Source of the DNA: Lepidostoma basale
Taxonomy: Eukaryota; Arthropoda; Insecta; Trichoptera; Lepidostomatidae
Length of the DNA: 64,000 nt
Assembly (NCBI GenBank): GCA_022606425.2
Contig: JAHDVF020001592.1
Coordinates: 62,001-126,000, forward strand
Direction of reading: 5' to 3'
Within the stretch, counting starts at the first letter, position 1, and every line of letters begins with the position of its first letter. Below, piece by piece: positions 1-64,000 of this stretch. Below the pieces are notes generated by a model that saw nothing but the letters and a program-made list of their open reading frames with translations, had not been told where the DNA came from and made no database searches. The translations under genes and the position numbers were made by a program.

Positions 1-357
1 AGAAAGGAATGTAGAGCGGAAGAAGGTATAATGAACAAAATTATGAAAGGATCGCTGCGTTGGTTCGGACATATGGAACGCATGGATGGAGAAAGAATGG
101 TTAAGAAAGTATACGTTAATGATGTAAATGGGGTACGAAGTCGAGGCAGACTGAGGAAAACATGGCATGACCAAATTAATCAAATTTTAAAGGTTGGTCA
201 TGTTAGAAGTCGGAGGAATCGACGTGCGTGTATGACTCGTTGTATGAATGTGGAGGAAGCTAGAGAGGTTTGCCAGGATAGAGTAGTGTGGCGGTCCATT
301 CTCTCTGCCTACCCCTGCGGGGAAACGGCGTGATGGTTTGTTGTTGTTGTTGTATTT
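1..357 (+). mobile_element. RTE-like LINE, 3' end with (TTG)n tail
   Basis: This is the C-terminal end of a non-LTR retrotransposon. A 100-codon frame at 31-333 carries the signature seen in more than 20 other places here: SLRWFGHMERM, then VNDVNG, RGR.RKTWHDQI, RR.RACMTRCMNVEEAREVCQD and VWRSILSAYP. The frame stops at the GGGGAAACGGCG block and is followed by (TTG)n at about 337-352. A short tandem-repeat tail instead of poly(A) is usual for RTE-clade LINEs. The rest of the element is outside the window or truncated. A second subfamily in this window ends in (TTAG)n instead. Confidence 0.85.
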
Positions 358-361
358 TTTT

Positions 362-514
362 TAATGAATTTTTACAACATAAGCAACATGTTGAACGCTA
401 AGGCATTTACACTGTGGAATTCCATAATAATATACTTAGGAAATTAAAAATAACTTTGTTTAATCCACTAATTATTAAAAAAAATATATGCTCGTATATT
501 AAAAACACGACATG
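362..514 (-). repeat. Partial arm of fold-back hammerhead family A
   Basis: The block runs from TTGAACGCTAAGGCATT through the shared TTAGGAAATTAAAAATAAC and TTTAATCCACTAATTATT segments to ACGACATGTT. It matches one arm of the elements at 9890-10665 and 21425-21990. It stops inside the stem III/cleavage region of the ribozyme, so the hammerhead core itself is absent here. Confidence 0.65.
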
Positions 515-966
515 TTAGGGACCAATAGTTAACAGATAAGGAGGGATGGGTGCACACTTATCCATTTCTTCAGACTTATCGGGGGGTTCTTTGAGAATTC
601 CGTCATCTTGGAGGCTATCCATCTTTATGTTCCGGATGGTTATCTTCGACAGCGTCAGCACAGACTGTTTTATCTCCCAGCATGCAGAATTAACCTGCCT
701 CTGGTGATGCAGGTGTAGAGAGCAATCAAACCGCTGAACATGGTCGCCTCGGAGATCGACGTCTTTTATATTCGTGAATGTACGCTCAGAAGACAAATAC
801 TCTTGACTTTGGAGAGTATTATGTATTCCTAATGTCGAACCATCTCTCATGCCTTCCTGGTATTAGATATTTTTTTTATGTTTTCCCTGTTATCGATAGA
901 TGCCTTAAACTAATAATTGTTGTTTGTTATCTTTTGAGAAAATAAACTGATTTGATTTGATTGATG
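515..966 (+). mobile_element. Jockey/CR1-type LINE 3' end with (TGATT)n tail
   Basis: This is the 3' end of a LINE family (called Jk2 here) that recurs at least eight times in the window. The sense strand shows remnants of the C-terminal region of Jockey-type ORF2: an LF-LPA-R-NLPL motif, then EID-F. The 3' UTR ends in AAATAAACTGATTTGATTTGATTGATG. The clearest translation of the same stretch is the copy at 3689-3998. Frames are broken, so the copy is dead. Confidence 0.75.
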
Positions 967-1282
967 ATAAAGGCCAAGATTCAATGATCACTTGTAGCTG
1001 GCAGAACAACATTAGCGAACAGACCGGAGTAAGAAGTTATTCTGGGCTGCGAAAGACAGAACCCTTTGCAGAAGAAATGGCCAACTTAAAATCGATCGAT
1101 CGAAAATAAATGATCGACATTTTTCATAATTTTCATTATACAATTTAGTGTCCACCATTTTGTTTCACTTGTGAAACAAGATGGCATCGCGCTTAATCAA
1201 AACATTTCCACTTTAATTACATTATTTATAACTAAAACGATTAATAAATGTGTCTTTTGGTAACTATTTTTTGTATTTGCAG
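967..1282. other. Presumed last intron of the upstream P450
   Basis: Nothing coding is recognised. The stretch from about 990 to 1090 resembles retroelement debris. It ends in a polypyrimidine-rich TTTTTTGTATTTGCAG acceptor that joins the P450 exon at 1283. Confidence 0.4.
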
Positions 1283-1464
1283 GAAGCAGATTTGGAATGC
1301 AGCAGGTGAAATTAGCTGTATTGAGAATCTTGATGGATTTCGACATCTCCGTATGCAACGAGACGATACAGCCTCTTAAGTATGAGTCTAAAACATTTCT
1401 CCTTCATACTCAAGGGGGATTGAATCTACAATTGAGTCCGAGAGTTGCCAATGACCAAAATTAA
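1283..1464 (+). CDS. Cytochrome P450, terminal exon only (upstream paralogue)
   Basis: The exon follows a TTTGCAG acceptor and encodes about 60 C-terminal residues, beginning GSRFGMQQVKLAVLRILMDF and stopping at TAA 1462-1464. This is the segment just after the heme-binding cysteine loop in class-II P450s. It aligns codon for codon with the last exon of the complete P450 at 6594-11906 (GLRFGMQQVKLALARILLDF), with the same phase-1 splice junction. Exons with the I-helix, ExxR and cysteine would lie left of base 1. So it is the 3' end of a tandem paralogue on the same strand, as expected for insect CYP6-type clusters. The frame is open and shows no damage. Whether the rest of the gene is intact cannot be seen. 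Confidence 0.85.
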
Positions 1465-1494
1465 AATAGATAATATATTGTTTTTTTGTTGTTG

Positions 1495-1978
1495 AATATA
1501 TACAAATACTTGTAGACAAATACTGGATTTTACCCATTACGGGTTTATCATTAAAGATTAATTGTATCTCAATAGAGACGAAGATGTAAATTATTTGGAA
1601 ACTGAATATGGTGGTCGAGGCGTTTACAGGACTTATGACTTGTCATTGGTTGGGTTTAGCGATCGCTTTATGTAATACAACATTCCCCATTCCAAAATGC
1701 TTAATGCTTACACCTTATCTTAATAGATGGCGCCAGTGTAGATTGAACTAATGTGAAGTGTTTCTCAACATAATAGCATATATACATCTTCCAAAAATAG
1801 TTATCAGACGTGGTGGTCGTAAGGAAAACGGAATGGGGAATGTTGTATTACATAAAGCGATCGCTTAACCCAACCAATGATAGGTCATAAGTCCTGTAAA
1901 CGCCTCGACCACCATATTCTGTTTCCAAATAATTAACATCTTCGTCTCTATTGAGATACAATTAATCTTTAGATAATA
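1495..1978. repeat. Fold-back element, family M, near-complete copy
   Basis: The left arm (about 1553-1695) starts AAAGATTAATTGTATCTC and runs through GAGACGAAGATG, a GGTGGTCGAGGCG block and a TTGGTTGGG block. The right arm (about 1830-1975) is its inverted copy, ending GAGATACAATTAATCTTT. A GTATTTGT-type outer piece with ACCCATTACGGG flanks the left side. At least seven further copies lie in the window. No coding capacity is seen. Confidence 0.8.
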
Positions 1979-2064
1979 TATATTATAAGTACCGTTTGAA
2001 ATGTATGATTAAAGAAATCGAGAATAAATCAACAGGAGAACTTTAAATATATATAACACATACA

Positions 2065-2440
2065 CTAGCGGATCCGACAGACGTTGGCTTACTTGCAATA
2101 AGCTGGTTCAGCAAACGTTTTTTCGGTATTCGTATTTTCTAATACTAAATGAAATTTGCTATTGAGTGTGATATTATGATACACGCCATATATGGAATAT
2201 CGAAACACAGCGAACAGAATTAAAAATCTACGCCACGCTACAACGCAAGTGTTTTGCGCATGCTTAAACACGAAATTAGACATCAGCGCCATCCATGGTG
2301 AACAAACATAACTATGAATTATTCTCAAAAGCACAATATTTATGAACTTCCCAGAAGGTTTCTAAATCGGTCAAGCCGTTTAGGAGGAGTTCAACTACAT
2401 ACGCCCGAATAGAAGAATTACATACTCGTATATATAAAAA
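2065..2440 (+). repeat. Interspersed repeat Y, copy 1
   Basis: This stretch matches 46530-46828 plus 47665-47745 over about 350 bases: the AGCAAACGTTTTTTC start, the CACGCTACAACG block and the TAGGAGGAGTTCAA end with TACATACGCCCG. Copy 2 is interrupted by later insertions. The class is unknown; the AT-rich end suggests a retroposed 3' end. There is no open frame of note. Confidence 0.55.
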
Positions 2441-2549
2441 TATGCCTTCCTATTTACAATATATGTATACATTTTGGTTTTTATTAAATCTAATGTTAGA
2501 CAACCTAATACGTTTTTTTATTTGAATATTATAATACATAATTCCATAA

Positions 2550-2925
2550 CTTACCATCATACTGTCTCCCCGAAGGGGTAGGCAGCAAATAATGGACCGC
2601 CACACTATTCTTTTCTGACGTACTTCTTTCGATTTCTTAACATTCATACATCGTGTTATGCACGCACGTCGATTTCTCCGACATCTTACGTGGCTGACAT
2701 TTAATATTTGATTGGACTTCTTCTATTTCTTGTTCAGTTTACACCATTAATATATACTTTCTTTCCATGTGTCCAAACCATCTAAATGATACTTTCATAA
2801 TTTTTTCACAACGCTTTCATTCGCATTGAATTTACCTCTTATGTTTTATTTGTATTTAACACATCTCATTTCCACTGCACTCATTCTACTTTCATCCTTA
2901 TTTTGCCAGTTTCATGCTTCACTTA
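2550..2925 (-). mobile_element. RTE-like LINE fragment
   Basis: Read on the minus strand, this is the standard C-terminal block (RINAVEMRSL region, RWFGH, RTCMN-type Cys/Arg motif, then the GGGGAGAC-type end at about 2565). Frames are broken by many substitutions and small indels. No (TTAG)n tail remains. Confidence 0.75.
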
Positions 2926-3219
2926 TAATACCTGATATAAATGTAATATGGAATTTATGTTATTATGCAGTATTTATTAGGGTTTATAAAATTTCTAATT
3001 ATAAAAATAATGAAAATTCTTTTTGGTAGAGATAACAGATAAAGAGGTCAGAATACTTTGTTATCGTAAATAAGAGATATGTCCACTTGTTAAATTCTAT
3101 ACATAATACATCTATATAGACCTGTAAAACACAAGTACTCTAATCTTGTCGCCGTTTATAGATATTATATTTTTATTTCACACAAATGAGACATAGCAAT
3201 CGAAAACGAGGTGATATAT

Positions 3220-3545
3220 TCCGTTATGCTGGAGAGGGATCAGAAAAAAAAATCTGAGGTATCTCTACATGAGGGAGTATGGCTTTATTCCACGCATTTC
3301 TTTAGGGGATGTCTCGGAACCAATTCTTTGCAGCTTCAAAGAGATGGGCATCTCGTAACCCATTTCTTTAGATTAATCAGGAGATCTAAGAATACCATTG
3401 TGTACATTGTAGCTTTTTTGGATAGGTTTTTGTTTGCGATGACAACTTTAAGTGCACCATTCACTTTGTTGTCTGCCCCAACCCTTCTTTCAATATCCCT
3501 CTTCACTCGCCTATCTCTTGTTAACATACTACCTAAATACACAAA
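3220..3545. mobile_element. Jockey-type scrap (+) joined to RTE-like scrap (-)
   Basis: Bases 3225-3384 match the segment after the reverse transcriptase of the Jockey element at 34946-36420 (an LRYLYMRE-like reading broken by shifts). Bases 3385-3545 are minus-strand RTE-like sequence (VYLGSMLTRDRRVKRDIERRVGA). The junction is abrupt, so one element inserted into, or recombined with, the other. The flanks 2926-3219 and 3546-3629 are AT-rich with nothing recognised. Confidence 0.6.
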
Positions 3546-3629
3546 TTAATAGTGTAAATGGAATAAGAAATAGATGAATACCTATAAAAAAATACCCATG
3601 ATGTGGTCCAACCTCCGATAGGAGACGAA

Positions 3630-3998
3630 CAAGAGTTTTGAACAAAATAATGAAAGGCTTATTAAGATGGTTTGGACACATGGAAGAAACTTGCCCCTAT
3701 TAGATATCTGCCTTTTTGTCCCTCATAGATATCTCCGAGAGCGACAGGACGGATTGTTTTACCTACCGGTCGCCAGAACCAATCTGCCTCTGGTGACACC
3801 GGTGGGAAGAGTGATTACTCTGTTGTACGCGGTCTCCTCGGAGATCGACGTCTTTCATATTAGTGAAGGTACGTTCAGGGGACAAATACTCTAGACTTTA
3901 GAAAGTATCATGTCTTCCTAATGTCGAACCATCTCTGATGCGTTAATGACTATTTGTAATGTTCTTTGTGTAAATAAACTGATTAGATTTGATTTGAT
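3630..3998 (+). mobile_element. RTE scrap followed by Jk2 LINE 3' end
   Basis: Bases 3630-3688 are RTE-like (MKGLLRWFGHME reading). From 3689 the sequence becomes the 3' end of the (TGATT)n-tailed Jockey-type LINE, with GLFYLPVARTNLPLVTPVGR and SSEIDVFHI visible before the stop at about 3892 and the TGATTAGATTTGATTTGATT tail at about 3978-3998. This is the clearest coding view of Jk2 in the window. Confidence 0.75.
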
Positions 3999-4236
3999 TA
4001 CATTTAACCAACTCATATGGACATTCAACGGTTTAACAGATATTTAAATACAAGTATATTTAAATTTATACAGTTTTTGGGTTCTAAAACCCAATGTGTA
4101 CAGTAAATAAATAAAGGAATAAAATTAATTAAAGTGTGGAGAAAATAATAAACTAAAATATCAACGAAAGTTTCCTTTTTACATCCGAGATCTAGCTATT
4201 CCGTGATCGTAATAACTGAGTTCGGCTATATTTTAT
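3999..4236. other. AT-rich spacer
   Basis: No gene, structured repeat or recognisable element was found here. Confidence 0.4.
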
Positions 4237-6415
4237 ATAACTAACTAACTAACTAACTAACTTACCATCACGCCGTCTCCCCGGAGGGGTAGGCAGAAAG
4301 AATGGAACGCCACACTGTTCTGTCCTGACATACGTCTCTCGCTTCCTCTACATTCATACATCTTGTCATGCACGCACGTCGATTTTTCTGACTCCTCACG
4401 TGACCGACATTCAATATTTGATTGATTTGATCGTGCCACGTTTTCCTCGGCCTTCCTCTATTTCTAGCTCCGTTCACGCCGTTTACATATACCTTCTTAA
4501 CCATTCTGTCTTCACTCATTCTTTCCATGTGTCCAAACCATCTTAATGACCCTTTCCTTATTTTGTTCATAACACATTCGTCTTAGAGATCTCATTTCTA
4601 CTGCATTTATTCTACTTTCATCCTTCTTTTGCCAGTTCCACGTTTCACTTCCATACATAAGGGTCGGCACAAGAACACCATTGTGCACTGCCATCTTAGG
4701 TTTTTTGGATAGGCTTTTGTTTGCGATGACAACTTTAAGTGCACCATTTATTCTGTTGCCTGCCCCAACCCTTCTTTCAATATCCTTCTCCACCCTCCCA
4801 TCCTTTGTAAACATACTTCCTAAATAAACAAATTCATCCACTTGTTCCAGATTTTCACCGTTTACACTAATGTTGCAGACTGTCATGCTTCCTTCTTTTT
4901 CGAAAATCATTACCTTAGACTTATTCACATTCATCATCAAATCGTATCGCTTGCATACCTCATACATACTAGACACCAGGGCTTGCAGTTCGTGCTCGTT
5001 GTCTGCAAGTAGCACAGCGTCGTCCGCATACAACAAACAGCTTACTGACACACCTTCCATTTTTGCACCTGCTTCCAACCCTTTCAGCTCTTTCATACAC
5101 TTGTCCATATATAGATTAAACAACCATGGAGACATTACACACCCCTGTTTGACACCTTTATTGATATCAAACCAGGCTGTAAGATCCCCATTTACTCTGA
5201 CACTAGCAGTGCTTTCTGTGTACAGCGATGTAATTGCCGTGATCAGTTTTGTGTTTATTCCATATTCCGACAATATTTCCCACAGTTTACCTTTATCTAC
5301 GCGATCATATGCTTTTTGCAAATCGACAAACGCACAGAAGAGTTTACGGTTTTTGGCCATAAACTTCTCTGTCACTGTACGAAGTGCAAAAATTTGATCC
5401 ATGCATCCTCTGCCGTTCATAAAAGCGCCTTGCACATCCCAAACTCTATCACTCGTCGTCTTTCTTACTCTTTCTATTAAAATTCTGCCATAGATTTTAC
5501 CAACAACACTCAAAATACTAATAGCTCTGTAGTTTCCACATTCCACATGGGATCCTTTTCCTTTGTACAGAGGCAAGATAACTGCTCTCCTCCAGTCGAG
5601 TGGGGTATATCCCTCCTCCAAGCATTGGTTGAACAGTTTACATATCCATGCGGAAACTACTTCGCCACCGTTTTTGATAAATTCTATAGCGATGCAGTCA
5701 TACCCTACAGCTTTTCCACTTTTCATTGCTTTCACAGATCTTTCAATCTCATTCATACTTATTTTTTCTGTATTGTATAATAATTTATACCAATCGCGTT
5801 TACACCAGTTCTAATGCTTTCATCAACACTTGTATCACCACCATACATTTCTTTAAAATACTCCATCCATCTCTCTTGTACGATCTTACTTTCCGTTAAC
5901 ATTCTTCCCTCACTATTCAAAATTGCTTTCACATATCCGTTTTCAGGAGGATTTCGGGCTTTCTTTACTTCCTTCCAAAACATTTTAATATTGTCCCCGA
6001 AGTTTTTTGTCATTTTGAACCCTTCTTTCTCCCTCAGCTTTTCTTTTTGCGCTTTCACTACCGACTTCACTTTCTTCTTGCATACCTTATACAAATCTTT
6101 TGCACTTTCATACTTACCTCTGTCATTCTTATTTATCGAAAGCATATTCAACCAAGCATCCTTCTTCTCTTTAACTGCACTTTGTACGTCATCATTCCAC
6201 CACGCTTCCCCTTTCCTTCTTCCTTGTACACATACACCACACGATTCTTTCGCTGCTTCACACAAACTTTCCTTTAAATACTCCCAGGTATTGTCAACAT
6301 TCAACAAACTTACATCAGGCACACACAATCTTTCGTTCACTTTTCTCACGAAACTATCTCTTACGTCATTATTTTGTAGTTTTTCGACTTTGACTCTAGT
6401 TGGTGCGGCCACTAT
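4237..6415 (-). mobile_element. RTE-like LINE, 5'-truncated, reverse transcriptase largely intact
   Basis: This is the best copy of the dominant LINE. On the minus strand it runs from 6415 to a (TTAG)n tail at 4240-4262. Three overlapping frames cover it: 6412-5759 (217 codons, the linker between endonuclease and RT), 5756-4512 (414 codons, RT fingers/palm/thumb) and 4570-4268 (100 codons, the C-terminal tail). The RT frame has PLYKGKG, NYRAISIL, AFMNGRGCMDQI, FVDLQKAYDRV, GVKQGCVMSP and the catalytic YADD. The endonuclease is missing. The frame changes at about 5757 and 4540 each break the ORF, so this copy is probably dead. The 5' truncation at 6415 is what incomplete target-primed reverse transcription leaves. 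Its truncated end lies only about 180 bases from the P450 start codon. Confidence 0.88.
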
Positions 6416-6593
6416 ATTTTATCTATATTTTATATTTGGTACATTATTGCACCATACATGCCAGAAGAAGACAGAGTTATCGTTATCTAATTACTTGACC
6501 TTCAAAATAATGTATTAAAACATTGCTATCAAAAAATAACCAGCATTTGTCTGAGATAAACAGTTTGTGTATTATTAAAAAAAGTTTTAAAAC
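6416..6593 (+). promoter_or_regulatory. Putative P450 promoter and 5' leader
   Basis: Only about 178 bases separate the truncated LINE end from the P450 ATG. A TATTAAAA box at about 6511-6518 is the best TATA-like candidate; a start 25-35 bases downstream would leave a leader of about 50 bases. The ATG at 6594 sits in AAAACATGG, a good insect initiation context. I see no convincing xenobiotic response element. Confidence in the exact elements is low. Confidence 0.3.
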
Positions 6594-9500
6594 ATGGTTT
6601 TGTGTTTTTCTTGTGTTTTAAACACAGTGATTTGTGTATTCAGCATAGTAGTATTACTTTATGTGTGGTTGAAGTTCAGATATGGATACTGGAAAAGAAA
6701 AGGAGTTTTCAGTCCACCGGCGAAGTTTCCGTTTGGACATCTGGCTCCTGTTATATTTCAGAAAATGCAAATCGGTATGTTCTTGAAAGACGTGTACGAT
6801 AAATACAACAGACACCCGTTCACCGGTTTGGTCTTGCTTTATAGGAATACGATAGTTGTGAACGATCTAGATCTTGTCAGAAGTGTTCTATCGAAGGACG
6901 CAAACTACTTCGAAGGGCATGGATTTGAAGTAGACACAGAAACGAATCCTCTTGGAAAAAATCTGTTCAACGCACACGGAGAGGAGTGGAAGAATTTAAG
7001 GACTAAAATGACCCCGACCTTCACGCCAAACAAGATGAAATACATGTTTAATGCGATGCTGGAATGTTCTGAGGTCATGATGGATTATATTAAAAACACA
7101 AATACGAAGGTTTACGAAATGAAAGAAATCTTTGCCAAATTCACAACTGACGTTATTGGATCGTGCGCTTTTGGTATCGAAATGGAGAGCTTCGAACATT
7201 CCGACCCGTTATTTAGAAATATCGGTAAAAGCATTTTTGCGCCGGGAAAATTAAAGTCCCTATTCGAAACACTTATTATTGTGGCTCCTTCGTTTATGAA
7301 GACGTTTCGTATTAAAGTTTTTGAAGATAAAATTACAGAGTTTTTTACTAATCTAGTACCCCGAACAATCAAGAACAGGGAGGATAATAATGTTGAAAGG
7401 AAAGATTTCTTACAGATTATGATGGCTCTGCAGAACAAGAACGCAAAACCAGGTAAGTCTTATTCTTTAAAGATTAATTGTATCTCAATGGAGACGAAAG
7501 AAACGGGTTGTTTGGGTTTTATCGAAAAATCAAATAACGTGGTGGTCGTAAGAAGGGCGGAATGGGGAATATTGTTAACTCGCCGTAAACGCCTCGATCA
7601 CCTATTCTGTTTAAAAAAAAAAACAATTTACATCTTCGTCTCTATTGAGCTACAAGTAAAAATGATAAACCCGCAATGGGTAAAATCCAGTATTTGTCTA
7701 CAAGTATCTGTATACATTAAAAAACAAAGTCTTCTTCTTCTTAGTGTAGGCATTGTGGCCTGCGAGGTCGACTCCCAACTGTCGATCCATCTCTTTGGTG
7801 GTCGGACGTCGTCTACCTTGGGGCTGGCCGTGCAACACAATGAAGGGGAGTCTGGATGGATCCATTCTTCTCACGTGTGCATACCAGTATTTTCTAATTT
7901 GCCTTCCCCACCTTACGACATCCTCGACCTCGAATGTCTCCCTTATCCTTGAGTTCCTTATTCTATCTCGCAGTGTCTTGCCAGATATGTTTCTGAGGGT
8001 TTTCATTTCTGACACTCTGAGGGGTCTCTCTCCAAAGGGGTGTCAGAAATAATACACCGTCAAACTGTTGATTTCTGACATGTTTCTCTCACTTCCTCAA
8101 CATTCATAAACCGTGTAATGCACGCACGTTGATATCTCCGACTCATCACGTGGCCGATATTTATTAATTGATTTATTTGATCGTGTCTTTCAGTGTCATT
8201 TTTTCCTTGGTTTTCCTCTATTTCTTGTCCCTGTCTTGTTTCTTTGTTTGGTATTAATTAACGATTATTATTATTTTTAGGAGAGGGTTTAACTATGAGT
8301 GAAATAACATCACAAGTGTTTTTATTCTTCGGTGCTGGATTTGAGACCTCATCGACCACAGCGAGCTTCGCTCTTCTGGAGATAGCCAAGAATCATCACA
8401 TCCAAGAAAAAATACAAGAAGAAATTGAAAGAGAAATCATTCAAAACGGAGAAGGAAAGATCACTTATGAAGTTCTGAATAATATGTCTTACTTAAATCG
8501 TGTTGTTGAAGGTATGAATGAGTAACTACATCGACGCCTTTCATGTTAGTGAAAGTACGTTCAGAAGGCAAATACTCTTAATTCTGGAGAGTATCCTGTC
8601 TTCCTAATGTTGAACCATCTCTTATGCGTTTCTGGTAGTATACTATACGAGTATATAATATATTATTTTACCTGTTCTCAATAGATGCCTTAAAAATAAA
8701 TTTTGTAATGTCTGTTGATGTTAAATTAATACAAGTTTTTTCGTTTATAAAAATAATTTTGACAGGTGTCAAAATAAATTTTTCATTTGTTCCAATGACA
8801 ATTTGAATAAATTCTTCAATCAAATTTTCAAGTTTTTGCTGGTGTTGGATTGTTTTAAGTGCCTAATTAAAATTAAAACAGTGGAATAAAAAATTAAATA
8901 AACACAAATGTCCGGATCGTCCAGCTGACGACAAGTGCACCATCTAAAAGAACATTATGCGTTAAATTATTTTTATATGTTATTTTATTTTATATCATTG
9001 TATTTTGTATAATTTGTTTTAGATTTATTATGTAGACGTTGAATGATTGAAGTGTGCGCGGGAGATGCTTATTGGTGGCGATGAGGTTCGCAACCCATCA
9101 CACCGCGTCTCTCGCGTTGGCGAAAAGAGAAGAGTGGAGCGCAGCATCGATTAAAGTGTTGCAGTTCATTCTTTCTGTCTACCCTTTCGGGGAAACGGCG
9201 TGATGGTTAGTTAGTTAGTTAGTTTCTGTTGATGAAATAAACTGATTTGATTTGATTTGATTTGATTTGATTAATATAGGGGTGGACATTACAAAGGTGC
9301 CAACTAACTAGGGAACTAACCCATCATCAAATCAAATCAAATCAAATCAGTTTATTACAAAATTATTTTTTAAGGCATCTATTGAGAACAGGTAACATAA
9401 TACTCGTATATTGTGTATAGTATACTACCAGAAACGCATAAGAGATGGGTCGACATTTGGAAGACAGGATACTCTACTGCCTCAGGTGACAACCGTGGAT

Positions 9501-11906
9501 CGATTCCGGAATCTTCAATGTGGCGGTCATAGCTGTTGCCATTCTGGCACGAAGGTTTTACTTATTGCTCCCTTTTGTTTTTCAGAGACTCTGAGGATAT
9601 ATCCTCCGCTACCATTCTTATTCAGGTACTGCACCAAGGACTATCCTCACGTGCAGACCGCGACCACCATTGAAGTTGGGACTCTTGTGATGATCCCCAT
9701 AATAGGAATTCAGAGAGACCCTAGCATATACCCGGACCCCATAACTTTTAACCCAGAAAGATTTAATCCAGCTAATAAAATCGCCAGACATCCCTTTTCG
9801 TTCATACCATTTGGAGAAGGACCAAGGATATGTCTAGGTAATTTCACATACCTCATTTATATTATATAATGTATACAATAATATAAAGACTTAGAAAAAT
9901 GAAAATAACTTTGCTTAATCCACTAATTTAATAAAAAAATATTTAAAAAAACACGACATGTTTCGGAGGATACCTCCATCTTCAGGTGTAAAAATATAAT
10001 ACTCGTAAAAACTAAACAAAGAAAGACTAATATGAAAACGCATTTAAATTCGATACCGTAATTCAAATTTTAAAATTAGCCTGGGCTATTTATTATAAGT
10101 ACTAGTAAGAAAGAACTAATAAAGTAAGAATTAATAAATAATATTAAATAATAATGATACATGATGATAATATAAAAAAATATAAAAAGTTGAAATTTAG
10201 AAAAAATATATATTCGAAAAGGCAAAATTTATATAGAAATTAATAAATGCATAATTTCACAAGGCATTAATAAATTATGTCTAGTCAAGTATGTTTTTTC
10301 TAAATTACAATTTTTTATATTTTTTTAAATATTGTCATCATGTATTATTATTATTATTTAATATTATTTTTTAGTTCTTACTGATAAATAAATAATTATT
10401 AGTACTTAAAACAAATAGCCCAGCTTAATTTTAAAATTTGAATTATTGTAACGAATTTTATATGCGTTTTAATATTAGTCTTTCTTTGTTTAGTTTGTAT
10501 TATATGTTTATAGTTGAAAATTGAGGTATTCTCCGAAACATGTCGTGTTTTTTGATATTTTTTTATTATAATTAGTGGATTAAGAAATGTTATTTTCAAT
10601 TTCCTAAGAATATTACTATGGAATTCCAAAGTGTTAATGCCTTAGCGTTCAATAAGTTAATATAAAGACTTGTAAAAAGTAATGTGAAATTATTTATTGT
10701 TTCTTGAATTACGGTTTAAAGCTCATATTAGATATTGACGAAAACGTTTGTTTTGTTTTCTGGATATACTCGTATGTTACAGATTAATACGAATGAAAAC
10801 GTATTCTTTCTAATGTCAATCAAATTAATTTGATAATGGCTCACCTTGGTGAAACATGTCACGTCCATAAATTATTATAAAACCTCTAGAAAACGGATGT
10901 TTTCATTCGTATTAATTATTTAATATGAAATTTTACTATACTGTTCAAGAAAATATAAATATGTTTTGGAAATGAAATGTTTTGTTTTGCTAAGGCATCA
11001 TCAAAATATTACAATAGACGCATATTTATAAAAAAGAAAATAAAAAGAAAATATCAAACATGTTTCGGACTAAACAGCCCTTCATCAGTGATATTATATA
11101 AATATTTAAGATATATCTTTATTAAATTAATGATTTTTTTCAATGAGATAAGGGCCTTGAAATATTGCATGTTAATAATAGAAATATAACCTTGAACAGT
11201 CTCGAAATATTAGAAATTAAAAAAGCAATTTAAAATAAAGTAATATTTATAAATAATCAAATAAATTTAACGTCAAGTTATAAGGTAATACCTGAACGTC
11301 AATAAGAACTAATTATTATTAAAATATTAAATTTACTCATACCAAAAGCATAAACATTCCCAAATTAATCATTATAACATCTGTCAAAACTAACCATATT
11401 TGTAAATATTTTATAATATTTTAAATATTTTATAATATTTAAAATATGTATATAATGTCACAGATGAAGGACTAGTTAGTCCGAAACACGTTTGATATTT
11501 AATTTTTTATAAATTTGAGTTTTGTATACAAAGTATACAAAAATAAGCATATTTATAATATCAAATATGTTATACGCGTTAAAAATATGAAACAAACGCT
11601 GTATTCATATTAAATATTGAGGAATTCATATCAAATATAATTACGGCTCCTTCACTGTTATAATATATAATAATAAATAACCACATGTATGTGCTCGTGT
11701 ATATTATAATTTGTTATTAATATTGTGGTTGTTTTGCAGGTTTAAGGTTTGGTATGCAGCAAGTAAAGTTGGCTTTAGCGAGGATTCTGCTGGATTTCCG
11801 TGTTTCTTTGAGCGACAAGACAATTCAACATCCTAAATTTGAGCCAAATACAATGTTCCTTTGTACTAAAGATGGACTACACTTGGAGTTAACCCCGAGA
11901 AATTAG
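6594..11906 (+). CDS. Cytochrome P450, CYP6/CYP3-clan type, 4 exons
   Basis: This is a heme monooxygenase, expected in the ER membrane and fed by P450 reductase; insect CYP6-type enzymes commonly oxidise plant allelochemicals and insecticides. Exons by splice sites and phase: 6594-7452, 8281-8511, 9586-9837, 11740-11906. All three junctions are phase 1 with GT/AG, giving 502 residues, the usual length. An N-terminal anchor (about residues 1-25) and the proline-rich hinge SPPAKFPFG come first. Then W132xxxR136 (C helix), AGFET at 305-309 (I helix, oxygen activation), E364TLR367 (K helix), NPERFNP, and the heme loop FGEGPRICLG with Cys446. No stop or frameshift is seen, so it looks functional. 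The terminal exon resembles that at 1283-1464, so it is part of a tandem P450 cluster. The introns carry LINEs, family M, family X and three hammerhead families. The substrate cannot be predicted from this. A CYP6 subfamily name needs a database comparison. Confidence 0.93.
7460..7725. repeat. Fold-back family M copy in P450 intron 1
   Basis: The copy starts AAAGATTAATTGTATCTC and has the inverted GTCTCTATTGAG end plus the outer block with GGGTAAAATCCAGTATTTG. It has diverged arms and a different middle (GGTTTTATCGAAAAATC). It lies just inside the intron after the donor at 7453. Confidence 0.65.
7730..8025 (-). mobile_element. LINE C-terminal fragment (type K)
   Basis: The minus strand reads EMKTLRNISGKTLRDRIR, then VRWGRQIRKYW, HVRRMD and GRRRPTTKEMDRQLG, with a frameshift near 7750. 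The same block recurs at about 36985-37400, 49740-50060 and 63145-63550. It is the tail of a LINE ORF2 different from the main RTE-like family. Confidence 0.7.
8030..8262 (-). mobile_element. RTE-like LINE 3' fragment
   Basis: Minus-strand remnants of the C-terminal block (RACITRFMNVEE-type reading, NKLINI region) lie between CCAAAGGGG and CTCTATTTCTTG. The copy is strongly decayed and lies in P450 intron 1, ending about 20 bases before the exon 2 acceptor. Confidence 0.65.
8523..9276 (+). mobile_element. Jk2 LINE 3' end interrupted by element X
   Basis: The Jk2 3' end runs 8523-8720, is split by a 504-base insertion, and resumes at 9225-9276 with ATGAAATAAACTGATTTGATT and its (TGATT)n tail. 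The target sequence TCTGTTGATG is duplicated at 8711-8720 and 9225-9234. Removing the insert and one copy restores a normal Jk2 end. Confidence 0.8.
8721..9224 (+). mobile_element. Element X: retroposon with RTE-type 3' end
   Basis: A 504-base unit with exact TSDs (TCTGTTGATG, 10 bp). The first 300 bases are non-coding and AT-rich, with a GTCCGGATCGTCCA landmark. A GC-richer block (GGTGGCGATGAGGTTCGC) follows. The last 60 bases are the end of the RTE-like LINE (CTTTCTGTCTACCC, GGGGAAACGGCGTGATGG) plus (TTAG)n. Other copies are at 48072-48522 (its own 9 bp TSD), 41890-42110 and 62950-63085. It has no ORF. It is probably mobilised in trans by the RTE-like LINE. Confidence 0.8.
9333..9470 (-). 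mobile_element. Jk2 LINE 3' end, opposite orientation
   Basis: The copy begins with (AATCA)n at 9333-9352, then CAGTTTATT and AAGGCATCTATTGAGAACAGG, and reaches the GAAACGCATAAGAGATGG region. It faces the Jk2 copy at 9225-9276 tail to tail, 57 bases apart, in P450 intron 2. Confidence 0.7.
9495..9557 (-). mobile_element. tRNA-SINE head fragment
   Basis: The minus strand carries a box-B-like GGAATCGATCC and the GCCAGAATGGCAAC region that match the heads of the SINEs at 16858-17090 and 55800-56012. Only about 60 bases remain. It is 30 bases upstream of the exon 3 acceptor of the P450. Confidence 0.5.
9890..10665. mobile_element. Fold-back hammerhead element, family A, in P450 intron 3
   Basis: This is a large inverted repeat. 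The left arm (about 9890-10140) and right arm (about 10375-10625) share the AATCCACTAATT, AACACGACATG, TTTCTTTGTT and AGTACTTA landmarks in opposite orientation. The outer right end has GAATTCCA and ATGCCTTAGCGTTCAA, as in the partial copy at 362-514. The left arm carries a complete hammerhead on the minus strand (9939-9997). The matching motif in the right arm, 10514-10560 on the plus strand, has a changed core (TTGAAAA). Confidence 0.75.
9939..9997 (-). ncRNA. Hammerhead ribozyme motif, family A
   Basis: On the minus strand: core CTGAAGA (9985-9979), a 5 bp stem II GGAGG/CCTCC with TAT loop, GAAA (9964-9961), stem III from the self-complementary CATG, and cleavage triplet GTC followed by GTGT. 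Stem I has two parts: ACAC pairs with GTGT next to the core, then after an internal loop ATATTT pairs with AAATAT. All invariant positions of CUGANGA and GAAA are present. Such a short stem III usually acts as a dimer. It is antisense to the P450. Confidence 0.8.
10740..10985. mobile_element. Fold-back hammerhead family B, degraded copy
   Basis: The outer segments (GAAAACGT...TCTAATGTCAATC; CTCTAGAAAACGGATG, TTTTCATTCGTATTAATT) match other B copies. A hammerhead-like motif at 10830-10865 (+) reads TTGATAA, a weak stem II, then GAAACATGTC. It lies in P450 intron 3. Confidence 0.6.
11030..11520. mobile_element. Fold-back hammerhead element, family C
   Basis: The left hammerhead on minus (11050-11095) and the mirrored right motif on plus (about 11455-11505) enclose about 360 bases of AT-rich sequence, including an AAGCATAAAC landmark shared with 19470-19740 and 32775-33010. 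The right copy has CAGATGA in place of CTGATGA (U4 to A). It lies in P450 intron 3. Confidence 0.7.
11050..11095 (-). ncRNA. Hammerhead ribozyme motif, family C
   Basis: On the minus strand: a 7 bp stem I AATATCA/TGATATT without mismatch, core CTGATGA, stem II GGGC/GTCC (one G-U) after a single A, GAAA, CATG palindrome as stem III, and cleavage triplet GTT. U at position 17 is allowed by the NUH rule, though it usually cleaves more slowly than C. This is the most fully paired stem I in the window. It is antisense to the P450. Confidence 0.75.
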
Positions 11907-11954
11907 ACTATGAAAAGAGCAAAATAAGTTAAATATATAATATCAAAATATTAT

Positions 11955-12260
11955 TATTATTGCGGATTCATTCAACAATGTTTCTTTTTTTAAACTTTGT
12001 ACACAACACTAACTTTATTAAAATTTTTAAAAACTTACATGTTTCGGACACAGAAGCCCTTCATCAAAATCATTTTATATCTTTCAAAACTGGCCACATT
12101 CATGAAACTTTGTTAAAAATATTTATATCGCTTATGCAGGGGCTTCTGCGTCCGAAACATGTTTGTTTTTTAATTTTTTAATTTTTTAAGATAAGATTGG
12201 TGTTGTATACAAAGTTAAAAAAAAGAAACATTGTTAAATGATTCCGCATAAATAAAATAC
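11955..12260. mobile_element. Fold-back element, family C variant
   Basis: Inverted arms of about 75 bases run from TTATTATTGCGGATTCATT to AATGATTCCGCATAAATAA. The inner ends carry hammerhead-like relics: minus 12040-12066 (TTGATGA, GGGC/GTCC, GAAACATG) and plus 12125-12165 (core lost, GTCCGAAACATGTTTG kept). It starts about 50 bases after the P450 stop codon. Confidence 0.65.
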
Positions 12261-12860
12261 ATTGTTCAATATCTTATTCTTACCATAGATCTTGTGATCT
12301 GTTCAGACATAATATCAATCTACAATAGTTTCAGTGGTGGAGACGTCCAACTTTTTAACCATTTCTTTAGTGGTCATCCTGATGACCACGGCCCTCAGGA
12401 GTCTCGTGCATTACGTTATATTCCAATTCTAGTTTTTATATCTTGAATGCGGTCTCACTTATTTTTCAATCAGCAGTGTAGGTCCAGCGTTATAATTGTG
12501 TAAAGATTATTTCAACAATAATAAAATGAAACGGGTTGTTTAGGTTTTATCGAAAAATCTAATAAAATGTTTTTATTTTTAAATTTATTAATATCCAACA
12601 AGTCTCTAAGTTCATTCTTAGATAAAAATACTCATCATATGTACCTTCACACAATTTCATTACATATAAAAAAGTATTTTTGATTTTTCATAAGTAATAA
12701 TCAATAATAATTTTTCAACCATAATATACGGTTGTTGGAAAGAATAACAAGGAAGAAAATATTTATAATAATATATACATAAGTGAAATAATATATAAAT
12801 AAATTATATACATATATTCTCTACGGGAGATTTACTTAATTTTTTGTAAGAAATCAAATT
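12261..12860. other. AT-rich intergenic sequence
   Basis: About 12330-12450 has a short, less AT-rich scrap with CATTTCTTTAGTGGTCATCC. At about 12530 a GAAACGGGTTGTTTAGG scrap echoes the family M copy at 7500. Nothing else was found. Confidence 0.4.
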
Positions 12861-12862
12861 CT

Positions 12863-13885
12863 GATATCAGAAAGGAATGTAGAGCGGAAGAAAGTATTAT
12901 GAACATTTTTACAATTGTTTCTTGAACAATGATGTAAAACTGCATATTGTGTAATTATTACCAATGAAAACGTCTGTTTTATAGAAGTTTTATTATATAT
13001 GGAAACCTTTCAAACGCGTTGTTAACTGTGTGATATATTTTCACTTTGCTTAGGCGTTCTCAACGTACGGATGTGAGATTTGGAAATCTACCGCGGACGT
13101 TATTGGAAAACTCCAGGTGGTTATAAATAGGTGCCTTCGCTCAATATTCAAGATCTGTTGCCCCCAAACAGTGTCAAATGCCGTTCTCTGGACCATGGCA
13201 GGCGAAAAGCCAATCAGAGAACAAGTCGCTAGACGCAAAAGGCTATGGATCGGTCACACTCTGAGACGGAACCCAGCATGCATCGCTCAGGGCACACTAG
13301 ACTGGTTCCCTATGGAGGGAAAGAGGAAGCAAGGCAGACCTAGAGCCACCTGGAGCAGAGCCCTACAGGACGAGGTCAAAGCAGCAGGCCTCACTTGGGA
13401 TGATATTAGGCATCAGGCATGCGATAGAGTCGGGTGGAGAAGGTTCCTTGAGGCCCTATGCACCACAGAGGTGTGATAAGACAAAAATAAGAAGAAGAAT
13501 GTTTTAACAAGGCGAAATACTTAAATCCTATAAAATATAATATATTATATTAAAACCTCTATAAATGAGTCCTTTTCATTCATATTAATTATTATGAACG
13601 AAATTCCGATAGGATCACTCTGTTGGTTGGATGGAACGCATGGATGAAAAAAAGTTTGGTTAAGAAAGTAAATTTTAACGATGTGAATGGAGTACGGAGT
13701 CAAGGGATACTGGGGAAACCTAGTATGACCAAATAAACCCAACGTTAAAGGTCGGTCATGTTAAAAGTCGGAAGAATAGACGTGTATGTTTGACTCGCTG
13801 CATGAATGTGGAGGATCTAGAGAGGTATGTCAAGATAGAGAAGTATGGCGGTCTATTCTCTCTGCCTACATTTTTGCTTAGAATA
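12863..13885 (+). mobile_element. RTE-like LINE split by a family B insertion
   Basis: The RTE-like sequence at 12863-12904 (AGAAAGGAATGTAGAGCGG, ending TATTATGAAC) resumes at 13590 with TATTATGAAC again and continues in register (VNDVNG, RTKINPTLKVGHV-like) to about 13880. The 10-base duplication marks an insertion of 685 bases. The insert begins and ends with family B flanks (TTGTTTCTTGAACAATGATG; TTTTCATTCATATTAATT). Confidence 0.75.
13025..13496 (+). mobile_element. LINE C-terminal fragment (type H)
   Basis: The plus frame reads STYGCEIWKS, then INRCLRSIFKICCPQ, RRKRLWIGHTLRRNP and GRPRATWSRALQDE, ends at TGA about 13474 and continues into ACAAAAATAAGAAGAAG. This is a LINE C-terminus different from the RTE-like family. 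It sits in the middle of the family B element described above. A related 3' scrap is at about 55330-55380 (minus). Confidence 0.75.
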
Positions 13886-14189
13886 GAACTTATCATTTTT
13901 TATTAGGCGAATTTCCGTAGAAGCTATGAAAAAATAATACAAGTTTTTTAAAAATATTTGAACTAGATTTAAAAAAATATTATATCAAAATATATACACA
14001 TATTATACAGGTATATATAGGAACAACAAGATTGAAATATTTTTTTACATGGCAACATTAATTGATTATATTCTTTAGGATCATGGGTACGTCCGTGTCT
14101 ATGGTATTCTCTTTGACCATCCGTTCGGGCATCATTCCAGATTATATTAAATCAAATAAAATTAGGTTATTTTCTCAAAAGATATTACA
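13886..14189. other. AT-rich intergenic sequence
   Basis: No gene or repeat recognised. Confidence 0.4.
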
Positions 14190-14560
14190 AACAATATTAA
14201 GGTTTAAGGTATATATTGAGAACAAGAAAAATAATAATACCAGGAACGCATGAGAGACCGAGTTTAGGAATACAAGATACTCTCTAAATTCAAGAGTATT
14301 TGTCTTCTAAACGCACTTTAATTAATAATCGTATAAAATACGTCGATTTCCGAGACGATCATGTTCAGCATTGCTGATTGCTCTTCCCACCGGCATTACC
14401 AGATCCAAATTGGTTATTGCAGTCCGCAGATAGAACAATCTATACTGGCGCTGTCAACACCACCTCCAATGCGACTGAGTTCTCAAAATATCTACGTATT
14501 TATCTAAAGAAATGGGTTATGAGAAACCCGTCTCTTCGAAGTTGATTATCGACTTTTTTG
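14190..14560 (-). mobile_element. Jk2 LINE fragment
   Basis: The minus-strand 3' part of Jk2: AAGGTATATATTGAGAAC, the GAACGCATGAGAGACC block, AAGAGTATTTGTCTTCTAAACG and the FCSHYLLTLYI-type C-terminal remnant, with the K-MG piece up to about 14540. The (AATCA)n tail is reduced to AAATCAAATAAAAT at about 14150. Confidence 0.6.
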
Positions 14561-14651
14561 AAAATGGATTTGTAATGATTTCCGAAACGTTGTTCGAGGA
14601 GGATACTATAAGACGCGTTGAAGACCCCAAAAATATAATTCTACAAGTGTA

Positions 14652-17600
14652 TTAATTCGTTATTTTTGTCTTTGGCATACTAAAAAGCATTTTTCCTATG
14701 GGAGTATTGAGGATTCTCCCTTTTAAACTATTGTAATGGACCATGACTTCGACCAGATTATTTCCCATGAAGAAGTCGCTGGCTACAATGTTAGCCTTGC
14801 TCCACCAATTGTTGTTGACCCAAGTTGTGAGGTTTCTGTTCACGGCATCGGCGTTTTTTCTCAGGCTTCCTTCCGTATTGAGGAGGACGTCAAGGGTGGT
14901 GGGGGTGGTTTGGGCCATAGCAGACCAGAGCGGGGTTGCGGCGGGGTCGCTGGTTGTGTAAGGGTTCTCCATCACAGATTCAAGATAGTCCTTGAGGATG
15001 TAGGGATCATTTGTCTCGCCCCACATGTGCCTCACGTTTGGCCAGAGCCATTTGTTAACTGTAAAATAAAACAAAATATTTTTATGGTTGTTTAAGTAGT
15101 GATCAAAACAGTTTGTTAACTCAACAGACATTACAAACCAAGTTAAAAAGCATAAAAAATTGGAGAGTCATCTCCAGGCGTTGTCTATTAAATATAATAT
15201 AATTGCGTTGTTCACAGCATTAATAAAAGTTTTTTGCTTAATGCTTACACCTAATCTTAAAAGATGGCGCTAGTGTAGATTGAACTAAAATATGTGAAGT
15301 GTTTCTCAAGATAGCAGCATATATACTCGTACATCTTCCAAAAATAGTTGTCAGACGTGGTGGTCGTAAGGGAATGTTGTATTACATAAAGCGATCGTTT
15401 AACCCAACCAATGACAGGTCATAAGTCCTGTAAACGCCTCGACCACCATATTCAAGCATTAAGCTGAAAATCTTAATAGATGACGCTAGTGTAGAGTGAA
15501 CTTAAAAAAATGTAAAAATAAGCGTGGGATTGTAGCATATATACAAGTTCCAAAAATTTGTCAGACGTGGTGGTCATAAAAAGTGCGGAATGGGGAATGT
15601 TGTTAACATAAAGCGATCGCTCAACCCAACCAATGACAGGTCATAGTCCTGTAAGCGCCTCGGCCACCATATTCTGTTCCCAGAAAAACCAATTTACATA
15701 TTCGTCTCTATTGATATACAATTAATCCTTATAAAATAATAATTTATCCGCAATGGGTAAAATCCAGTATATGTCTACAAGAATTTGTATACATTCAAAA
15801 TGTTGTCTAACTGTAATAAATTAGAAATGATCAATTTATAAACTCACCATTAGTAATGGATCTCTCGGGGTATCCAATGATCAGTCTTCTTCCAGAGTTT
15901 AATATTTGTGAAATCGTCGGTCCGACGTTTGCCCTTCCCGTAGATGTATACCTCTGGAAGCTGAATATGTAGGGGGCGAACTCTTCCTGGAACACGTCCA
16001 GGAGTAGCTGATGCCTTTCAGCGATGACCTGGTTCGACTGGTAGAAGCCAACTGTCAGCTGATGGACATCGAGGATCACAATCTAAGAATTCCGAAAAGT
16101 TATTATTAGAGAAAGATCTTATAAAATCAAAACAGTTAATTTCTCTCAAAGATATTACAAACATTATAGTTTAAAACATCACGGTACTTAAACGGTTAAT
16201 CACGGAAAAGTTATTATACTTAACGCCAACCGGTTTCGCTTGTACCCAAGGTTCGATTCCCGGCGATGACAGTATGAAAATAACCAAAAATTCTTATGCT
16301 GTTTTTGGTATGGTAGAATTCACGTAACATAAAAATGGCGATGGACTAGCCACCTATCACATGTCATAAGGAAAGAGTGCCACTTGCAGTCATGCTATTT
16401 GCGGTCAGATCATTCAACGTTCCACTTGCGGTCAATCGATAATATTAAAAGAACTAATGTTTATAATTAAATTTAATAAAGAACTTAAATTTAAAAGAAC
16501 TTATGTTTATAATTAAATTTAATAAAGATCTTATGCCTAAATTAAAGTTAAGCGTTATTTTACATATACAAATGTAATACTTTCTGTTTTGGAATATAAA
16601 ATATATAATACTTACCCGCGAATCAGACGCAGTCTCTATCTGTTTCAAGTTGAATGACCAACCCATATATAAACCTAACAAACTTTGATGTAGGTACCAG
16701 AAGATGTCAGCAAGTTGTCGAAACCGGTAAAAACTAAATAATTAACTTTTCAAAGTATTAAATCCTAGGTATTGGTTTGCAGCAAAGTCAATTAACATCC
16801 TTGCTGGTTCTTGGGATGCCATTGGGTCATTTAATGTTGTAGTTTCCCCTTGCTTTCCACATTTTTGTATACCACAGGCTATTTAAATACAATTACTGTA
16901 TACAATTTTTAAGCTAATGATTCTCGTGACATGTGATAGGTTGCTAGTCTATCATAATTTTTATTATCACGTGATTTCTACCAGACCAAATACAATATGA
17001 GATATATTTTCACATTGTCATCGCCGGGAATCGAACCCGGGACCTTCGATGTGGCAGTCGTAGTTGTTGGCACTCTGCCACGATCACTTTTGTTTACCCT
17101 ACACGGTTATATTGTGGGGTCATAATATGACGTCATAATACGTATTACGTATGAAGCAAGAATCGTATAAAATTAATATTTGGTTTGCACGAAGAAATTT
17201 AACTTTACATTTAAATAGAAGATTTGTTACCTCATCGGTTGTAGACTCCAGGAACCTTCGGATATCTCTCAACAGAGGAAGAAGAGGGGTGACCTTGATT
17301 GACCCGTGGTTTAGCCATAACCTAAAAATTATTATAAGCAAATCAATTTAGATTTTGAAGGGCAGAATGCGTTCTTCCAGTACTGACATTTGGAGCAGAA
17401 ACGCTAGCCCTCACCAAGTCAACAGGTTCTGGTCAGACAGAAGAGTTTCTTTACTCTCCTCATTCCTGTCTAATTCTTTATATTCAGAAGCCAGGCCTTC
17501 TGCCTTCTACCAACTCCCCGCCGTCACTCTATCTTGTCCATTATTATTATTGTTATTATTATTATTATTTTGTTGAATCGCTCTTAACATCATGATAGTA

Positions 17601-20600
17601 TGAGCCAAATCGATGTAAAGGGTATTATTATAGCTATCATAGTGATTCTCGTGACATGTAATAGGCAGCTAATCTATCGCCATTTTATTGTCACGTGAAT
17701 TATACACCAGACCAAAGACAGTGTGACAATCGCACTGCCCTCGCCGGGAATCCAACCAGGAACCTTTGGGGTGGCAGTCAATGCACTTACCACTCGGCCA
17801 CGAAGGTCGAAGCCGAAGGAGGTGTTATTTTTCTCCCTTTAGCATATGACCCAAATATGATACCATTCTAAACTTCATATTCGACAATAGCCTCTATAAG
17901 TTCTGGCTCTCTGTAGTACGTCTGCTTTACTGACTTAATCGGTCCACGGTATTCGAAACATTCTGCGGTGTATTCATCTTAAACTTCTACAACCGGTTCA
18001 TTACATTCACATTCAGAGTCCAAGTTTCACAGTCATATAGTAGAACAGACCATATACTCGTATAGCATAAATATTATTAGTCGGATTTTCATGTTAAGAT
18101 TATCGTAGCAAAATAAGGTTCTCATTTCATTAAATGCAGCACGTGCAACTTCAGCTCTGCATTTTATTTCAATATCTGAGTCGAAGGCTTTATTTATTTA
18201 TCAAATGCAGGGTTAGTTTCAGATTAAAACCACGTTATATATACTCATAAAATAAATGGCGCACTCAAAGTCATTACTGCAAATAGAAATATATCCACAG
18301 AAGCAAAGATGGCAGTACACAATGGAGTTCTAGTGCCAACCCTCATATATGGAAGTGAAGCTTGGAGCTGGCAAAATAAGGATGAAAGCAGGATAAACTC
18401 TGTAGAAATGAGATCACTAAGAAGAATGTGCGGAAAACGTTGTACGATAGAATACCGAACGACAAAAAAAGAAAGAAATGTAAGGCAGATGACTGCATCA
18501 TGAATAAATTTAAAAAAGGATCCCTGAGATGGTTTGGACATATGGAACGAATGGATGAGAGTAGAATGGTTAAAAAGTTGTTCACAAGCAGCGTCAGTAA
18601 GAAAAGAAGCCGAGGACGACCGAGGAAAACATGGCATGACCAAATTAATCAATTACTAAAAGGCGGCCACATTCGAAGTCGGAATAATCGACGTGCGTGC
18701 ATGGTACGATGTATGAATGTAGAGGAATCCCGAGAGGTATGCCAGGACAGGCCATTGTGGCGATCCATACTCTCTGCCTTCCCCTCCGGGGAAATGGCGT
18801 GATGGTTAGTTAGTTAGTTATTTTTTTTGTGTTGTATAATAGAAATGGCGCTTTAAAATCATACATTTTCGAAAAATCTTTTGTTTTTGTAGTAAACGCA
18901 AGAAGATTGCATTGAATAGCGATGTACTTACGTGTCGGAACCCTCAACTCTAAGAAACAGACTCCTAAATGTATCGTAGTATGCGATTCTGAAGTCCATG
19001 TATCTAATGCCAGAGACGAGCTGGGTCCATATGTCCCTGTCTTGGCAGAGGACGTATCTCTCCAGGACACTTCTCAGACTCCCAAACCCGTAGGATCCAG
19101 CGTCGTGCGTCCCGGGGATGAGTAGTTTAGAAATAGGGATATCAGCGATGTCATCTCTGGAATAGAAAAAAATGTTTTTAACATATAAAAAATGTTGGCC
19201 ATTATGATTCAATGGAACGTTCTCACTCTTGAAAAACGAATATATTGACTTTTTATGATTAAAATAGATTAAATATAATAACACAGAGTAGTGGTCAACA
19301 ATTAATTTATTTCAAAGAGATTTTACGAATAAAATAAGACTCATGAAATCAGTTTTGGACCATAGGGTCAAGAACACAAGTATGTTAGAGTTCCAAAGTT
19401 AAGAAGGCAAAATTTAAAGTGTTTGCATACTTGTTTTAATGTTACAACTAATGTTTTGAAATAAATCAAAGATTGGACTTGACGTTAAATTTATTTGATT
19501 ATTTATAAATTAAAATAATTGATAATATTTGTTATAACAAAAGCATAAACGTTACAAAATAAATCTTTATAACTTCTGTCAAAACTAATCATATTTGTAA
19601 ATAATTTTATCATTTTTTAAATATGTATCTTTATAATATGTATCACTGAAGAAGGACCGGTTGTCCGAAACATGTCTTATATGTTATTTTATTTTTTAAA
19701 ATTTAATGTTGTATATATAATACAAAGTATATAAAAAAGACAAATAAAACATGTACAACGTAAAATATGGCGAACACGGAAGAAATTTTTAAAATAATTG
19801 GTAATTCTTCATTTCACTAGGTCTTCCTTGATTTATGGCTTCATTTATATCATTAACGCATTCTTTCTTCATTCATTAATATAAGACTCACGTCTGAATG
19901 AAGATAATAAAAAAAGAGTACTTACAAATGTTGAATCCCCAGATTTCCATTAATTCCAATTTTGCCATACAAAGCGATAGTAAATAAATACAATTATTTA
20001 TTCTATGAAAATTTGTAGGTAATGATTTTGATCAGGATTAAAACTTTGGTGAGATTGAAACAAACAAAATTTGCAGCTGTAAAATAAATCAAAACCTACT
20101 TGATATCTGACATCCAGGTTGGATGATACTTCAAACAATTGGTCTTCAGTAACTTGTCGTCCCTGTAGCTAGCAATCCAGAACGGATGACATTGCGCTCC
20201 GGATGTAAGCAGCTTCTTCTTGTTTTTTCTTTTAGTCTGGAACATATAGGTATGGACACTGTTAAAAGATATGTTAGTAAGGTGTACTCGAAGAAGAGCT
20301 CGACCAAGAATCCTACGAACACCGAACGTATCTCGAGAGCGAGAGACCCATTACGAGCCTGAGCAGGCGTATCTCATATTTTCATCTCATTTGATTAGGA
20401 AAAACTGTAAAGCAGGTCTTAAGTATTAGATATTTGTTTAAAAAAACTTACATTCCTGCTCCATTCGGATAGATTGAGTGGTCCCAGGGATACTCCAGTG
20501 ACGTGATAGTTCCAGATGTGGTCTGCTACATTCACGATCTCAAGTGGCTGCGCATTGGGTGTCTCTGGATCCACATTGAACAATGCTACCTAGAAGATAA

Positions 20601-23600
20601 TATTTCAATTATATGTGTATGTCATTTATTTATATATGAGCTGTATCTAGACACACATTCGTATAGGTTTAATGACATTTTTAGTGTCAGTGAGGCAGTG
20701 TTCATAAAAGAAAGGCAGCACTTTATTGACGTTGACATATTTGGGATCCTTCTGAGATGTTATCTCTTAGTTTCATATCGATATTATATTTTTGTTTACC
20801 GATTCGTGTCCAAATTAGTCACCCATTTGTATTTCGTTTGTTATGTCTAATTTGTGTATAAGAAAAAATAAATAAAGTATATTCTACCGCATTATTTAGG
20901 TGTAACCATATAAAATATTAGGTATTGATGAAAAAGTTCGTCACTCCAATGTTATAAAACTTCTAGAAAACAGACGTTTTCATCAAAAGCTTACATTTTA
21001 AAGAAGATTTGTTATATAATATGGAAGAGAGAAGTTTGGGAAATAATGTAGGACAGTGTATATACATTTTAAAAGATTTAAATATTTTTATGGGATTGAT
21101 ATGTTTCGCCTATTCGACATTTGATAATGCTAGTAGAAAGGCAACATGTGTTATCCCAATAAAATATGACAAAGCCAGATTGAAAAGACAAAGACAGGAC
21201 AAAGATGGATGAGAAGAGAAGTGGAATTGAGACCACGTGAAATTAATAGAAGAAGGAGAAGGAGACCCCCACACAATGGTCGGATTATTTAAGGAAAATT
21301 GTTGGTGACTGGATGCAGATAGTGCAATATAGAAGTGTGTGGAGAAGTATGAGGGAGGCGTTTGTTCAATAGTGGTTGACATCAGCTCTATAATAAATAA
21401 AACCTCAATATAAGAATACAATGATATATAATAATAATAATATACTTGGGAAGTTGAAAATAACTTTGTTTAATCCACTCATTATTAAACAAATATTAAA
21501 AAAACACGACATGTTTCGGAGGATACCTCCATCTTCAGATGTAAAAATATAATAAAAAGTAAACAAAAAAGACTAATATTATATGAAAACTCATTTAAAA
21601 TTCGATACAATAATTCGAATTTAAGATTATAGTTTTTATATTAGTCTTTCTTTGTTTAATTTTTATTATATGCCGAAATATGTCGTGTTTAAAATTTAAA
21701 AAAAATAATTAGTGGATTAAACAAAGTTATTTTCTAGGGATTAATTGTATCTCAATAGAGACGAAGATGTAAATTATTTGGAAACCGAATATGGTAGTCG
21801 AGGCGTTTACAGGACTTATGACCTGTCATTGGTTGGGTTAAAAATGATTAACCCACAATGGGTAAAAATCCAGTATTTGTCTATAGTATTTTTATAAAAA
21901 AAAAACAAAAGTTATTTTCATTTTCCTAAATATATTACTATGCAATTCCACAGTGTTAATGCCTTAACGTTCAATAAGTTAATATAATAATACATATTAG
22001 AACATATTAGTGCATAATATCATAAATCTCTGGAAAAAATACCTTGTTCGGGATTTCAGATTCTGCAACTCCCGAGCATTTTGTGATATCCCAGTTGAGT
22101 TCTAGCTTATCATCTACATACGGGTCTTTCTTCCATACATTTGTTTCTAGTGATGACACTGACAAATATATGAACCCGCAATCTGTTGGAGATGAATCTG
22201 TAATAAAAATATGCTTAATTAATTTCAGGATTTGGTTACCAGCAGTAACACCTTTAAGAAGGTGTAAAAAGTGCCCGATGAATATTGTTCTGGCTGATCT
22301 GGCTAAACTGGGCGAAAGGGATTGCTGGGAGTAAAAGGCGCAGAATCAAGAAGCTTAAAATGATACCATCAAAGAGGGTAAATCTCTTCAAGAGTTGTAC
22401 GGCAATCTGCAGTAAGGATTATTATAAATAACTTCAACCAATATATTTAAATATTTAATATAGGGTGTTTTTTTTTAAGGTATACAATACATATCCAAAA
22501 TGAAAAAAAAAAACAAATTAAAATATTGTTAACGTCTATGATATTGCCTTTATTTAAAAGATAATTTTATGCCATTATTGTTTAAATATGATTTCGGGCA
22601 TAAGAGCGCCACGGCTAGCTCGAATGAAGCGTATGATTATGTCGACCGTAAAATGTACGTAGTGCACGATAAGTTTCGCGAATCGAATTTTTTTCAAAAT
22701 TTGCAAGCGCTGTTCTAACGTCATTCTATTTATGGTAAAATGGCAAAACCTACTAATTACAAATCAACTATCAACTGTCAAATTGACAGTCTGTAGAAAC
22801 AATGTTGCCAGTTTAAAAACCAAACTTAAAAAAAAAACACCCTATACAAATGACAACGTTTTTTTCCTGCAAGTTTTATTATAATTTATGTGAATGAAAT
22901 GATTCGATAGTCTTAAACAATACCTTAGAAAGGCGAAACATGTCATTTCCATAAATTATTTCTTCTTCTAGAAAACAGACGTTGCTTATCGTATTAACTA
23001 TCTAATTTGTTGTTTTACATCATTGTTTAAGAAACAATAAATATTGAAATAGTTAATACGGATGAAAATGTCGGTTTTCTAGAAGTTTTATTATATTTTA
23101 TGTAAATGACAAGTTTCGCCTGTCTAAGGCATTATCAAACGTGACATTTGATAATGCCTTGGACATGTGAAACATGTCATTCCCATTAAACATAATAAAA
23201 CATATAGAAAACAGACGTACGGAAGTGAAGCTTGGAGCTGGCAAAAGAAGGATGAAAGCAGGATAAACGCCGTAGAAATGAGATCACTAAGAAGAATGTG
23301 CGGGCAAACGTTGTATGATAGAATACCGAACGATGAAATAAGAAAGAAATGTAAGGCAGATGACTGCATCACGGATAAAATTAAAAAAGGATCCCTGAGA
23401 TGATTTGGACATATGGAACGAATGGATGAGAGTAGAATGGTTAAAAAGTTGTACACAAGCAGCGTGAGTGGGAAAATAAAGCCGAGGACGACCGAGGAAA
23501 ACATGGCATGACCAAATGAATCAATTACTAAAAGGCAGTCACACTCGAAGTCGGAATAATCGACGTGCGTGCATGGTACGATGTATGAATGTAGAGGAAG

Positions 23601-26600
23601 CCCGAGAGGTATGCCAGGACAGAGCATTGTTTACCAAGTAATTTCAATCAACAACATCAATAATTAGAACTATTGGTGATATATGGTTATTCAAATGTGA
23701 TATTTTTGTTTTGAACAATGATGTAACAAATATTTAAATAGTTAATACGGATGAAAATGTCTGTTTTCTAGAAGATTTATTATATTTTAAGTGAATGTCA
23801 TGTTTAGCCTGTCTTAGGCATTATCAAATGTGACATGTGATAATGCTTTAGACAGGCGAAACATTTCATTCACATGTAATACAATAAATTTTCTAGAAAA
23901 CAAACGTTTTCATTCTTAATTAGTTTATAAAAACTTTCTTAGCTTTGCAAATAGTTTCTTGATATTTTAAAAGCTTCAAGTAAAACACACACAGAATAGA
24001 AAGTATATATCATTGCACACTCTAGAGATGACTTAGCTAATGTATGAATACATAATGTTAAAATAATTTTCACTATTCGTCATTGGCATACTCGCAATCT
24101 TATGAAATAAAGTACTTGCAGTACTTACGTACCTATTACCAATAGCTGTGTTTACGATCATTTAGCACCTGAATTAGTTCAAACATTATTTCGAATGCTG
24201 TCTCCTAAACGGTTACAAAATAAGGTTTTTTGAAACCATTAATTACCTTTTTACAAGTAATGTGGTCAGCGACATTAGATTCAATTTCATTTCACACACT
24301 TGTACAGTCAGTTCACAAATATCTGAACATTTATTTTTTGTATACAACCGGTTGTTTGAACCCATTTACTGTTTTTAGCTATTATATTAACTCTCATGAC
24401 ATCAAATCAAATCAAATCTAATCAGTTAATTTCATCAATAGAGGTTTAAGGCATCTATTGAGAACAGGTTTAATCATATATTGTATATATGTTAGGGTGT
24501 CCCTTATATGGGCAAAATTTTTTTTTTTTGGATTATTGAAACGCATACCCCCTAATTATGTTTAATAGTCTACTAGTTACCCAAATACAGAATTTCAACT
24601 TCCTACGTTAATTCTAACCCGTGCCGACTTGCCCTCAAAGTTTTAGAAAATAGGTGATTTAAGTGTCTCTTAAATGTAGTTGTAGATGATCACATAAAAC
24701 CACTATGTTAGATAAATATTAATGAAAACACATATTTATATAATGCTCTTCTTGTAATCATCAAAAAAGATCCAAATTTATATTTATTTACTTGGATATT
24801 TCCTCTTCAAAATCTCTTTTTTTACAGTCTGGGTAAATTTTTCTATGTTCTTGCACACAACATAATATGAACTGCTTATGTTCTTCATCTGCGGTAGTCA
24901 AACCATGAACGTCTGTCATAAGATTAACAGCTCTTTTAGCTGTGTTATTTACTGCTTTTAAGCTAGTAACCTTCTTTTTAACTTCCACAAACGCCGCGCT
25001 GTCTTTCTATGAAGATACAATTTCTTTAAGGAAATTACTATCATATTTTAGTTGTGAAAATAAATCTTTTCTCTATACAGAAACAAAATCACTCAAAGAT
25101 TTCCATAAAACAAGATAAAAAATACTTGTAGTACCTATAAATAAAACAAATTAGTTCTAAATTAAATACCAGATTAAACACTACTTACGTACCATATAGA
25201 GAGCCAGACATCTGTTCCTTCGATGGAACATATCTCTTTCCCGATTCACCAAAACTTTATTTTTGTAAGTTTTCTACAATGTTTCCTTTGGTCTGCTCAT
25301 CAACGTTGTCATCAAAAATTAAAAAGACGGCTATTTCCTCTGACAAGTACCACAAATGTTGACTGAACTTGTTTAAAGCCGCCTTGGAAATCGTCAACTT
25401 CTTCGTAATCTTTTAAGGTCTTTAAAAAACAAAAATCTTCATTTGGAGCTTTTATCGCCAAACTACATTCAAGCCAGGGCTTTACATAAACTGACAGAAT
25501 AAATAAACAAACATCTGGTAAAGCTTGTTTGTCCTTAGCGCACATTTTAAACTGGGACTGCAGCAAACGTATTTTTAAGGAGTAAATAGCTCTTGCCATC
25601 CATCGTGCTTGATGCATTGGGCCAGCAGGTCTGTTTATTTTATTTTCATTGCCTCCACCCAGAAAAACAATAGCATGCTCAATATGAGTTCCCTATAATC
25701 ATCTCGTACAATCGATTTTGCGATTCAAACGCACTTTTGAGCATCAGTTCTTATATATGATGGCGGCCAGCAAAGAATAACAAACCTCCTTCTAGTTTTT
25801 GCACACAAGCTCCGTTCAAGTATCCTGTATATGATGCTGTCGTATCATAGCACATTCAAGAGCATCGGCGTGTGCGGTATCGAATAAATTATCTAATTCA
25901 ATTTGAAAGTTCTCTTCGCGGCGCCTATGTAAGCCCTGAATCTTCTTGCTATTTTTTGCAGTTCTCGTCAGACCTGATAAAGATCCACTAACTTCTTAAC
26001 ATAATTACAAACAGCTCTGGTATGTATTCTAGCCTTTTTTCAAAACATATTGGACTCCAGAATGACAAGATTTGCGCTTTCATTAACAGTCAAATTAACT
26101 TCACGTATTTTGAAAAATAGAACTGCGAGAACTTGAAGATTAGATAGTTGTTTGCACCTGTTATTTGATGATTTACTTCACCAACCAAGAAAATACCTTT
26201 TTAATTGCTTCTTAGTTCTACTGAAATCTTCGAAATATAAAACAATCCATGGTTCCTACCCGATAAGCCGAAATTAAATGCTAATAACAACGACAACGCG
26301 CCGCTTCTGTGACGCAATTTGTATGGGACATCTTTGCGCGCAAGTCGGCACGGGTTACACTGTTCCGAATAAGGAAAAAAATTGGTTTCGGATGTTTTAG
26401 GCCCAAATGAATAAAACAATAGCCTATGCATTGTAAAATTAAAACTTTGAAAAATAAGGGACACCCTAATATATGTAGTATAATTCCAGAAACGCATTAG
26501 AGATGGTTCGACATCACGAAGACAAGATCCAAAGTCTAGAGACAATTTAAAATTAAAAAATGATTTCGTTCTTTAAAAAAGGTTACGTTATAACCAAAAC

Positions 26601-29600
26601 ATGTCTGCAATAAGTGAAATAAAGTGTTGTAAAACGAGTGCAGCTATATTTAAATCAAATGTAAATCCACAACACAAAGTGAAGGCAAATATAGAAGAAA
26701 TCTTTTTTTTTAAATTGAAAGTTAGAAAGGTGTCATATATTTTTTCCCTTGTTTAAACCCAATTAGGGGTTTAAACCCAATCAGGTCGTTTAAACCCAAT
26801 TACTTTATACAATTTATTTAAGGTATTATATTGATTCTCATGACATGTGATAGGTAGCCGACCTATCGCCATTTTATTGTCACGTGAATTCTACACCAGA
26901 CCAACGACAGAGTGACAATTCGGTCTTTCATTTATTTAATAAAACGATGCTTTTTAACTACTTCCGCTTTTGTCTTTATTTCGACAGCGACCGGTTTCGC
27001 CAGGCTCGCTGTCGAAATAAAGACAAAAGTGGAAGTATTTAAAAAAAACATCGTTTTATTTAATTATTATTTAAGAAGAGACATATTTGATAATGCCTTA
27101 GAAAGGCGAAAATATCATTCCCATAAATTATAATAAAATTTCTAGAATACAGATTTTTGTATTAAATAAAAAATAAATCTGTTGAGTGTGTTCTGTTACA
27201 GATTGTACAGATAAATTAGGCACAGAATTAAAATTCAACTACATGCCGCGCGCATGCGCAAGCAACCATCGCGACGAAAAACCAAATTAATCGTAATTTT
27301 ATGTAAGTAGATCTAATTGCGACGACACAGTGAATAATTGTTATTGTTTTTGTGGAAAATAACGCATTAATCATCGAAATAACATATTATTCAATAATTG
27401 TAACAAATTTCATGAATGCTCACACGAGATTACCAGTGTTGGTCAATGTAATTTTTTAAAGTAAAAATATTCAATTTTATGAAGTCACGCAGTTTTTTAG
27501 TTTTTAATCTCTGTAGGAAAATTTAATAAATTAAAAACAAGTAATAATTAAAAATGAAAATCTTTAATTTTTTTTAAATATTTATATTTTAGTGATGAAA
27601 AGAGCTGAAAGGGTTGGATGTAGGTGCCAAAATGAGCGTCAGTAAGCTGTCTCTTGTATGCGGATAACGCTGTCCTATTTGCAGACAACGAGCATGAACT
27701 ACAAGTCGCATGCAATGAGGTGATGTGCATGCGAAATGATCTGATGATGAATGTGAATTAGTCCAAGGTGAGTCCAAGTGATTTTTGAAAAATAAGAAAT
27801 CATGACAGTCTGCAACATTAGCGTGAATGGTGAAAATTCGGAGCAAGTAGATGAGTTCGTGTATTTAGGTAGTATGCTTACAAGAGATGGGCGAGTGGAG
27901 AGGGATATTGAAAGAAGGGTTGGGGCAGGCAACAAAGTGAATGGTGCACTTAAAGTTGTCATCGCAAACAAAAAACCTATACAAAAAAGCTAGAATGACA
28001 GTGCACAATGGTGTTTTTTACCGATCCTTATGTATGGAAGCGAAGCATGGAACTGGCAAAAGAAGGATGAAAGTAGAATAAATGCAGTAGAAATGATATC
28101 TCTTAGACGAATGTGTGAGAATACTCTGTGTATGATAAAGTGTCCAATGAAAATATTAAAGTGAATGCGGTGCGAATGCTAGTGTTATGAACAAAATAAT
28201 GAAAGGATCATTAAGATGGTTTGGACATATGGAAAGAATGAATGAAGAAAGAATGGTAGAAAAATTAAATGTTAACGATGTAAATGGAACCAGAAAAAGA
28301 GGAAGACCGAGGAAAACGTGGCACGATCAAATATACCAAATATTTAATGTCGGCTACGTGAGTGTTGAGGAAGGGAGGCACAGTGTGGCGATGTATTTTT
28401 CTAGCTACCCCTTCGGGAAGATGGTGTGATGGTTAAGGATGAAGGCAACTTATCAAAACCATCTCTGAGAGGCTAGCCCAAAGGATCGGCCACATTATGA
28501 GGGTCTCCTACACGATATAATAGAGGGGATGGTTAAGGGGATATATGACGACCTTCGTGGTCGAGTGGTAAGTGCATTGACTGCCACCCCGAAGGTTCCG
28601 GGTTCGATTCCCGGCGATGGCAGTATGATTGTCACACTGTCGTTAGTCTGGTGTATAATTCACGTGACATTAAAATGGCGTGAGATTGACCTATCGTGTG
28701 TCTGATGTCATGATAGCTATAATACCCTTTACATCGATTTGACTCATGCTGTCGTGATGTAAAGAGCGACTCAACAAAATAATAATAATAATAATAATAA
28801 TATCACAGGGGGGCCCCATTCTTTGAATCAGGTGCTTCCTACAACGAACAACGAGTACATGAACTGCGTCTCATAAGTTGACCTGTAAGGGAATGCAGAA
28901 GACGGGTAAAATACTTTTCTGCAAACTAATCCATAGAATTGAAAATGCAAACAAGATTAATTGATAGTCAGGGATTGAGCTTAATTGTAGCCAGAAGCTC
29001 AGAAAAAAGAAGAAAAATAAGTGATTGTATTTTTCGATATTTTTTATAAATTATGCAATATTATTACAAACTTTTGAGAAAGAAAAAGATGAAGTGATTT
29101 TTTTTTCGTCATTTGTATAAATTATGCAATATTATTAAAAACTGTTCTCATAAGAGTATGGCATAATTAATTTGACATACATACATAATAAATCTTCAAA
29201 TAAGATTATATTTCAGACCTTGAACCGAAATTGGTACAAGCTCCATAGAGCATATCAAGTTATTCATAATAATTATTCAAATCACTATAGTAGTTTATTT
29301 AAAATTTGATGCAGATTGACTCTATTACGGTTCAGAAATTGTTTCATTCTCCATCATCAGAGTAAGTAATGTATTCTTAATAAACAATTTTACCCTTATT
29401 ATCCACAAATAAAACTATGGACCCTTATAAATATATGGAGTGCAAAATGGTGTTCTTACTATAATTATATCAAAACATTGTGTATGGAAGTGAAGTTAGT
29501 TTCTAATAAAAGAAAAGCGAAAGTAGGATAAATGCCATAATTATGTCTTAAGTTACTAAGGGGTTCAAAAGGGTAGTAGGGCTACGATGGGGTATGCTTT

Positions 29601-31549
29601 GCTGGAAAGTGTGCCTCTACAAAATGTCGTAAGGCGCCATGTTGCATTTACAACAGCAACACTACTATCAAGTCCAACTCTCTAGCTTCCATGAGAGGCC
29701 TTTTAAAGACCCCGCGAACCCGGGCAATGTTGCACATATTACTTAGTGCCGAATGAGAGGACGAATGGCGAGCTTCCAGCGCCATAAAACTGGATACACC
29801 CAGCTAAGGGAAGGTAACCCCGACAGAAAATTCTCCAGAGAAGGCAAGGGGATACCACTCTGGATATTTTTCCCCAGGTCATTACTTAAAGGTGATAGTC
29901 AACGTTAGGGAGACCTGACAGAAGAAGTTACTGAAGAAGAAGTTACTGCCCTTATGACGCTTGGGTCCAAGCGAAACTAGTTGGCATCAATTAACATAAC
30001 TCTACCGTGGTTAAATATAAAGTGTTTTATTATTTTATATCTATAAGTTAATTAAAAAAAAAGTTTAATCCTTATATTCGTAAATGGCAGAATTATGGAA
30101 TTTCCAATTATTTGCAAAAAGTTAATCAAAATTATTATTAAACATTATATAAAGAGTCCTTCATTCACTGTTATATTACTTTTTTTATATTTCTATCTAT
30201 TGTATTTTTCTGATCAGTTATCATTTTTATATCTTCTATTGCAAAATCACTACGTGACTGGACGTTAAGTTTATAAATAAACAAGATGCATAATTGTAAA
30301 CACGATTATTTAGTGGCTTGGATTTAATTTATATAAATTTTATTATTGTTACAAATTTGTTTCGCCTTGCTATGGTATTCTCAAACTGGTCCGTTGGAGA
30401 ATGCCCTCGCAAGGCGAAACAAATTTGTCACAATTTATATAATTTATATAAATTAAATCCAAGTAAAACCAATAAACAATCGTGTTTACTTTTATAAATT
30501 AATAATACAAAATTAATACTTAAACCATCAATAAACAAGGTGCTTCAATTTGTATATATGCATTGTATTATTCTTTCGATTTCAAATACAAATCTTTTTA
30601 TGTTTATAATTAAAGGATAACAAAAATAAGCTCAGTAACATTAAACGAATATTTGGATAATTAATAGAGATTTTTTTTCACAATACGCTCTCCACATATT
30701 ACATATTTCGGATGGCACTCATCCTTCTTCAGAGTACAAATTTTGATATTAAAATAATAATATGGAAATGTGAAAATACATTTTTTCTAGTTATTCCCAC
30801 TACAAAAAGTAAACTTATAAAAAGTAAGCCCTTAGATGTTTTGCATATTCTATTTTACCTATACCTTCATCATCAGGTGAACGATATAAACGACTTATAC
30901 AGTTCTTCTGATATAAGGTATGAAGTCTTCGAAACGCGCATAGGAAAATAAATTCAAAAGAGAAAAAATAACTCATTTTAATTTATGAAAAAAAAAAATA
31001 TATATATATATATATATATTATAATAATAATTAGAATTCCGCATATTTAATCACTCAAGTTTAAAAAAAAAGACTTTGATTTTTTTATCACAATTGTATT
31101 TTATTTTACGCGACAGCTGTTTCATCAACCTATGTTGACATCATCAGGTGTTACAATAATAAATCAAATGTCATTTTTTGAATCTTTATGTGTATTTTTT
31201 CCTATGTCAATTTGAATATACGAGTATATTTTATTTTTGACATTTGATATATTATTGTAACACCTGATGATGTCAACATAGGTTGATGAAATAGCTGTCG
31301 CGTAAAATAAAATACAATTATCATACAAAAAACAAAGTTATTTAATTTAATAGTTTAAAAATGTTAAGGTATCATAGTGTTTCGGCCAAAACAATGGACT
31401 ATTTATAAAAAAAATCAAATTAAGAGTTTCACATTGAAATGATTTAAGCTAAAAAATAAAAATAAAATGAACTTACTGATTTTTGATTTGGAGTCGCATA
31501 ATCCGATCACTAAGATAAATGCACACAGATATAACAGTTTTGGCACCAT
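14652..31549 (-). CDS. Secreted PI-PLC X-domain protein, 8 exons
   Basis: Exons in transcript order: 31549-31477, 22197-22043, 20589-20452, 20236-20100, 19156-18932, 17321-17231, 16082-15848, 15058-14652. All have GT/AG sites and matching phases, giving 486 residues. Residues 1-18 are a signal peptide (MVPKLLYLCAFILVIGLC). Exons 2-4 encode an N-terminal beta-rich region with CGFIYLSVSSL and TNCLKYHPTWMSDI. The X domain starts in exon 5 with IPGTHDAGSY (His185) and IRYMDFRI (Asp222, Arg224), and continues with LWLNHG (His248) in exon 6 and IVILDVH in exon 7. The two histidines match the general base/acid pair of PI-PLC X domains. There is no Y, C2 or EF-hand domain, as in PLCXD and bacterial-like enzymes. 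The substrate is expected to be phosphatidylinositol or a GPI-like lipid, but several insect members are uncharacterised. No stop or frameshift is seen. Intron 1 is about 9.3 kb and holds LINEs, SINEs, a DNA transposon and hammerhead elements. Confidence 0.93.
15236..15800. repeat. Two family M fold-back pieces in PI-PLC intron 7
   Basis: The first piece (15236-15450) is a half element with AGATGGCGCTAGTG, GTGGTGGTCGTAAGG and GCGATCG. The second (about 15456-15800) repeats the same order with AGATGACGCTAGTG and ends with GTCTCTATTGATATAC and the outer GGGTAAAATCCAGTAT. They are in tandem and lie 40 bases from the exon 7 donor. Confidence 0.7.
16225..16400 (+). mobile_element. tRNA-derived SINE, head damaged
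   Basis: Box B GGTTCGATTCC is at about 16250-16260, followed by the SINE body (CGGCGATGACAGTATG, AGAATTCACGTAAC, GGCGATGGACTAG, CACATGTCATAAGG). The normal box A region has been replaced by CCGGTTTCGCTTGTACCC. It lies in PI-PLC intron 6. Confidence 0.65.
16690..16740 (+). ncRNA. Hammerhead-like motif, family F' (altered core)
   Basis: The plus strand reads CAGAAGA (U4 to A), an imperfect stem II GTCAGC/GTTGTC, GAAA, the CCGG palindrome and GTA. Two other F' copies (about 32040-32095 and 32260-32300, minus) share the A at position 4, so the change is a family trait. It is likely inactive or slow. Confidence 0.45.
16745..16857. other. Unclassified scrap
   Basis: The stretch 16770-16860 (TTTGCAGCAAAGTCAATTA and following) is richer in GC than its surroundings and has a short open reading in the plus frame. 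I do not recognise it. Confidence 0.25.
16858..17092 (-). mobile_element. tRNA-derived SINE S1, full length
   Basis: On the minus strand: a tRNA-like head with box A near GTGGCAGAGTGCC and box B GGTTCGATTCC at about 17030-17040, a body with ATAATAAAAATTATGATAGA and CACATGTCACGAGAATCA, and a 3' end with ATTGTATACAGTAATTG and GGTATACAAAAA. It lies in PI-PLC intron 6. Confidence 0.75.
17535..17818 (-). mobile_element. tRNA-derived SINE S2 with (AAT)n tail
   Basis: On the minus strand the head has box A CGTGGCCGAGTGG and a mutated box B (GGTTGGATTCC). The body matches S1, but the 3' end is different: TTTACATCGATTTGGCTCA, GAGCGATTCAACAAAATAATAATAA, then an (AAT)n tail at 17537-17570. The intact partner copy is at 28549-28802. 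Confidence 0.75.
17860..18235 (-). mobile_element. LINE ORF2 fragment, decayed
   Basis: Minus-strand readings such as KCRAEVARAAFNEMRTLFC and MKIRLIIFMLYEYMVCS fit the post-RT region of LINEs (chain LKIRLLKCYVWS...). Frames are broken. It lies in PI-PLC intron 5. Confidence 0.55.
18243..18822 (+). mobile_element. RTE-like LINE, 3' 580 bases with (TTAG)n tail
   Basis: The copy opens with NGALKVITANRNISTEAKM, then AVHNGVLVPTLIYGSEAWSWQ, SLRRMC, SLRWFGHMERM, RGRPRKTWHDQI, ACMVRCMNVEESREV and SILSAFPSGE, in two frames that change near 18430. The tail TTAGTTAGTTAGTTA is at about 18806-18820. It is 5'-truncated, with an intact 3' end, in PI-PLC intron 5, antisense to that gene. Confidence 0.85.
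19470..19740 (+). mobile_element. Hammerhead element, family C, single arm
   Basis: It shares GACGTTAAATTTATTTGATT, AAGCATAAACGTTAC and TCTGTCAAAACTAA with the family C element at 11030-11520, in the same order. Only one hammerhead (19637-19685) is present. The outer end ATATAATACAAAGTATATAAAA resembles the other C copies. It lies in PI-PLC intron 4. Confidence 0.65.
19637..19685 (+). ncRNA. Hammerhead ribozyme motif, family C
   Basis: Core CTGAAGA at 19646-19652, stem II GGAC/GTCC (54-57 with 63-66), GAAA 67-70, CATG palindrome, and cleavage triplet GTC ending at 19676. Stem I pairs ATGTATcA with TtATATGT, with one C/T mismatch and two G-U pairs. All core positions are canonical. It is antisense to the PI-PLC transcript. 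Confidence 0.75.
20920..21178. repeat. Hammerhead family B relics
   Basis: Two scraps: 20925-21000 (GTTATAAAACTTCTAGAAAACAGACG) and 21095-21170 (ATGTTTCGCC...GACATTTGATAATGC...GGCAACATGTG), the latter a hinge of a B palindrome. Both have lost their outer ends. They lie in PI-PLC intron 2. Confidence 0.55.
21180..21405 (+). mobile_element. LINE C-terminal fragment (GEAYVQQW-type)
   Basis: The plus strand has a damaged reading RRRRRRPPHNGRI then KIVGDWMQIVQYRSVWRSM, REAFVQQWLTSAL and a stop. This is the end of ORF2 in LINEs whose last residues are usually EAYVQQW. The 5' part is missing. It lies in PI-PLC intron 2. Confidence 0.6.
21425..21990. mobile_element. Hammerhead element, family A, with a family M insert
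   Basis: Family A arms run from 21445 (ACTTGGGAAGTTGAAAATAAC) to 21734 and from 21908 to 21990 (CTAAATATATTACTATGC, CTTAACGTTCAATAAG). The duplicated 12-mer AAAGTTATTTTC at 21723-21734 and 21908-21919 brackets a 173-base family M insert (21735-21907). The left hammerhead (21493-21550, minus) is complete; the right one at about 21640-21690 has lost core and stem II. Confidence 0.8.
21493..21550 (-). ncRNA. Hammerhead ribozyme motif, family A
   Basis: The minus strand has CTGAAGA (21538-21532), stem II GGAGG/CCTCC, GAAA, CATG and GTC. Stem I is ACAT with GTGT (one G-U), then AATAT with ATATT across an internal loop. It is almost identical to the copy at 9939-9997. It lies in PI-PLC intron 2 in the sense direction, so the pre-mRNA would contain it. 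Confidence 0.75.
22240..22430 (+). mobile_element. LINE C-terminal fragment (type P)
   Basis: The plus frame has MNIVLADLAKLGERDCWE, then a KGAESRSL-like decayed part and SLQELYGNLQ. It matches the complete 3' end at 61410-61955 (DNVLVDLARLGKSDCWEQKAQDR, TLQELYG). It abuts PI-PLC exon 2 at 22197. Confidence 0.7.
22461..22844. mobile_element. Mariner-like MITE
   Basis: Terminal inverted repeats read TAGGGTGTTTTTTTTTAAG at 22461 and TTAAAAAAAAAACACCCTA ending 22844, with TA at both ends as the TSD. The internal landmarks GCCTTTATTTAAAAGATAATTTTATGCC and AAAATGGCAAAACCTAC recur at 52425-52760 and 53588-54560. The latter keeps a transposase-like N-terminal segment. It lies in PI-PLC intron 1. 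Confidence 0.75.
22860..23216. mobile_element. Hammerhead family B, two overlapping fold-back pieces
   Basis: Piece one (22860-23040) runs from AAGTTTTATTATAATTTATG through GGCGAAACATGTC to the ATCATTGTTTAAGAAACAATAAAT end. Piece two (23045-23216) has the full hinge: TTTCGCCTGTCTAAGGCATTATCAAA facing TTTGATAATGCCTTGG, then GAAACATGTC. The core reads TTGATAA. Confidence 0.7.
23217..23636 (+). mobile_element. RTE-like LINE fragment fused to family B
   Basis: The LINE sequence starts abruptly inside family B (ACAGACGTACGGAAGTG) with YGSEAWSWQKKDES, RSLRRMC, KGSLR then a stop and shifts, ending at GACAGAGCATTG. No (TTAG)n tail remains; family B sequence resumes at about 23640. B flanks on both sides suggest that the LINE piece lies within a larger B element. 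Confidence 0.7.
23640..23925. mobile_element. Hammerhead family B fold-back copy
   Basis: Arms: TGAAAATGTCTGTTTTCTAGAAG at 23749 and TTTTCTAGAAAACAAACG ending 23908. The hinge is CCTGTCTTAGGCATTATCAAATGTGAC / CATGTGATAATGCTTTAGACAGGCGAAACATTTC. Both cores are damaged (GTGATAA; TAAA for GAAA), but the stem I half-sites ATGTGA and TCACAT are still complementary. Confidence 0.65.
24335..24405 (-). mobile_element. SINE S1, 3' part only
   Basis: Minus strand: AATATAATAGCTAAAAACAG, then GGGTTCAAACAACCGG and TTGTATACAAAAAA. It is the tail shared with the Jockey-type LINE at 34946-36420. It abuts a Jk2 (AATCA)n run at 24400. Confidence 0.65.
24398..26540 (-). mobile_element. Jk2 LINE 3' end split by a DNA transposon
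   Basis: The Jk2 3' end (ATCAAATCAAATCAAATC, CTATTGAGAACAGG) runs 24398-24491 and resumes at 26470-26540 (TATATGTAGTATAATTCCAG, ATTAGAGATGGTTCG). The interruption is the element at 24492-26469, with TATATG on both sides. Confidence 0.7.
24492..26469 (-). mobile_element. Unclassified DNA transposon, about 2.0 kb, decayed
   Basis: Perfect 16-base inverted ends TTAGGGTGTCCCTTAT (24492-24507) and its reverse complement (26454-26469) are flanked by TATATG (24486-24491 and 26470-26475). Minus-strand coding remnants include HQARWMARAIYSLKIRL, DVCLFILSVYVKPWLEC and a KARIHTRAVCNYVKKLVDL region, with an LFDTAHADAL stretch. Frames are shifted several times. I remember similar proteins as uncharacterised multi-copy insect ORFs but cannot name the superfamily. 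Confidence 0.7.
26541..26744. other. Intron sequence, nothing recognised
   Basis: AT-rich stretch in PI-PLC intron 1 without a recognisable element. Confidence 0.35.
26745..26930 (-). mobile_element. SINE S1 without its tRNA head
   Basis: It has the body CACGTGACAATAAAATGGCG and CATGTCATGAGAATCAATA plus the 3' end, where the TTTAAACCCAATTA unit is present three times (about 26753-26805). The tRNA-like head stops at ACTCTGTCGTTGG. It abuts fold-back element F. Confidence 0.65.
26936..27062. mobile_element. Fold-back element, family F
   Basis: Near-perfect inverted arms (26936-26990 and 27006-27062) span AAAACGATG, CTTTTGTCTTTATTTCGACAG and their complements. The 15-base hinge holds CCGGTTTCGCCAGGC, i.e. 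GCCTGGCGAAACCGG on the minus strand: the 3' half of a hammerhead with CCGG stem III and GTC. The CUGANGA half is missing here; a related copy at 32585-32690 keeps it in mutated form. Confidence 0.6.
27063..27170 (+). mobile_element. Hammerhead family B, right half
   Basis: TTGATAA, stem II GCCTT/AAGGC (5 bp), GAAA, ATAT in place of CATG, then ATC followed by ATTCCCATAAATT, and the outer TTTCTAGAATACAG. Stem II is the best paired of all B copies here. Confidence 0.6.
27592..28434 (+). mobile_element. RTE-like LINE, 3' 840 bases, decayed
   Basis: The remnant starts after the palm (ELKGLDVG) with a mutated active-site stretch (LYADNAVLFADNEHE). It goes through MTVCNISVNGE, VYLGSMLTRDGRVERDIERRVGA and SLRWFGHMERMNEE to the CCCCTTCGGGAAGATGGTGTG end at about 28430. 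No TTAG repeat remains, and there are several frameshifts. It lies in PI-PLC intron 1, antisense. Confidence 0.8.
28549..28802 (+). mobile_element. tRNA-derived SINE S2, full length
   Basis: The head GACCTTCGTGGTCGAGTGG (box A-like) at 28549 and box B GGTTCGATTCC at about 28602-28612 are spaced as in a tRNA gene. The body has TGTCACACTGTCGTTAG and CACGTGACATTAAAATGGCG. The 3' end is TTTACATCGATTTGACTCA, GAGCGACTCAACAAAAT and (AAT)n to 28801. Internal RNA polymerase III promoter boxes plus a LINE-like tail define a SINE. Confidence 0.85.
29435..29990 (+). mobile_element. RTE scrap plus unclassified GC-richer repeat
   Basis: Bases 29435-29565 are decayed RTE-like sequence (VQNGVLT, YGSEV, ESRINAIIMS). 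Bases 29566-29990 are clearly less AT-rich (GACCCCGCGAACCCGGGC and following) with no open frame. They could be part of another retroelement UTR, ending in GAAGAAGTTACTGAAGAAGAAG. No second copy was found in the window. Confidence 0.4.
30298..30490. mobile_element. Fold-back hammerhead-like element, family D
   Basis: The inverted arms AACACGATTATTTAGTGG... / ...CCAATAAACAATCGTGTTT meet at a hinge with two opposed motifs. Each has GAAA, the 8-base palindrome CAAATTTG as stem III and GTC or GTA. The cores read TTGAGAA (minus) and TGGAGAA (plus). It lies in PI-PLC intron 1. Confidence 0.6.
30690..30960. mobile_element. Hammerhead element, family G
   Basis: A canonical-core motif at 30697-30745 (minus) is followed at 30850-30940 by two looser motifs: CTGATGA on minus near 30870-30864, and CTGATATAAGG...CTTCGAAACGCGC on plus at 30909-30940. 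A degraded relative of the first motif is at 53345-53395. Confidence 0.5.
30697..30745 (-). ncRNA. Hammerhead ribozyme motif, family G
   Basis: The minus strand has CTGAAGA (30732-30726), stem II GGATG/CATCC (5 bp, loop AGTGC), GAAA, then TATGTA where other families have CATGTC. Stem I is weak (ATG/TAT with G-U pairs). The core is canonical; the changed stem III makes activity doubtful. It is in the sense direction of PI-PLC intron 1. Confidence 0.55.
30999..31018. repeat. (TA)n microsatellite
   Basis: About ten TA units within an AT-rich stretch beside the family E element. Confidence 0.8.
31093..31157 (-). ncRNA. Hammerhead ribozyme motif, family E, minus copy
   Basis: CTGATGA (31147-31141), a 6 bp stem II GTCAAC/GGTTGAT-type, GAAA, the CAGCTG palindrome as stem III and cleavage triplet GTC. 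Stem I: ACAC against GCGT (three of four pairs), a one-sided loop of A-rich bases, then ATTGTA with TACAAT. The layout equals family A (short inner helix, loop, 6 bp outer helix), though the sequence differs. It is in the sense direction of PI-PLC. Confidence 0.8.
31254..31318 (+). ncRNA. Hammerhead ribozyme motif, family E, plus copy
   Basis: This is the mirror copy of 31093-31157: ATTGTA, ACAC, CTGATGA at 31264-31270, GTCAAC/GTTGAT stem II, GAAA at 31288-31291, TAGCTG stem III (one base changed from CAGCTG), and GTC ending at 31299, then GCGT and TACAAT at 31313-31318. Confidence 0.78.
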
Positions 31550-31639
31550 GTTTTTTTAATGTCACAGATTTATATAAATAAATTAATCACTGTAAAACTT
31601 TCTCACTTCACTGTTTTTTAGCTTCTTCGCTTTTCGAGG

Positions 31640-31690
31640 TATTGTTGCGGTTTGAAAGTCGAGGCGAGACACCCCTCTATATAACCGATG
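31640..31690 (-). promoter_or_regulatory. Putative PI-PLC core promoter
   Basis: On the minus strand TATATAGAG (31683-31675) is a good TATA box in a GC-richer block (CCTCGACTTTC). A start about 30 bases downstream (near 31650) would give a 5' UTR of about 100 bases to the ATG at 31549. No initiator was confidently chosen. The next identifiable sequence upstream is an RTE fragment from 31798. Confidence 0.5.
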
Positions 31691-31797
31691 CCCACCAAGG
31701 ATTATCGCAAACAGATAAGACAATGAATTTGATAATGGAAGAACTTATATATACAGGAGGTTGAATTTCTAATAAAATATTTAAACAAAAATAACAA

Positions 31798-31928
31798 TAA
31801 CAAACTATCACGCCGTTTCCCTGGAAGGGTGGGCAGGAAGAAGGACCGCCACACTACTCTATCCTGACACATATCTCTAGATTTCTCCACATTCATACAG
31901 CAAGTCATTCACGCACGACGATTATTTC
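31798..31928 (-). mobile_element. RTE-like LINE 3' scrap
   Basis: Minus strand: RACMTCCMNVEKSRDMCQDRVVW-type reading (MTCCMNVEKSRDMCQD visible) ending at the CCCTTCCAGGGAAACGGCGTG block with (TTG)n remnant TTGTTATTGTT. It lies about 120 bases upstream of the PI-PLC TATA box. Confidence 0.7.
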
Positions 31929-31934
31929 GACTTT

Positions 31935-32310
31935 CGACTTACTATTTGATTAGTTATAATAATAAAAACAAAAAAAACCTTGATACAAAATTTCTTTATT
32001 ATTGTATTTTTAGTGTGCTTCCACTTTTGTTTAACGTCGACCGGTTTCGGCAGCTTGGTGCTATCTTCTGGGTAGCAAGCTGCCGAAAGCACACTAAATA
32101 TACAATAATAAATAAATTTCATATAATTTTTTTTTGTTTTCATTATTTAAAATGAACTTCTACCTAGAAATTACAATTGAAAATATTAATTATTTGATTG
32201 ATTTGGCCATGGTTTTCTCTAATGAAAAAATAAATTAAATCCACAAATGTTTGTGTCTTCGACCGGTTTCGGTAGCTCGCTGCCAACTTCTGGTATCTAT
32301 ATCAAATTTA
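31935..32310. mobile_element. Fold-back hammerhead-like family F', two copies
   Basis: Copy 1 (31935-32150) has arms with CAATAATAAA and inner AGCACAC around CCGGTTTCGGCAGCTTGG...CTTCTGGG. Copy 2 (32220-32310) has CCGGTTTCGGTAGCTCGCTGCCAACTTCTGG. On the minus strand both read CAGAAG(A/T), a stem II of up to 6 bp (GGCAGC/GCTACC), GAAA, CCGG and GTC. Position 4 is A rather than U in both. Confidence 0.55.
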
Positions 32311-32439
32311 CCTAGGCTTTTATATGAAACGAAAATGGCGGGGGGGTTTGACTAAGTACATTTAAAAAAGATTATTATTATTATATATGTTCAATGAACG
32401 TCTACCATGAAATTTCAAATGACGAACTTAATATTTTTT

Positions 32440-32582
32440 TCTGTCCTTCTCAACTCCGTTATCCATTCACAACGTTGACGTAAACTTTCTTAAACATTCT
32501 TTCTGCATCCATGCGTTCTATGTGTCCAAACCAACATAGTGATCTTTTTTATAATTTTGATCATAATACTGGTGACAATAGT
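32440..32582 (-). mobile_element. RTE-like LINE scrap
   Basis: The minus-strand KDHYVGLDT...RTHGCRK-type reading corresponds to SLRWFGHMERMDAE and VKKVYVNVVN with many changes. Confidence 0.6.
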
Positions 32583-32584
32583 GT

Positions 32585-32700
32585 AACCAGTCTGTCGATG
32601 CCAGCAAGCCTGGCGGAACCGGTCGCTATCGAAATGAAGACAAAAGTGGAAGTAGTTAAAGAAACATCGCTTTATTTAATTATTGTTTAAGGAAAACTAG
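32585..32700 (+). mobile_element. Hammerhead-like family F, right half
   Basis: CTGTCGA (A6 to U), stem II GCCAG/CTGGC (5 bp), GGAA (one core change), the CCGG palindrome and GTC ending at 32624. Then the arm AAGACAAAAGTGGAAG and ACATCG(C)TTTATT shared with 26936-27062. The unmutated parent would be a canonical hammerhead. Confidence 0.5.
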
Positions 32701-32774
32701 TTTAAAGATGATTAACGAGCGAAAAACAAAAACAAAATAAAGTATTTGGATTGCTAAAAAAGATGGATTAATGT

Positions 32775-33010
32775 TGTTTTTTTTATATACTTTGTATACA
32801 ACATTCACATTTATTAAAAAAATAAAAATAAAATATCAAACATATTTCAGACTAACCAGCCCTTCGTCAGTGATATTATAATATATAAATATTTAAATAT
32901 TATAAAGTTGTTTACAAATATGGTCAGTTTTGACAGATGTTATAATGATTTATTTTGGAACGATTATGCTTTTGTTATAATAAATATTATGAATAAATTT
33001 AAAATGAAAA
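32775..33010 (-). mobile_element. Hammerhead element, family C copy
   Basis: The outer end ATACTTTGTATACAACATTC, a hammerhead on minus (32832-32877: CTGACGA, GU-rich stem II, GAAA, TATG, GTT, perfect AATATCA/TGATATT stem I), then the AAATATGGTCAGTTTTGACAGATG and GCTTTTGTTATAA body in reverse of the copy at 19470. It is truncated where an RTE fragment begins. Confidence 0.65.
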
Positions 33011-33014
33011 AAAA

Positions 33015-33408
33015 AATTGTATTGATAAAGTGTATGATAGAGTGTCGAATGAAAATATAGGAAGTGAATGCGGTGCGAATGATGGTGTTACGAACAAAAT
33101 AATGAAAGGATCATTAAGATGGTTTGGACACATGGAAAGAACGAATGAAGAAATAATGGTAAAAAAAGTATATGTTAACGATGTAAATGGAACTAAAAAT
33201 AGAGGAAGACCAAGGAAAACGTGGCACGATCAAATACATCAAATATTTTTAATGTCAGACACGTGAGGAGTCAGAAAAATCAACACGCGTGCTTGACACG
33301 ATGTATGAATGTTGAGGAAGCGAGAGAAATATGTCCGGAAAAAAAAGTGTGGCAGTCCATTATTTCTGCCTACCCTTCGGGGAGACGGCGTGATAGTTAG
33401 TTAGTTAG
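33015..33408 (+). mobile_element. RTE-like LINE 3' end with (TTAG)n
   Basis: YDRVSNENIGSECGANDG, KGSLRWFGHMER, RGRPRKTWHDQIHQI, CLTRCMNVEEAREI, ending CCCTTCGGGGAGACGGCG and TTAGTTAGTTAG at about 33396-33408. Two frameshifts. Confidence 0.8.
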
Positions 33409-34130
33409 AGATGAGCAATGTGAATTCGTACTTTAGATCAGCAATGCGAACATGACGATTATACAGGGTATTTAAAGCTTGGACTTGGATCTTCTGGCTT
33501 ACAGAGGTTCAGCTCATGTGGCTATTCCTCTTACGTCTGATGGGACCATTGTTAGAAGGTGATTTGGTGGGTTGTTAGTTTATGCGAGGACATGATTTGT
33601 GTGCCCCAGAGTGTTCCTTCGAAGGAGGATCGATTTTGGGCGCTTTAAGAGGGTTTGTGTCGTAATTTGAGAGGTCTTTTATTGTGGGGTTAGGATGTGA
33701 AGGGAGTCCTTTGTAAAAAATGTTCGGTAAGTTTCAGAATGAATTCATCTATCCTCGGGATTCCCATTTGAGTAGAATCTTAGTAAAACTTTCATTTATA
33801 TAATCATTTTTAATTTTAAGCAGTTATCTTATTAAAAATTCCCCGTGATTCATCAATATTTATTTCGCAATCTTTATTGTTTCTTCATCTCAAACGCCTT
33901 TAGACGGTTCGAAGTATTCAAATTACATAATTTATTTTTTTAAGTATGACTATTACAGCAGAAGCATATTAACGTGTCATGATGCCACATAAAGGTATCA
34001 GAACCATTCATTTTGTATGGTTAGAATCACATTATTATTGAGGTACGTATCGCAACTCTTCATGACACGATCGTTCAGATTCGATCGGTGGTGGGGGTTA
34101 TGACGCGCCACGACACGTACAGAAAATAAA
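33409..34130. other. Unclassified sequence
   Basis: Bases 33450-33740 are richer in G and T than their surroundings (for example GATTTGGTGGGTTGTTAG, AGGTCTTTTATTGTGGGG), as in retroelement non-coding regions. No second copy or ORF. The remainder, to 34130, is AT-rich with nothing recognised. Confidence 0.35.
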
Positions 34131-34803
34131 AAACTAACTAACTAACCATCACGCCGTCTCCCCGAAGGGGTAGGCAGAAAGAATGGACTGCCACACTTTT
34201 CTTTCCTGACATATTTCTCTCGCTTCCTCAACATTCATACACGCGCGTCGATTTCTCTGACTCCTCACATGGCCGACATTCAATATTTGATTTATTTGAT
34301 AGTGCCACGTTTTCCTCGGTCTTCCTCTATTTCTGGTTCCATTTACATCATTAACGTATAATTTTTTTTACCATTCTTTCTTCATTCATTCTTTCCATAT
34401 ATCCAAACCATCTTCATGATCCTTTCATTATTTCGTTCATGACACCATCATTCGCACCGCATTCACTTATTATATTTTCATTCGACACTCTATCATACAC
34501 AGAGTATCTACACATTCGTCTAAGAGATCTCATTTCTACTGCATTTATTCTACTTTCATCCTTCTTTTGCCAGTTTCATGCTTCGCTTCCATACATAAGG
34601 GTCGGTAGAAGAACACCATTGTGCACTGCCATTCTAGCTTTTTTGTATTGGTTTTTGTTTGCGATGACATCTTTAAGTGCACCATTCACTTTGTTGCCTG
34701 CCCCAACCCTTCTTTCAATATCCGTCTCCACTCGCCCATCTCTTGTAAACATACTACCTAAATACACGAACTCAACTACTTGATCCAAATTTTCACCAGT
34801 AAA
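34131..34803 (-). mobile_element. RTE-like LINE, 3' 670 bases with (TTAG)n
   Basis: The minus strand reads from GENLDQVVEFVYLGSMFTRDGRVETDIERRVGA through AVHNGVLLPTLMYGSEA, a broken middle and the C-terminal block, to the (CTAA)n run at 34133-34147. It abuts the LINE fragment at 34812. Confidence 0.82.
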
Positions 34804-34811
34804 TATGTTCT

Positions 34812-36985
34812 TATAATTATGAAGAAGAACTGCAAGAGGCCTTAACAAGTATGCAAAGCATTATTCAAAATAACTACAATATGAAGGTAAATAAAGACAA
34901 AACAAAACTGTTGACTGTAGGCCGAACGCAACATCAGATGAGAGTAGTGATCTTCAAATCGGGGGACAAGACAGAGGTTAAAAATTATCGTCCGGTAGCT
35001 GTATTGTCCACGTTTCCGAAAATATTCGAAATGTTAATTTACCAAAACATTCACTCTCAGATCATGTCATTTCTCAAAGAAAGTCAACATGGCTTTCTTC
35101 CGAAAAAATCCACAGTAACAAATCTACTTTCTTTTTCGCACAATGTCGCAGTGGGACTAGATTGTAGAATTCAAACAGATGTGATATACACTGATTTTGC
35201 CAAAGCATTCGATCGGGTGGATCACGATGTACTCTTAAGGAAGATGCATCATTTGGGTTTCAGCGTCCCACTGCTGAATCTCTGTGCGTCATACCTCAAC
35301 TCCAGAAGTAAATTTGTTAGAATTGGTGGATATAATTCTAAAGAGTTCCCCGCATTATCGGGTATTCCACAAGGATCGAACCTTGGACCATTGTTATTCC
35401 TAATCCTGATAAATGACATTCAAGACTGCATTCGGCACGGCACCTGTCTGCTCTTTGCAAATGATCTTAAGCTATTTTCGAGAATTCAGTCTATTGATGA
35501 CTGCATAAAATTGCAGTCTGACATAGATACGATAGAAAAATGGTCAATGGAAAATAAGCTGGAATTAAACATTAAAAAATGTGTTACAATGACATTTACG
35601 CGTTCTCCAAGACCAATTGATTTCATTTATGCAATTAACAATCAGGCTCTGGAACGAGTTTCCACAATAAAGGATCTCGGTGTCGTATTTGATCCCAGGC
35701 TGACCTTTTCTGATCACGTGTTAATGTTGGCATCGACTGGCTATAAACTTCTGGGTTTTGTCTTAAGGACTTGCAAACAGTTCCGAAATCCCGAAGCGAT
35801 GACATCAATGTTTAACGGCATCGTTAGATCAAAATTAGAATACGCGAGTGGTGTATGGTCTCCATACCAGCACAAGTATGTGGAGGTATTAGAACAAATC
35901 CAGAAAAAATTCTGAGATACCTCTACATGCGGATGAATGGGGTATATCCGAGGTTTATGCACCACAATGATCTATTGATTAACACAGAGTACCGCAGTCT
36001 CGAATCAAGAAGAAAGGTACATTGATGATCTTAGGATTTAAAATACTCCGTAACCTCATTGATAGCCCATACCTCTTAGAGTGTTATGGTCTCAATGCAC
36101 CGGACAGGTATGCTCGCGCTAGAAGACACGATCTGTTGTGCATACCGCATAGCAGGACAAATGTCTTGGCTCAGCATACAATGACTCGGGGTATGGTGCT
36201 CTTGAATGAGGTGTCAGTCGATGTGGACATTTTCCAAATGACCTATACGTCCTTTAAGGAACATATAGGTACATACCACAACTGTTAAATATAGTTTTAT
36301 TTTATTTTAATTGTTTTATTTTAACATGTATTTTAGAATGTATGTAAAATGCATGCAAAATTTATGTAAATTGTATACAGTAATAGGGTCATAAAAACCT
36401 GTTGTATACAAAAAAAAAAAAATGTCAGGAGTTCCACTAAATAACAGGAAGGAGTTTGTCTACCTCAGGAGCAAAATAACATGGGACGGTCGGTCTAAGC
36501 GCGAGGTCGATAGCCGTATACATCAGGCTAGGCTTACATTTAATAAAAGGTCGAAAATATTAGAATCAAATAATATAGACCTAAAACTGAGAATACTTAT
36601 CATCAAGACCTATGTATGGAGTATCTTGATGTACGGCTACGAGACATGGTGCCTATCCGAAAGAGATAATCGGAGACTAGAGGCTTTTGAGATGTGATCC
36701 TATAGAACACTATTAGGAATTTCCTGGAGAAACCACATCACAAATGCGGAGGTTCTCCAAAGAATCGAAGGAGGAAGGCACCTGCTCAGGACCTTGTCCG
36801 AAAGATACGTGCAATACGACAAGAAGGCCTCTTGCATGCCATAATGGAGGGTATGTCCGAGGGGACAAACTCTAGGGGACGCCCACGCCGAGAGTACATG
36901 GACGACCTGTTGGTGGACGTACGCTGCAATCATATGCAGATTTCAAAAGAGACGCACAAGACAGGGAAGAATGGAAGAGCGGAAG
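34812..36985 (+). mobile_element. LINE (type Q) split by a Jockey-type LINE
   Basis: The left piece 34812-34945 reads YEEELQEALTSMQ...NYNMKVNKDKTKLLTVGR, the end of an RT domain. The right piece 36421-36985 continues the same protein: NNRKEFVYLRSKITWDG, LKLRILIIKTYVWSILMYG and ETWCLSERDNRRLEAFEM, with shifts after that. The natural order (KTK...VGR then EFVYLGSKIT) shows that 34946-36420 was inserted between them. Confidence 0.75.
34946..36420 (+). mobile_element. Jockey/CR1-type LINE (Jk1), 3' half
   Basis: The RT frame runs to 35913 (KNYRPVAVLSTFPKIFE, GFLPKKSTVTNL, DFAKAFDRVDHDVLL, GIPQGSNLGPLLF, NDIQ). The catalytic box reads FAND where FADD is expected, so one essential aspartate is Asn and the enzyme should be dead. 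A frameshift at about 35915 is followed by the C-terminal segment to 36286. The 3' UTR ends ATTGTATACAGTAATAGGG, CCTGTTGTATAC and A(13). SINE S1 shares that 3' end. Confidence 0.85.
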
Positions 36986-37400
36986 AACATTCTTCTTCTT
37001 CCATGTTGTAGACCTATGTGGTATATTATCCAGAGTATTGCTCCTCGTGTGAGGTAGATTCCCAGCTGTCCTTCCACCTTTAAGAGGTCTTCCACGAAGA
37101 CCAGTCCCATGAGGCTGATATAGAAAGTCTGGTGGTGTCTATTCTTTGAACGTGACCATGCCAGTCCGCTTGTCGCTGTCTGTTCCATCTTATAATAACC
37201 TCACATATCTATCTTATTCTGGTGTTTCTCACGCGATCTCAGTGTCTCGCCTGCTATCGTCCTCAGTGTCTTCATCTCGGAAGTCCTCAAAACTTGTTTG
37301 GTCCTTGCTGTGTCTGCCCTTGCTTTGACGCCATTTGTTATTATTGGTCTTACGCATGCTTTATTAATTCTCATCTTACTCCTGATGGCCATGTCTTTTA
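36985..37400 (-). mobile_element. LINE C-terminal fragment (type K)
   Basis: The minus strand reads YGVKARADTARTKQVLRTSEMKTLRTIAGETLRSRE, then LARSRSKNRHHQTFYISLMGLVFVEDLL with shifts. It matches 63145-63550 closely, including AATAACAAATGG upstream. Confidence 0.7.
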
Positions 37401-37429
37401 AAACATGATTGAAGTTATTTATTGTTTCT

Positions 37430-37762
37430 TAATCAGTATTCTGAAATTCCATATTAAATAATTAATGTGAATGAAAACGTCTGTCTTCTTGGAGATTTAT
37501 TATATTTTAAATGGAATGACATGCCGTTCTAAGGCATTATCAAAAAGGTAAATTTTAAATAACTTTTTTAATATCGTTTAAACATTTTTGATAATGCCTT
37601 AGAAGGGTGAAACATGTCATACCATTCAAAATATAATAAAACTCCAAAAACGTTTTCATTCATATTAATTATGGTATTTATTGTTTCTTAAACAATGATG
37701 TAAAACTCAGTATTAAATAATTAACACCTAGAAGTTTTATTATATTTTATTGAAATTACAAG
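37430..37762. mobile_element. Hammerhead family B fold-back copy
   Basis: Arms carry GTGAATGAAAACGTCTG, AGATTTATTATATTTTAAATGGAATGAC and the inverted set at 37609-37680. The right motif (37588-37618) has TTGATAA, CCTT/AAGG stem II, GAAA, CATG and GTC. The left motif has lost GAAA (ATGCCGTTCTAAGGC). A third outer arm is at 37690-37762. Confidence 0.7.
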
Positions 37763-37764
37763 TT

Positions 37765-38062
37765 TTCCTCGGTCTTTTTTGACTACGCCATTCATAAACT
37801 TATACTATTTAAATCATTCTTTCGTCATTCATGCGTTCCATATGTACAAACCAACGCAGTGATCCTTTTATAATTTTGTTCATAATATAATATTTTATTC
37901 AGATTTACATTCCATCCTGATATCATCATTTGAAATTCTATCTAACATCGTTTTAGTACTCTTCTAAGGTTTTTCTATCAGTTCCATGCTTTGCTTCCAT
38001 AAAAAAGTTTGCACCAGAACTCCATCGTGAACGGCTATTTTCGCTTTCATTGTTATATGAAA
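37765..38062 (-). mobile_element. RTE-like LINE fragment
   Basis: Minus-strand decayed readings of AVHDGVLVQTFLWKQSMELI, the RMLDRISND region and the RWFVHMERMND region. There are multiple shifts and no tail. Confidence 0.65.
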
Positions 38063-38074
38063 TAATATCTTTTT

Positions 38075-38492
38075 TTATAAGGATTAATTGTATTTCAATA
38101 GAGACGAAGATGTAAATTGTTTTTCTGGGAACAGAATGTGCTGGCCGAGGCGCTTACAGGACTTATGACCTGTCATTGGTTGGGTTGAGCGATAGCTTTA
38201 TGTTTAACAACACTCCCCATTCCGCCCTTCTTATGACCACCACATCAGACATTTTTTGGAACTTGTATATATGCTAGAATCCCGCGCTTATCTTTACATA
38301 TTTTTGTTCACTCTACACTAGCGTCATCTATTATGACAAGTCATAAGTCCTGTAAGCGCCTCGGTCACCACATTCTGTTCCCAGAAAAACAATGTATATC
38401 TTCGTCTCTATTGAGATACAATTAATCATTATAAAATAAAATAAAATTATCCGTAATGGGTAAAATTCAGTATTTGTCACATTGACTGGAAC
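38075..38492. repeat. Family M fold-back copy
   Basis: Left arm GGATTAATTGTATTTCAATAGAGACG through GGTTGGGTTGAGCGATAG; middle CTAGCGTCATCTATTATG; right arm with GACAAGTCATAAGTCCTG and CGTCTCTATTGAGATACAATTAATC; outer GGGTAAAATTCAGTATTTG. It has two full arms like the copy at 1495-1978. Confidence 0.75.
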
Positions 38493-38999
38493 AATACTTT
38501 TCAGGATTCCTGTGTAAAAAGCCATTTTAACTTAACGACACGACATATGCACGACACGATACATCATAATGGTGTGATTCTGCCTTAATATTCTTTACAT
38601 CATATTTTAAAATCTACTATTTAATATCTAAAGATTCAAACGTAGCGTTTCAAAATCAATCGATTATTGCAACAAACGATTTGTTAACTTAAGTGAACAG
38701 ATTCTATTCTGATGCATCATTCATCCGATTAATTGTGAGTTGAATTAAGAAACTGGTTTCATATATGCTAAAATCTTTATGCCGTCATTGTCCATTGTGA
38801 AATGTTAATTTTTTTCGATATGTTTTCTGTTTTTCTATGTTTGTCAGAATTTCAAATGCTGATATCAGAAAGGGAGTGGAAGAAAGTATTACGAACAAAC
38901 TTATGGATTTAACTATATTTTTTATAGTGTAATGCCACAAACATATTCACAATCAAATATTCAATAAATTATTTCATCTTGAATTCAAACTCCATATCA
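38493..38999. other. AT-rich intergenic sequence with one RTE scrap
   Basis: Only 38852-38905 (AATGCTGATATCAGAAAGG and following) matches the RTE-like LINE. The rest shows nothing recognisable. Confidence 0.4.
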
Positions 39000-39375
39000 A
39001 ATATCTAATATGAAAAAAACGTCTGATCTATAAGTTTCATTATATTTTAGGGGAATGACATGTTTCGTCTCATTATGTCATTATCAAATATAATTTAACT
39101 AACTGAATAACTGACTATCACACCGTTTTCCCGTGGGCGACATTCAATATTTCATTTATTTGATCCTGCCACGTTTTCCTCGGTCTGTTTTCTAAAAGTT
39201 TTATTATATTTTATGGGATAGACATGATTCACCTCGTTGAGGTATTATTTCGTAGTTCGATAATGCAAGCAAGACGAAATATGTCATTTGCATAAAATAA
39301 AATATATTTTTTAGAAAACATACGTTTGAATTCGTATTAAATATTCAATATGTAATTTTACATCATTAAAAAGGA
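39000..39375. mobile_element. Hammerhead family B with an RTE scrap inside
   Basis: Left B part 39000-39095 (minus-strand motif TTGATAATGA...GACGAAACATGTC). An RTE 3' scrap lies at 39105-39188 (CTGACTATCACACCG to CCTCGGTCTG, minus). Right B part 39189-39375 with TTCGATAATGC...GACGAAATATGTC on plus. Confidence 0.6.
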
Positions 39376-39539
39376 AGATATAAATGAATTTATAAATATT
39401 TATTATTTTCTGTTTGTTTTTAAGACAATTTATGACGTCATCATTTCTGCTGAATTATTTGATGTTAACGGATCACTGACAGTTGAAGAGATAATAATTT
39501 TGTCCTGTTAGGGCAGAATTATACTACTGCTGAATAACA

Positions 39540-39915
39540 CAAGATATGCTCAAGTTCTACTTATGTTTTCAACATTGTGCACTTCAAATGTGTGGTAGAA
39601 CGATGTACGACAGAATCTCAAATGCTGCTATTAGAAAGGAATGTAGAGCGGAAGAAGGTATTATGAACAATGGATCGCTGCATTGGTTCGGACATATGGA
39701 ACGCATGGGTGAAGAAATAATGATTAAAAAAGTATACGTTAACGATGTAAATGGAGTACGGAGTCGAGGTAGACCGAGGAAAACATGGCATGCCCAAATT
39801 AATCCAATTTTAATGGTTGGTCATGTCGGAAGCCGGAAGAATCGACGTGCGCGTATGACTTGCTGTATGAATGTAGAGAAACCTAGAGAGGTGGTCAGGA
39901 TATAGTAGTGTGGCG
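39540..39915 (+). mobile_element. RTE-like LINE fragment
   Basis: CGRTMYDRISNAAIRKECRAEEG, GSLHWFGHMERM, RGRPRKTWHAQI and RMTCCMNVEKPREV, ending at GTGGCGGTCG without a tail. It is one of the better preserved copies. Confidence 0.8.
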
Positions 39916-40110
39916 GTCGAATATAAAGATGGATCCAAGATGACGGAATTCTCAAAGAATCCCCTGATAAGTCTGAAGAAATGGGTAAGTGTGCACCCAT
40001 CCCTTCTTATCTGTAAGCTATTGGTCCCCAGCATGCCCAAGAATAATGCAGTGGGATAGAGCCACGGATAGCTACCAAACTCCCTCATGTAGAGAAGTGA
40101 TTACATCATG
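39916..40110 (-). mobile_element. Jk2 LINE internal fragment
   Basis: The minus strand matches the stretch with TTCTTTGAGAATTCCGTCATCTTGG and ACACTTACCCATTTCTTCAG shared with 515-640, 49200-49320 and 54100-54250, plus the upstream CATGAGGGAGTTTGGTAGC and GCCGGGGCTC-like region. Confidence 0.65.
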
Positions 40111-40157
40111 GAAACAGTGCTAATAAAGCATATATATTCGAAAGACATTATGTTTTT

Positions 40158-40228
40158 ATGGCAAACGTAAGAAGATTGTATTGAATAGCGATGTACTTAC
40201 GAGTCGGAACCCTCAACCCTCCCTCATG
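40158..40228 (-). pseudogene. Fragment of PI-PLC exon 5/intron 5 junction
   Basis: This stretch repeats the PI-PLC exon 5 donor region at 18893-18947 (AAGAAGATTG(C/T)ATTGAATAGCGATGTACTTACG, then TCGGAACCCTCAAC), including the GTAAGT donor and about 15 exon bases. It is too short to be a gene. Either a diverged second PI-PLC gene once lay here, or retroelement activity copied the fragment. Confidence 0.6.
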
Positions 40229-40299
40229 TAGAGATATTTCAGAAATCTTTTCTGAGCCTTGACATGAGCGAGTATCTCGCCTCGTGGGGACTCCATTAT

Positions 40300-40403
40300 G
40301 TGGGACTCCGTGATGTGTGTCAGTATAGAGTAGTGTGGCGATCCATAATCTCAGCCTACCTTTTCGGAGAACCGACGTGATTATTTGTTGTTGTTGTTGT
40401 ATT
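40300..40403 (+). mobile_element. RTE-like LINE 3' end with (TTG)n
   Basis: TGTCAGTATAGAGTAGTGTGGCG, CTCAGCCTACC, TTTCGGAGAACCGACGTG, then TTGTTGTTGTTGTTG at 40388-40402. Only the last 100 bases are present. Confidence 0.75.
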
Positions 40404-40729
40404 TGCAATCGTTGCACATAAATATGTTAAGCGCTAATGACGCTTTAGAACTGGACAAAAAAAACGCCCGCAAGTATTGTGTTAAGTGTAATTTGCTTCG
40501 TGAAACCAAAACAAATATGCAAGATTTTTTGGTCAAGGTAGACTCGGTTGTTTGGCACGGTAAACAGTTATGTACAGAGAAAAGTGACTTTACTTTTTTA
40601 AGTCTTGCATCTTCTGGTGCAAGACCGGCGCGATTTGTAAACGTATTGAGACACAGCCGGCCTTCAAGGTCGTATATTTAAACGAATCAGCGTCATTTAA
40701 TGTACCTTCCTAATTTATATACAGCGTGT
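40404..40729 (+). other. Unidentified 80-90 codon reading frame
   Basis: An open plus frame runs to TAA at 40679-40681 with ANDALELDKKNARKYCVKC, ETKTNMQDFLVKVDS and ASSGARPARFVNVL. Composition is closer to coding than the neighbours, with a CxxC pair. I recognise no domain and no intron signals were placed. It may be a scrap of a transposon gene. It ends just before a twin-primed RTE insertion. Confidence 0.3.
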
Positions 40730-40740
40730 GCCATATTTAA

Positions 40741-41073
40741 AACTAACTAACTAACTAACCATCACGCCGTCTCCCCGAAGGGGTAGGCAGAAAGAATGGA
40801 CTGCCACACTTTTCTTTTCTGTCGCTATACACAGAAAGCACTGCTAGTGTCAGAGTAAATGGAGATCTTACAGCCTGGTTTGATATCAATAAAGGTGTCA
40901 AATAGGGTTGCGTAATGTCCCCGTGGTTATTTAATCTGTATATGGACAAATGTATGAAAGAGCTGAAAGGGTTGGATGTAGGTGCCAAAATGAGCGGAGT
41001 GTCAGTAAGCTGTCTCTTGTATGCGGATGACGCTGTCCTTCTTGCAGACAACGAGCATGAACTACAAGTCCTG
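40741..41073 (-). mobile_element. RTE-like LINE copy with 5' inversion
   Basis: The segment 40741-40821 is minus-sense 3' end: (CTAA)n, then the CCCCGAAGGGGTAGGC block. The segment 40822-41073 is plus-sense RT sequence (YTESTASVRVNGDLTAWFDINKGVK, MSPWLFNLYMDKCMKELKGLDVG, CLLYADDAVLLADNEHELQVL). GCCATATTTAA at 40730-40740 and 41074-41084 is an 11-base TSD, so both halves arrived in one event. Confidence 0.85.
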
Positions 41074-41239
41074 GCCATATTTAATATTACAATAAATCTT
41101 GAATTCTTATTATACAGGCTGTTTATAAATTTATTACGCGTAAAACGAATGTTAAGTTAATATATGTATTTTAGGACGGCCGTGGCATTAATACCAAGAT
41201 ATATCGTTTTAAAAACCAGTGCATAACCTAAACATAAAC

Positions 41240-41745
41240 AGTGGTCCCAACCCTTATGTATGGAAGCGAAACATGGAAATTGCAGAAGAAATATGAGAGC
41301 ACAATAAATGCGGTATAGATGAGGTCCCTAAGACGTATGTGTGGTAGAACGATGTACTACAGAATCTCAAATGCTGATATTAGGAAGGAATGTAGAGCAA
41401 AATAAGGTATTATGAACGCACGAAATATAAGGATCGCTGCGTTGGTTCGGACATATGGAGCGCATGGGTGAAGAAAGAATGGTAAAAAAAGTATATGTTA
41501 ACGATGTAAGTGGAGTAAGGAGTCGAGGTAGACCGAGGAAAACATGACACGACCAAATTAATCCAATTTTAGAGGTTGGTCATGTCAGAAGCCGGAAGAA
41601 TCGACGTGCGTGTATGACTCGATGTATGAATGTGAAGGAAGCTAGAGAGGTATGTCAGGATAGAGTAGTGTGGCGTCCATTCTCTCTGCCTACCCCTGCG
41701 GAGAAATGGCGTGATGGTTTGTTGTTGTTGTTGGATAAATAGGTG
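41240..41745 (+). mobile_element. RTE-like LINE 3' end with (TTG)n
   Basis: PLCMEAKHGN-like start (LMYGSETWKLQKKYEST), RSLRRMCGRTMYYRISNADIR, GSLRWFGHMERM (shifted), SRGRPRKT, RACMTRCMNVKEAREVCQDRVVW and the CCCCTGCGGAGAAATGGCG end with (TTG)n at about 41719-41733. Several frameshifts. Confidence 0.82.
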
Positions 41746-41889
41746 TCAATTAAAAAAAAAAAAGGATATATATTTATTGTTATTTTTAGCAAAAAACATG
41801 ATAAATAGTCAATTTTAGCAGTAAATAGGCGAAACAGGTTATAAATATGTTTTTATATAAAATAAACAAAAACAATAATTAATTTGATA

Positions 41890-42110
41890 TCATTGTATTT
41901 ATTTTAGACATGTTTTGTGGACCTTTTAGTTTCTAACTGTGCGCGGGAGATGCCTATTGGTGGCGATGAGGTTCGCAACCCATCACACCGCGTCTCTCGC
42001 GGGGGCGAAAAGAGAAGGATGGAGTGCTGCATCGGTTAAAGTATGGCAGTCCATTCTTTCTGCCTACCCTTTCGGCGAGACGGCGTGATGGTTAGTTAGT
42101 TAGTTATTTA
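41890..42110 (+). mobile_element. Element X, 3' part
   Basis: The ATCATTGTATTTATTTTAGA start, the GGTGGCGATGAGGTTCGC block and the RTE-type end CTACCCTTTCGGCGAGACGGCG with (TTAG)n at about 42090-42105. It lacks the first 300 bases of X. Confidence 0.75.
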
Positions 42111-42139
42111 AGAATTCATTGGTGAAACATATAAGTTAT

Positions 42140-42350
42140 GGAACAAAGAAAGGACTTGGAACAAGGCCGAGGAAAACATGGAAAAACAATATCAATCAAT
42201 TATTGAATTAAGGGTCTAAGTCGGAAATATCGACGTACGTGCGTGTCACGGTGTATGTAGAAGAAGCGCAATAGTTATGTCAGAATAGAACAGTGTGGCG
42301 GACCATTCTCTCTGTTTACCCTTCCAAAGAAACGGCGCCATGGTTACTAA
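42140..42350 (+). mobile_element. RTE-like LINE 3' scrap
   Basis: Degraded TRPRKTWKNNINQLLN, the RRTCVSRCM region, the GTGTGGCGGACCATTCTCTC block and GAAACGGCGCCATGG. No tail repeat. Confidence 0.65.
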
Positions 42351-42417
42351 GTAAGTTTGTTTTTGAGTATGCATTTGATATATTTTATAATAGTACATTT
42401 TATTCGTAATATTATAA

Positions 42418-42745
42418 ATCACACCGTTTCTTAATCTCCTACTTCGAATGTGAGTTCTTTCAGTATTTGATTAATTTGGTCATGCCATGCTCTCCTTGGT
42501 CTTCCGCGGCTTCTCTCCCCACACACACTGCTTGTATACAACATTATAACCATTATTTTTTCGTCTATTCGTTTCATATGTCAACACCATCAGTGATCCT
42601 TTTTTAAATTTTACTTATGATGCAATCATCTGCCTTACATTTCTATCATATCTCGTTTTCTTGCACATTCTTCTCAGTGATCTCATTTCGAGGCATTTAT
42701 CATACTTTCATCCTCATGACTGGTTTTTAAAGTTTTTTTTTTATA
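42418..42745 (-). mobile_element. RTE-like LINE fragment
   Basis: Minus-strand C-terminal block with DQINQILKELTFEVGD and MKSLRRMCKKTRYDRN readings. Decayed, with no tail. Confidence 0.65.
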
Positions 42746-43009
42746 AATTAGAGTGAAAATAAATTTAATTCAATAAGATAGAAATCACCAAAAGACAGAT
42801 ATATCGTTTTGAAACCATGAAATATGTAATAATTGCGTTTCTAATAAGCTTAGAATGTGATAGTACATTACATTTTCAAGGAACATACCACTTAATTCAA
42901 AACACTGTCAATAAACAAAACAATTAGTTCAAAATCACTTCAAACTTAAATTGTTTTATTACCGTTATAATGTAAACTAAATTCACAACAAAAGTAGGTA
43001 CTCCGTATG
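42746..43009. other. AT-rich intergenic sequence
   Basis: Nothing recognised. Confidence 0.35.
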
Positions 43010-43300
43010 TTTTTATCGATTTAAATATCGAACCGCAACACTTTTTTGACGTATGGTTTCCCGCTCTTTTGTTTTCGCGTTGGCGGGAAACGCTACCGGC
43101 CTTACGAGAGACGCGGACCGAGTGAGCCGCGATGGTCGATGGATGATAGCCATGCTGTTTGACCAAGAGCCATCCGGTATTTCTTGCAGTGGCGGTAGAA
43201 AATCGAGTTGTGCATACGAACTTCAAGTGTCTGCTTTGTATTAACACGCAATTGAATAATTGTCCGTTTCACGCGGTCCTTATGCAAAAGATGATGACAT
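43010..43300. other. CpG-containing GC-richer island, unidentified
   Basis: The block between about 43040 and 43220 has many CG dinucleotides (GCGTTGGCGGGAAACG, AGACGCGGACCGAG) in AT-rich surroundings. A 63-codon plus frame (43053-43244) and a longer broken minus frame cross it. I recognise neither. It could be a promoter or exon of an unseen gene, or a transposon terminus. Confidence 0.3.
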
Positions 43301-43955
43301 GCAATTAGAGTGTGTGGGTTTTTGAATCCCAAATTTCTTGTCATATCAAATGTTACAATGAAAACAAACAAAACAAATTTCAAATACTTCGATTATCGAC
43401 GATTACAAAATTATTATTAATTTATCTTAATTGTAATGAGGTTGAGATAACAAAAAAAGTAACAAATCTTCTTCTTCGTATCAATGACAAGAAAGTATTA
43501 TGTATCGCAAAGGTGGCTATAAAAAGGCATACACTAAAACATTGTAGTAACACATATTGTAATATATATAATATATATATACTTTTCAATATTTTTAATT
43601 ATTTGTGGTGTGATATTATTAAAAAATGATTAAAAACATTTGCGTAAATGGTTTTAACCACACTACGTATTTGAACGTACGTGATACGTTCACTTTGACT
43701 GCACCATTCTGCGCTATCCCGTATAGAAAAAGTTATATACCTAAAATGTACAAACTGTTAGGGATACGCGCGTGTGCCAACAACACTTGAATACAAGTCT
43801 TTGCAAAAATGATAGTTTTACAAGGGGCAGGCGAAGTGTGCGGTCGAGTCTTTGACATTTCGTAATTTAAAAAAATAAAATGAGTATACAATTAAATTTA
43901 ATTTATCAAAACATGCTTGTTTTTTGCTGCTTGAACGAATGCATGAAAGAAGAAT
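43301..43955. other. Intergenic sequence
   Basis: Mostly AT-rich. Bases 43670-43870 are somewhat more mixed (GATACGTTCACTTTGACTGC, GTGCGGTCGAG) without a recognisable frame. Confidence 0.35.
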
Positions 43956-44150
43956 GAATAAAATATTGTATACAAGCAGTGTGAGTGGGAAGAGAAGCCG
44001 TGGAAGACGATCAAATACCCGTGCATTTTACGATGTATGAATGTAGAGGAATCCCGATGGTATGTCAGAACAGAGCAGTATGGTGGTCCATTCTCTCTGC
44101 CTACGCCTTCGGAGAATACGGCGTGATGGTTAGCTACTTATTATTATTAT
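43956..44150 (+). mobile_element. RTE-like LINE 3' scrap
   Basis: YTSSVSGKRSRGR, a deletion, then RCMNVEESRWYVRTEQYGGPFSLPT and the TTCGGAGAATACGGCGTG end. Confidence 0.65.
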
Positions 44151-44484
44151 AGTATTTTTTGGGGGTCGTTTATATTTTTCTTCACAATATTGTACAGTTT
44201 GGGTCCGAGAGGGTATTAAAGTAAAATTTATTTCAGTTTGAATTTCGGAATATGTGAATAAATGTTATATGCGCCACGTTATATAATAAATACGAAAGAT
44301 AATGCAAAGTTTACACGGTAAAAAATTACTTTCGTAACTTTGGAATTCTTTACCAATGTCCAATGTTTTCTTGCGTGTGCGTTAAACTCAATATTTATTT
44401 AAGGTCAGCAGAAGTCGTTTCATAAGAGATTTAAAAAAAATTAATTAAATCAATAGACACTTTAATTATTTTATCTATCTATAC

Positions 44485-44640
44485 TTGGACGTCCCCCTGC
44501 CCGCTGGACCGACGATCTGAAGAGGATTGCTGGACATGGATGGATGGGAGCGGCAATGGATAGGGGGCGGTGGCGTTCTTTGGGAGAGGCCTACATTCAG
44601 CAGTGGATGACAGACGGCTGATGATGATGATGATGATACT
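44485..44640 (+). mobile_element. RTE-type LINE 3' end (type W) with (GAT)n tail
   Basis: RPPARWTDDLKRIAGHGWMGAAMD, then RWRSLGEAYIQQWMTDG and stops, followed by (GAT)n at 44617-44635. The motif EAYxQQW near the stop is the usual end of a widespread insect RTE-type LINE. The same family is at 50275-50820 and 49655-49725. Confidence 0.8.
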
Positions 44641-44759
44641 CGAAAAATGTTCGAATATTAAATACACATTGAACAAATTAAATATGTATTTTTATTCACA
44701 AGTATTTTGGATATCTTCGGTCTTCGGATGGTCTTTTCGGGAGTACCAGCCTGAAGGCT

Positions 44760-45440
44760 AATGCTCCCCCACATGTTGGAAATTTCTTTCTTGGAGATGA
44801 AGTTGAATATTGTTGGATGGTGAGTGGAGGGTAACTTGGAGGATGTAGTCGGTTATGTCCGACATTCGGACCTGACTACACGGGTAGGGAGGAGTGTAAA
44901 GGGGTTGGGGATGACCTTGGAAAGGGGCCGAGGTCTTGAGTGGAGACCGAGGGACGGTAACATGGAGTGGCCTTGGGTGGGGGCTGGTTGGTCCTGGATA
45001 TGAAACCAAGTGGGAAAAGAGTGGCCTTGGGCGTGGGCCGGTGGCCTTGGGTGGGGACCGATATGGCAATAGGGTTGAGATACAGGATGGGATAAATATG
45101 GTGGAAGAAAATGTTTAGGCGTGAAGCGTTGGAGTAAACAGCGGGTCGATAGTGATGGCGGCGGCGGGGCAGGAGGAAGTGGCAGGACAGGGAGAGGCTG
45201 CGGTGCAGGAGGAGGTGGCGTCGACGGCAGCAGGAGAAGCAAAGGGATGGAGGCGTTCGAGGAGCGTCAGCAGATTTGGAGATGGCAGCGGGTCAGGAAG
45301 TTGGTAGCAATGGCGAAATGGAGCGTGAGCGATTATGATGGTCAGGAACTGTGGCGATGGCACCGGAGGTAAAAGCCTATTCAGGCAGAGTTTGTCATTT
45401 TAATTGGCCGGCTGATGGGAAGGTGTGCAGGGCGATGAAC
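44760..45440. other. GC-rich low-complexity block
   Basis: The block is G-rich on plus. Imperfect repeats of GTGGCCTTGGGYGKGG recur between 44970 and 45065, and GGAGGNGG-type runs lie at 45150-45240. Long frames exist on both strands (a proline-rich one on minus, a glycine-rich one on plus), as expected from composition alone. I cannot support a gene. It contrasts strongly with the AT-rich neighbourhood. Confidence 0.4.
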
Positions 45441-45526
45441 AATTTGAGTATGAGAGTGTGCACCAATAAAAAAACCATAAACCACTCATACTTGTATATG
45501 GAGCTGTTTTTCATCTTAAAGTAACC

Positions 45527-45760
45527 TTCGTGGCAGAGGGGTAAGAGACTCTGACTGCCATACTGAAGGTCCCGGGTTCGATTCCCGGCGATGGATATGT
45601 GATTGTTCCACTGTTTTTGGTCTGGTGTAGAATTCGCGTGACAATAAATGGCGATATATTGGCTACCTATCACATGTCATGAGAATCAATATAATCGCTA
45701 AAAAAGAACAAATTGTATACATTAATTGGGTTCAAACGACCTGTTGTATATAAAAAATAT
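45527..45760 (+). mobile_element. tRNA-derived SINE S1, full length
   Basis: The head CCTTCGTGGCAGAGGGG (box A-like), box B GGTTCGATTCC at about 45577-45587, the body with GTCTGGTGTAGAATTCGCG and ACCTATCACATGTCATGAG, and the 3' end ATTGTATACATTAATTGGG then CCTGTTGTATATAAAAAAT. The last 45 bases match the 3' end of Jk1 (36370-36420). Confidence 0.82.
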
Positions 45761-45769
45761 ATATATATA

Positions 45770-45920
45770 TTAAATGTCGGCCACGCGAGGAGTCGAAGAA
45801 ATCGACGTAGGTGCATGATACGATATATGAATGTTGAGGAGTGAGAAAGAATAGTATAGCGGTCCATTCCTTCTGTTTAACTCTTCGGAGGAACGGCGTG
45901 ATGGTTGGTTAGTTAGTTGT
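45770..45920 (+). mobile_element. RTE-like LINE 3' end with TTAG remnants
   Basis: MSATRGVEEIDVGA-type reading, NVEE, the GTCCATTCCTTCTGTTTAAC block, CTTCGGAGGAACGGCGTG and GGTTAGTTAGTTG. Strongly decayed. Confidence 0.7.
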
Positions 45921-46071
45921 TTATAGTTCGTAAATTTCTAAGAATTCGTATCCGTATTACAAAGGTTACGCAAAATATAGGCAATCTTAAGGTCAATGTG
46001 GTGTCAATAACTCGCGTCTGGTAATCAATTTTGATATCATTTGAACGAAATCGACAGATTTATTACATTTC
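45921..46071. other. Spacer
   Basis: No recognisable feature. Confidence 0.3.
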
Positions 46072-46079
46072 TATTAATT

Positions 46080-46246
46080 CAGGGGTCTGTGTTTTTTATC
46101 CAACTTATCACAACAGCAATAACACTAATAAGCCATTAGCTGTCACGGGTTTGATTGATGACACTGGTCATTAGCTGTCGCGGGCCGGATTGATGACACT
46201 GGCGGATCGAATTTTAGCCCGCGGGCTATGGTTTGGAGACACCCCG
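46080..46246. mobile_element. hAT-type MITE, 167 bp
   Basis: The ends CAGGGGTCTGTG and (reverse) CGGGGTGTCTCC are imperfect inverted repeats, flanked by the 8-base TSD TATTAATT (46072-46079, 46247-46254). The interior holds GCCCGCGGGC and a twice-repeated TTAGCTGTC(A/G)CGGG unit. Eight-base TSDs and CAGGGG-type ends are typical of hAT. Confidence 0.78.
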
Positions 46247-46427
46247 TATTAATTTATGAATAAACATTACCAGGACGTACAGAACAAAATCGAACATTTT
46301 ATTTGGACTAACTAAATGTGAATTATCGGGTGATATTATAAAACACTGCTCTAATAAACCATATGTTGCCTAAGTAAAACATTTTTTTTATGATTTAAAA
46401 CTATTTTTTTTCCACTTTTTAGATTAT

Positions 46428-46475
46428 TTTTCTCGACATGTTTCGAGGCTTTACATCTTCATCATCGGGAGTAAC
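46428..46475 (-). ncRNA. Hammerhead-like motif with altered U4
   Basis: The minus strand has CCGATGA (U4 to C), an imperfect stem II GAAG/CCTC, GAAA, the CATG palindrome and GTC, with CTC/GAG beginning stem I. One core base differs from consensus. Confidence 0.45.
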
Positions 46476-46828
46476 CAAAATGATTATAATCTTAATACAA
46501 GAACCTCGGAACACAGGACGTTGTCCTGCCCGAACGTTGGATTCCCTGCTATTTGTTGGTCTAGCAAACGTTTTTTCCATATTCGTATTTTCGATAAACT
46601 ACGAGTTTATACTCAATACGCAAGCAATTGTGAGACATGCCATATATGGAATATTGAAACACAGCGAACATAATTTTAAATCTACGCCACGCTACAACGT
46701 AATTTACGTTAAAAGTGATTTGCAGTACTTAAACAAAGAGTTCGACATCAGTGCCATCTATGGTAAACAAACACAACTGTGAATTATTCTCAGTAGGTCA
46801 ATTATTCATGAACTTCCCAGAAAGTTTT

Positions 46829-47040
46829 AATGGTCACCTTCTTCTTCTTTCGGTGCCGTGTCAGGTTCCCCCAATGTTGGCGACCACTGCAGCAAAGGCA
46901 TCTCTGTCCTGCGCCACTTGGAACTGGTTCTGAATTCTTGTCATTCCTGTCTATTCTTTTATGTTTAGCAGGAAAAATGCTTTCTACACACTTCCCGACG
47001 CGACGTCCCCCCACTTTAACCATTAATAATGGTCACTTGC
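46829..47040 (-). mobile_element. LINE 3' end with (GAA)n tail
   Basis: Minus strand: GAACCAGTTCCAAGTGGCGC, ATGCCTTTGCTGCAGTGG and a tail with GAAGAAGAAGG. A similar tail-containing scrap is at 53480-53560 (CTTCTTCTTCTTCTTC). The class is not certain. Confidence 0.5.
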
Positions 47041-47063
47041 CGGGTTCAAATGTGAATCTAAAC

Positions 47064-47409
47064 CAGAGGTTCCCAAACTTTTTGTCCCGTAGACCCCTTG
47101 CCGATTTTTTCTATTTTGTGTAGACCCCCTGCTTTCCAAAAATAGTTCTTTTTTCAGGCCAATAAAAACCCGAAACCAAAAAGCCGTAATTCGTTTGCGA
47201 CCTTGTTTTTTGGGGAATGAACTAAAAATAAAGGTCGCCAAAGATTTCGATATACGTTTTGCGTTTCAATATTCGGCTTCAATTTAGTTGAACCATCTCG
47301 TGGACCCTCATGGAACCCCAATTTATTGTTACAATTTTCATAGACCATTTGCAAGATGTCGATGTCGTGGACCCCTGGGGGTCTATATAGACCACTTTGG
47401 GAATCACTG
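47064..47409. mobile_element. hAT-type non-autonomous transposon
   Basis: The ends CAGAGGTTCCCAAACT and AGTTT-like (reverse CAGTGATTCCCAAAGT) are inverted repeats with the CAGNG(G/A)TTCCCAAA consensus of many hAT elements. The 8-base TSD ATCTAAAC lies at 47056-47063 and 47410-47417. The interior has GTAGACCCC/GTGGACCCC repeats and no ORF. Confidence 0.85.
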
Positions 47410-47660
47410 ATCTAAACCATCCAGGGACCCGCTCTAACACGATTTCGATATAAGTTTTGCGTTTCAATATTCGGCTTCAATTTAGTTGAACTATCTCGTG
47501 GACCCTCATGGAACCCGAATTTATTTTTACAATTTTCGTAGACCCTTTGCAAGATGTCGATGTCGTGGACCCCTGGGGGTCCACGACATCGGGAATTTTG
47601 GGAATCACCACCACTTTGGGAATCACTGATCTAAACCATCCAGGGACCTGCTCTAACACA
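47243..47660. repeat. Tandem duplication of a hAT end plus flank
   Basis: Unit 1 (47243-47440, 198 bases) starts GATTTCGATATACG and contains the right end of the hAT element, its TSD ATCTAAAC, and 23 bases of flanking sequence (CATCCAGGGACC, CTCTAACAC). Unit 2 (47441 to about 47660) repeats all of it with a 21-base expansion near GGGGGTCCACGACATC. The second ATCTAAAC is at 47629-47636. Confidence 0.85.
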
Positions 47661-47745
47661 CAAAAAAATCATCAAAATCGCTTTAGTCGCTTAGGAGGAG
47701 TTCAATTACATACGCCCGCACAGAATAATTATATATATAAAGATA

Positions 47746-47984
47746 AAATGTGTTAGTTAACTTAGGCAGAGTACGATGGAAATAACATTACGAGATCAAT
47801 GGGTTACCAAACACGTATTGGCACAGTGACGCCCTTCCTCAGTGTAGTAATCTAATAGTATAATGAAACAAAATCGTTACTTGTATGAGGAATCTACCGG
47901 TAGGGTTAATTGTGGGACAGGAGAAACAAATACAATATTGGACTTAAAGTTAATTTTATTTGGTTTGTTAAGTTGATTGTGCTT
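47746..47984. other. Spacer with a very degraded hammerhead-like scrap
   Basis: At 47805-47845 (minus) CTGAGGA is followed by a weak stem II and AATACGTG where GAAACACG is expected. Otherwise nothing recognised. Confidence 0.3.
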
Positions 47985-48580
47985 TGGACAAGAGAAACAC
48001 GTCATTCACATAAAATATATTATAATAAAACTTAAAAAAATAGACGTTTTCATTCTTAATAGTTATTGAATGACAATTTGAATAATTTCTTCAATATTAT
48101 TTTAAAGTTCTTCCTGGTGTTCGATTGCTTTAAGTACTTAATTGCAGCTAATTTAAAAAGAACGATGGATGCGAGTAACATGAATCTAATAATCACAAAA
48201 GTCCGGATCGTCCATGTCAACAAGTGCACCATCTAAAATGAACATTGTGTTAAAATATTTTTATTTTGTTATTTTATTTTATTTTATATCATTGTATTTT
48301 ATATGATTTGTTTTAGATTTATTTTGTGGGTGCTGGACGATCGAAGTGTGCGTGGGAGATGCCTATTGGTGGCGATGAGGTTCGCAACCCATCACACCGC
48401 GTCTCCCGCGGGGCGAAAAGAGAAGGATGGAGTGCCGCATCGGTTAAAATGTGACAGTCCATTCTTTCTGCCTACCCTTTTGGGAGACGGCGTGATGGTT
48501 AGTTAGTTAGTTAGTTAGTTAGTTATTGAATATGGAGTTTCATATCATTGTTCAAGAAACAATAAATCGAAAAAAGTAAT
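47985..48580. mobile_element. Hammerhead family B element split by element X
   Basis: B sequence at 47985-48071 (GAGAAACACGTCATTCAC, ATAAAACTTAAAAAAATAGACG) continues at 48532-48580 (ATGGAGTTTCATATCATTGTTC, AAGAAACAATAAAT). The insertion site TTATTGAAT is duplicated. Confidence 0.7.
48072..48522 (+). mobile_element. Element X, second full copy
   Basis: A 451-base unit bounded by TTATTGAAT (48063-48071 and 48523-48531). It has the same order as 8721-9224: GACAATTTGAATAA, GTCCGGATCGTCCA, GTGCACCATCTAAAA, TTGTTTTAGATTTATT, GTGGCGATGAGGTTCGC, the RTE-type end and (TTAG)n at 48498-48522. No ORF. Confidence 0.82.
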
Positions 48581-49100
48581 TGTTATTTTTTAACCATTTA
48601 ATTTTTTTTATCTATAAACAATTGTAGTAATGTATTGATAAATTGATTAATTAGTGTGATTGTTTCACGTGACAAAACGTTCTACCATTCTTAATTTAAA
48701 ATTCAATCAGGAAAAATCGATGCCATAGATTATCATTATTTATAGAAGGGTTATCGACTTAAACAATCTGTGCAGATCGAATTGTGTGATAGGTAGTTGC
48801 ATTCATATTATAATTATATGTGTATTCCTTATGGCAAGAACAAGAGATAAGGAGAATTTCCTTATATGTAGACACAACTTTCATTACGTTTATTACGTAA
48901 AAGATAGTGTAATAGTTCTGGAAGATATGTTGAAATGAAAATACATTCACATTTTATTATGAACTTATAATTTAATGAACGGATTGTAAAAGAGAAACAG
49001 GGTTGATCATTTTCTGAAAGGTGTTCATATCACAAGTCCATAAAATTATTTTTATATAAAAAGAGGATAACTCTTGTTAAGGGAATATGGATGTTGTGAA
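48581..49100. other. AT-rich intergenic sequence
   Basis: Nothing recognised. Confidence 0.35.
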
Positions 49101-49104
49101 ACTA

Positions 49105-49198
49105 ACTAACTTACTTACCATCATTTCGTCTCTCTGAAGGTGTAGGCATAAATAATGGATTACCCCACTTTTCTTTCCTAACTTTTTTCGATTTTTCA
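49105..49198 (-). mobile_element. RTE-like LINE 3' scrap
   Basis: CTAACTTACTTACCATCATTTCGTC (a decayed (CTAA)n and end block), then CTTTCCTAAC. It is joined directly to Jk2. Confidence 0.65.
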
Positions 49199-49645
49199 AC
49201 ATGAGGGAGTTTCGTAGCAGTTTGCCAATAGTTTGCAGATAAGAAGAGATGGGTGCACACTTACCCATTTCTTCATACCATATTTTTCTAGGGATTATAT
49301 TGGAGGCTATCCTTTTTAATTATATTCGGGATAATCTTCGACAGTGTCAGCACAGACTATTTTATCTCCCAGCATGCATAACTAACCTTCCTTTGGTGAT
49401 ACCGGTGGGGAGAGCAATCAACTGTTGAACATGATCGCTTCGGAGATCGACGTCTTTATCTACTCTTGATTTTGACTACTCTTGACTTTGGAGAGTATCT
49501 TGTAGTTCTATTGTCGAACCATCTCTTATGCGTTCCTGGTATTATATATTTTTTATGTTTTACCTGTTCTCAATAGATGTCTTAAACTATAATACTTGTA
49601 TGTAATATCTTTTGAGAAAATATTATAATCTGATTTGATTTGAAC
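49199..49645 (+). mobile_element. Jk2 LINE 3' end
   Basis: It starts with CATGAGGGAGTTTCG and the CACACTTACCCATTTCTTC block, then YFRDNLRQCQHRLFYLPACITNLPLVIPVGR-type readings and EIDVF. It ends GAAAATATTATAATCTGATTTGATTTG. Frames are broken. Confidence 0.72.
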
Positions 49646-49649
49646 AGGA

Positions 49650-50062
49650 TTCCGTAGAGTTGGACGTCCTCCTGCCCGCTGGACCGACGGTGTTATAAGG
49701 ATTGCTGGACCTGGATGGATGAGAGATACCTTTTCTCCTTTAAGACCCTTGTCGAGTGTTCTTATTGTCGAGCTGGCCTCTCTTGTGAAGTTGACTCCTA
49801 GCTATCATTTCATGTTTTTGGTTTTCTTTCGGGGGGACGGTAGCTAACAGCAATCTGATGCATCACAACATGTGGGATTCTAGGGGGATACATGTTTTTC
49901 ACATCCGCGTTCCAGTGTCTTCTGCGTTGACTGCCTCATCTGACAATATCTTCCACTTTGCAGTTTTCGTGGATAGCTGTGTTCCTCACCCTATCTCGAA
50001 GAGTCTTGCCTGCTATTGCCCTCAGCGTCCGCATCTCTGCCACCCGCCCCTATATAATATGT
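49650..50062. mobile_element. LINE scraps: type W (+) and type K (-)
   Basis: Bases 49650-49725 (+) match GFRRVGRPPARWTDG and AGPGWM. Bases 49740-50062 (-) are type K: MRTLRAIAGKTLRDRVRNT, IHENCKVEDIVR and HVKNMYPP-type readings with shifts. Confidence 0.62.
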
Positions 50063-50094
50063 AAATAATACCTAATTCATTTATTTTTGAATAT

Positions 50095-50272
50095 TAATTT
50101 TTGTATATATAATACATACAACACGTCGTTTGAATGCAATTACTGTATACAATTAATTTTCAGCTATTATATTGATTCTCGTGACATGTGATAAGAAGCT
50201 AATCTATCGTCATTTCATTGTCACGTGAATTCTACGTATGGCAGTCAAAGCTCTTACCACTCTGCCATGAGG
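50095..50272 (-). mobile_element. SINE S1, head partly deleted
   Basis: Minus strand: CCTCATGGCAGAGTGGTAAG (box A-like), then a deletion that removes box B up to GTAGAATTCACGTGACAATG. Then the body and the ATTGTATACAGTAATTG...GTTGTATGTATTATATAT 3' end. Confidence 0.68.
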
Positions 50273-50274
50273 GT

Positions 50275-50825
50275 CTTAAAAGGCTTTTTAGCTCTTAGGT
50301 ACAGAAATTTCCAAAGGCCACCTAACCCAACTGTAAAAATTCAGATGGGTTGGGCGGCCTTTGGAAAATTACGTCATGTTCTCACCTCTAAAATACCACA
50401 ATGCCTTCAGACTAAAGTCTTCAACCAGCGCGTCTTGCCAGTCATGACGTACGGAGCCGAGACGTGGAAACTGACAAAAGGTCTAGTCTACAGATTCAAG
50501 GTTGCCCAACGCGACATGGAAAGAGCCATGCTTGAAATAACCTTGATGGACTGATTTAGAAACGAATTTATTCGTTAACAAACCATGGTGACTGAGGTGG
50601 CTCTGAGGATGGGCGGGCTGAAGTGGCGATGGGCTGGCCATATCTGTCAGAGAACCGACGGCCGATGGAGGAGACGGGTTCTGGAGTGGAGACCGCGTAC
50701 AGGATTCCGCAGAGTTGGACGTCCCCCTGCCCGCTGGACCGACGATCTGAAGAGGATTGCTGGACACGGATGGACGGGAGCGGCAATGGATAGGGGGCGG
50801 TTAAAATTAAACGAAAGATTTAAAT
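50275..50825 (+). mobile_element. RTE-type LINE 3' end (type W)
   Basis: GVLKGFLALRYRNF, QMGWAAFGKLRHVL, VFNQRVLPVMTYGAETWKL, a stop, then TEVALRMGGLKWRWAGHICQR and RPRTGFRRVGRPPARWTDDLKRIAG, and MDRGRLKL before the change at about 50805. It is the longest W copy. Its C-terminus has been replaced or deleted where EAYVQQW should be. Confidence 0.8.
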
Positions 50826-51280
50826 GAAAAATAGGTTTTATTCCGCTTGTTTTTATTCTAGTTAGATTCCAACAGAGATAAGCCTTCCAACCAGCCATGA
50901 CCCATCACGGCTTTTTGCGCTGATGATGACGAAGAAGTTTTCATGTCATGTTTTTCAAAAACGATTTTCCTTAAATAATAGAGCTCTCACGATGTTTTGA
51001 AAAACTGCGCGTGCGTAAACCAGCCTTCTTAAACACCGTCTAGAGATGTTACGTCATTATTGTGTAACTTGGACCTTATGGATCACGCAATTCTCATTGA
51101 ATACTGCACATACATACTTATCTACAACTATATAGAAGGTTTTTTATAAATAGAACTAATCCAATAGATTTATACTTAAACATATCCTGTTTCTGTTCTG
51201 TTTCTTCCGACATTGTCTTCCAATTAAAAACAGTCTTTTTAATGACATCATCAACACTAGCTCCAACGATGACAAACCAT
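50826..51280. other. Intergenic sequence
   Basis: No supported feature. Bases 50990-51060 are slightly GC-richer (GAAAAACTGCGCGTGCG). Confidence 0.35.
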
Positions 51281-51284
51281 TTCT

Positions 51285-51700
51285 CCGTAGCAGTACGCAG
51301 AGGGAATGGACCGCCACACTACTCTATCCTGGCACACCTCTCTAGATTCCTCCACATTTATACAGCGAGTCATACACGCACGTCGATTCTGACGACCAAC
51401 CTTTAAAATTTCATTAATTTGGTCATGCCATGTTTTCCTCGGTCTGCCTCTCCGTGCTCCATTTATATCATTAACGTATACTTTCTTAACCATTCTTTCT
51501 ATCCATCCATGCGCTCCATATTTCCGAACCAACGCAGAGATCCTTTCATTATTTTGTTCATGACACCATCATTCGCACCGCATTCACTTCTTATATTTTC
51601 ATTCGACACTCTATCATACACAGAGTATCCACACATTCGTCTAAGATGAGATCTCATTTCTACTGAATTTATTCTACTTGCCAATACAATATTTGCCAAG
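51285..51700 (-). mobile_element. RTE-like LINE fragment
   Basis: The minus strand reads RINSVEMRSHLRRMCGYSVYDRVSNENIRSECGANDG, KGSLRWFGNMERMDG, RKTWHDQINEILK and RRACMTRCINVEESREVCQDRVVWRS. Two or three shifts and no tail. Confidence 0.8.
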
Positions 51701-51904
51701 TACGCCACTGATTACGTTAACTGTACTGTTTCCCGTAAAGTCGTTTCTGGTCGCTTCACACATTATTATACTCGGTTCTATTTCTCGTGTTATATAACTA
51801 CGTTAATTATTTTGACAAATTTCATACTCTACTAACCAAGAGCAGGGGCGTACCCACCACTCTGACGACGACTAATATAATTAATTAAAATACGTAACAT
51901 AAAA

Positions 51905-52230
51905 TTATCTAATTGTATCTCAATAGAGACGAAGACGCAAACTGAATATGGATAATCAAGGTGTTTACAGGACTTATGACCTGTCATTGGTTGGGTTAAG
52001 CGCACGCTTTATGTAATTACAACATTCCCCATTCCACCTTTGTTATGATCATGCATGACAAATTTTTGGAAGATGTATATATACTTCAAAATCCATACCT
52101 ATCTTCACGTGTCAGTTTCAATTATCCATCTATGTAGATTTGGTTGCACTTGTGAATGCATTCAAGATTAACTTATACAACCGACCCACTAACGCCATCT
52201 ACGGGGAATGATTTTCAGCATTTATCAAAC
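51905..52230. repeat. Family M copy
   Basis: AATTGTATCTCAATAGAGACGAAG, GTTTACAGGACTTATGACCTG, TTGGTTGGGTTAAGCGCACG, then CACGTGTCAG and AACGCCATCTACGGGG. The left half is conserved; the right half has diverged. Confidence 0.65.
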
Positions 52231-52338
52231 TACCTTATTAACACAATGCGAAGGCCCTAGCCCATAAACGCATTGTTTTAGAAGTCGCCAGGAGTATTAT
52301 TCCATTCTAATTGCCAAATAGTTGACCAGAATAATTAC

Positions 52339-52414
52339 AAATATTTTTGTGAATGTATACTTATACTTGTATACGATCGTATACAAGTATAAGTATACAT
52401 TCACAAAAATATTT
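52339..52414. repeat. 76-bp perfect palindrome
   Basis: Bases 52339-52376 and 52377-52414 are exact reverse complements, centred on CGATCG (52374-52379), with no spacer. The arm contains TTTTTGTGAATG, TATACTTATAC and TTGTATAC. Perfect spacer-less palindromes of this size are unstable, so it is young, selected, or an assembly artefact. Confidence 0.9.
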
Positions 52415-52424
52415 ATAAAATTAT

Positions 52425-52760
52425 CTGTTAAAAAAAGCCAATATCATAGACATTAACATTATTTTAATGTATTTTTTTTTCATTTTGCATTTGTATACCT
52501 CTAAAAAAGGTAGAGGTATACAAATTGAAAAAAAAAACGCATTAAAATAATGTTAATGTCTATGATATTGGCTTTATTTAATAGATCATTTTATGGTATT
52601 ATTGTTTAAATATGATTTCGGGCATATCGCAGTCGTGAAGTCCAATTTTTGACAATTGAATAAAATGGCAAAACATACTAACTACAAATCAACATCTGTA
52701 GAAACAATGCTGCTAGTTTAAAAACCAAACCTCTAAAAAAACAACCTATAAGTGCTATCG
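52425..52760. mobile_element. Mariner-like MITE with inverted 5' duplication
   Basis: The right half (52510-52760) matches the element at 22461-22844: GTCTATGATATTGGCTTTATTTAATAG, ATTGTTTAAATATGATTTCGGGC, AAAATGGCAAAACATAC, ending CCAAACCTCTAAAAAAAC. The left part, 52425-52505, is an inverted copy of 52512-52578, so the 5' end is a hairpin of about 65 bases per arm. Confidence 0.7.
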
Positions 52761-53340
52761 CATCAAGTAACTAAAAAAACAAGTGTAATAATAGTAATTT
52801 AAAAAATCTTATTTTCATTATTTACTATGAACTTCTATCAACAAAATCAGTGAAAAACATTAATAAAAGAGAAATAATAATTAAAAAATAAATATAAACT
52901 TAAATTACACATTTGTGGCACTTGAAAAAGGGCCGCATTTTATTTTTCGTTTTATATACTTTTCTATTCATGATTATTAAATTCTCTTCAGTGCAATACA
53001 ACATTACAGAAAAATAATTATGACATCCAATGGGTGTTCTAATCATTCCTAAAAAATGTGCTGCGTTCAGATGAAAAATATCCGTCTTACTAAAGCACTT
53101 TTCACTGACATATAAGCGGTACATCGTATGGCTTTGTGCGTAGTTGGTGTGATAATCGGTAAAATTGAATACTTGGCTACATTTTATTGTGAATATATAA
53201 AAGAAACGTTCCCCTGCCGCCTCTGCCATTATATTCATACGTGCGTATTCGTTTATTTCATACGTTTCGCATAGCAGATCGAAGCAACAATACCTTATTT
53301 ATTCGCCTTCATTTTGTGCTATAAATTCATATTTGAATAA
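52761..53340. other. Intergenic sequence
   Basis: AT-rich. A 112-codon minus frame at 53238-52900 (MNIMAEAAGERFFYIFTIK start) has mixed composition and no recognised domain; I do not support it as a gene. Confidence 0.3.
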
Positions 53341-53479
53341 ATTTAAAAGGGTTATTTCGGATGGTTCTCTTCTTTCCTCAGTGTTAAATTTTTTATCAAT
53401 CTTCAAAAACTACGAGTGTGTTTGGATGGTACTGTATGGCAGCCTCTCCTTTCTGCCTATCACATGACAAAACGTCGCA

Positions 53480-53570
53480 ATGTTTAGTCTTCTTCTTCTT
53501 CTTCAAGTGCCATGTCGGCTATCATCCCGTCATAGGCCCCTCTGTCGTGTGGTCTAGTAAATTTATTTAC
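53480..53570 (-). mobile_element. LINE 3' scrap with (GAA)n tail
   Basis: The minus strand has CCACACGACAGAGGGGCC and ATAGCCGACATGGCAC, then GAAGAAGAAGAAGAAG. It resembles the scrap at 46829. Confidence 0.5.
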
Positions 53571-53587
53571 TAAGGAATATATAATAT

Positions 53588-54560
53588 AGCGTGTTTTTTT
53601 AGAGGTTTGTTTTTAAAATTGACAACATTGTTTCTACAAACCGTCAATTTGACAGTTAACAGTTGATTTGTAGTCAATACGTTTTGCCATTTTACGAATA
53701 GACTGATGTCAGAACAGCGCTTGCAAATTGTGCAAATTGATTTTGAAAATCATGGTTCGGTTCGCCAAACTAATCAAATCAAATCAAAACAAATCAAATC
53801 AAATCAGTTTATTTTCTCAAAAGACATTCCAAACATTTTTTATAGTTTAAGGCATCTATTGAGAACAGGTAAAACATAATAAATATATAATACCAGGAAC
53901 GCATGAGAGATGGTTCGACATTAGGAATGCAAAATACTCTCCAAAGTCAAGAGTATGTCTTCTGAACGTACTTTCACGAATATGAAAGACATCGATCTCC
54001 GAAGCGATCATGTTCAGCAGTTTAATTGCTTTCCTCACCGGCATCACCAGAGGCAGGTTGGTTCTGCATGTTCGGAGATAAAACAGTCTGTGCTGACGCT
54101 GTCAAAGATAACCATACAGAACATAAAGATGGATAGCCTCCAAGATGACGGAATTCTCAAAGAATCCCTTGATAAGTCTGAAGAAATGTGTAAGTGTGCA
54201 CACATCCCTTCTTATCTGTAAACTATTGGTCCCCAGCATGCCCAAGAGGAATGCAGTGGGATAAAGCCTAATCGTGCACTGCGTCCATTTTATGGTCGAC
54301 ATAATCGTCCATCCGAGCAAGTTATTCGGAAGACCATGGATGGTGGATAATACGCATCCACAAAGACGACAATTGTCGAAAATTGGATTTCACGATTGCG
54401 CTTCATTCGAGCTAGCCGTGGCGCTCGTATGCCCGAAACAATATTTAAACAATAATGGCATAAAATTATCTATTAAATAAAGCCAATATCATAGACAACA
54501 TTATATAAATGTGTTTTTTATTTATTTTGAATATGTATTGTATACCTCTTAAAAATACCT
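53588..54560. mobile_element. Mariner-like element with transposase remnant, split by Jk2
   Basis: The end GCGTGTTTTTTTAGAGGTTTG at 53590 and the internal CAGTTAACAGTTGATTTGTAG and TTGCAAATTG match the MITE at 22461, inverted. After the Jk2 insert, 54265-54345 reads NRALRPFYGRHNRPSEQVIRK, the N-terminal helix-turn-helix motif of a mariner/Tc1-group transposase. The sequence then continues to ACAATAATGGCATAAAATTATC and the other end at about 54560. This links the MITEs to a once-coding parent. Confidence 0.7.
53768..54253 (-). mobile_element. Jk2 LINE 3' end
   Basis: (AATCA)n at 53772-53803, TTTATTTTCTCAAAAGAC, TAAGGCATCTATTGAGAACAGG, then the coding remnant (SEIDVFHIRESTFRRHTLDF, then IKLLNMI, with NLPLVMPVR-like parts) up to the GGCATGCTGGGG region. 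Inserted into the mariner-like element. Confidence 0.75.
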
Positions 54561-54735
54561 CTAATATGTATGAGGTTCGCCACCCGTATATGTTATAGGA
54601 CGCAGCGGAGCCCTTTCGTCAGTTCTAGACATTAAAAAGGAAACTAATATAGAAATTTTCATTTGAAAACATTGTATTTTAACAAGATTTTCAAAAAAAA
54701 TTTCGGGACATTGACTTCCCTTCTTTAATGTATGG
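54561..54735. other. Intergenic sequence
   Basis: Nothing recognised; a short mixed block lies at 54570-54630. Confidence 0.3.
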
Positions 54736-54737
54736 AT

Positions 54738-54900
54738 TAATGAATTTTAACCTTAAGATTGAAAGTCGGCCACGTGAGGAGTCGGAGAAATTGACGGGCG
54801 TGCATGACACGATATATGAATGTTGAGGAATCGAGTGTAGTAGGCCAGGAAAGAAAAGTATGTCAGTCTATTGCACGTACTCTTTCGTAAAATTATTGAC
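54738..54900 (+). mobile_element. RTE-like LINE 3' scrap
   Basis: ESRPREESEKLTGVHDTIYEC-type reading out of frame, GAATGTTGAGGAATCGAG, CCAGGAAAGAAAAGTATG and GTACTCTTTCG. Decayed. Confidence 0.65.
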
Positions 54901-55290
54901 AGTATTGCAAAGAAATGATGGTCTGCGTACGTTTAAATGGTTGACCAACCTAACCTAGAAAAGTAAAAAGCGACTATAGCGATTGCCCAACTGTGCAATC
55001 CGGTAACGCGACCTAACTACTTCGAGTAGGTGGCTCTCCATTACCGTTGCATTTGAACATGCTTGCATGAGAAAGTGAAATGAATTTACACACTAGTAAT
55101 AAATCTATTTAATTAGTATATACTATTTATATAACAAAATCAAACTCATACAAGTAGCAAGAGTGAGATGTAATGAATGTTTATGAAGTAATATTTCCAC
55201 TAATAATACACCAATGTTTTATACAAAATGTTTGATTGTGTAAGTGAATTATCTCCAATTTTCGATAAAAATGATTCTGTGCCCAATGAG
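54901..55290. other. Intergenic sequence
   Basis: Nothing recognised; 54950-55060 is a little GC-richer. Confidence 0.3.
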
Positions 55291-55292
55291 TA

Positions 55293-55382
55293 AAACTAAC
55301 TAACTATCACGCGATCTCCCCGAAGAGGTATTCTTTTTCTTCTTCTTTATGTCCTGTCACACCTCCGCGGTGCTTGTGGTAA
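55293..55382 (-). mobile_element. RTE-like 3' end scrap joined to a type H scrap
   Basis: CTAACTAACTATCACGCGATCTCCCC (RTE end with CTAA repeat), then TTCTTTTTCTTCTTC and GTCACACCTCCGCGGTG, which is the reverse of the type H LINE end at 13455-13495. Confidence 0.6.
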
Positions 55383-55799
55383 TATAATATTAAAAAAAAT
55401 CTAGTTCAAATATTAAAAATTATTTTCATTATTATTTTCTAGATCCTACGAGAATTCAGCCTAATAAAAATTGATATGTTCTATTCTTTTACCTCTAAAA
55501 TGTCGATCAACGGACATACCCATGATCCAAGAGATTCTGATTGACTAAAATGTTGCCATGTAAAAAATATTTCAGGGAAGAAAGCAAGACAGTTCCAAAA
55601 CTGAACTCGAAGAGTCAGAAGACATTCTAAAATTTTCTTTGGTCGCATACGCAGTGTATCCCGTAAACTGTCCATCATAGCTCGCCATGCGCCCCTGTCA
55701 CCTGGTCAGTCTCCAGGCTGCAGCTATTGAGAGGCCATTCCCTCTACTTTGCCTATGATGATGAGCTTTTCAAGGTTGTCATGTTCTCTCCGGACTTTG
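55383..55799. other. Intergenic sequence, possible LINE scrap
   Basis: A minus frame at 55680-55480 (MMDSLRDTLRMRPKKILECL start) and the block 55685-55800 (CGCCCCTGTCACCTGG) look like old retroelement coding debris, but I cannot place them. Confidence 0.3.
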
Positions 55800-56012
55800 T
55801 CTAATACTGTATACATTTTTTTAGCAACTGATTCTCATTACATGAGATAAGTAGCTAATCTATCACTATTTTATTATCTTCTGAATTCTACACCAGATCA
55901 AAGACAGTGTGAGAATCATACTCTCATAACCGTGAATTAAACCCGGGACCTTCATTGTGGCTCATCATAAGTTTCAGTCATAACTCTTGCCACTGAGCCG
56001 CGAAGGTCGTCA
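55800..56012 (-). mobile_element. tRNA-derived SINE S1, head diverged
   Basis: Minus strand: GACCTTCGCGGCTCAGTGGC (box A-like), AAGGTCCCGGGTTTAATTC (box B mutated), the body with GTCTTTGATCTGGTG and CTCATGTAATGAGAATCAG, and ATGTATACAGTATTAG at the 3' end. Confidence 0.7.
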
Positions 56013-56440
56013 CAACACTGGTGGGGAAAATTAATCTTTAGAAAAACGTACGTTTTCATGGAGTTTTATTAAATTTGAAGCGAAACGTTTCTCTTTTATA
56101 GATAGGTAATATTTTTTAGTGTCCTAGCAAGGCGTTTTAAGCAGGTAGTAAAAAACGAAAGGGTGTTTTAAATATTATTTTATTAAGTAGGTACAAATTC
56201 ATAAGCATTTCAAAATGTTCGATAATTTTGTTTTCATTTTTTATAATTATCGATTTATAATATTGTACATAAAGAAGAAATTCCAAATATTAATTTTATT
56301 ATATAAATCCGTTAACCAAAGATTTAGTTTACATTTTTTATAATTATATTTTTATAAACACTACAGTGATTTGTTATCATGCGTGGGCTGTCTATAGTAG
56401 AAAGATAATAAAATATGAGAGAAAGTAACAAAAAAATTAA
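56013..56440. other. AT-rich intergenic sequence
   Basis: Nothing recognised. Confidence 0.3.
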
Positions 56441-56645
56441 GAATTAATTGTATCACAATAGAGACGAAGATGTAAATTATTTGGAAACAGAATATGGTGG
56501 TCGAGGCGTTTACAGGACTTATGACCTGTCATAATTTACATCTTCGTCTCCATTGAGACACAATTACATAATTCTTAATGATTGACCCGTAATGGGTAAA
56601 ATCCAGTATTTGTCTACAAGTATTTGTATACATTCAAAACAAAAT
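56440..56645. repeat. Family M copy, internally deleted
   Basis: AATTAATTGTATCACAATAGAGACG through ACCTGTCATAATTTACATC joins the left arm directly to the right terminal part (TTCGTCTCCATTGAGACAC), then ACCCGTAATGGGTAAAATCC, GTCTACAAGTATTTG and TACATTCAAAAC. Arms of about 35 bases. Confidence 0.72.
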
Positions 56646-56684
56646 GTTCAAAAAAATTAAGTAACAATTATGTCGTTATACTGT

Positions 56685-56778
56685 AGGGGTAGGCAGAGGA
56701 TGGACCGCCACACTATTGTATCCTAACATACTTGATTCCTCTACATTCATACACCGTCACAGGCACGCTCGTCAGTTG
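56685..56778 (-). mobile_element. RTE-like LINE 3' scrap
   Basis: GGGGTAGGCAGAGGATGGACCGCC, then CATACTTGATTCCTCTACATTC and ACAGGCACGCTCGTC. No tail. Confidence 0.65.
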
Positions 56779-56904
56779 TATCTTCTACAGGTTAATGTAG
56801 TATTATAGTTAAAGATGATAATAAAATAAATGTGAAGGGAATTAGATATCAAAGACGAACGTATGATGAATCTTTATATGAAAATACAAATTGTATTTGA
56901 CAGT

Positions 56905-57235
56905 GTTTAAGGTTCGACACCAGATAGCGCCAGCGTATATATCGGACCTCTGAGTGACACCCATGCCAACGGAAAGGCAACGTTCACTCCGATCAGTAGA
57001 AACAAGTGCAAACAACAACAATTCCAGTCAGAGCCAATAAAGCAAGTTTCTATGATCGTGCTTTCAGCGTTGCGGGTCCGTTGGCGTGGAATAGCCTCCA
57101 TGTTAGTATTAAGTATGAGGATAGTGACGTTAAATTTAAGAAACTTCAGTCATTTTCTAGTGCGCCCTTGGAGTAATTGATTTTACAAAACGGCGCACTT
57201 AAAATATAAGTAATCAAAATAATAATAATAATAAT
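56905..57235 (+). mobile_element. Jockey/CR1-type LINE C-terminus with (AAT)n tail
   Basis: The plus frame reads FYDRAFSVAGPLAWNSLHVSI, then KFKKLQSF and a stop. The SVAGPxxWNSLP motif marks the C-terminus of Jockey/CR1-type ORF2. It ends with an (AAT)n tail at 57220-57238. SINE S2 copies also end in (AAT)n; I found no other shared 3' sequence to prove a pairing. Confidence 0.7.
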
Positions 57236-57238
57236 AAT

Positions 57239-57360
57239 AGAGTGTCAAATGAATATACTGTAGTGCAAATGAAAGTGTTTTGAAGAGAATGATAAAAGGT
57301 TCACTTAGATGGTTTGGACATATGAGAATAAAGAATGAAGAAATAATACGAATAATAATT
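57239..57360 (+). mobile_element. RTE-like LINE scrap
   Basis: AGTGTCAAATGAATATACTG, KRMIKGSLRWFGHM and NEEIIRI; then a type K scrap at 57370-57425. Confidence 0.65.
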
Positions 57361-57429
57361 AAAAAGTACCAGTCCCTTTTTCGCTGTCTGCTCCATCTTG
57401 TAATATCCTCAACCTCACATATCTCTCTA

Positions 57430-58190
57430 GAGATTAGATTAGAGAGGGTAGATTTTAATTTTGAAAAAATAAATGTAAAGAACCACCCTCTTCCATCTCA
57501 ATATTAATTTCAGAGTACAACAGCTAAATCTTGAGGTCCTTGTAAAAATAATTTTATTCTCTCTCATCTCACTTATTTTACCATAATTTTACCATAGTTT
57601 AAGAAGATAATTACAAGAGGGGTATAAAAGAATAATAAAAACAACACAAATTGTTGAAAACCCATTAAAATTCACGTAATTAATATGTTATTTCTATTCC
57701 TTACATTTCAGGTACACAAGTAATGTCTTTCTATATGAACACGTAATTATATAAAATTATATATAAAAAAATACTAACATAAGCAAATAATTTTAATTCA
57801 TTTTACAAAAGCTATGAAAAAAAATACAGTTTAAAAAAATAAACCGGAAATTTTTAAATAAGTGAGTAGATTTTCACAGTTGTTAGCTATATGTTTTTTG
57901 ATATCTTGGATTCATCTTCAAGACAAGACGAGAGTTATGAATATATCTAAGATTCTAAAAAGAACACTGAAATTGTCACTTTTCTGTTAATATGTTAAAC
58001 TTCGAAACCCCATCGACAGTAAAATTTAAAAAAATTGAATTAGGAACTGGATATCCGTTTACTTGTGATAGTTTATGACGATACGAGTACATCCGTTGTT
58101 CGAATTTGTTCAAATAACAACAAAGAACTGTTCAAATAACAACATTAATAACAAAGAACTTTGTTTTGAATAATTAATATGAAGGAAAAC
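57430..58190. other. AT-rich intergenic sequence
   Basis: A degenerate hammerhead-like scrap is visible at 57893-57945 (minus: CTTGAAGATGAATCC...GATATCAAAAAACATAT) but the GAAA box is lost. Otherwise nothing recognised. Confidence 0.35.
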
Positions 58191-58590
58191 GTCTGTTTTC
58201 TAGAAGTCTTTTTTTAGTGAGAGTCGGTCCCCTACACGAATGAAAGAAATGATTTGGAGAAACCAGATCAATCAAGACCCTATACGCGTTCAGACCGACC
58301 AGAGTAAAACCTCTAAGAAGGCCTGGACAAGGCCTAATGGATAATGTTCTGGCTGATCTGGTTAGGTTGGGCGAAACGGACTGCTGGAGCAAAAGCTGCA
58401 GGATTGAGAAGCTTTGAATAACATCATCAAGGAGGCTTAAACTCTTCAAGAATTATAAGGGGCAAGCAAGGCAAAACACTTTCTTCCAATAAAATATAAT
58501 AAAACTTCTAGAAAACAGACGTTTTAATTCGTATTAATTTTTTAATGTGGAACTTTAATTCATTGTTCGAGAGACCCAAAGTTAACGAGT
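58190..58590. mobile_element. Family B halves flanking a type P LINE fragment
   Basis: B outer sequence (AAACGTCTGTTTTCTAGAAG) stops at 58208. Type P LINE on plus at 58225-58475 reads INQDPIRVQTDQS, RPGQGLMDNVLADLVRLGETDCW and TLQEL. B sequence resumes at 58480-58590 (AAAATATAATAAAACTTCTAGAAAACAGACG, CATTGTTCGAGAG). Confidence 0.65.
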
Positions 58591-58733
58591 ATTTGGAATT
58601 TCGTGTGTTGTTTATGAAAATCAATACAAAAACAAGGTTTCATATGAATTATCTTATCACATTAATAATATAAGTTAAAGGTAAAACAATATTCTAAATT
58701 TCGTCATTCCAAGACAGTGAAGGAAAAAACATT

Positions 58734-59120
58734 AATTGAATATACAGGATGTCCCAGATGTCGACGTCACCCAGAAACGGATGATAGGGCAAGTCATGCT
58801 AGTTACGAGAAAAATGTAAAAAAACAGGGTGTTGCCTATAATTTAAAAAATAAAAAACTTAGATTTTAAAAATATAATTTTCTCATAACTAGCATGACTT
58901 GCCATCCGTTTCCGGATATGAGTGAATCAAGTTTGAGAATAGTGATGTTAGTTATGTGAAAAATGTAAAAAAAACAGGGTGTTGATTTTCTCGATTTTTT
59001 TATATGCCTGTAATTTAAAAAATACAAAATTTTGATTTAAAAAAAAATATTTTCTCATAACTAGCATGACTTGTCTTATCTTCCGTTTCCGGCTTGATGT
59101 CGACTTCTGAGACACCTGTA
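58734..59120. repeat. Inverted-end element with internal repeats
   Basis: The ends ACAGGATGTCCCAGATGTCGAC and (reverse) ACAGGTGTCTCAGAAGTCGAC are imperfect inverted repeats next to TATA. Inside, the unit TAACTAGCATGACTTG with TCCGTTTCCGG occurs twice direct and once inverted, and AAAAATGTAAAAAAACAGGGTGTTG occurs twice. No ORF. Probably a non-autonomous DNA transposon. Confidence 0.6.
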
Positions 59121-60445
59121 TACAACGTATATAATCTAAAGATTATAGAGCGAGATAATAAAATATTGCTTTAGATGCACGTGATTACTTGAGTAATACT
59201 GAATAATTTTTAATGTCCAGAGATGATTATTTGGTTAAAAATCATATAGAGAGATTTCCGGGTTAGGTTAGGCTCTTAAGATATAATCCAATTAAACAGA
59301 AAATATCTAAAACAGTTAACTAACAAAAGCGAAAAAGGGAATTTCACTAAGCAACGTTTTAAAATCTCTAAAGGTTGTTATGATTTAAATAAATAAAAAA
59401 ATAAAAAAAAGATTTATGTCAATCAGATGTAAAAAAATAGAATTGTAACTTAATTATATTTAAAATTAGTTTTGAGGTAGATACATTTGTCGTATACTTA
59501 AAATAAAAACAATAAATATACACCGCTTTTTATAGTGTTTTGGTTTTAATGAACCTTAAAATATAATGTCGTATTTTAAATAAATATTATCTTAATTATG
59601 TTACGTGCTAATTAAAAATGTGTTTGTATTAAAATAACGTTTTATACACTGGTATATTAATTATATTTAAAACTCTGATGATGCCGGTAGTAAGAGCCAT
59701 CAAACAGCTGATTTTTTTTAAATATAAAGGTTTTTAATTTACATAATGATACTTAAAGCAAGTTTAAAAAAATCTCCACCACTTTTCAAAATTGGAACAT
59801 TGCTCTTGTCTCACTGGTCTAGTATTTTGTCCCAAATATACTGCCTAATCAATAATTTATTTGGGAAATAAATTATAATAATATTTTTTAAAAGAAAAAA
59901 AATCGTTTAAATTATATTTAATATCTAATTTTGTGGCAGTGTTTTCGTTTGTTAATACAATAGTAAATAAAAAATAGCGATATTGTGATATTCTAAAAAA
60001 AGTTATGAAATGAGGTTACGATGACCGGTTTCGGAGAACTCAATTTTTAAAAAATTACCACTGTGCTTCTAAAAGTAAGGAAAGTTTTATTTGTTTTTCG
60101 AAACCAATAATGGCTATCTAAAAATTTACAGATGTTACTTTTTACACAAAATTGTATTTAAGACCAACTTCTAAAATAAGTTGGTTGAAAAATAAATGAC
60201 GATTTGTACTATTAAGTTTAGTTGAGGAAATTTAAATATATTTTTTATGTAGATACATATTCGGATATGATGTATAATTGTGGAATGATCATTACAAAGG
60301 TGCCAAGTATTTATATAAAATACATAAAATGTTTTTGATCTCAATTGGTGTTTAACATAAAGACCAATAATTGTGGAAAGTGATCGAATAATATTGTGTA
60401 GTTCAAACTTCACCCTAAAGATGTCACCCGTGCATGTAATAATTA
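59121..60445. other. AT-rich intergenic sequence
   Basis: Only one scrap is placed: 60015-60045 (minus) reads CTCCGAAACCGGTC, the 3' half of a family F hammerhead. No gene is supported. Confidence 0.4.
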
Positions 60446-60449
60446 GTTT

Positions 60450-60612
60450 AAATCATTTCGAATGAAAACACCTGTCCGCAAGTTTTATTATAATTATGAC
60501 ATGTTTCGCCTCGCTATGACATTTTCAAATGTTTGATAATGTCAAAGTAAAGGCGAAACATGTCATTTCCATTAAATATAATACAACTAATATAAAACAG
60601 ACGTTTCCCTAT
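60450..60612. mobile_element. Hammerhead family B fold-back copy
   Basis: Arms AATGAAAACACCTGTC/CATATAAAACAGACG. Hinge motifs: TTGAAAATGTCATAGCGAGGCGAAACATGTC on minus and TTGATAATGTC...AAGGCGAAACATGTC on plus. Both keep GAAACATGTC, and both have U at position 3 and A at position 8. Confidence 0.7.
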
Positions 60613-61405
60613 GACAGGACAAAAAGAAGAAGATGTTTAAACCAATTGGCGCCTTTGTGATAACCAGTCTTCTATTGTTCATGAAACAATAAATAAATAT
60701 TATTGTATATAAACTAGGGTTTTTTAAGATACCATTTCAATTATACGTATCGAGCATTGAAAGAGAACTTATATTAATTATAAATTAAAAGGGAAAAGTA
60801 TGTTACATTAGATATAATAATAATCTCATCGAATTACTTTGGAGTTAAAACTTTTCAGTTGAACTAAATTGGAAATATTATATTAACTATTAGACTAGCG
60901 ACTATACAAGTTATGATAGTAATTAATAAAAATAAACAATTGAAAAATTAATAATTCGGAGGCTTAGTATGGTAGGTGAAATTACTCTTAAGCTAATTGC
61001 TTTTCAGATGTTTCGATCAATAACGAAATATGATTTTTATAACTATTCATATACACTAAAAACAAGGTTATAATCAACTGATTGCCGTTGATATGCAATA
61101 AATATTTTTTATAATCATAAATATGCCATAGAACAGGTCCAAAATTCAAATACTTGGGCATAGATCCCTCATGCCAAATGGATCTCTATAATGAATTTCG
61201 CGAGTAAACCACCAAAGCGGCAATTTTTATTTTATTAAGTGCCTATTTTACTTCGAAAATTAATTTGTTCTTCACTGTTTTCTGACCAACTTGCTTTATT
61301 TTCATTGTTATTTGAGATGTTATTTTTAAATAGTTCATTGTTTTGGCCGAAACCCTATGATACTTCAACATTATCACTGTTAAAATTTATAACACTGTTA
61401 TAATA
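60613..61405. other. AT-rich intergenic sequence
   Basis: Nothing recognised. Confidence 0.35.
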
Positions 61406-61407
61406 GG

Positions 61408-61955
61408 CTGCAGCCTCCTTGCGAACCTTCCTAAAGTCTTATAAGCTTCTATCCAGAAACACCAAGCTGCGTCATAAATATAACACCGTTATAAACCCAT
61501 TGGCGACATATGGTTCTAAGTTATGGACAATGACTCTAAAAGAACAACAAGGAATCTACTGGTTGGAGAATAGAATACTTAGAATTATCCTGGGATCCAG
61601 ACCCGGTGTTGTAGCGGGAACTTGGGGCATAGGACCAACCAAGAGATCCGTACGATGACTCACCAGCCTCTTATAACGAGCACCGTGAGAGCCGGTCGCC
61701 TAGCATGGATTGGGCACGTATGCCGAGCCGAAGAGACCAGAGCAATCAATACCCCGTACGCGTCTAGACTGGCTGGAGTAAGACCTCTAGGAAGGTCTAG
61801 ACAGCGCCTAATAGACAATGTTCTGGTTGACCTGGCTAGGTTGGGCAAATCGGACTGCTGGGAGCAAAAGGCGCAGGATCGAGGAGCTTGGCGAAAAATC
61901 ATCAAGGAGGTTAAAACTCTTCAAGAGTTGTATGGCCATAGGAAGTAAGTAAGTT
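61408..61955 (+). mobile_element. LINE 3' end (type P) with (AAGT)n tail
   Basis: The frame reads LRTFLKSYKLLSRNTKLRHKY, INPLATYGSKLWTM, LENRILRIILGS, a shift, then RAGRLAWIGHVCRAEETRA, RSRQRLIDNVLVDLARLGKSDCWEQKAQDRG and TLQELYGHRK with TAA at 61946-61948, followed by GTAAGTAAGT. It is the most complete copy of type P, with a single frameshift near 61655. Confidence 0.8.
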
Positions 61956-61980
61956 ATAATATTTATAACAATTTATTTTT

Positions 61981-62032
61981 ATGTCGCGACAGCTGTTTGC
62001 CAACCGATGTTGGCATCATCAGGTGTTACAAT
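61981..62032 (-). ncRNA. Hammerhead relic, family E
   Basis: The minus strand has CTGATGA, a 7 bp stem II GCCAAC/GTTGGC plus flanks, then CAAACAGCTGTC: one base of GAAA is missing. Stem III CAGCTG and GTC with GCG are intact. Stem II is more stable than in the complete copies at 31093 and 31254, but the core deletion should abolish cleavage. Confidence 0.6.
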
Positions 62033-62149
62033 AAACTCAATTTATCACAGTGAATAAAAATAAATTGATATATTATAACAGTGTTATAATTTTTAACAGT
62101 AATAATGTTATGTTTAGTAAAATAAATATACCGAAACACTAAAATTGAC

Positions 62150-62405
62150 ATGTTTCATAAATATAGATCTCTTGTCTATTTTGGATTTGTAAATGATTAT
62201 AAAATAGTAATGAGGAAACAAAGAAAGAATAAGAATTTGGCTGAACGGGGTCGGCCACCGGCATCTTGGCTGTCAACCATCAAAAACGACATGGAATTGC
62301 TGCAGATTGACAGCGGGATGGTCCAAGACCGAGAAACCTGACGCTGGCTAGAAGATCCGACCCAAAATAAATGGGAAGAGCTAGAAGAAAGGAAGAAGAA
62401 GTTGA
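62150..62405 (+). mobile_element. LINE C-terminal scrap
   Basis: GRPPASWLSTIKNDMELLQ, DSGMVQDRET and a stop, then RWLEDPTQNKWEELEERKKKL. The GRP-xxW-xxI and DR-W pattern is that of a LINE ORF2 C-terminus. Tail GAAGAAG. Family not assigned. Confidence 0.55.
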
Positions 62406-62577
62406 TTGATTCATTATTCAATATTTTGTATTGGTTTTGGTCGAGTCATTATCAAAAATAGCGATGTCACCCCATGTTCTAAGTTGCCAACATTTTTTTT
62501 ACAATTTATAGAACGATTGTAAAAATAGTTTGTTTAATAAATGTGCAGTTGACGAATAAGTTTTGAGAAACTATGGT

Positions 62578-62815
62578 TTAGTTTATTTGTTGTGTCAGCA
62601 GGTCTAGTAGTTCGGTATGCTCCATGTTGTTGAGGGTGTGGAGGTCCACACCTAGGGCTTGTGCTACGCTGTCCATCCGAAGTCCGAAGCTCTTCAGCAT
62701 GTCTATGAAGTGGACCTCTTCGCCCGTGTAGGGGTCCAAGAGACGCGGGCAGGAGTGGCTACATTGAGGCCAGCTACATCGCTCAATGTGGCGGTGCTCG
62801 CAACCTCCTGAATTC
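62578..62815 (-). CDS. 3'-terminal coding exon of an unidentified gene
   Basis: A TTTTTTTTCAG acceptor opens a 238-base exon (one split base plus 78 codons and TAA at 62580-62578). The product is Cys/His-rich at first (GGCEHRHIERC, CSHSCPRLLDP). It then has a compact helical-looking end (DMLKSFGLRMDSVAQALGVD, NMEHTELLDLLTQQIN). Codon choice is GC-rich and biased compared with the AT-rich surroundings, and the frame is clean. An ATTAAA possible poly(A) signal lies about 40 bases after the stop. I do not recognise the protein. The spaced Cys/His residues suggest a zinc-binding or disulfide module. The next upstream exon would lie right of 62820, among repeats, and was not found. It could be a transposon-borne gene, but no other copy is in the window. 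Confidence 0.6.
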
Positions 62816-62949
62816 CTGAAAAAAAATTGGTAATAATTATTAACATGGCCCTCTGAAGAGGTGTTGATATGGGGAGTGGAGAAGGGGGAGATGAACCCGG
62901 AAAGTCGGACTTATTCCCTGCTCCTCTTCTCAAATACCTATTGTTGACT

Positions 62950-63085
62950 ATATATAGTTGAGATGCTTATTGGTGGCAATGAGGTTCGCAACCCATCACA
63001 CCGCGTTTATCGCGGGGGCGAAAAGAGAAGGATGAAGTGCCGCATCAGTTAAGGTGTGGCAGTCCATTCTTTCTGCCTATGTAAA
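62950..63085 (+). mobile_element. Element X, 3' part without tail
   Basis: GAGATGCTTATTGGTGGC, GAGGTTCGCAACCC, GCGGGGGCGAAAAG and GTCCATTCTTTCTGCCTA, then an abrupt end. Truncated on both sides. It lies about 135 bases upstream of the unidentified exon acceptor. Confidence 0.7.
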
Positions 63086-63144
63086 TAAAATGTTGGTATT
63101 TCTTTATACATGACGTTCGTGAGACTATTCAACAGCAATTATTT

Positions 63145-63555
63145 TAATAATAGAATTTCTGCGTAAGACCAATAATAACATATGGCGTCGAAGCAAGGGC
63201 AGACACAGTAAGGACCAAACAAGTTTTGAGGACTTCCGAAATGAAGACACTGAGGACGATAGCAGGCAAGACATTGAGGGATCGCGTGAGAAACACCAGA
63301 ATAAGAGAGATATCTGAGGTTGAGGATATTATAAGATGGAGCAGAAGCGAAAAAGGAACTGGTACGGTCATGTTCAAAGAATGGACACCACCAGACTCCC
63401 CTATATTGCATTGCATAATCAACCTCATGGGATTCGTCCTAGTGAAAGACCTCCTAAAAGATGGAAGGACAGCTGGGAATCTACCACACAGGAGGAGCAA
63501 CACTCTGGAGAAGAGATCACATAGGTCTACAATAAGGAAGAAGAATATCTAATGA
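63145..63555 (+). mobile_element. LINE C-terminal fragment (type K)
   Basis: EARADTVRTKQVLRTSEMKTLRTIAGKTLRDRVR, NTRIREISEVEDIIRW, a frame change, then RKRNWYGHVQRMDTTRLPYIALHNQPHG and RPPKRWKDSWEST. It is the best type K copy, with one shift near 63345. Confidence 0.78.
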
Positions 63556-63955
63556 TTTTTAAAAATAAACGCAACGGAAAAAACATTTTTTTTGTAGAAG
63601 ATGGAATTTTATCATTACAACGGTAAAAAATCAACACATTATCATTGATAAAAATATTAATCTTTGATTTTATAACACGATAAAGATCTTAGTGCCTTTT
63701 ATCTTAGAACAAATAAAAATCAATTATCTCATAAATAATATAAAAATAAACAAATGATGATATCTGAATCTTATCTTCATTAATAAAATGGGTGTATTGT
63801 TGACAATGTTTATATCAAAAGTAATTATTTATTATATAATATCAATGATTGGTATCAAAGAATCTACTGTTTTGTTTTATTAATTGAATCCAGGGGTGCA
63901 ATAATGGAAGACAAAAATTGAAATTACGAATAAAACAAGGATCTCATTAAATATG
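63556..63955. other. AT-rich intergenic sequence
   Basis: Nothing recognised. Confidence 0.35.
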
Positions 63956-63956
63956 A

Positions 63957-64000
63957 TTTCATATGACGGCCTTTGTGGCAGAGTGGCAAAACTATGACTG
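63957..64000 (+). mobile_element. tRNA-derived SINE, start only
   Basis: GGCCTTTGTGGCAGAGTGGC (box A-like) and AACTATGACTG match the S1 head at 45527. The copy is cut by the window edge. Confidence 0.6.

Follow-up and report, generated by a model that had tools for sequence, protein, structure and literature searches.

Minimal type I hammerheads of Penelope-like elements (PLEs) were reportedly the subject of Cervera & De la Pena 2014 and Lunse et al. 2017. According to the available text of PMC7761336 and PMC6155905, PLE hammerheads are minimal type I, have little or no stem III, lie in pseudo-LTRs (pLTRs) or dispersed, reach thousands of copies and are thought to cut as dimers; their function is still called a mystery (PMC7761336). 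The motifs in the window (64,000 nucleotides of Lepidostoma basale DNA, the whole stretch analysed) were the same in being minimal type I with a weak stem III, in pLTR or dispersed copies, and differed from that description in an extra A or U after A9 and, in some lineages, in U3-A8. An extra A10 between A9 and stem II is also present in the CChMVd (+) hammerhead, and in the accessible part of PMC3705267 such a deviation is described as tolerated, A being acceptable, U better and C or G harmful. However, CChMVd is a viroid and the elements here are retroelements.

Adineta vaga Penelope has inverted head-to-head pLTRs, palindromic junctions and an optional tail into the first ORF codons (PMC3846280, in the text available), and this anatomy was shared by the elements here. 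In contrast, the same text has 0 occurrences of a ribozyme and gives a particularly low Penelope copy number for A. vaga, whereas the motif is present here with counts of tens of thousands. Poseidon PAc of Anolis is an EN-containing PLE with a hammerhead at the pLTR-ORF junction and a tail at an internal RT start (PMC11167929, sections available). The junctional hammerhead, the EN-containing PLE and the tail are common to both, but the cut site lies 26 bp inside the ORF in PAc and is predicted 75 nt upstream of the ATG here (tandem copy of family J).

Hammerhead-like motifs in the window

The descriptor combined CUGANGA, zero or one extra base, a stem II of at least 4 bp, GAA, an A...U-closed stem III of at least two pairs and a non-G at position 17. 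Eight places were returned from the window, each with the core, pairing in stem II and a palindrome as stem III, and they were exactly the full-core sites named in a first-pass annotation. When the same descriptor was applied to 100 dinucleotide-shuffled windows, 83 had no match and 17 had one. The looser pattern CTGANGAN{4,34}GAAA gave 14 matches in the window, compared with 4.5 expected. A covariance model (R1) was built locally from 19 training sequences, 9 of which were window sites that match it by construction. It gave 32 matches in the window at E<=1, of which 22 were at E<0.01, showing that the annotation's count of eight intact sites and about fifteen relics was right. The main features were as follows (strand in brackets where one applies).

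9873..10624: family A fold-back with two pLTR-like copies in inverted orientation; self-inverted repeat of 771 columns, 79%
10618 (+): ORF-start tail MEFQSVNALAFNK on one end of the family A fold-back; tail comparison
9944..9993 (-): hammerhead motif A, ACAC-CUGAAGA-U-GGAGG/CCUCC-GAA-ACAUGU-C-GUGU; R1 59.4 bits, parsed representative
10506..10555 (+): A motif relic, opposite arm; R1 26.0 bits
10822..10871 (+): F-type relic; R1 23.3 bits
11042..11507: fold-back element, family C; self-inverted repeat 62%
11046..11096 (-): hammerhead motif C, stem I AAUAUCA/UGAUAUU (7 bp); R1 52.6 bits and descriptor scan
11453..11503 (+): C motif relic, opposite arm; R1 38.1 bits
12025..12075 (-): D-like motif, core UUGAUGA; R1 44.7 bits (R1 training sequence)
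12123..12174 (+): D-like relic, opposite arm of fold-back 11911-12305; R1 21.5 bits, E 0.011, inverted repeat
19638..19687 (+): hammerhead motif B'; R1 53.7 bits; no inverted partner found in the window self-inverted-repeat comparison
21497..21546 (-): hammerhead motif A; R1 57.6 bits
23097..23146 (-): F-type motif, core UUGAUAA, U3-A8; R1 29.0 bits
23140..23189 (+): F-type motif, head-to-head with the preceding one; R1 28.0 bits
23829..23878 (+): F-type relic with inverted partner 23786-23835 (-); R1 23.1 and 19.8 bits
27079..27127 (+): F-type motif; R1 27.6 bits
29943..29993 (+): K-type relic, stem III ACUAGU, stem I UGCC/GGCA; R1 21.6 bits, E 0.01
30350..30429: inverted pair, stem III ACAAAUUUGU, degenerate U3-A8-like cores; + arm R1 18.3 bits, E 0.08
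30689..30740 (-): hammerhead motif I, stem II GGAUG/CAUCC, one-pair stem I; R1 38.2 bits, parsed representative
31091..31319: fold-back element, family H; by eye from sequence
31101..31155 (-): hammerhead motif H, stem III ACAGCUGU; R1 42.5 bits
31256..31310 (+): hammerhead motif H, opposite arm; R1 40.4 bits
32828..32878 (-): hammerhead motif C; R1 48.1 bits
37580..37629 (+): F-type motif inside fold-back 37458-37672; R1 34.6 bits, inverted repeat
39046..39095 (-): F-type relic inside fold-back 38936-39412; R1 29.0 bits, inverted repeat
46424..46476 (-): E-type motif, core CCGAUGA (U4C); R1 31.3 bits, inverted-repeat comparison
60487..60575: F-type head-to-head pair (60487-60536 -, 60525-60575 +); R1 27.6 and 27.5 bits
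61977..62030 (-): H2-type relic; R1 25.9 bits

All eight named sites carried the type I core C3U4G5A6N7G8A9 ... G12A13A14 with A15.1-U16.1 and a non-G H17. The type I rule that stem II starts right after A9 (10.1-11.1) did not apply, since in 68 of 69 local motifs, including all eight named sites, the pair was displaced by a single additional base. This base was A in 38, U in 29, C in 1 and G in none (A or U in 67/68). A canonical layout without it recovered only 1/8 named sites. The first-pass description of the eight sites does not contain the extra base. Base 17 was C in 58, U in 7, A in 2 and G in 1 of 68 local motifs. Deviating cores were found in families F and G (U3-A8) and in family E (U4C).

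Among 17 representatives, paired cells numbered 52/68 in stem I, 80/85 in stem II and 50/51 in stem III, compared with means of 31.3, 46.3 and 43.0 in shuffles that ignore kinship (0/2000 as high for each stem). Eight of the 17 (H2, J1-J3, K1, K2, L and G) were picked from model or pattern matches, so paired ones were favoured among them. In the first 19 sequences 89.9% of cells paired, compared with 66.9% when shuffled and 28-48% when the partners were slid; pairs changed on both sides (9) were not beyond chance in this set (7.7 in shuffles; 99/500 as high). When family representatives were aligned, 44/66 pairs gave no alignment at all and only 10 were in register across the motif. Mutual alignment over the motif was obtained among families A, B, B' and C, and between D and G. 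The sites are thus confirmed as a hammerhead-like structure with covarying stems. The earlier contrast of covariation with shared descent was too strong, given the alignments within A/B/B'/C and D/G.

Stem I had 2 bp in family F and was weak in families I and H, and beside the core in D. Stem III was, as previously annotated, a tiny palindrome: the named sites had CAUG and CAGCUG, CAAAUUUG occurred at 30350(-) and 30416(+), and CCGG in fetched loci and, by eye, around 32020-32300; ACUAGU was a further one.

The covariance-model check proposed in the annotation failed formally with the Rfam hammerhead models, which gave 0 matches in the window at gathering score and no hammerhead among matches at E<=10; two further loci likewise gave no match. 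R1 gave the 22 window matches at E<0.01, with 9 window sites in its training set. We attribute the Rfam failure, by inference, to the extra base and the short stems. Since these models flagged nothing in the window or the two loci, hammerhead counts obtained with them may be underestimates.

The 3-8 core pair across the genome

Genome pattern matches numbered 14,095 with C-G at the 3-8 pair, 20,049 with U-A, 1,512 with U-G and 1,114 with C-A; the C-G pattern, CTGANGA...GAAACATGTC, gave 1 match when read backwards. Most of the approximately 100 U3-A8 matches listed, out of 20,049, belonged to family F, and about 1/4 of the U3-G8 matches listed were a short repeat without stem II. U3-A8 was previously reported in "several" hammerheads (PMC3088659). 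Judged from the sequences, the core pair C3-G8 is replaced by U3-A8 in some lineages, which is less expected. Family G was 70% identical to the C3-G8 family D over motif and flanks, indicating that within a single lineage the 3-8 pair and stem II changed together. A G-type motif was also found behind a PLE endonuclease copy that carries two stops (L049). Covariation of C3-G8 as independent events is not claimed, because the permutation test was weak (44/2000 as high) and the copies share descent. Family F was rejected as a certain ribozyme, its stem I being about 2 bp. That PLE hammerheads radiated in this genome with a re-built core, in which A/U at position 10 would be obligatory and the tertiary pair C3-G8 would have given way to U3-A8 in some lineages (F, G and the separate ACAAAUUUGU pair), is put forward tentatively and is the less probable reading.

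Linkage to coding Penelope-like elements

Open PLE frames of 862 and 873 codons were found in the genome, and in two PLE frames the motif directly followed the ORF. The 862-codon frame (L041) contained RVT_1 at 360-552 and GIY-YIG at 726-777 (22.9 bits vs the 22.6 cut-off), with a family D motif 116 nt 3' of the frame; in L042 GIY-YIG scored 19.3 bits, under the cut-off. L041 thus has the PLE layout of one ORF holding RT and, C-terminally, GIY-YIG. Many coding copies were 97-100% identical over the endonuclease. When 20 stretches beside PLE endonuclease copies were sampled out of 150 listed, 16/20 had a sense-strand motif at E<1e-3, and no clear motif was found beside the other 4. Reading of the 16 stretches gave seven motif types (B, B', C-like, D, G, J and K), including a K-type motif like that at 29943..29993 lying 3' of the endonuclease in L059. 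CUGANGA was intact in 11/16, and one core letter was altered in L045, L046, L047 and L052. In L068, a direct tandem, the motif lay between two PLE units and was followed by 75 nt and the ATG of the next unit (family J).

Families A, B, E and F ended approximately 20-40 nt inside an ORF start (MANIEE, MEFHSVNALAFNK or MEFYIIVQETIN), after which the flanks differed; a tail reaching into the ORF start is a known PLE feature (PMC3846280, text available). No link to a coding PLE was traced for A, E, F, H and I, of which A, E and F are tied by tails and H and I by the motif alone. A pLTR with a hammerhead, a tail into the ORF start and inverted or tandem copies were thus all found, and the elements resemble PLE pseudo-LTRs and are not a new class. 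The PLE assignment rests on domain order and homologues. Named protein relatives were from beetles (Diabrotica, Aquatica) and a dragonfly.

We place the probability that the sites are a hammerhead-type motif of PLE origin at roughly 85%. The Penelope connection drawn in the first-pass annotation was borne out by the PLE frames followed by the motif, the 16/20 endonuclease stretches and the ORF-start tails. Its contrast of inverted, not direct, repeats with PLEs fell away, head-to-head pLTRs with a tail being normal PLE anatomy (PMC3846280, as far as available) and L068 a direct tandem. A non-autonomous population was half the picture, since coding copies are also in the genome.

Possible cleavage and alternative explanations

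In our preferred explanation, the sites are minimal type I motifs in the pLTRs of several EN-containing PLE lineages, with units ordered as pLTR, ORF (RT + GIY-YIG), stop and hammerhead, after which the next pLTR and ORF begin. Short pieces of pLTR, often arranged as head-to-head pairs, account for many copies, hence the fold-back appearance. When a tandem array of PLEs is transcribed, two motifs may pair as dimers via the palindromic stem III and cut between units; family J RNA would then start 75 nt before the ATG, and cleavage may have a role in making unit-length RNA. It seems somewhat more likely than not that the motifs actually cleave.

In 5/5 fold-back transcripts that were folded, the antisense arm paired with 46 to 55 bases of the motif, which is 50-55 bases long. 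Motifs in inverted copies are therefore predicted to be buried in a hairpin, and are probably by-products, not working ribozymes. Monomer folding was uninformative as evidence, as minimum-energy folds of 10 motifs mostly had stem II and not the canonical junction. Two motif copies folded lower jointly than separately in 10/10 cases, a result that includes trivial pairing. The 5' ends of full-length PLE copies were not all at the predicted cut; by reading, they lay at most 7 nt before it in L041, about 7-8 nt after it in L064 and about 40 nt after it in L066, and L063 and L065 had inverted sequence only. A cleavage footprint in genomic 5' ends is not claimed, the copies being too few. As a bolder corollary of the re-built-core reading, the L041 junction suggests that the palindromic stem III may double as a snap-back priming site in reverse transcription, creating the inverted copies.

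The motif may instead be hammerhead-derived and catalytically dead, kept since the PLE protein binds an RNA or DNA hairpin. This has a minority but real chance of being right: the extra base after A9 recurs in 68/69 local motifs, family E has U4C, family F makes up most of the U3-A8 matches listed (approximately 100 of 20,049) with a 2-bp stem I, and PAc inserts without ribozyme activity, insertion in vitro being unchanged in ribozyme mutants (PMC11167929, sections available). However, stem sequences vary whereas the catalytic letters, the 3-8 pairing and a base other than G at 17 are for the most part retained, and the near-confinement of the extra base to A/U mirrors the cleavage data (PMC3705267, accessible part).

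Two further explanations concern the elements rather than the motif. Hallmarks of MITEs are target-site duplications and symmetric ends; a few ends read by eye had no convincing duplication. That these are ordinary DNA transposon MITEs, with terminal hairpins resembling hammerheads by chance, accords with the inverted-repeat shape, non-coding content and high copy number, but is very improbable. The ends are asymmetric with ORF-start tails on one side only, and the motif is common to representatives of which 44/66 pairs cannot be aligned and only 10 are in register across it; direct linkage to RT/GIY-YIG frames already contradicts this explanation for B, B', C-like, D, G, J and K. Metazoan non-LTR retrozymes are 150-350 bp direct repeats bounded by hammerheads, with circular RNA. 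Such small circular-RNA elements with type I hammerheads, spreading on their own, would account for the type I motif, the non-coding copies, the dimer-type stem III and a direct array of three F motifs on C1, spaced by 269 bp. Most local motifs lie within an inverted repeat, however, and a number of types immediately follow a PLE ORF, so that retrozymes are also unlikely, if a little less so than MITEs.

Many divergent families stand side by side with near-identical coding copies in one genome, so that catalysis, dimer formation and the effects of core changes can be compared in one host. If active, the re-built cores would be a natural series for testing hammerhead core evolution.

Hammerhead census and the extra base

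A strict descriptor scan of the window (64 kb, positions 62001-126000 of contig C714, in a genome of 769 Mb) returned eight sites, the same eight that the first-pass annotation had listed as intact hammerheads; among 100 shuffled windows, 83 gave no match and 17 gave one. A motif model trained on 19 motifs, nine of them window sites, matched the window 22 times at E<0.01 and a further 10 times between there and E=1, consistent with the annotation's eight intact sites and about fifteen relics. Across 39 sources (304,627 bases in all, with the overlapping loci L004 and L033 excluded), many of which were chosen for holding the motif, the model gave 164 matches at E<=0.5. The window also holds a P450-like frame and two reverse-transcriptase (RVT_1) frames. 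Other features of the window and of loci from the same genome were as follows.

Window 6591-7949 (+): P450-like reading frame (Pfam p450)
L011 6051-6935 (+): similar-looking P450-like frame, upstream in this locus (by eye)
Window 17016-17087 (-), 17736-17807 (-) and 28551-28622 (+): sub-threshold tRNA-model matches, 24-27 bits
Window 52338-52415 and 26939-27049: a pair of long hairpins with almost perfect stems; miRNA-model matches far below threshold
Window 32020-32090 and 32255-32300, and L026 5510-5560: further fold-back family GACCGGTTTCGG...CTTCTGG (by eye)

The two P450-like frames are perhaps a tandem P450 cluster, the tRNA-model matches perhaps tRNA-derived SINEs and the hairpins perhaps other fold-back repeats. 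On its other strand, the GACCGGTTTCGG...CTTCTGG family reads by eye as CAGAAGA-U-stem-GAAACCGGUC, keeping the hammerhead layout but with A in place of U4.

The covariance-model check proposed in the annotation came back empty: no Rfam hammerhead family scored above threshold, or at E<=10, in the window and two loci with intact motifs. This miss was likely caused by one extra base between core A9 and stem II; a scan permitting no extra base recovered only one of the eight window sites. In a local set of 69 non-identical motifs ([C/U]UGAN[G/A]A core, stem II >=4 bp, palindromic stem III), 68 had exactly one extra base: 38 had A, 29 had U, a single motif had C, and G did not occur. Position 17, counted in 68 motifs, was C in 58, U in 7, A in 2 and G in 1. 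The CChMVd (+) hammerhead also has an extra A10; according to PMC3705267, A at position 10 is tolerated with moderate loss, U makes cleavage 3-4 fold faster, and C and G are harmful. The extra base of the present motifs obeys this A/U rule as that source gives it.

Penelope-like elements as probable carriers

The clue to the carrier was supplied by a family D fold-back in locus L016 (2451-4013), in which a coding tail bearing a GIY-YIG domain occurs twice in inverted orientation, with the motif after each copy. A genome search with this tail protein returned 9,580 candidates; among the 150 scored, about 40 endonuclease copies were 97-100% identical over most of the query length, and such near-identical coding copies suggest recent activity of Penelope-like elements (PLEs). 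In L041, an open frame of 862 codons with RT and GIY-YIG domains had a D motif 116 nt downstream. L042 held an 873-codon frame and a J motif (ACCGGU); its relatedness across the endonuclease was 59%, and its GIY-YIG score fell under the Pfam cut-off. When 20 stretches just past endonuclease copies were sampled from the 150 listed, the motif was present at E<1e-3 in 16 and at 0.024 in one more, and the model search found none in the other three. By reading, seven types (B, B', C-like, D, G, J and K) were represented among the 16 motifs. The CUGANGA core was intact in 11, one (L049) had a U3-A8 core, and four had one core letter altered.

In families B, A, E and F, short copies ran on for some 20-40 nt into the start of an ORF (MANIEE; MEFHSVNALAFNK, with a related start in E; MEFYIIVQETIN) before diverging, matching the pseudo-LTR (pLTR) with optional tail described for PLEs of Adineta vaga (PMC3846280). 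A, E and F were tied to PLEs through these tails only, and H and I through the motif only. The annotation had set "inverted, not direct, repeats" against the hammerheads known from PLEs and retrozymes. This contrast fell away, since head-to-head inverted pLTRs are the common arrangement in A. vaga (PMC3846280), so that the inverted layout is expected, not unusual; further, in L068 the motif lies between two tandem PLE units, 75 nt ahead of the ATG of the second, the frame of which contains a stop. At L041 801-850, inverted pLTR arms were seen by eye to join inside a hammerhead, with an 8-nt spacer beside the stem III palindrome; snap-back priming might leave such a junction.

Stem pairing and the U3-A8 core pair

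Across 17 representatives covering about 13 types, part of them drawn from model matches and with relatedness uncontrolled, pairing reached 52/68 in stem I (shuffled mean 31.3), 80/85 in stem II (46.3) and 50/51 in stem III (43.0), and none of 2000 permutations was as high for any stem. Positions 3 and 8 paired in 16 of the 17, compared with 14.4 when shuffled (44/2000 as high). In the 19-sequence alignment, 89.9% of cells were paired; the figure was 66.9% after shuffling and 27.9-47.8% after sliding the partner. Pairs changed on both sides numbered 9 against 7.7, not beyond the shuffles (99/500 as high). Pairwise comparison of 12 representatives gave no alignment at all in 44 of 66 pairs, and in-register alignment across the motif in 10 (A, B, B' and C mutually; D with G; F with F). 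The stem III variants ACAUGU, ACAGCUGU, ACCGGU, ACUAGU and ACAAAUUUGU were all palindromic. Newt and PLE hammerheads have been reviewed as acting as dimers (PMC6155905, PMC7761336), and a loopless, self-complementary stem III fits such putative dimer action here.

In the active fold C3 pairs with G8; covariation to U3-A8 has been reported for "several" hammerheads found in nature, variants of this kind having already been shown to be active in vitro (PMC3088659). Genome-wide matches to NTGANNA...GAAACATGTC, with the pattern read backwards as control and about 100 places listed per search, numbered 14,095 for C3-G8 (control 1), 20,049 for U3-A8 (9), 1,512 for U3-G8 (5) and 1,114 for C3-A8 (2). 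Judged by stem II, most mixed-pair places among those listed seem to have arisen from C-G or U-A families through decay of one letter, the exception being about a quarter of the listed U3-G8 places, which belong to another short repeat. The short repeat TTGAGGAAGCGAGAGAAACATGTC, frequent among U3-G8 places, has GAAACATGTC but no stem II.

Family F, with U3-A8 and an extra U, accounted for most of the U3-A8 places listed. Family G had U3-A8 with an extra A and a stem II unlike that of F, and the ACAAAUUUGU inverted pair, although degenerate, was U3-A8 too. Over positions -52 to +147 relative to the motif, G and D shared 70% identity, and the G-type motif of L049, with one stem III letter changed, lay downstream of a PLE endonuclease copy (66% identity, two stops). 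U3-A8 stands out here for its scale; because copies share descent, it may represent one or two events only. Family F was almost without stem I, and its ribozyme may well be inactive. On the minus strand of contig C1, three F-type motifs followed one another in direct orientation at intervals of exactly 269 bp (1464007, 1464276 and 1464545), resembling a short tandem array.

Proposed mode of action and relation to known hammerheads

Tandem PLE transcripts would be cut co-transcriptionally by motifs acting as dimers, yielding unit RNAs each with a short 5' leader ahead of the ATG. What the sequences themselves show is the position of the motif between tandem units (one locus), its structure and its covariation. 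The importance of cutting for PLEs is not proved; in Anolis PAc, ribozyme mutants left insertion in vitro unchanged (PMC11167929). In predicted folds of inverted copies, 46-55 of the 50-55 motif bases were paired with the antisense arm (5/5 folded); with the motif buried in this way, inverted copies are more likely PLE by-products than self-cutting units.

PLE hammerheads, inverted pLTRs, the position-10 extra base and U3-A8 are each already published. Insect hammerheads are known from cave-cricket satellite DNA (PMC2837043), insects also have retrozyme-like repeats (PMC7229834), and many metazoan genomes hold dispersed minimal type I motifs by the thousand (PMC7761336). In a search of an open-licence collection at title and abstract level, with two key PLE-hammerhead papers outside it, nothing turned up on PLE hammerheads that carry U3-A8 or the additional base. 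The altered core features of these hammerheads merit bench testing.
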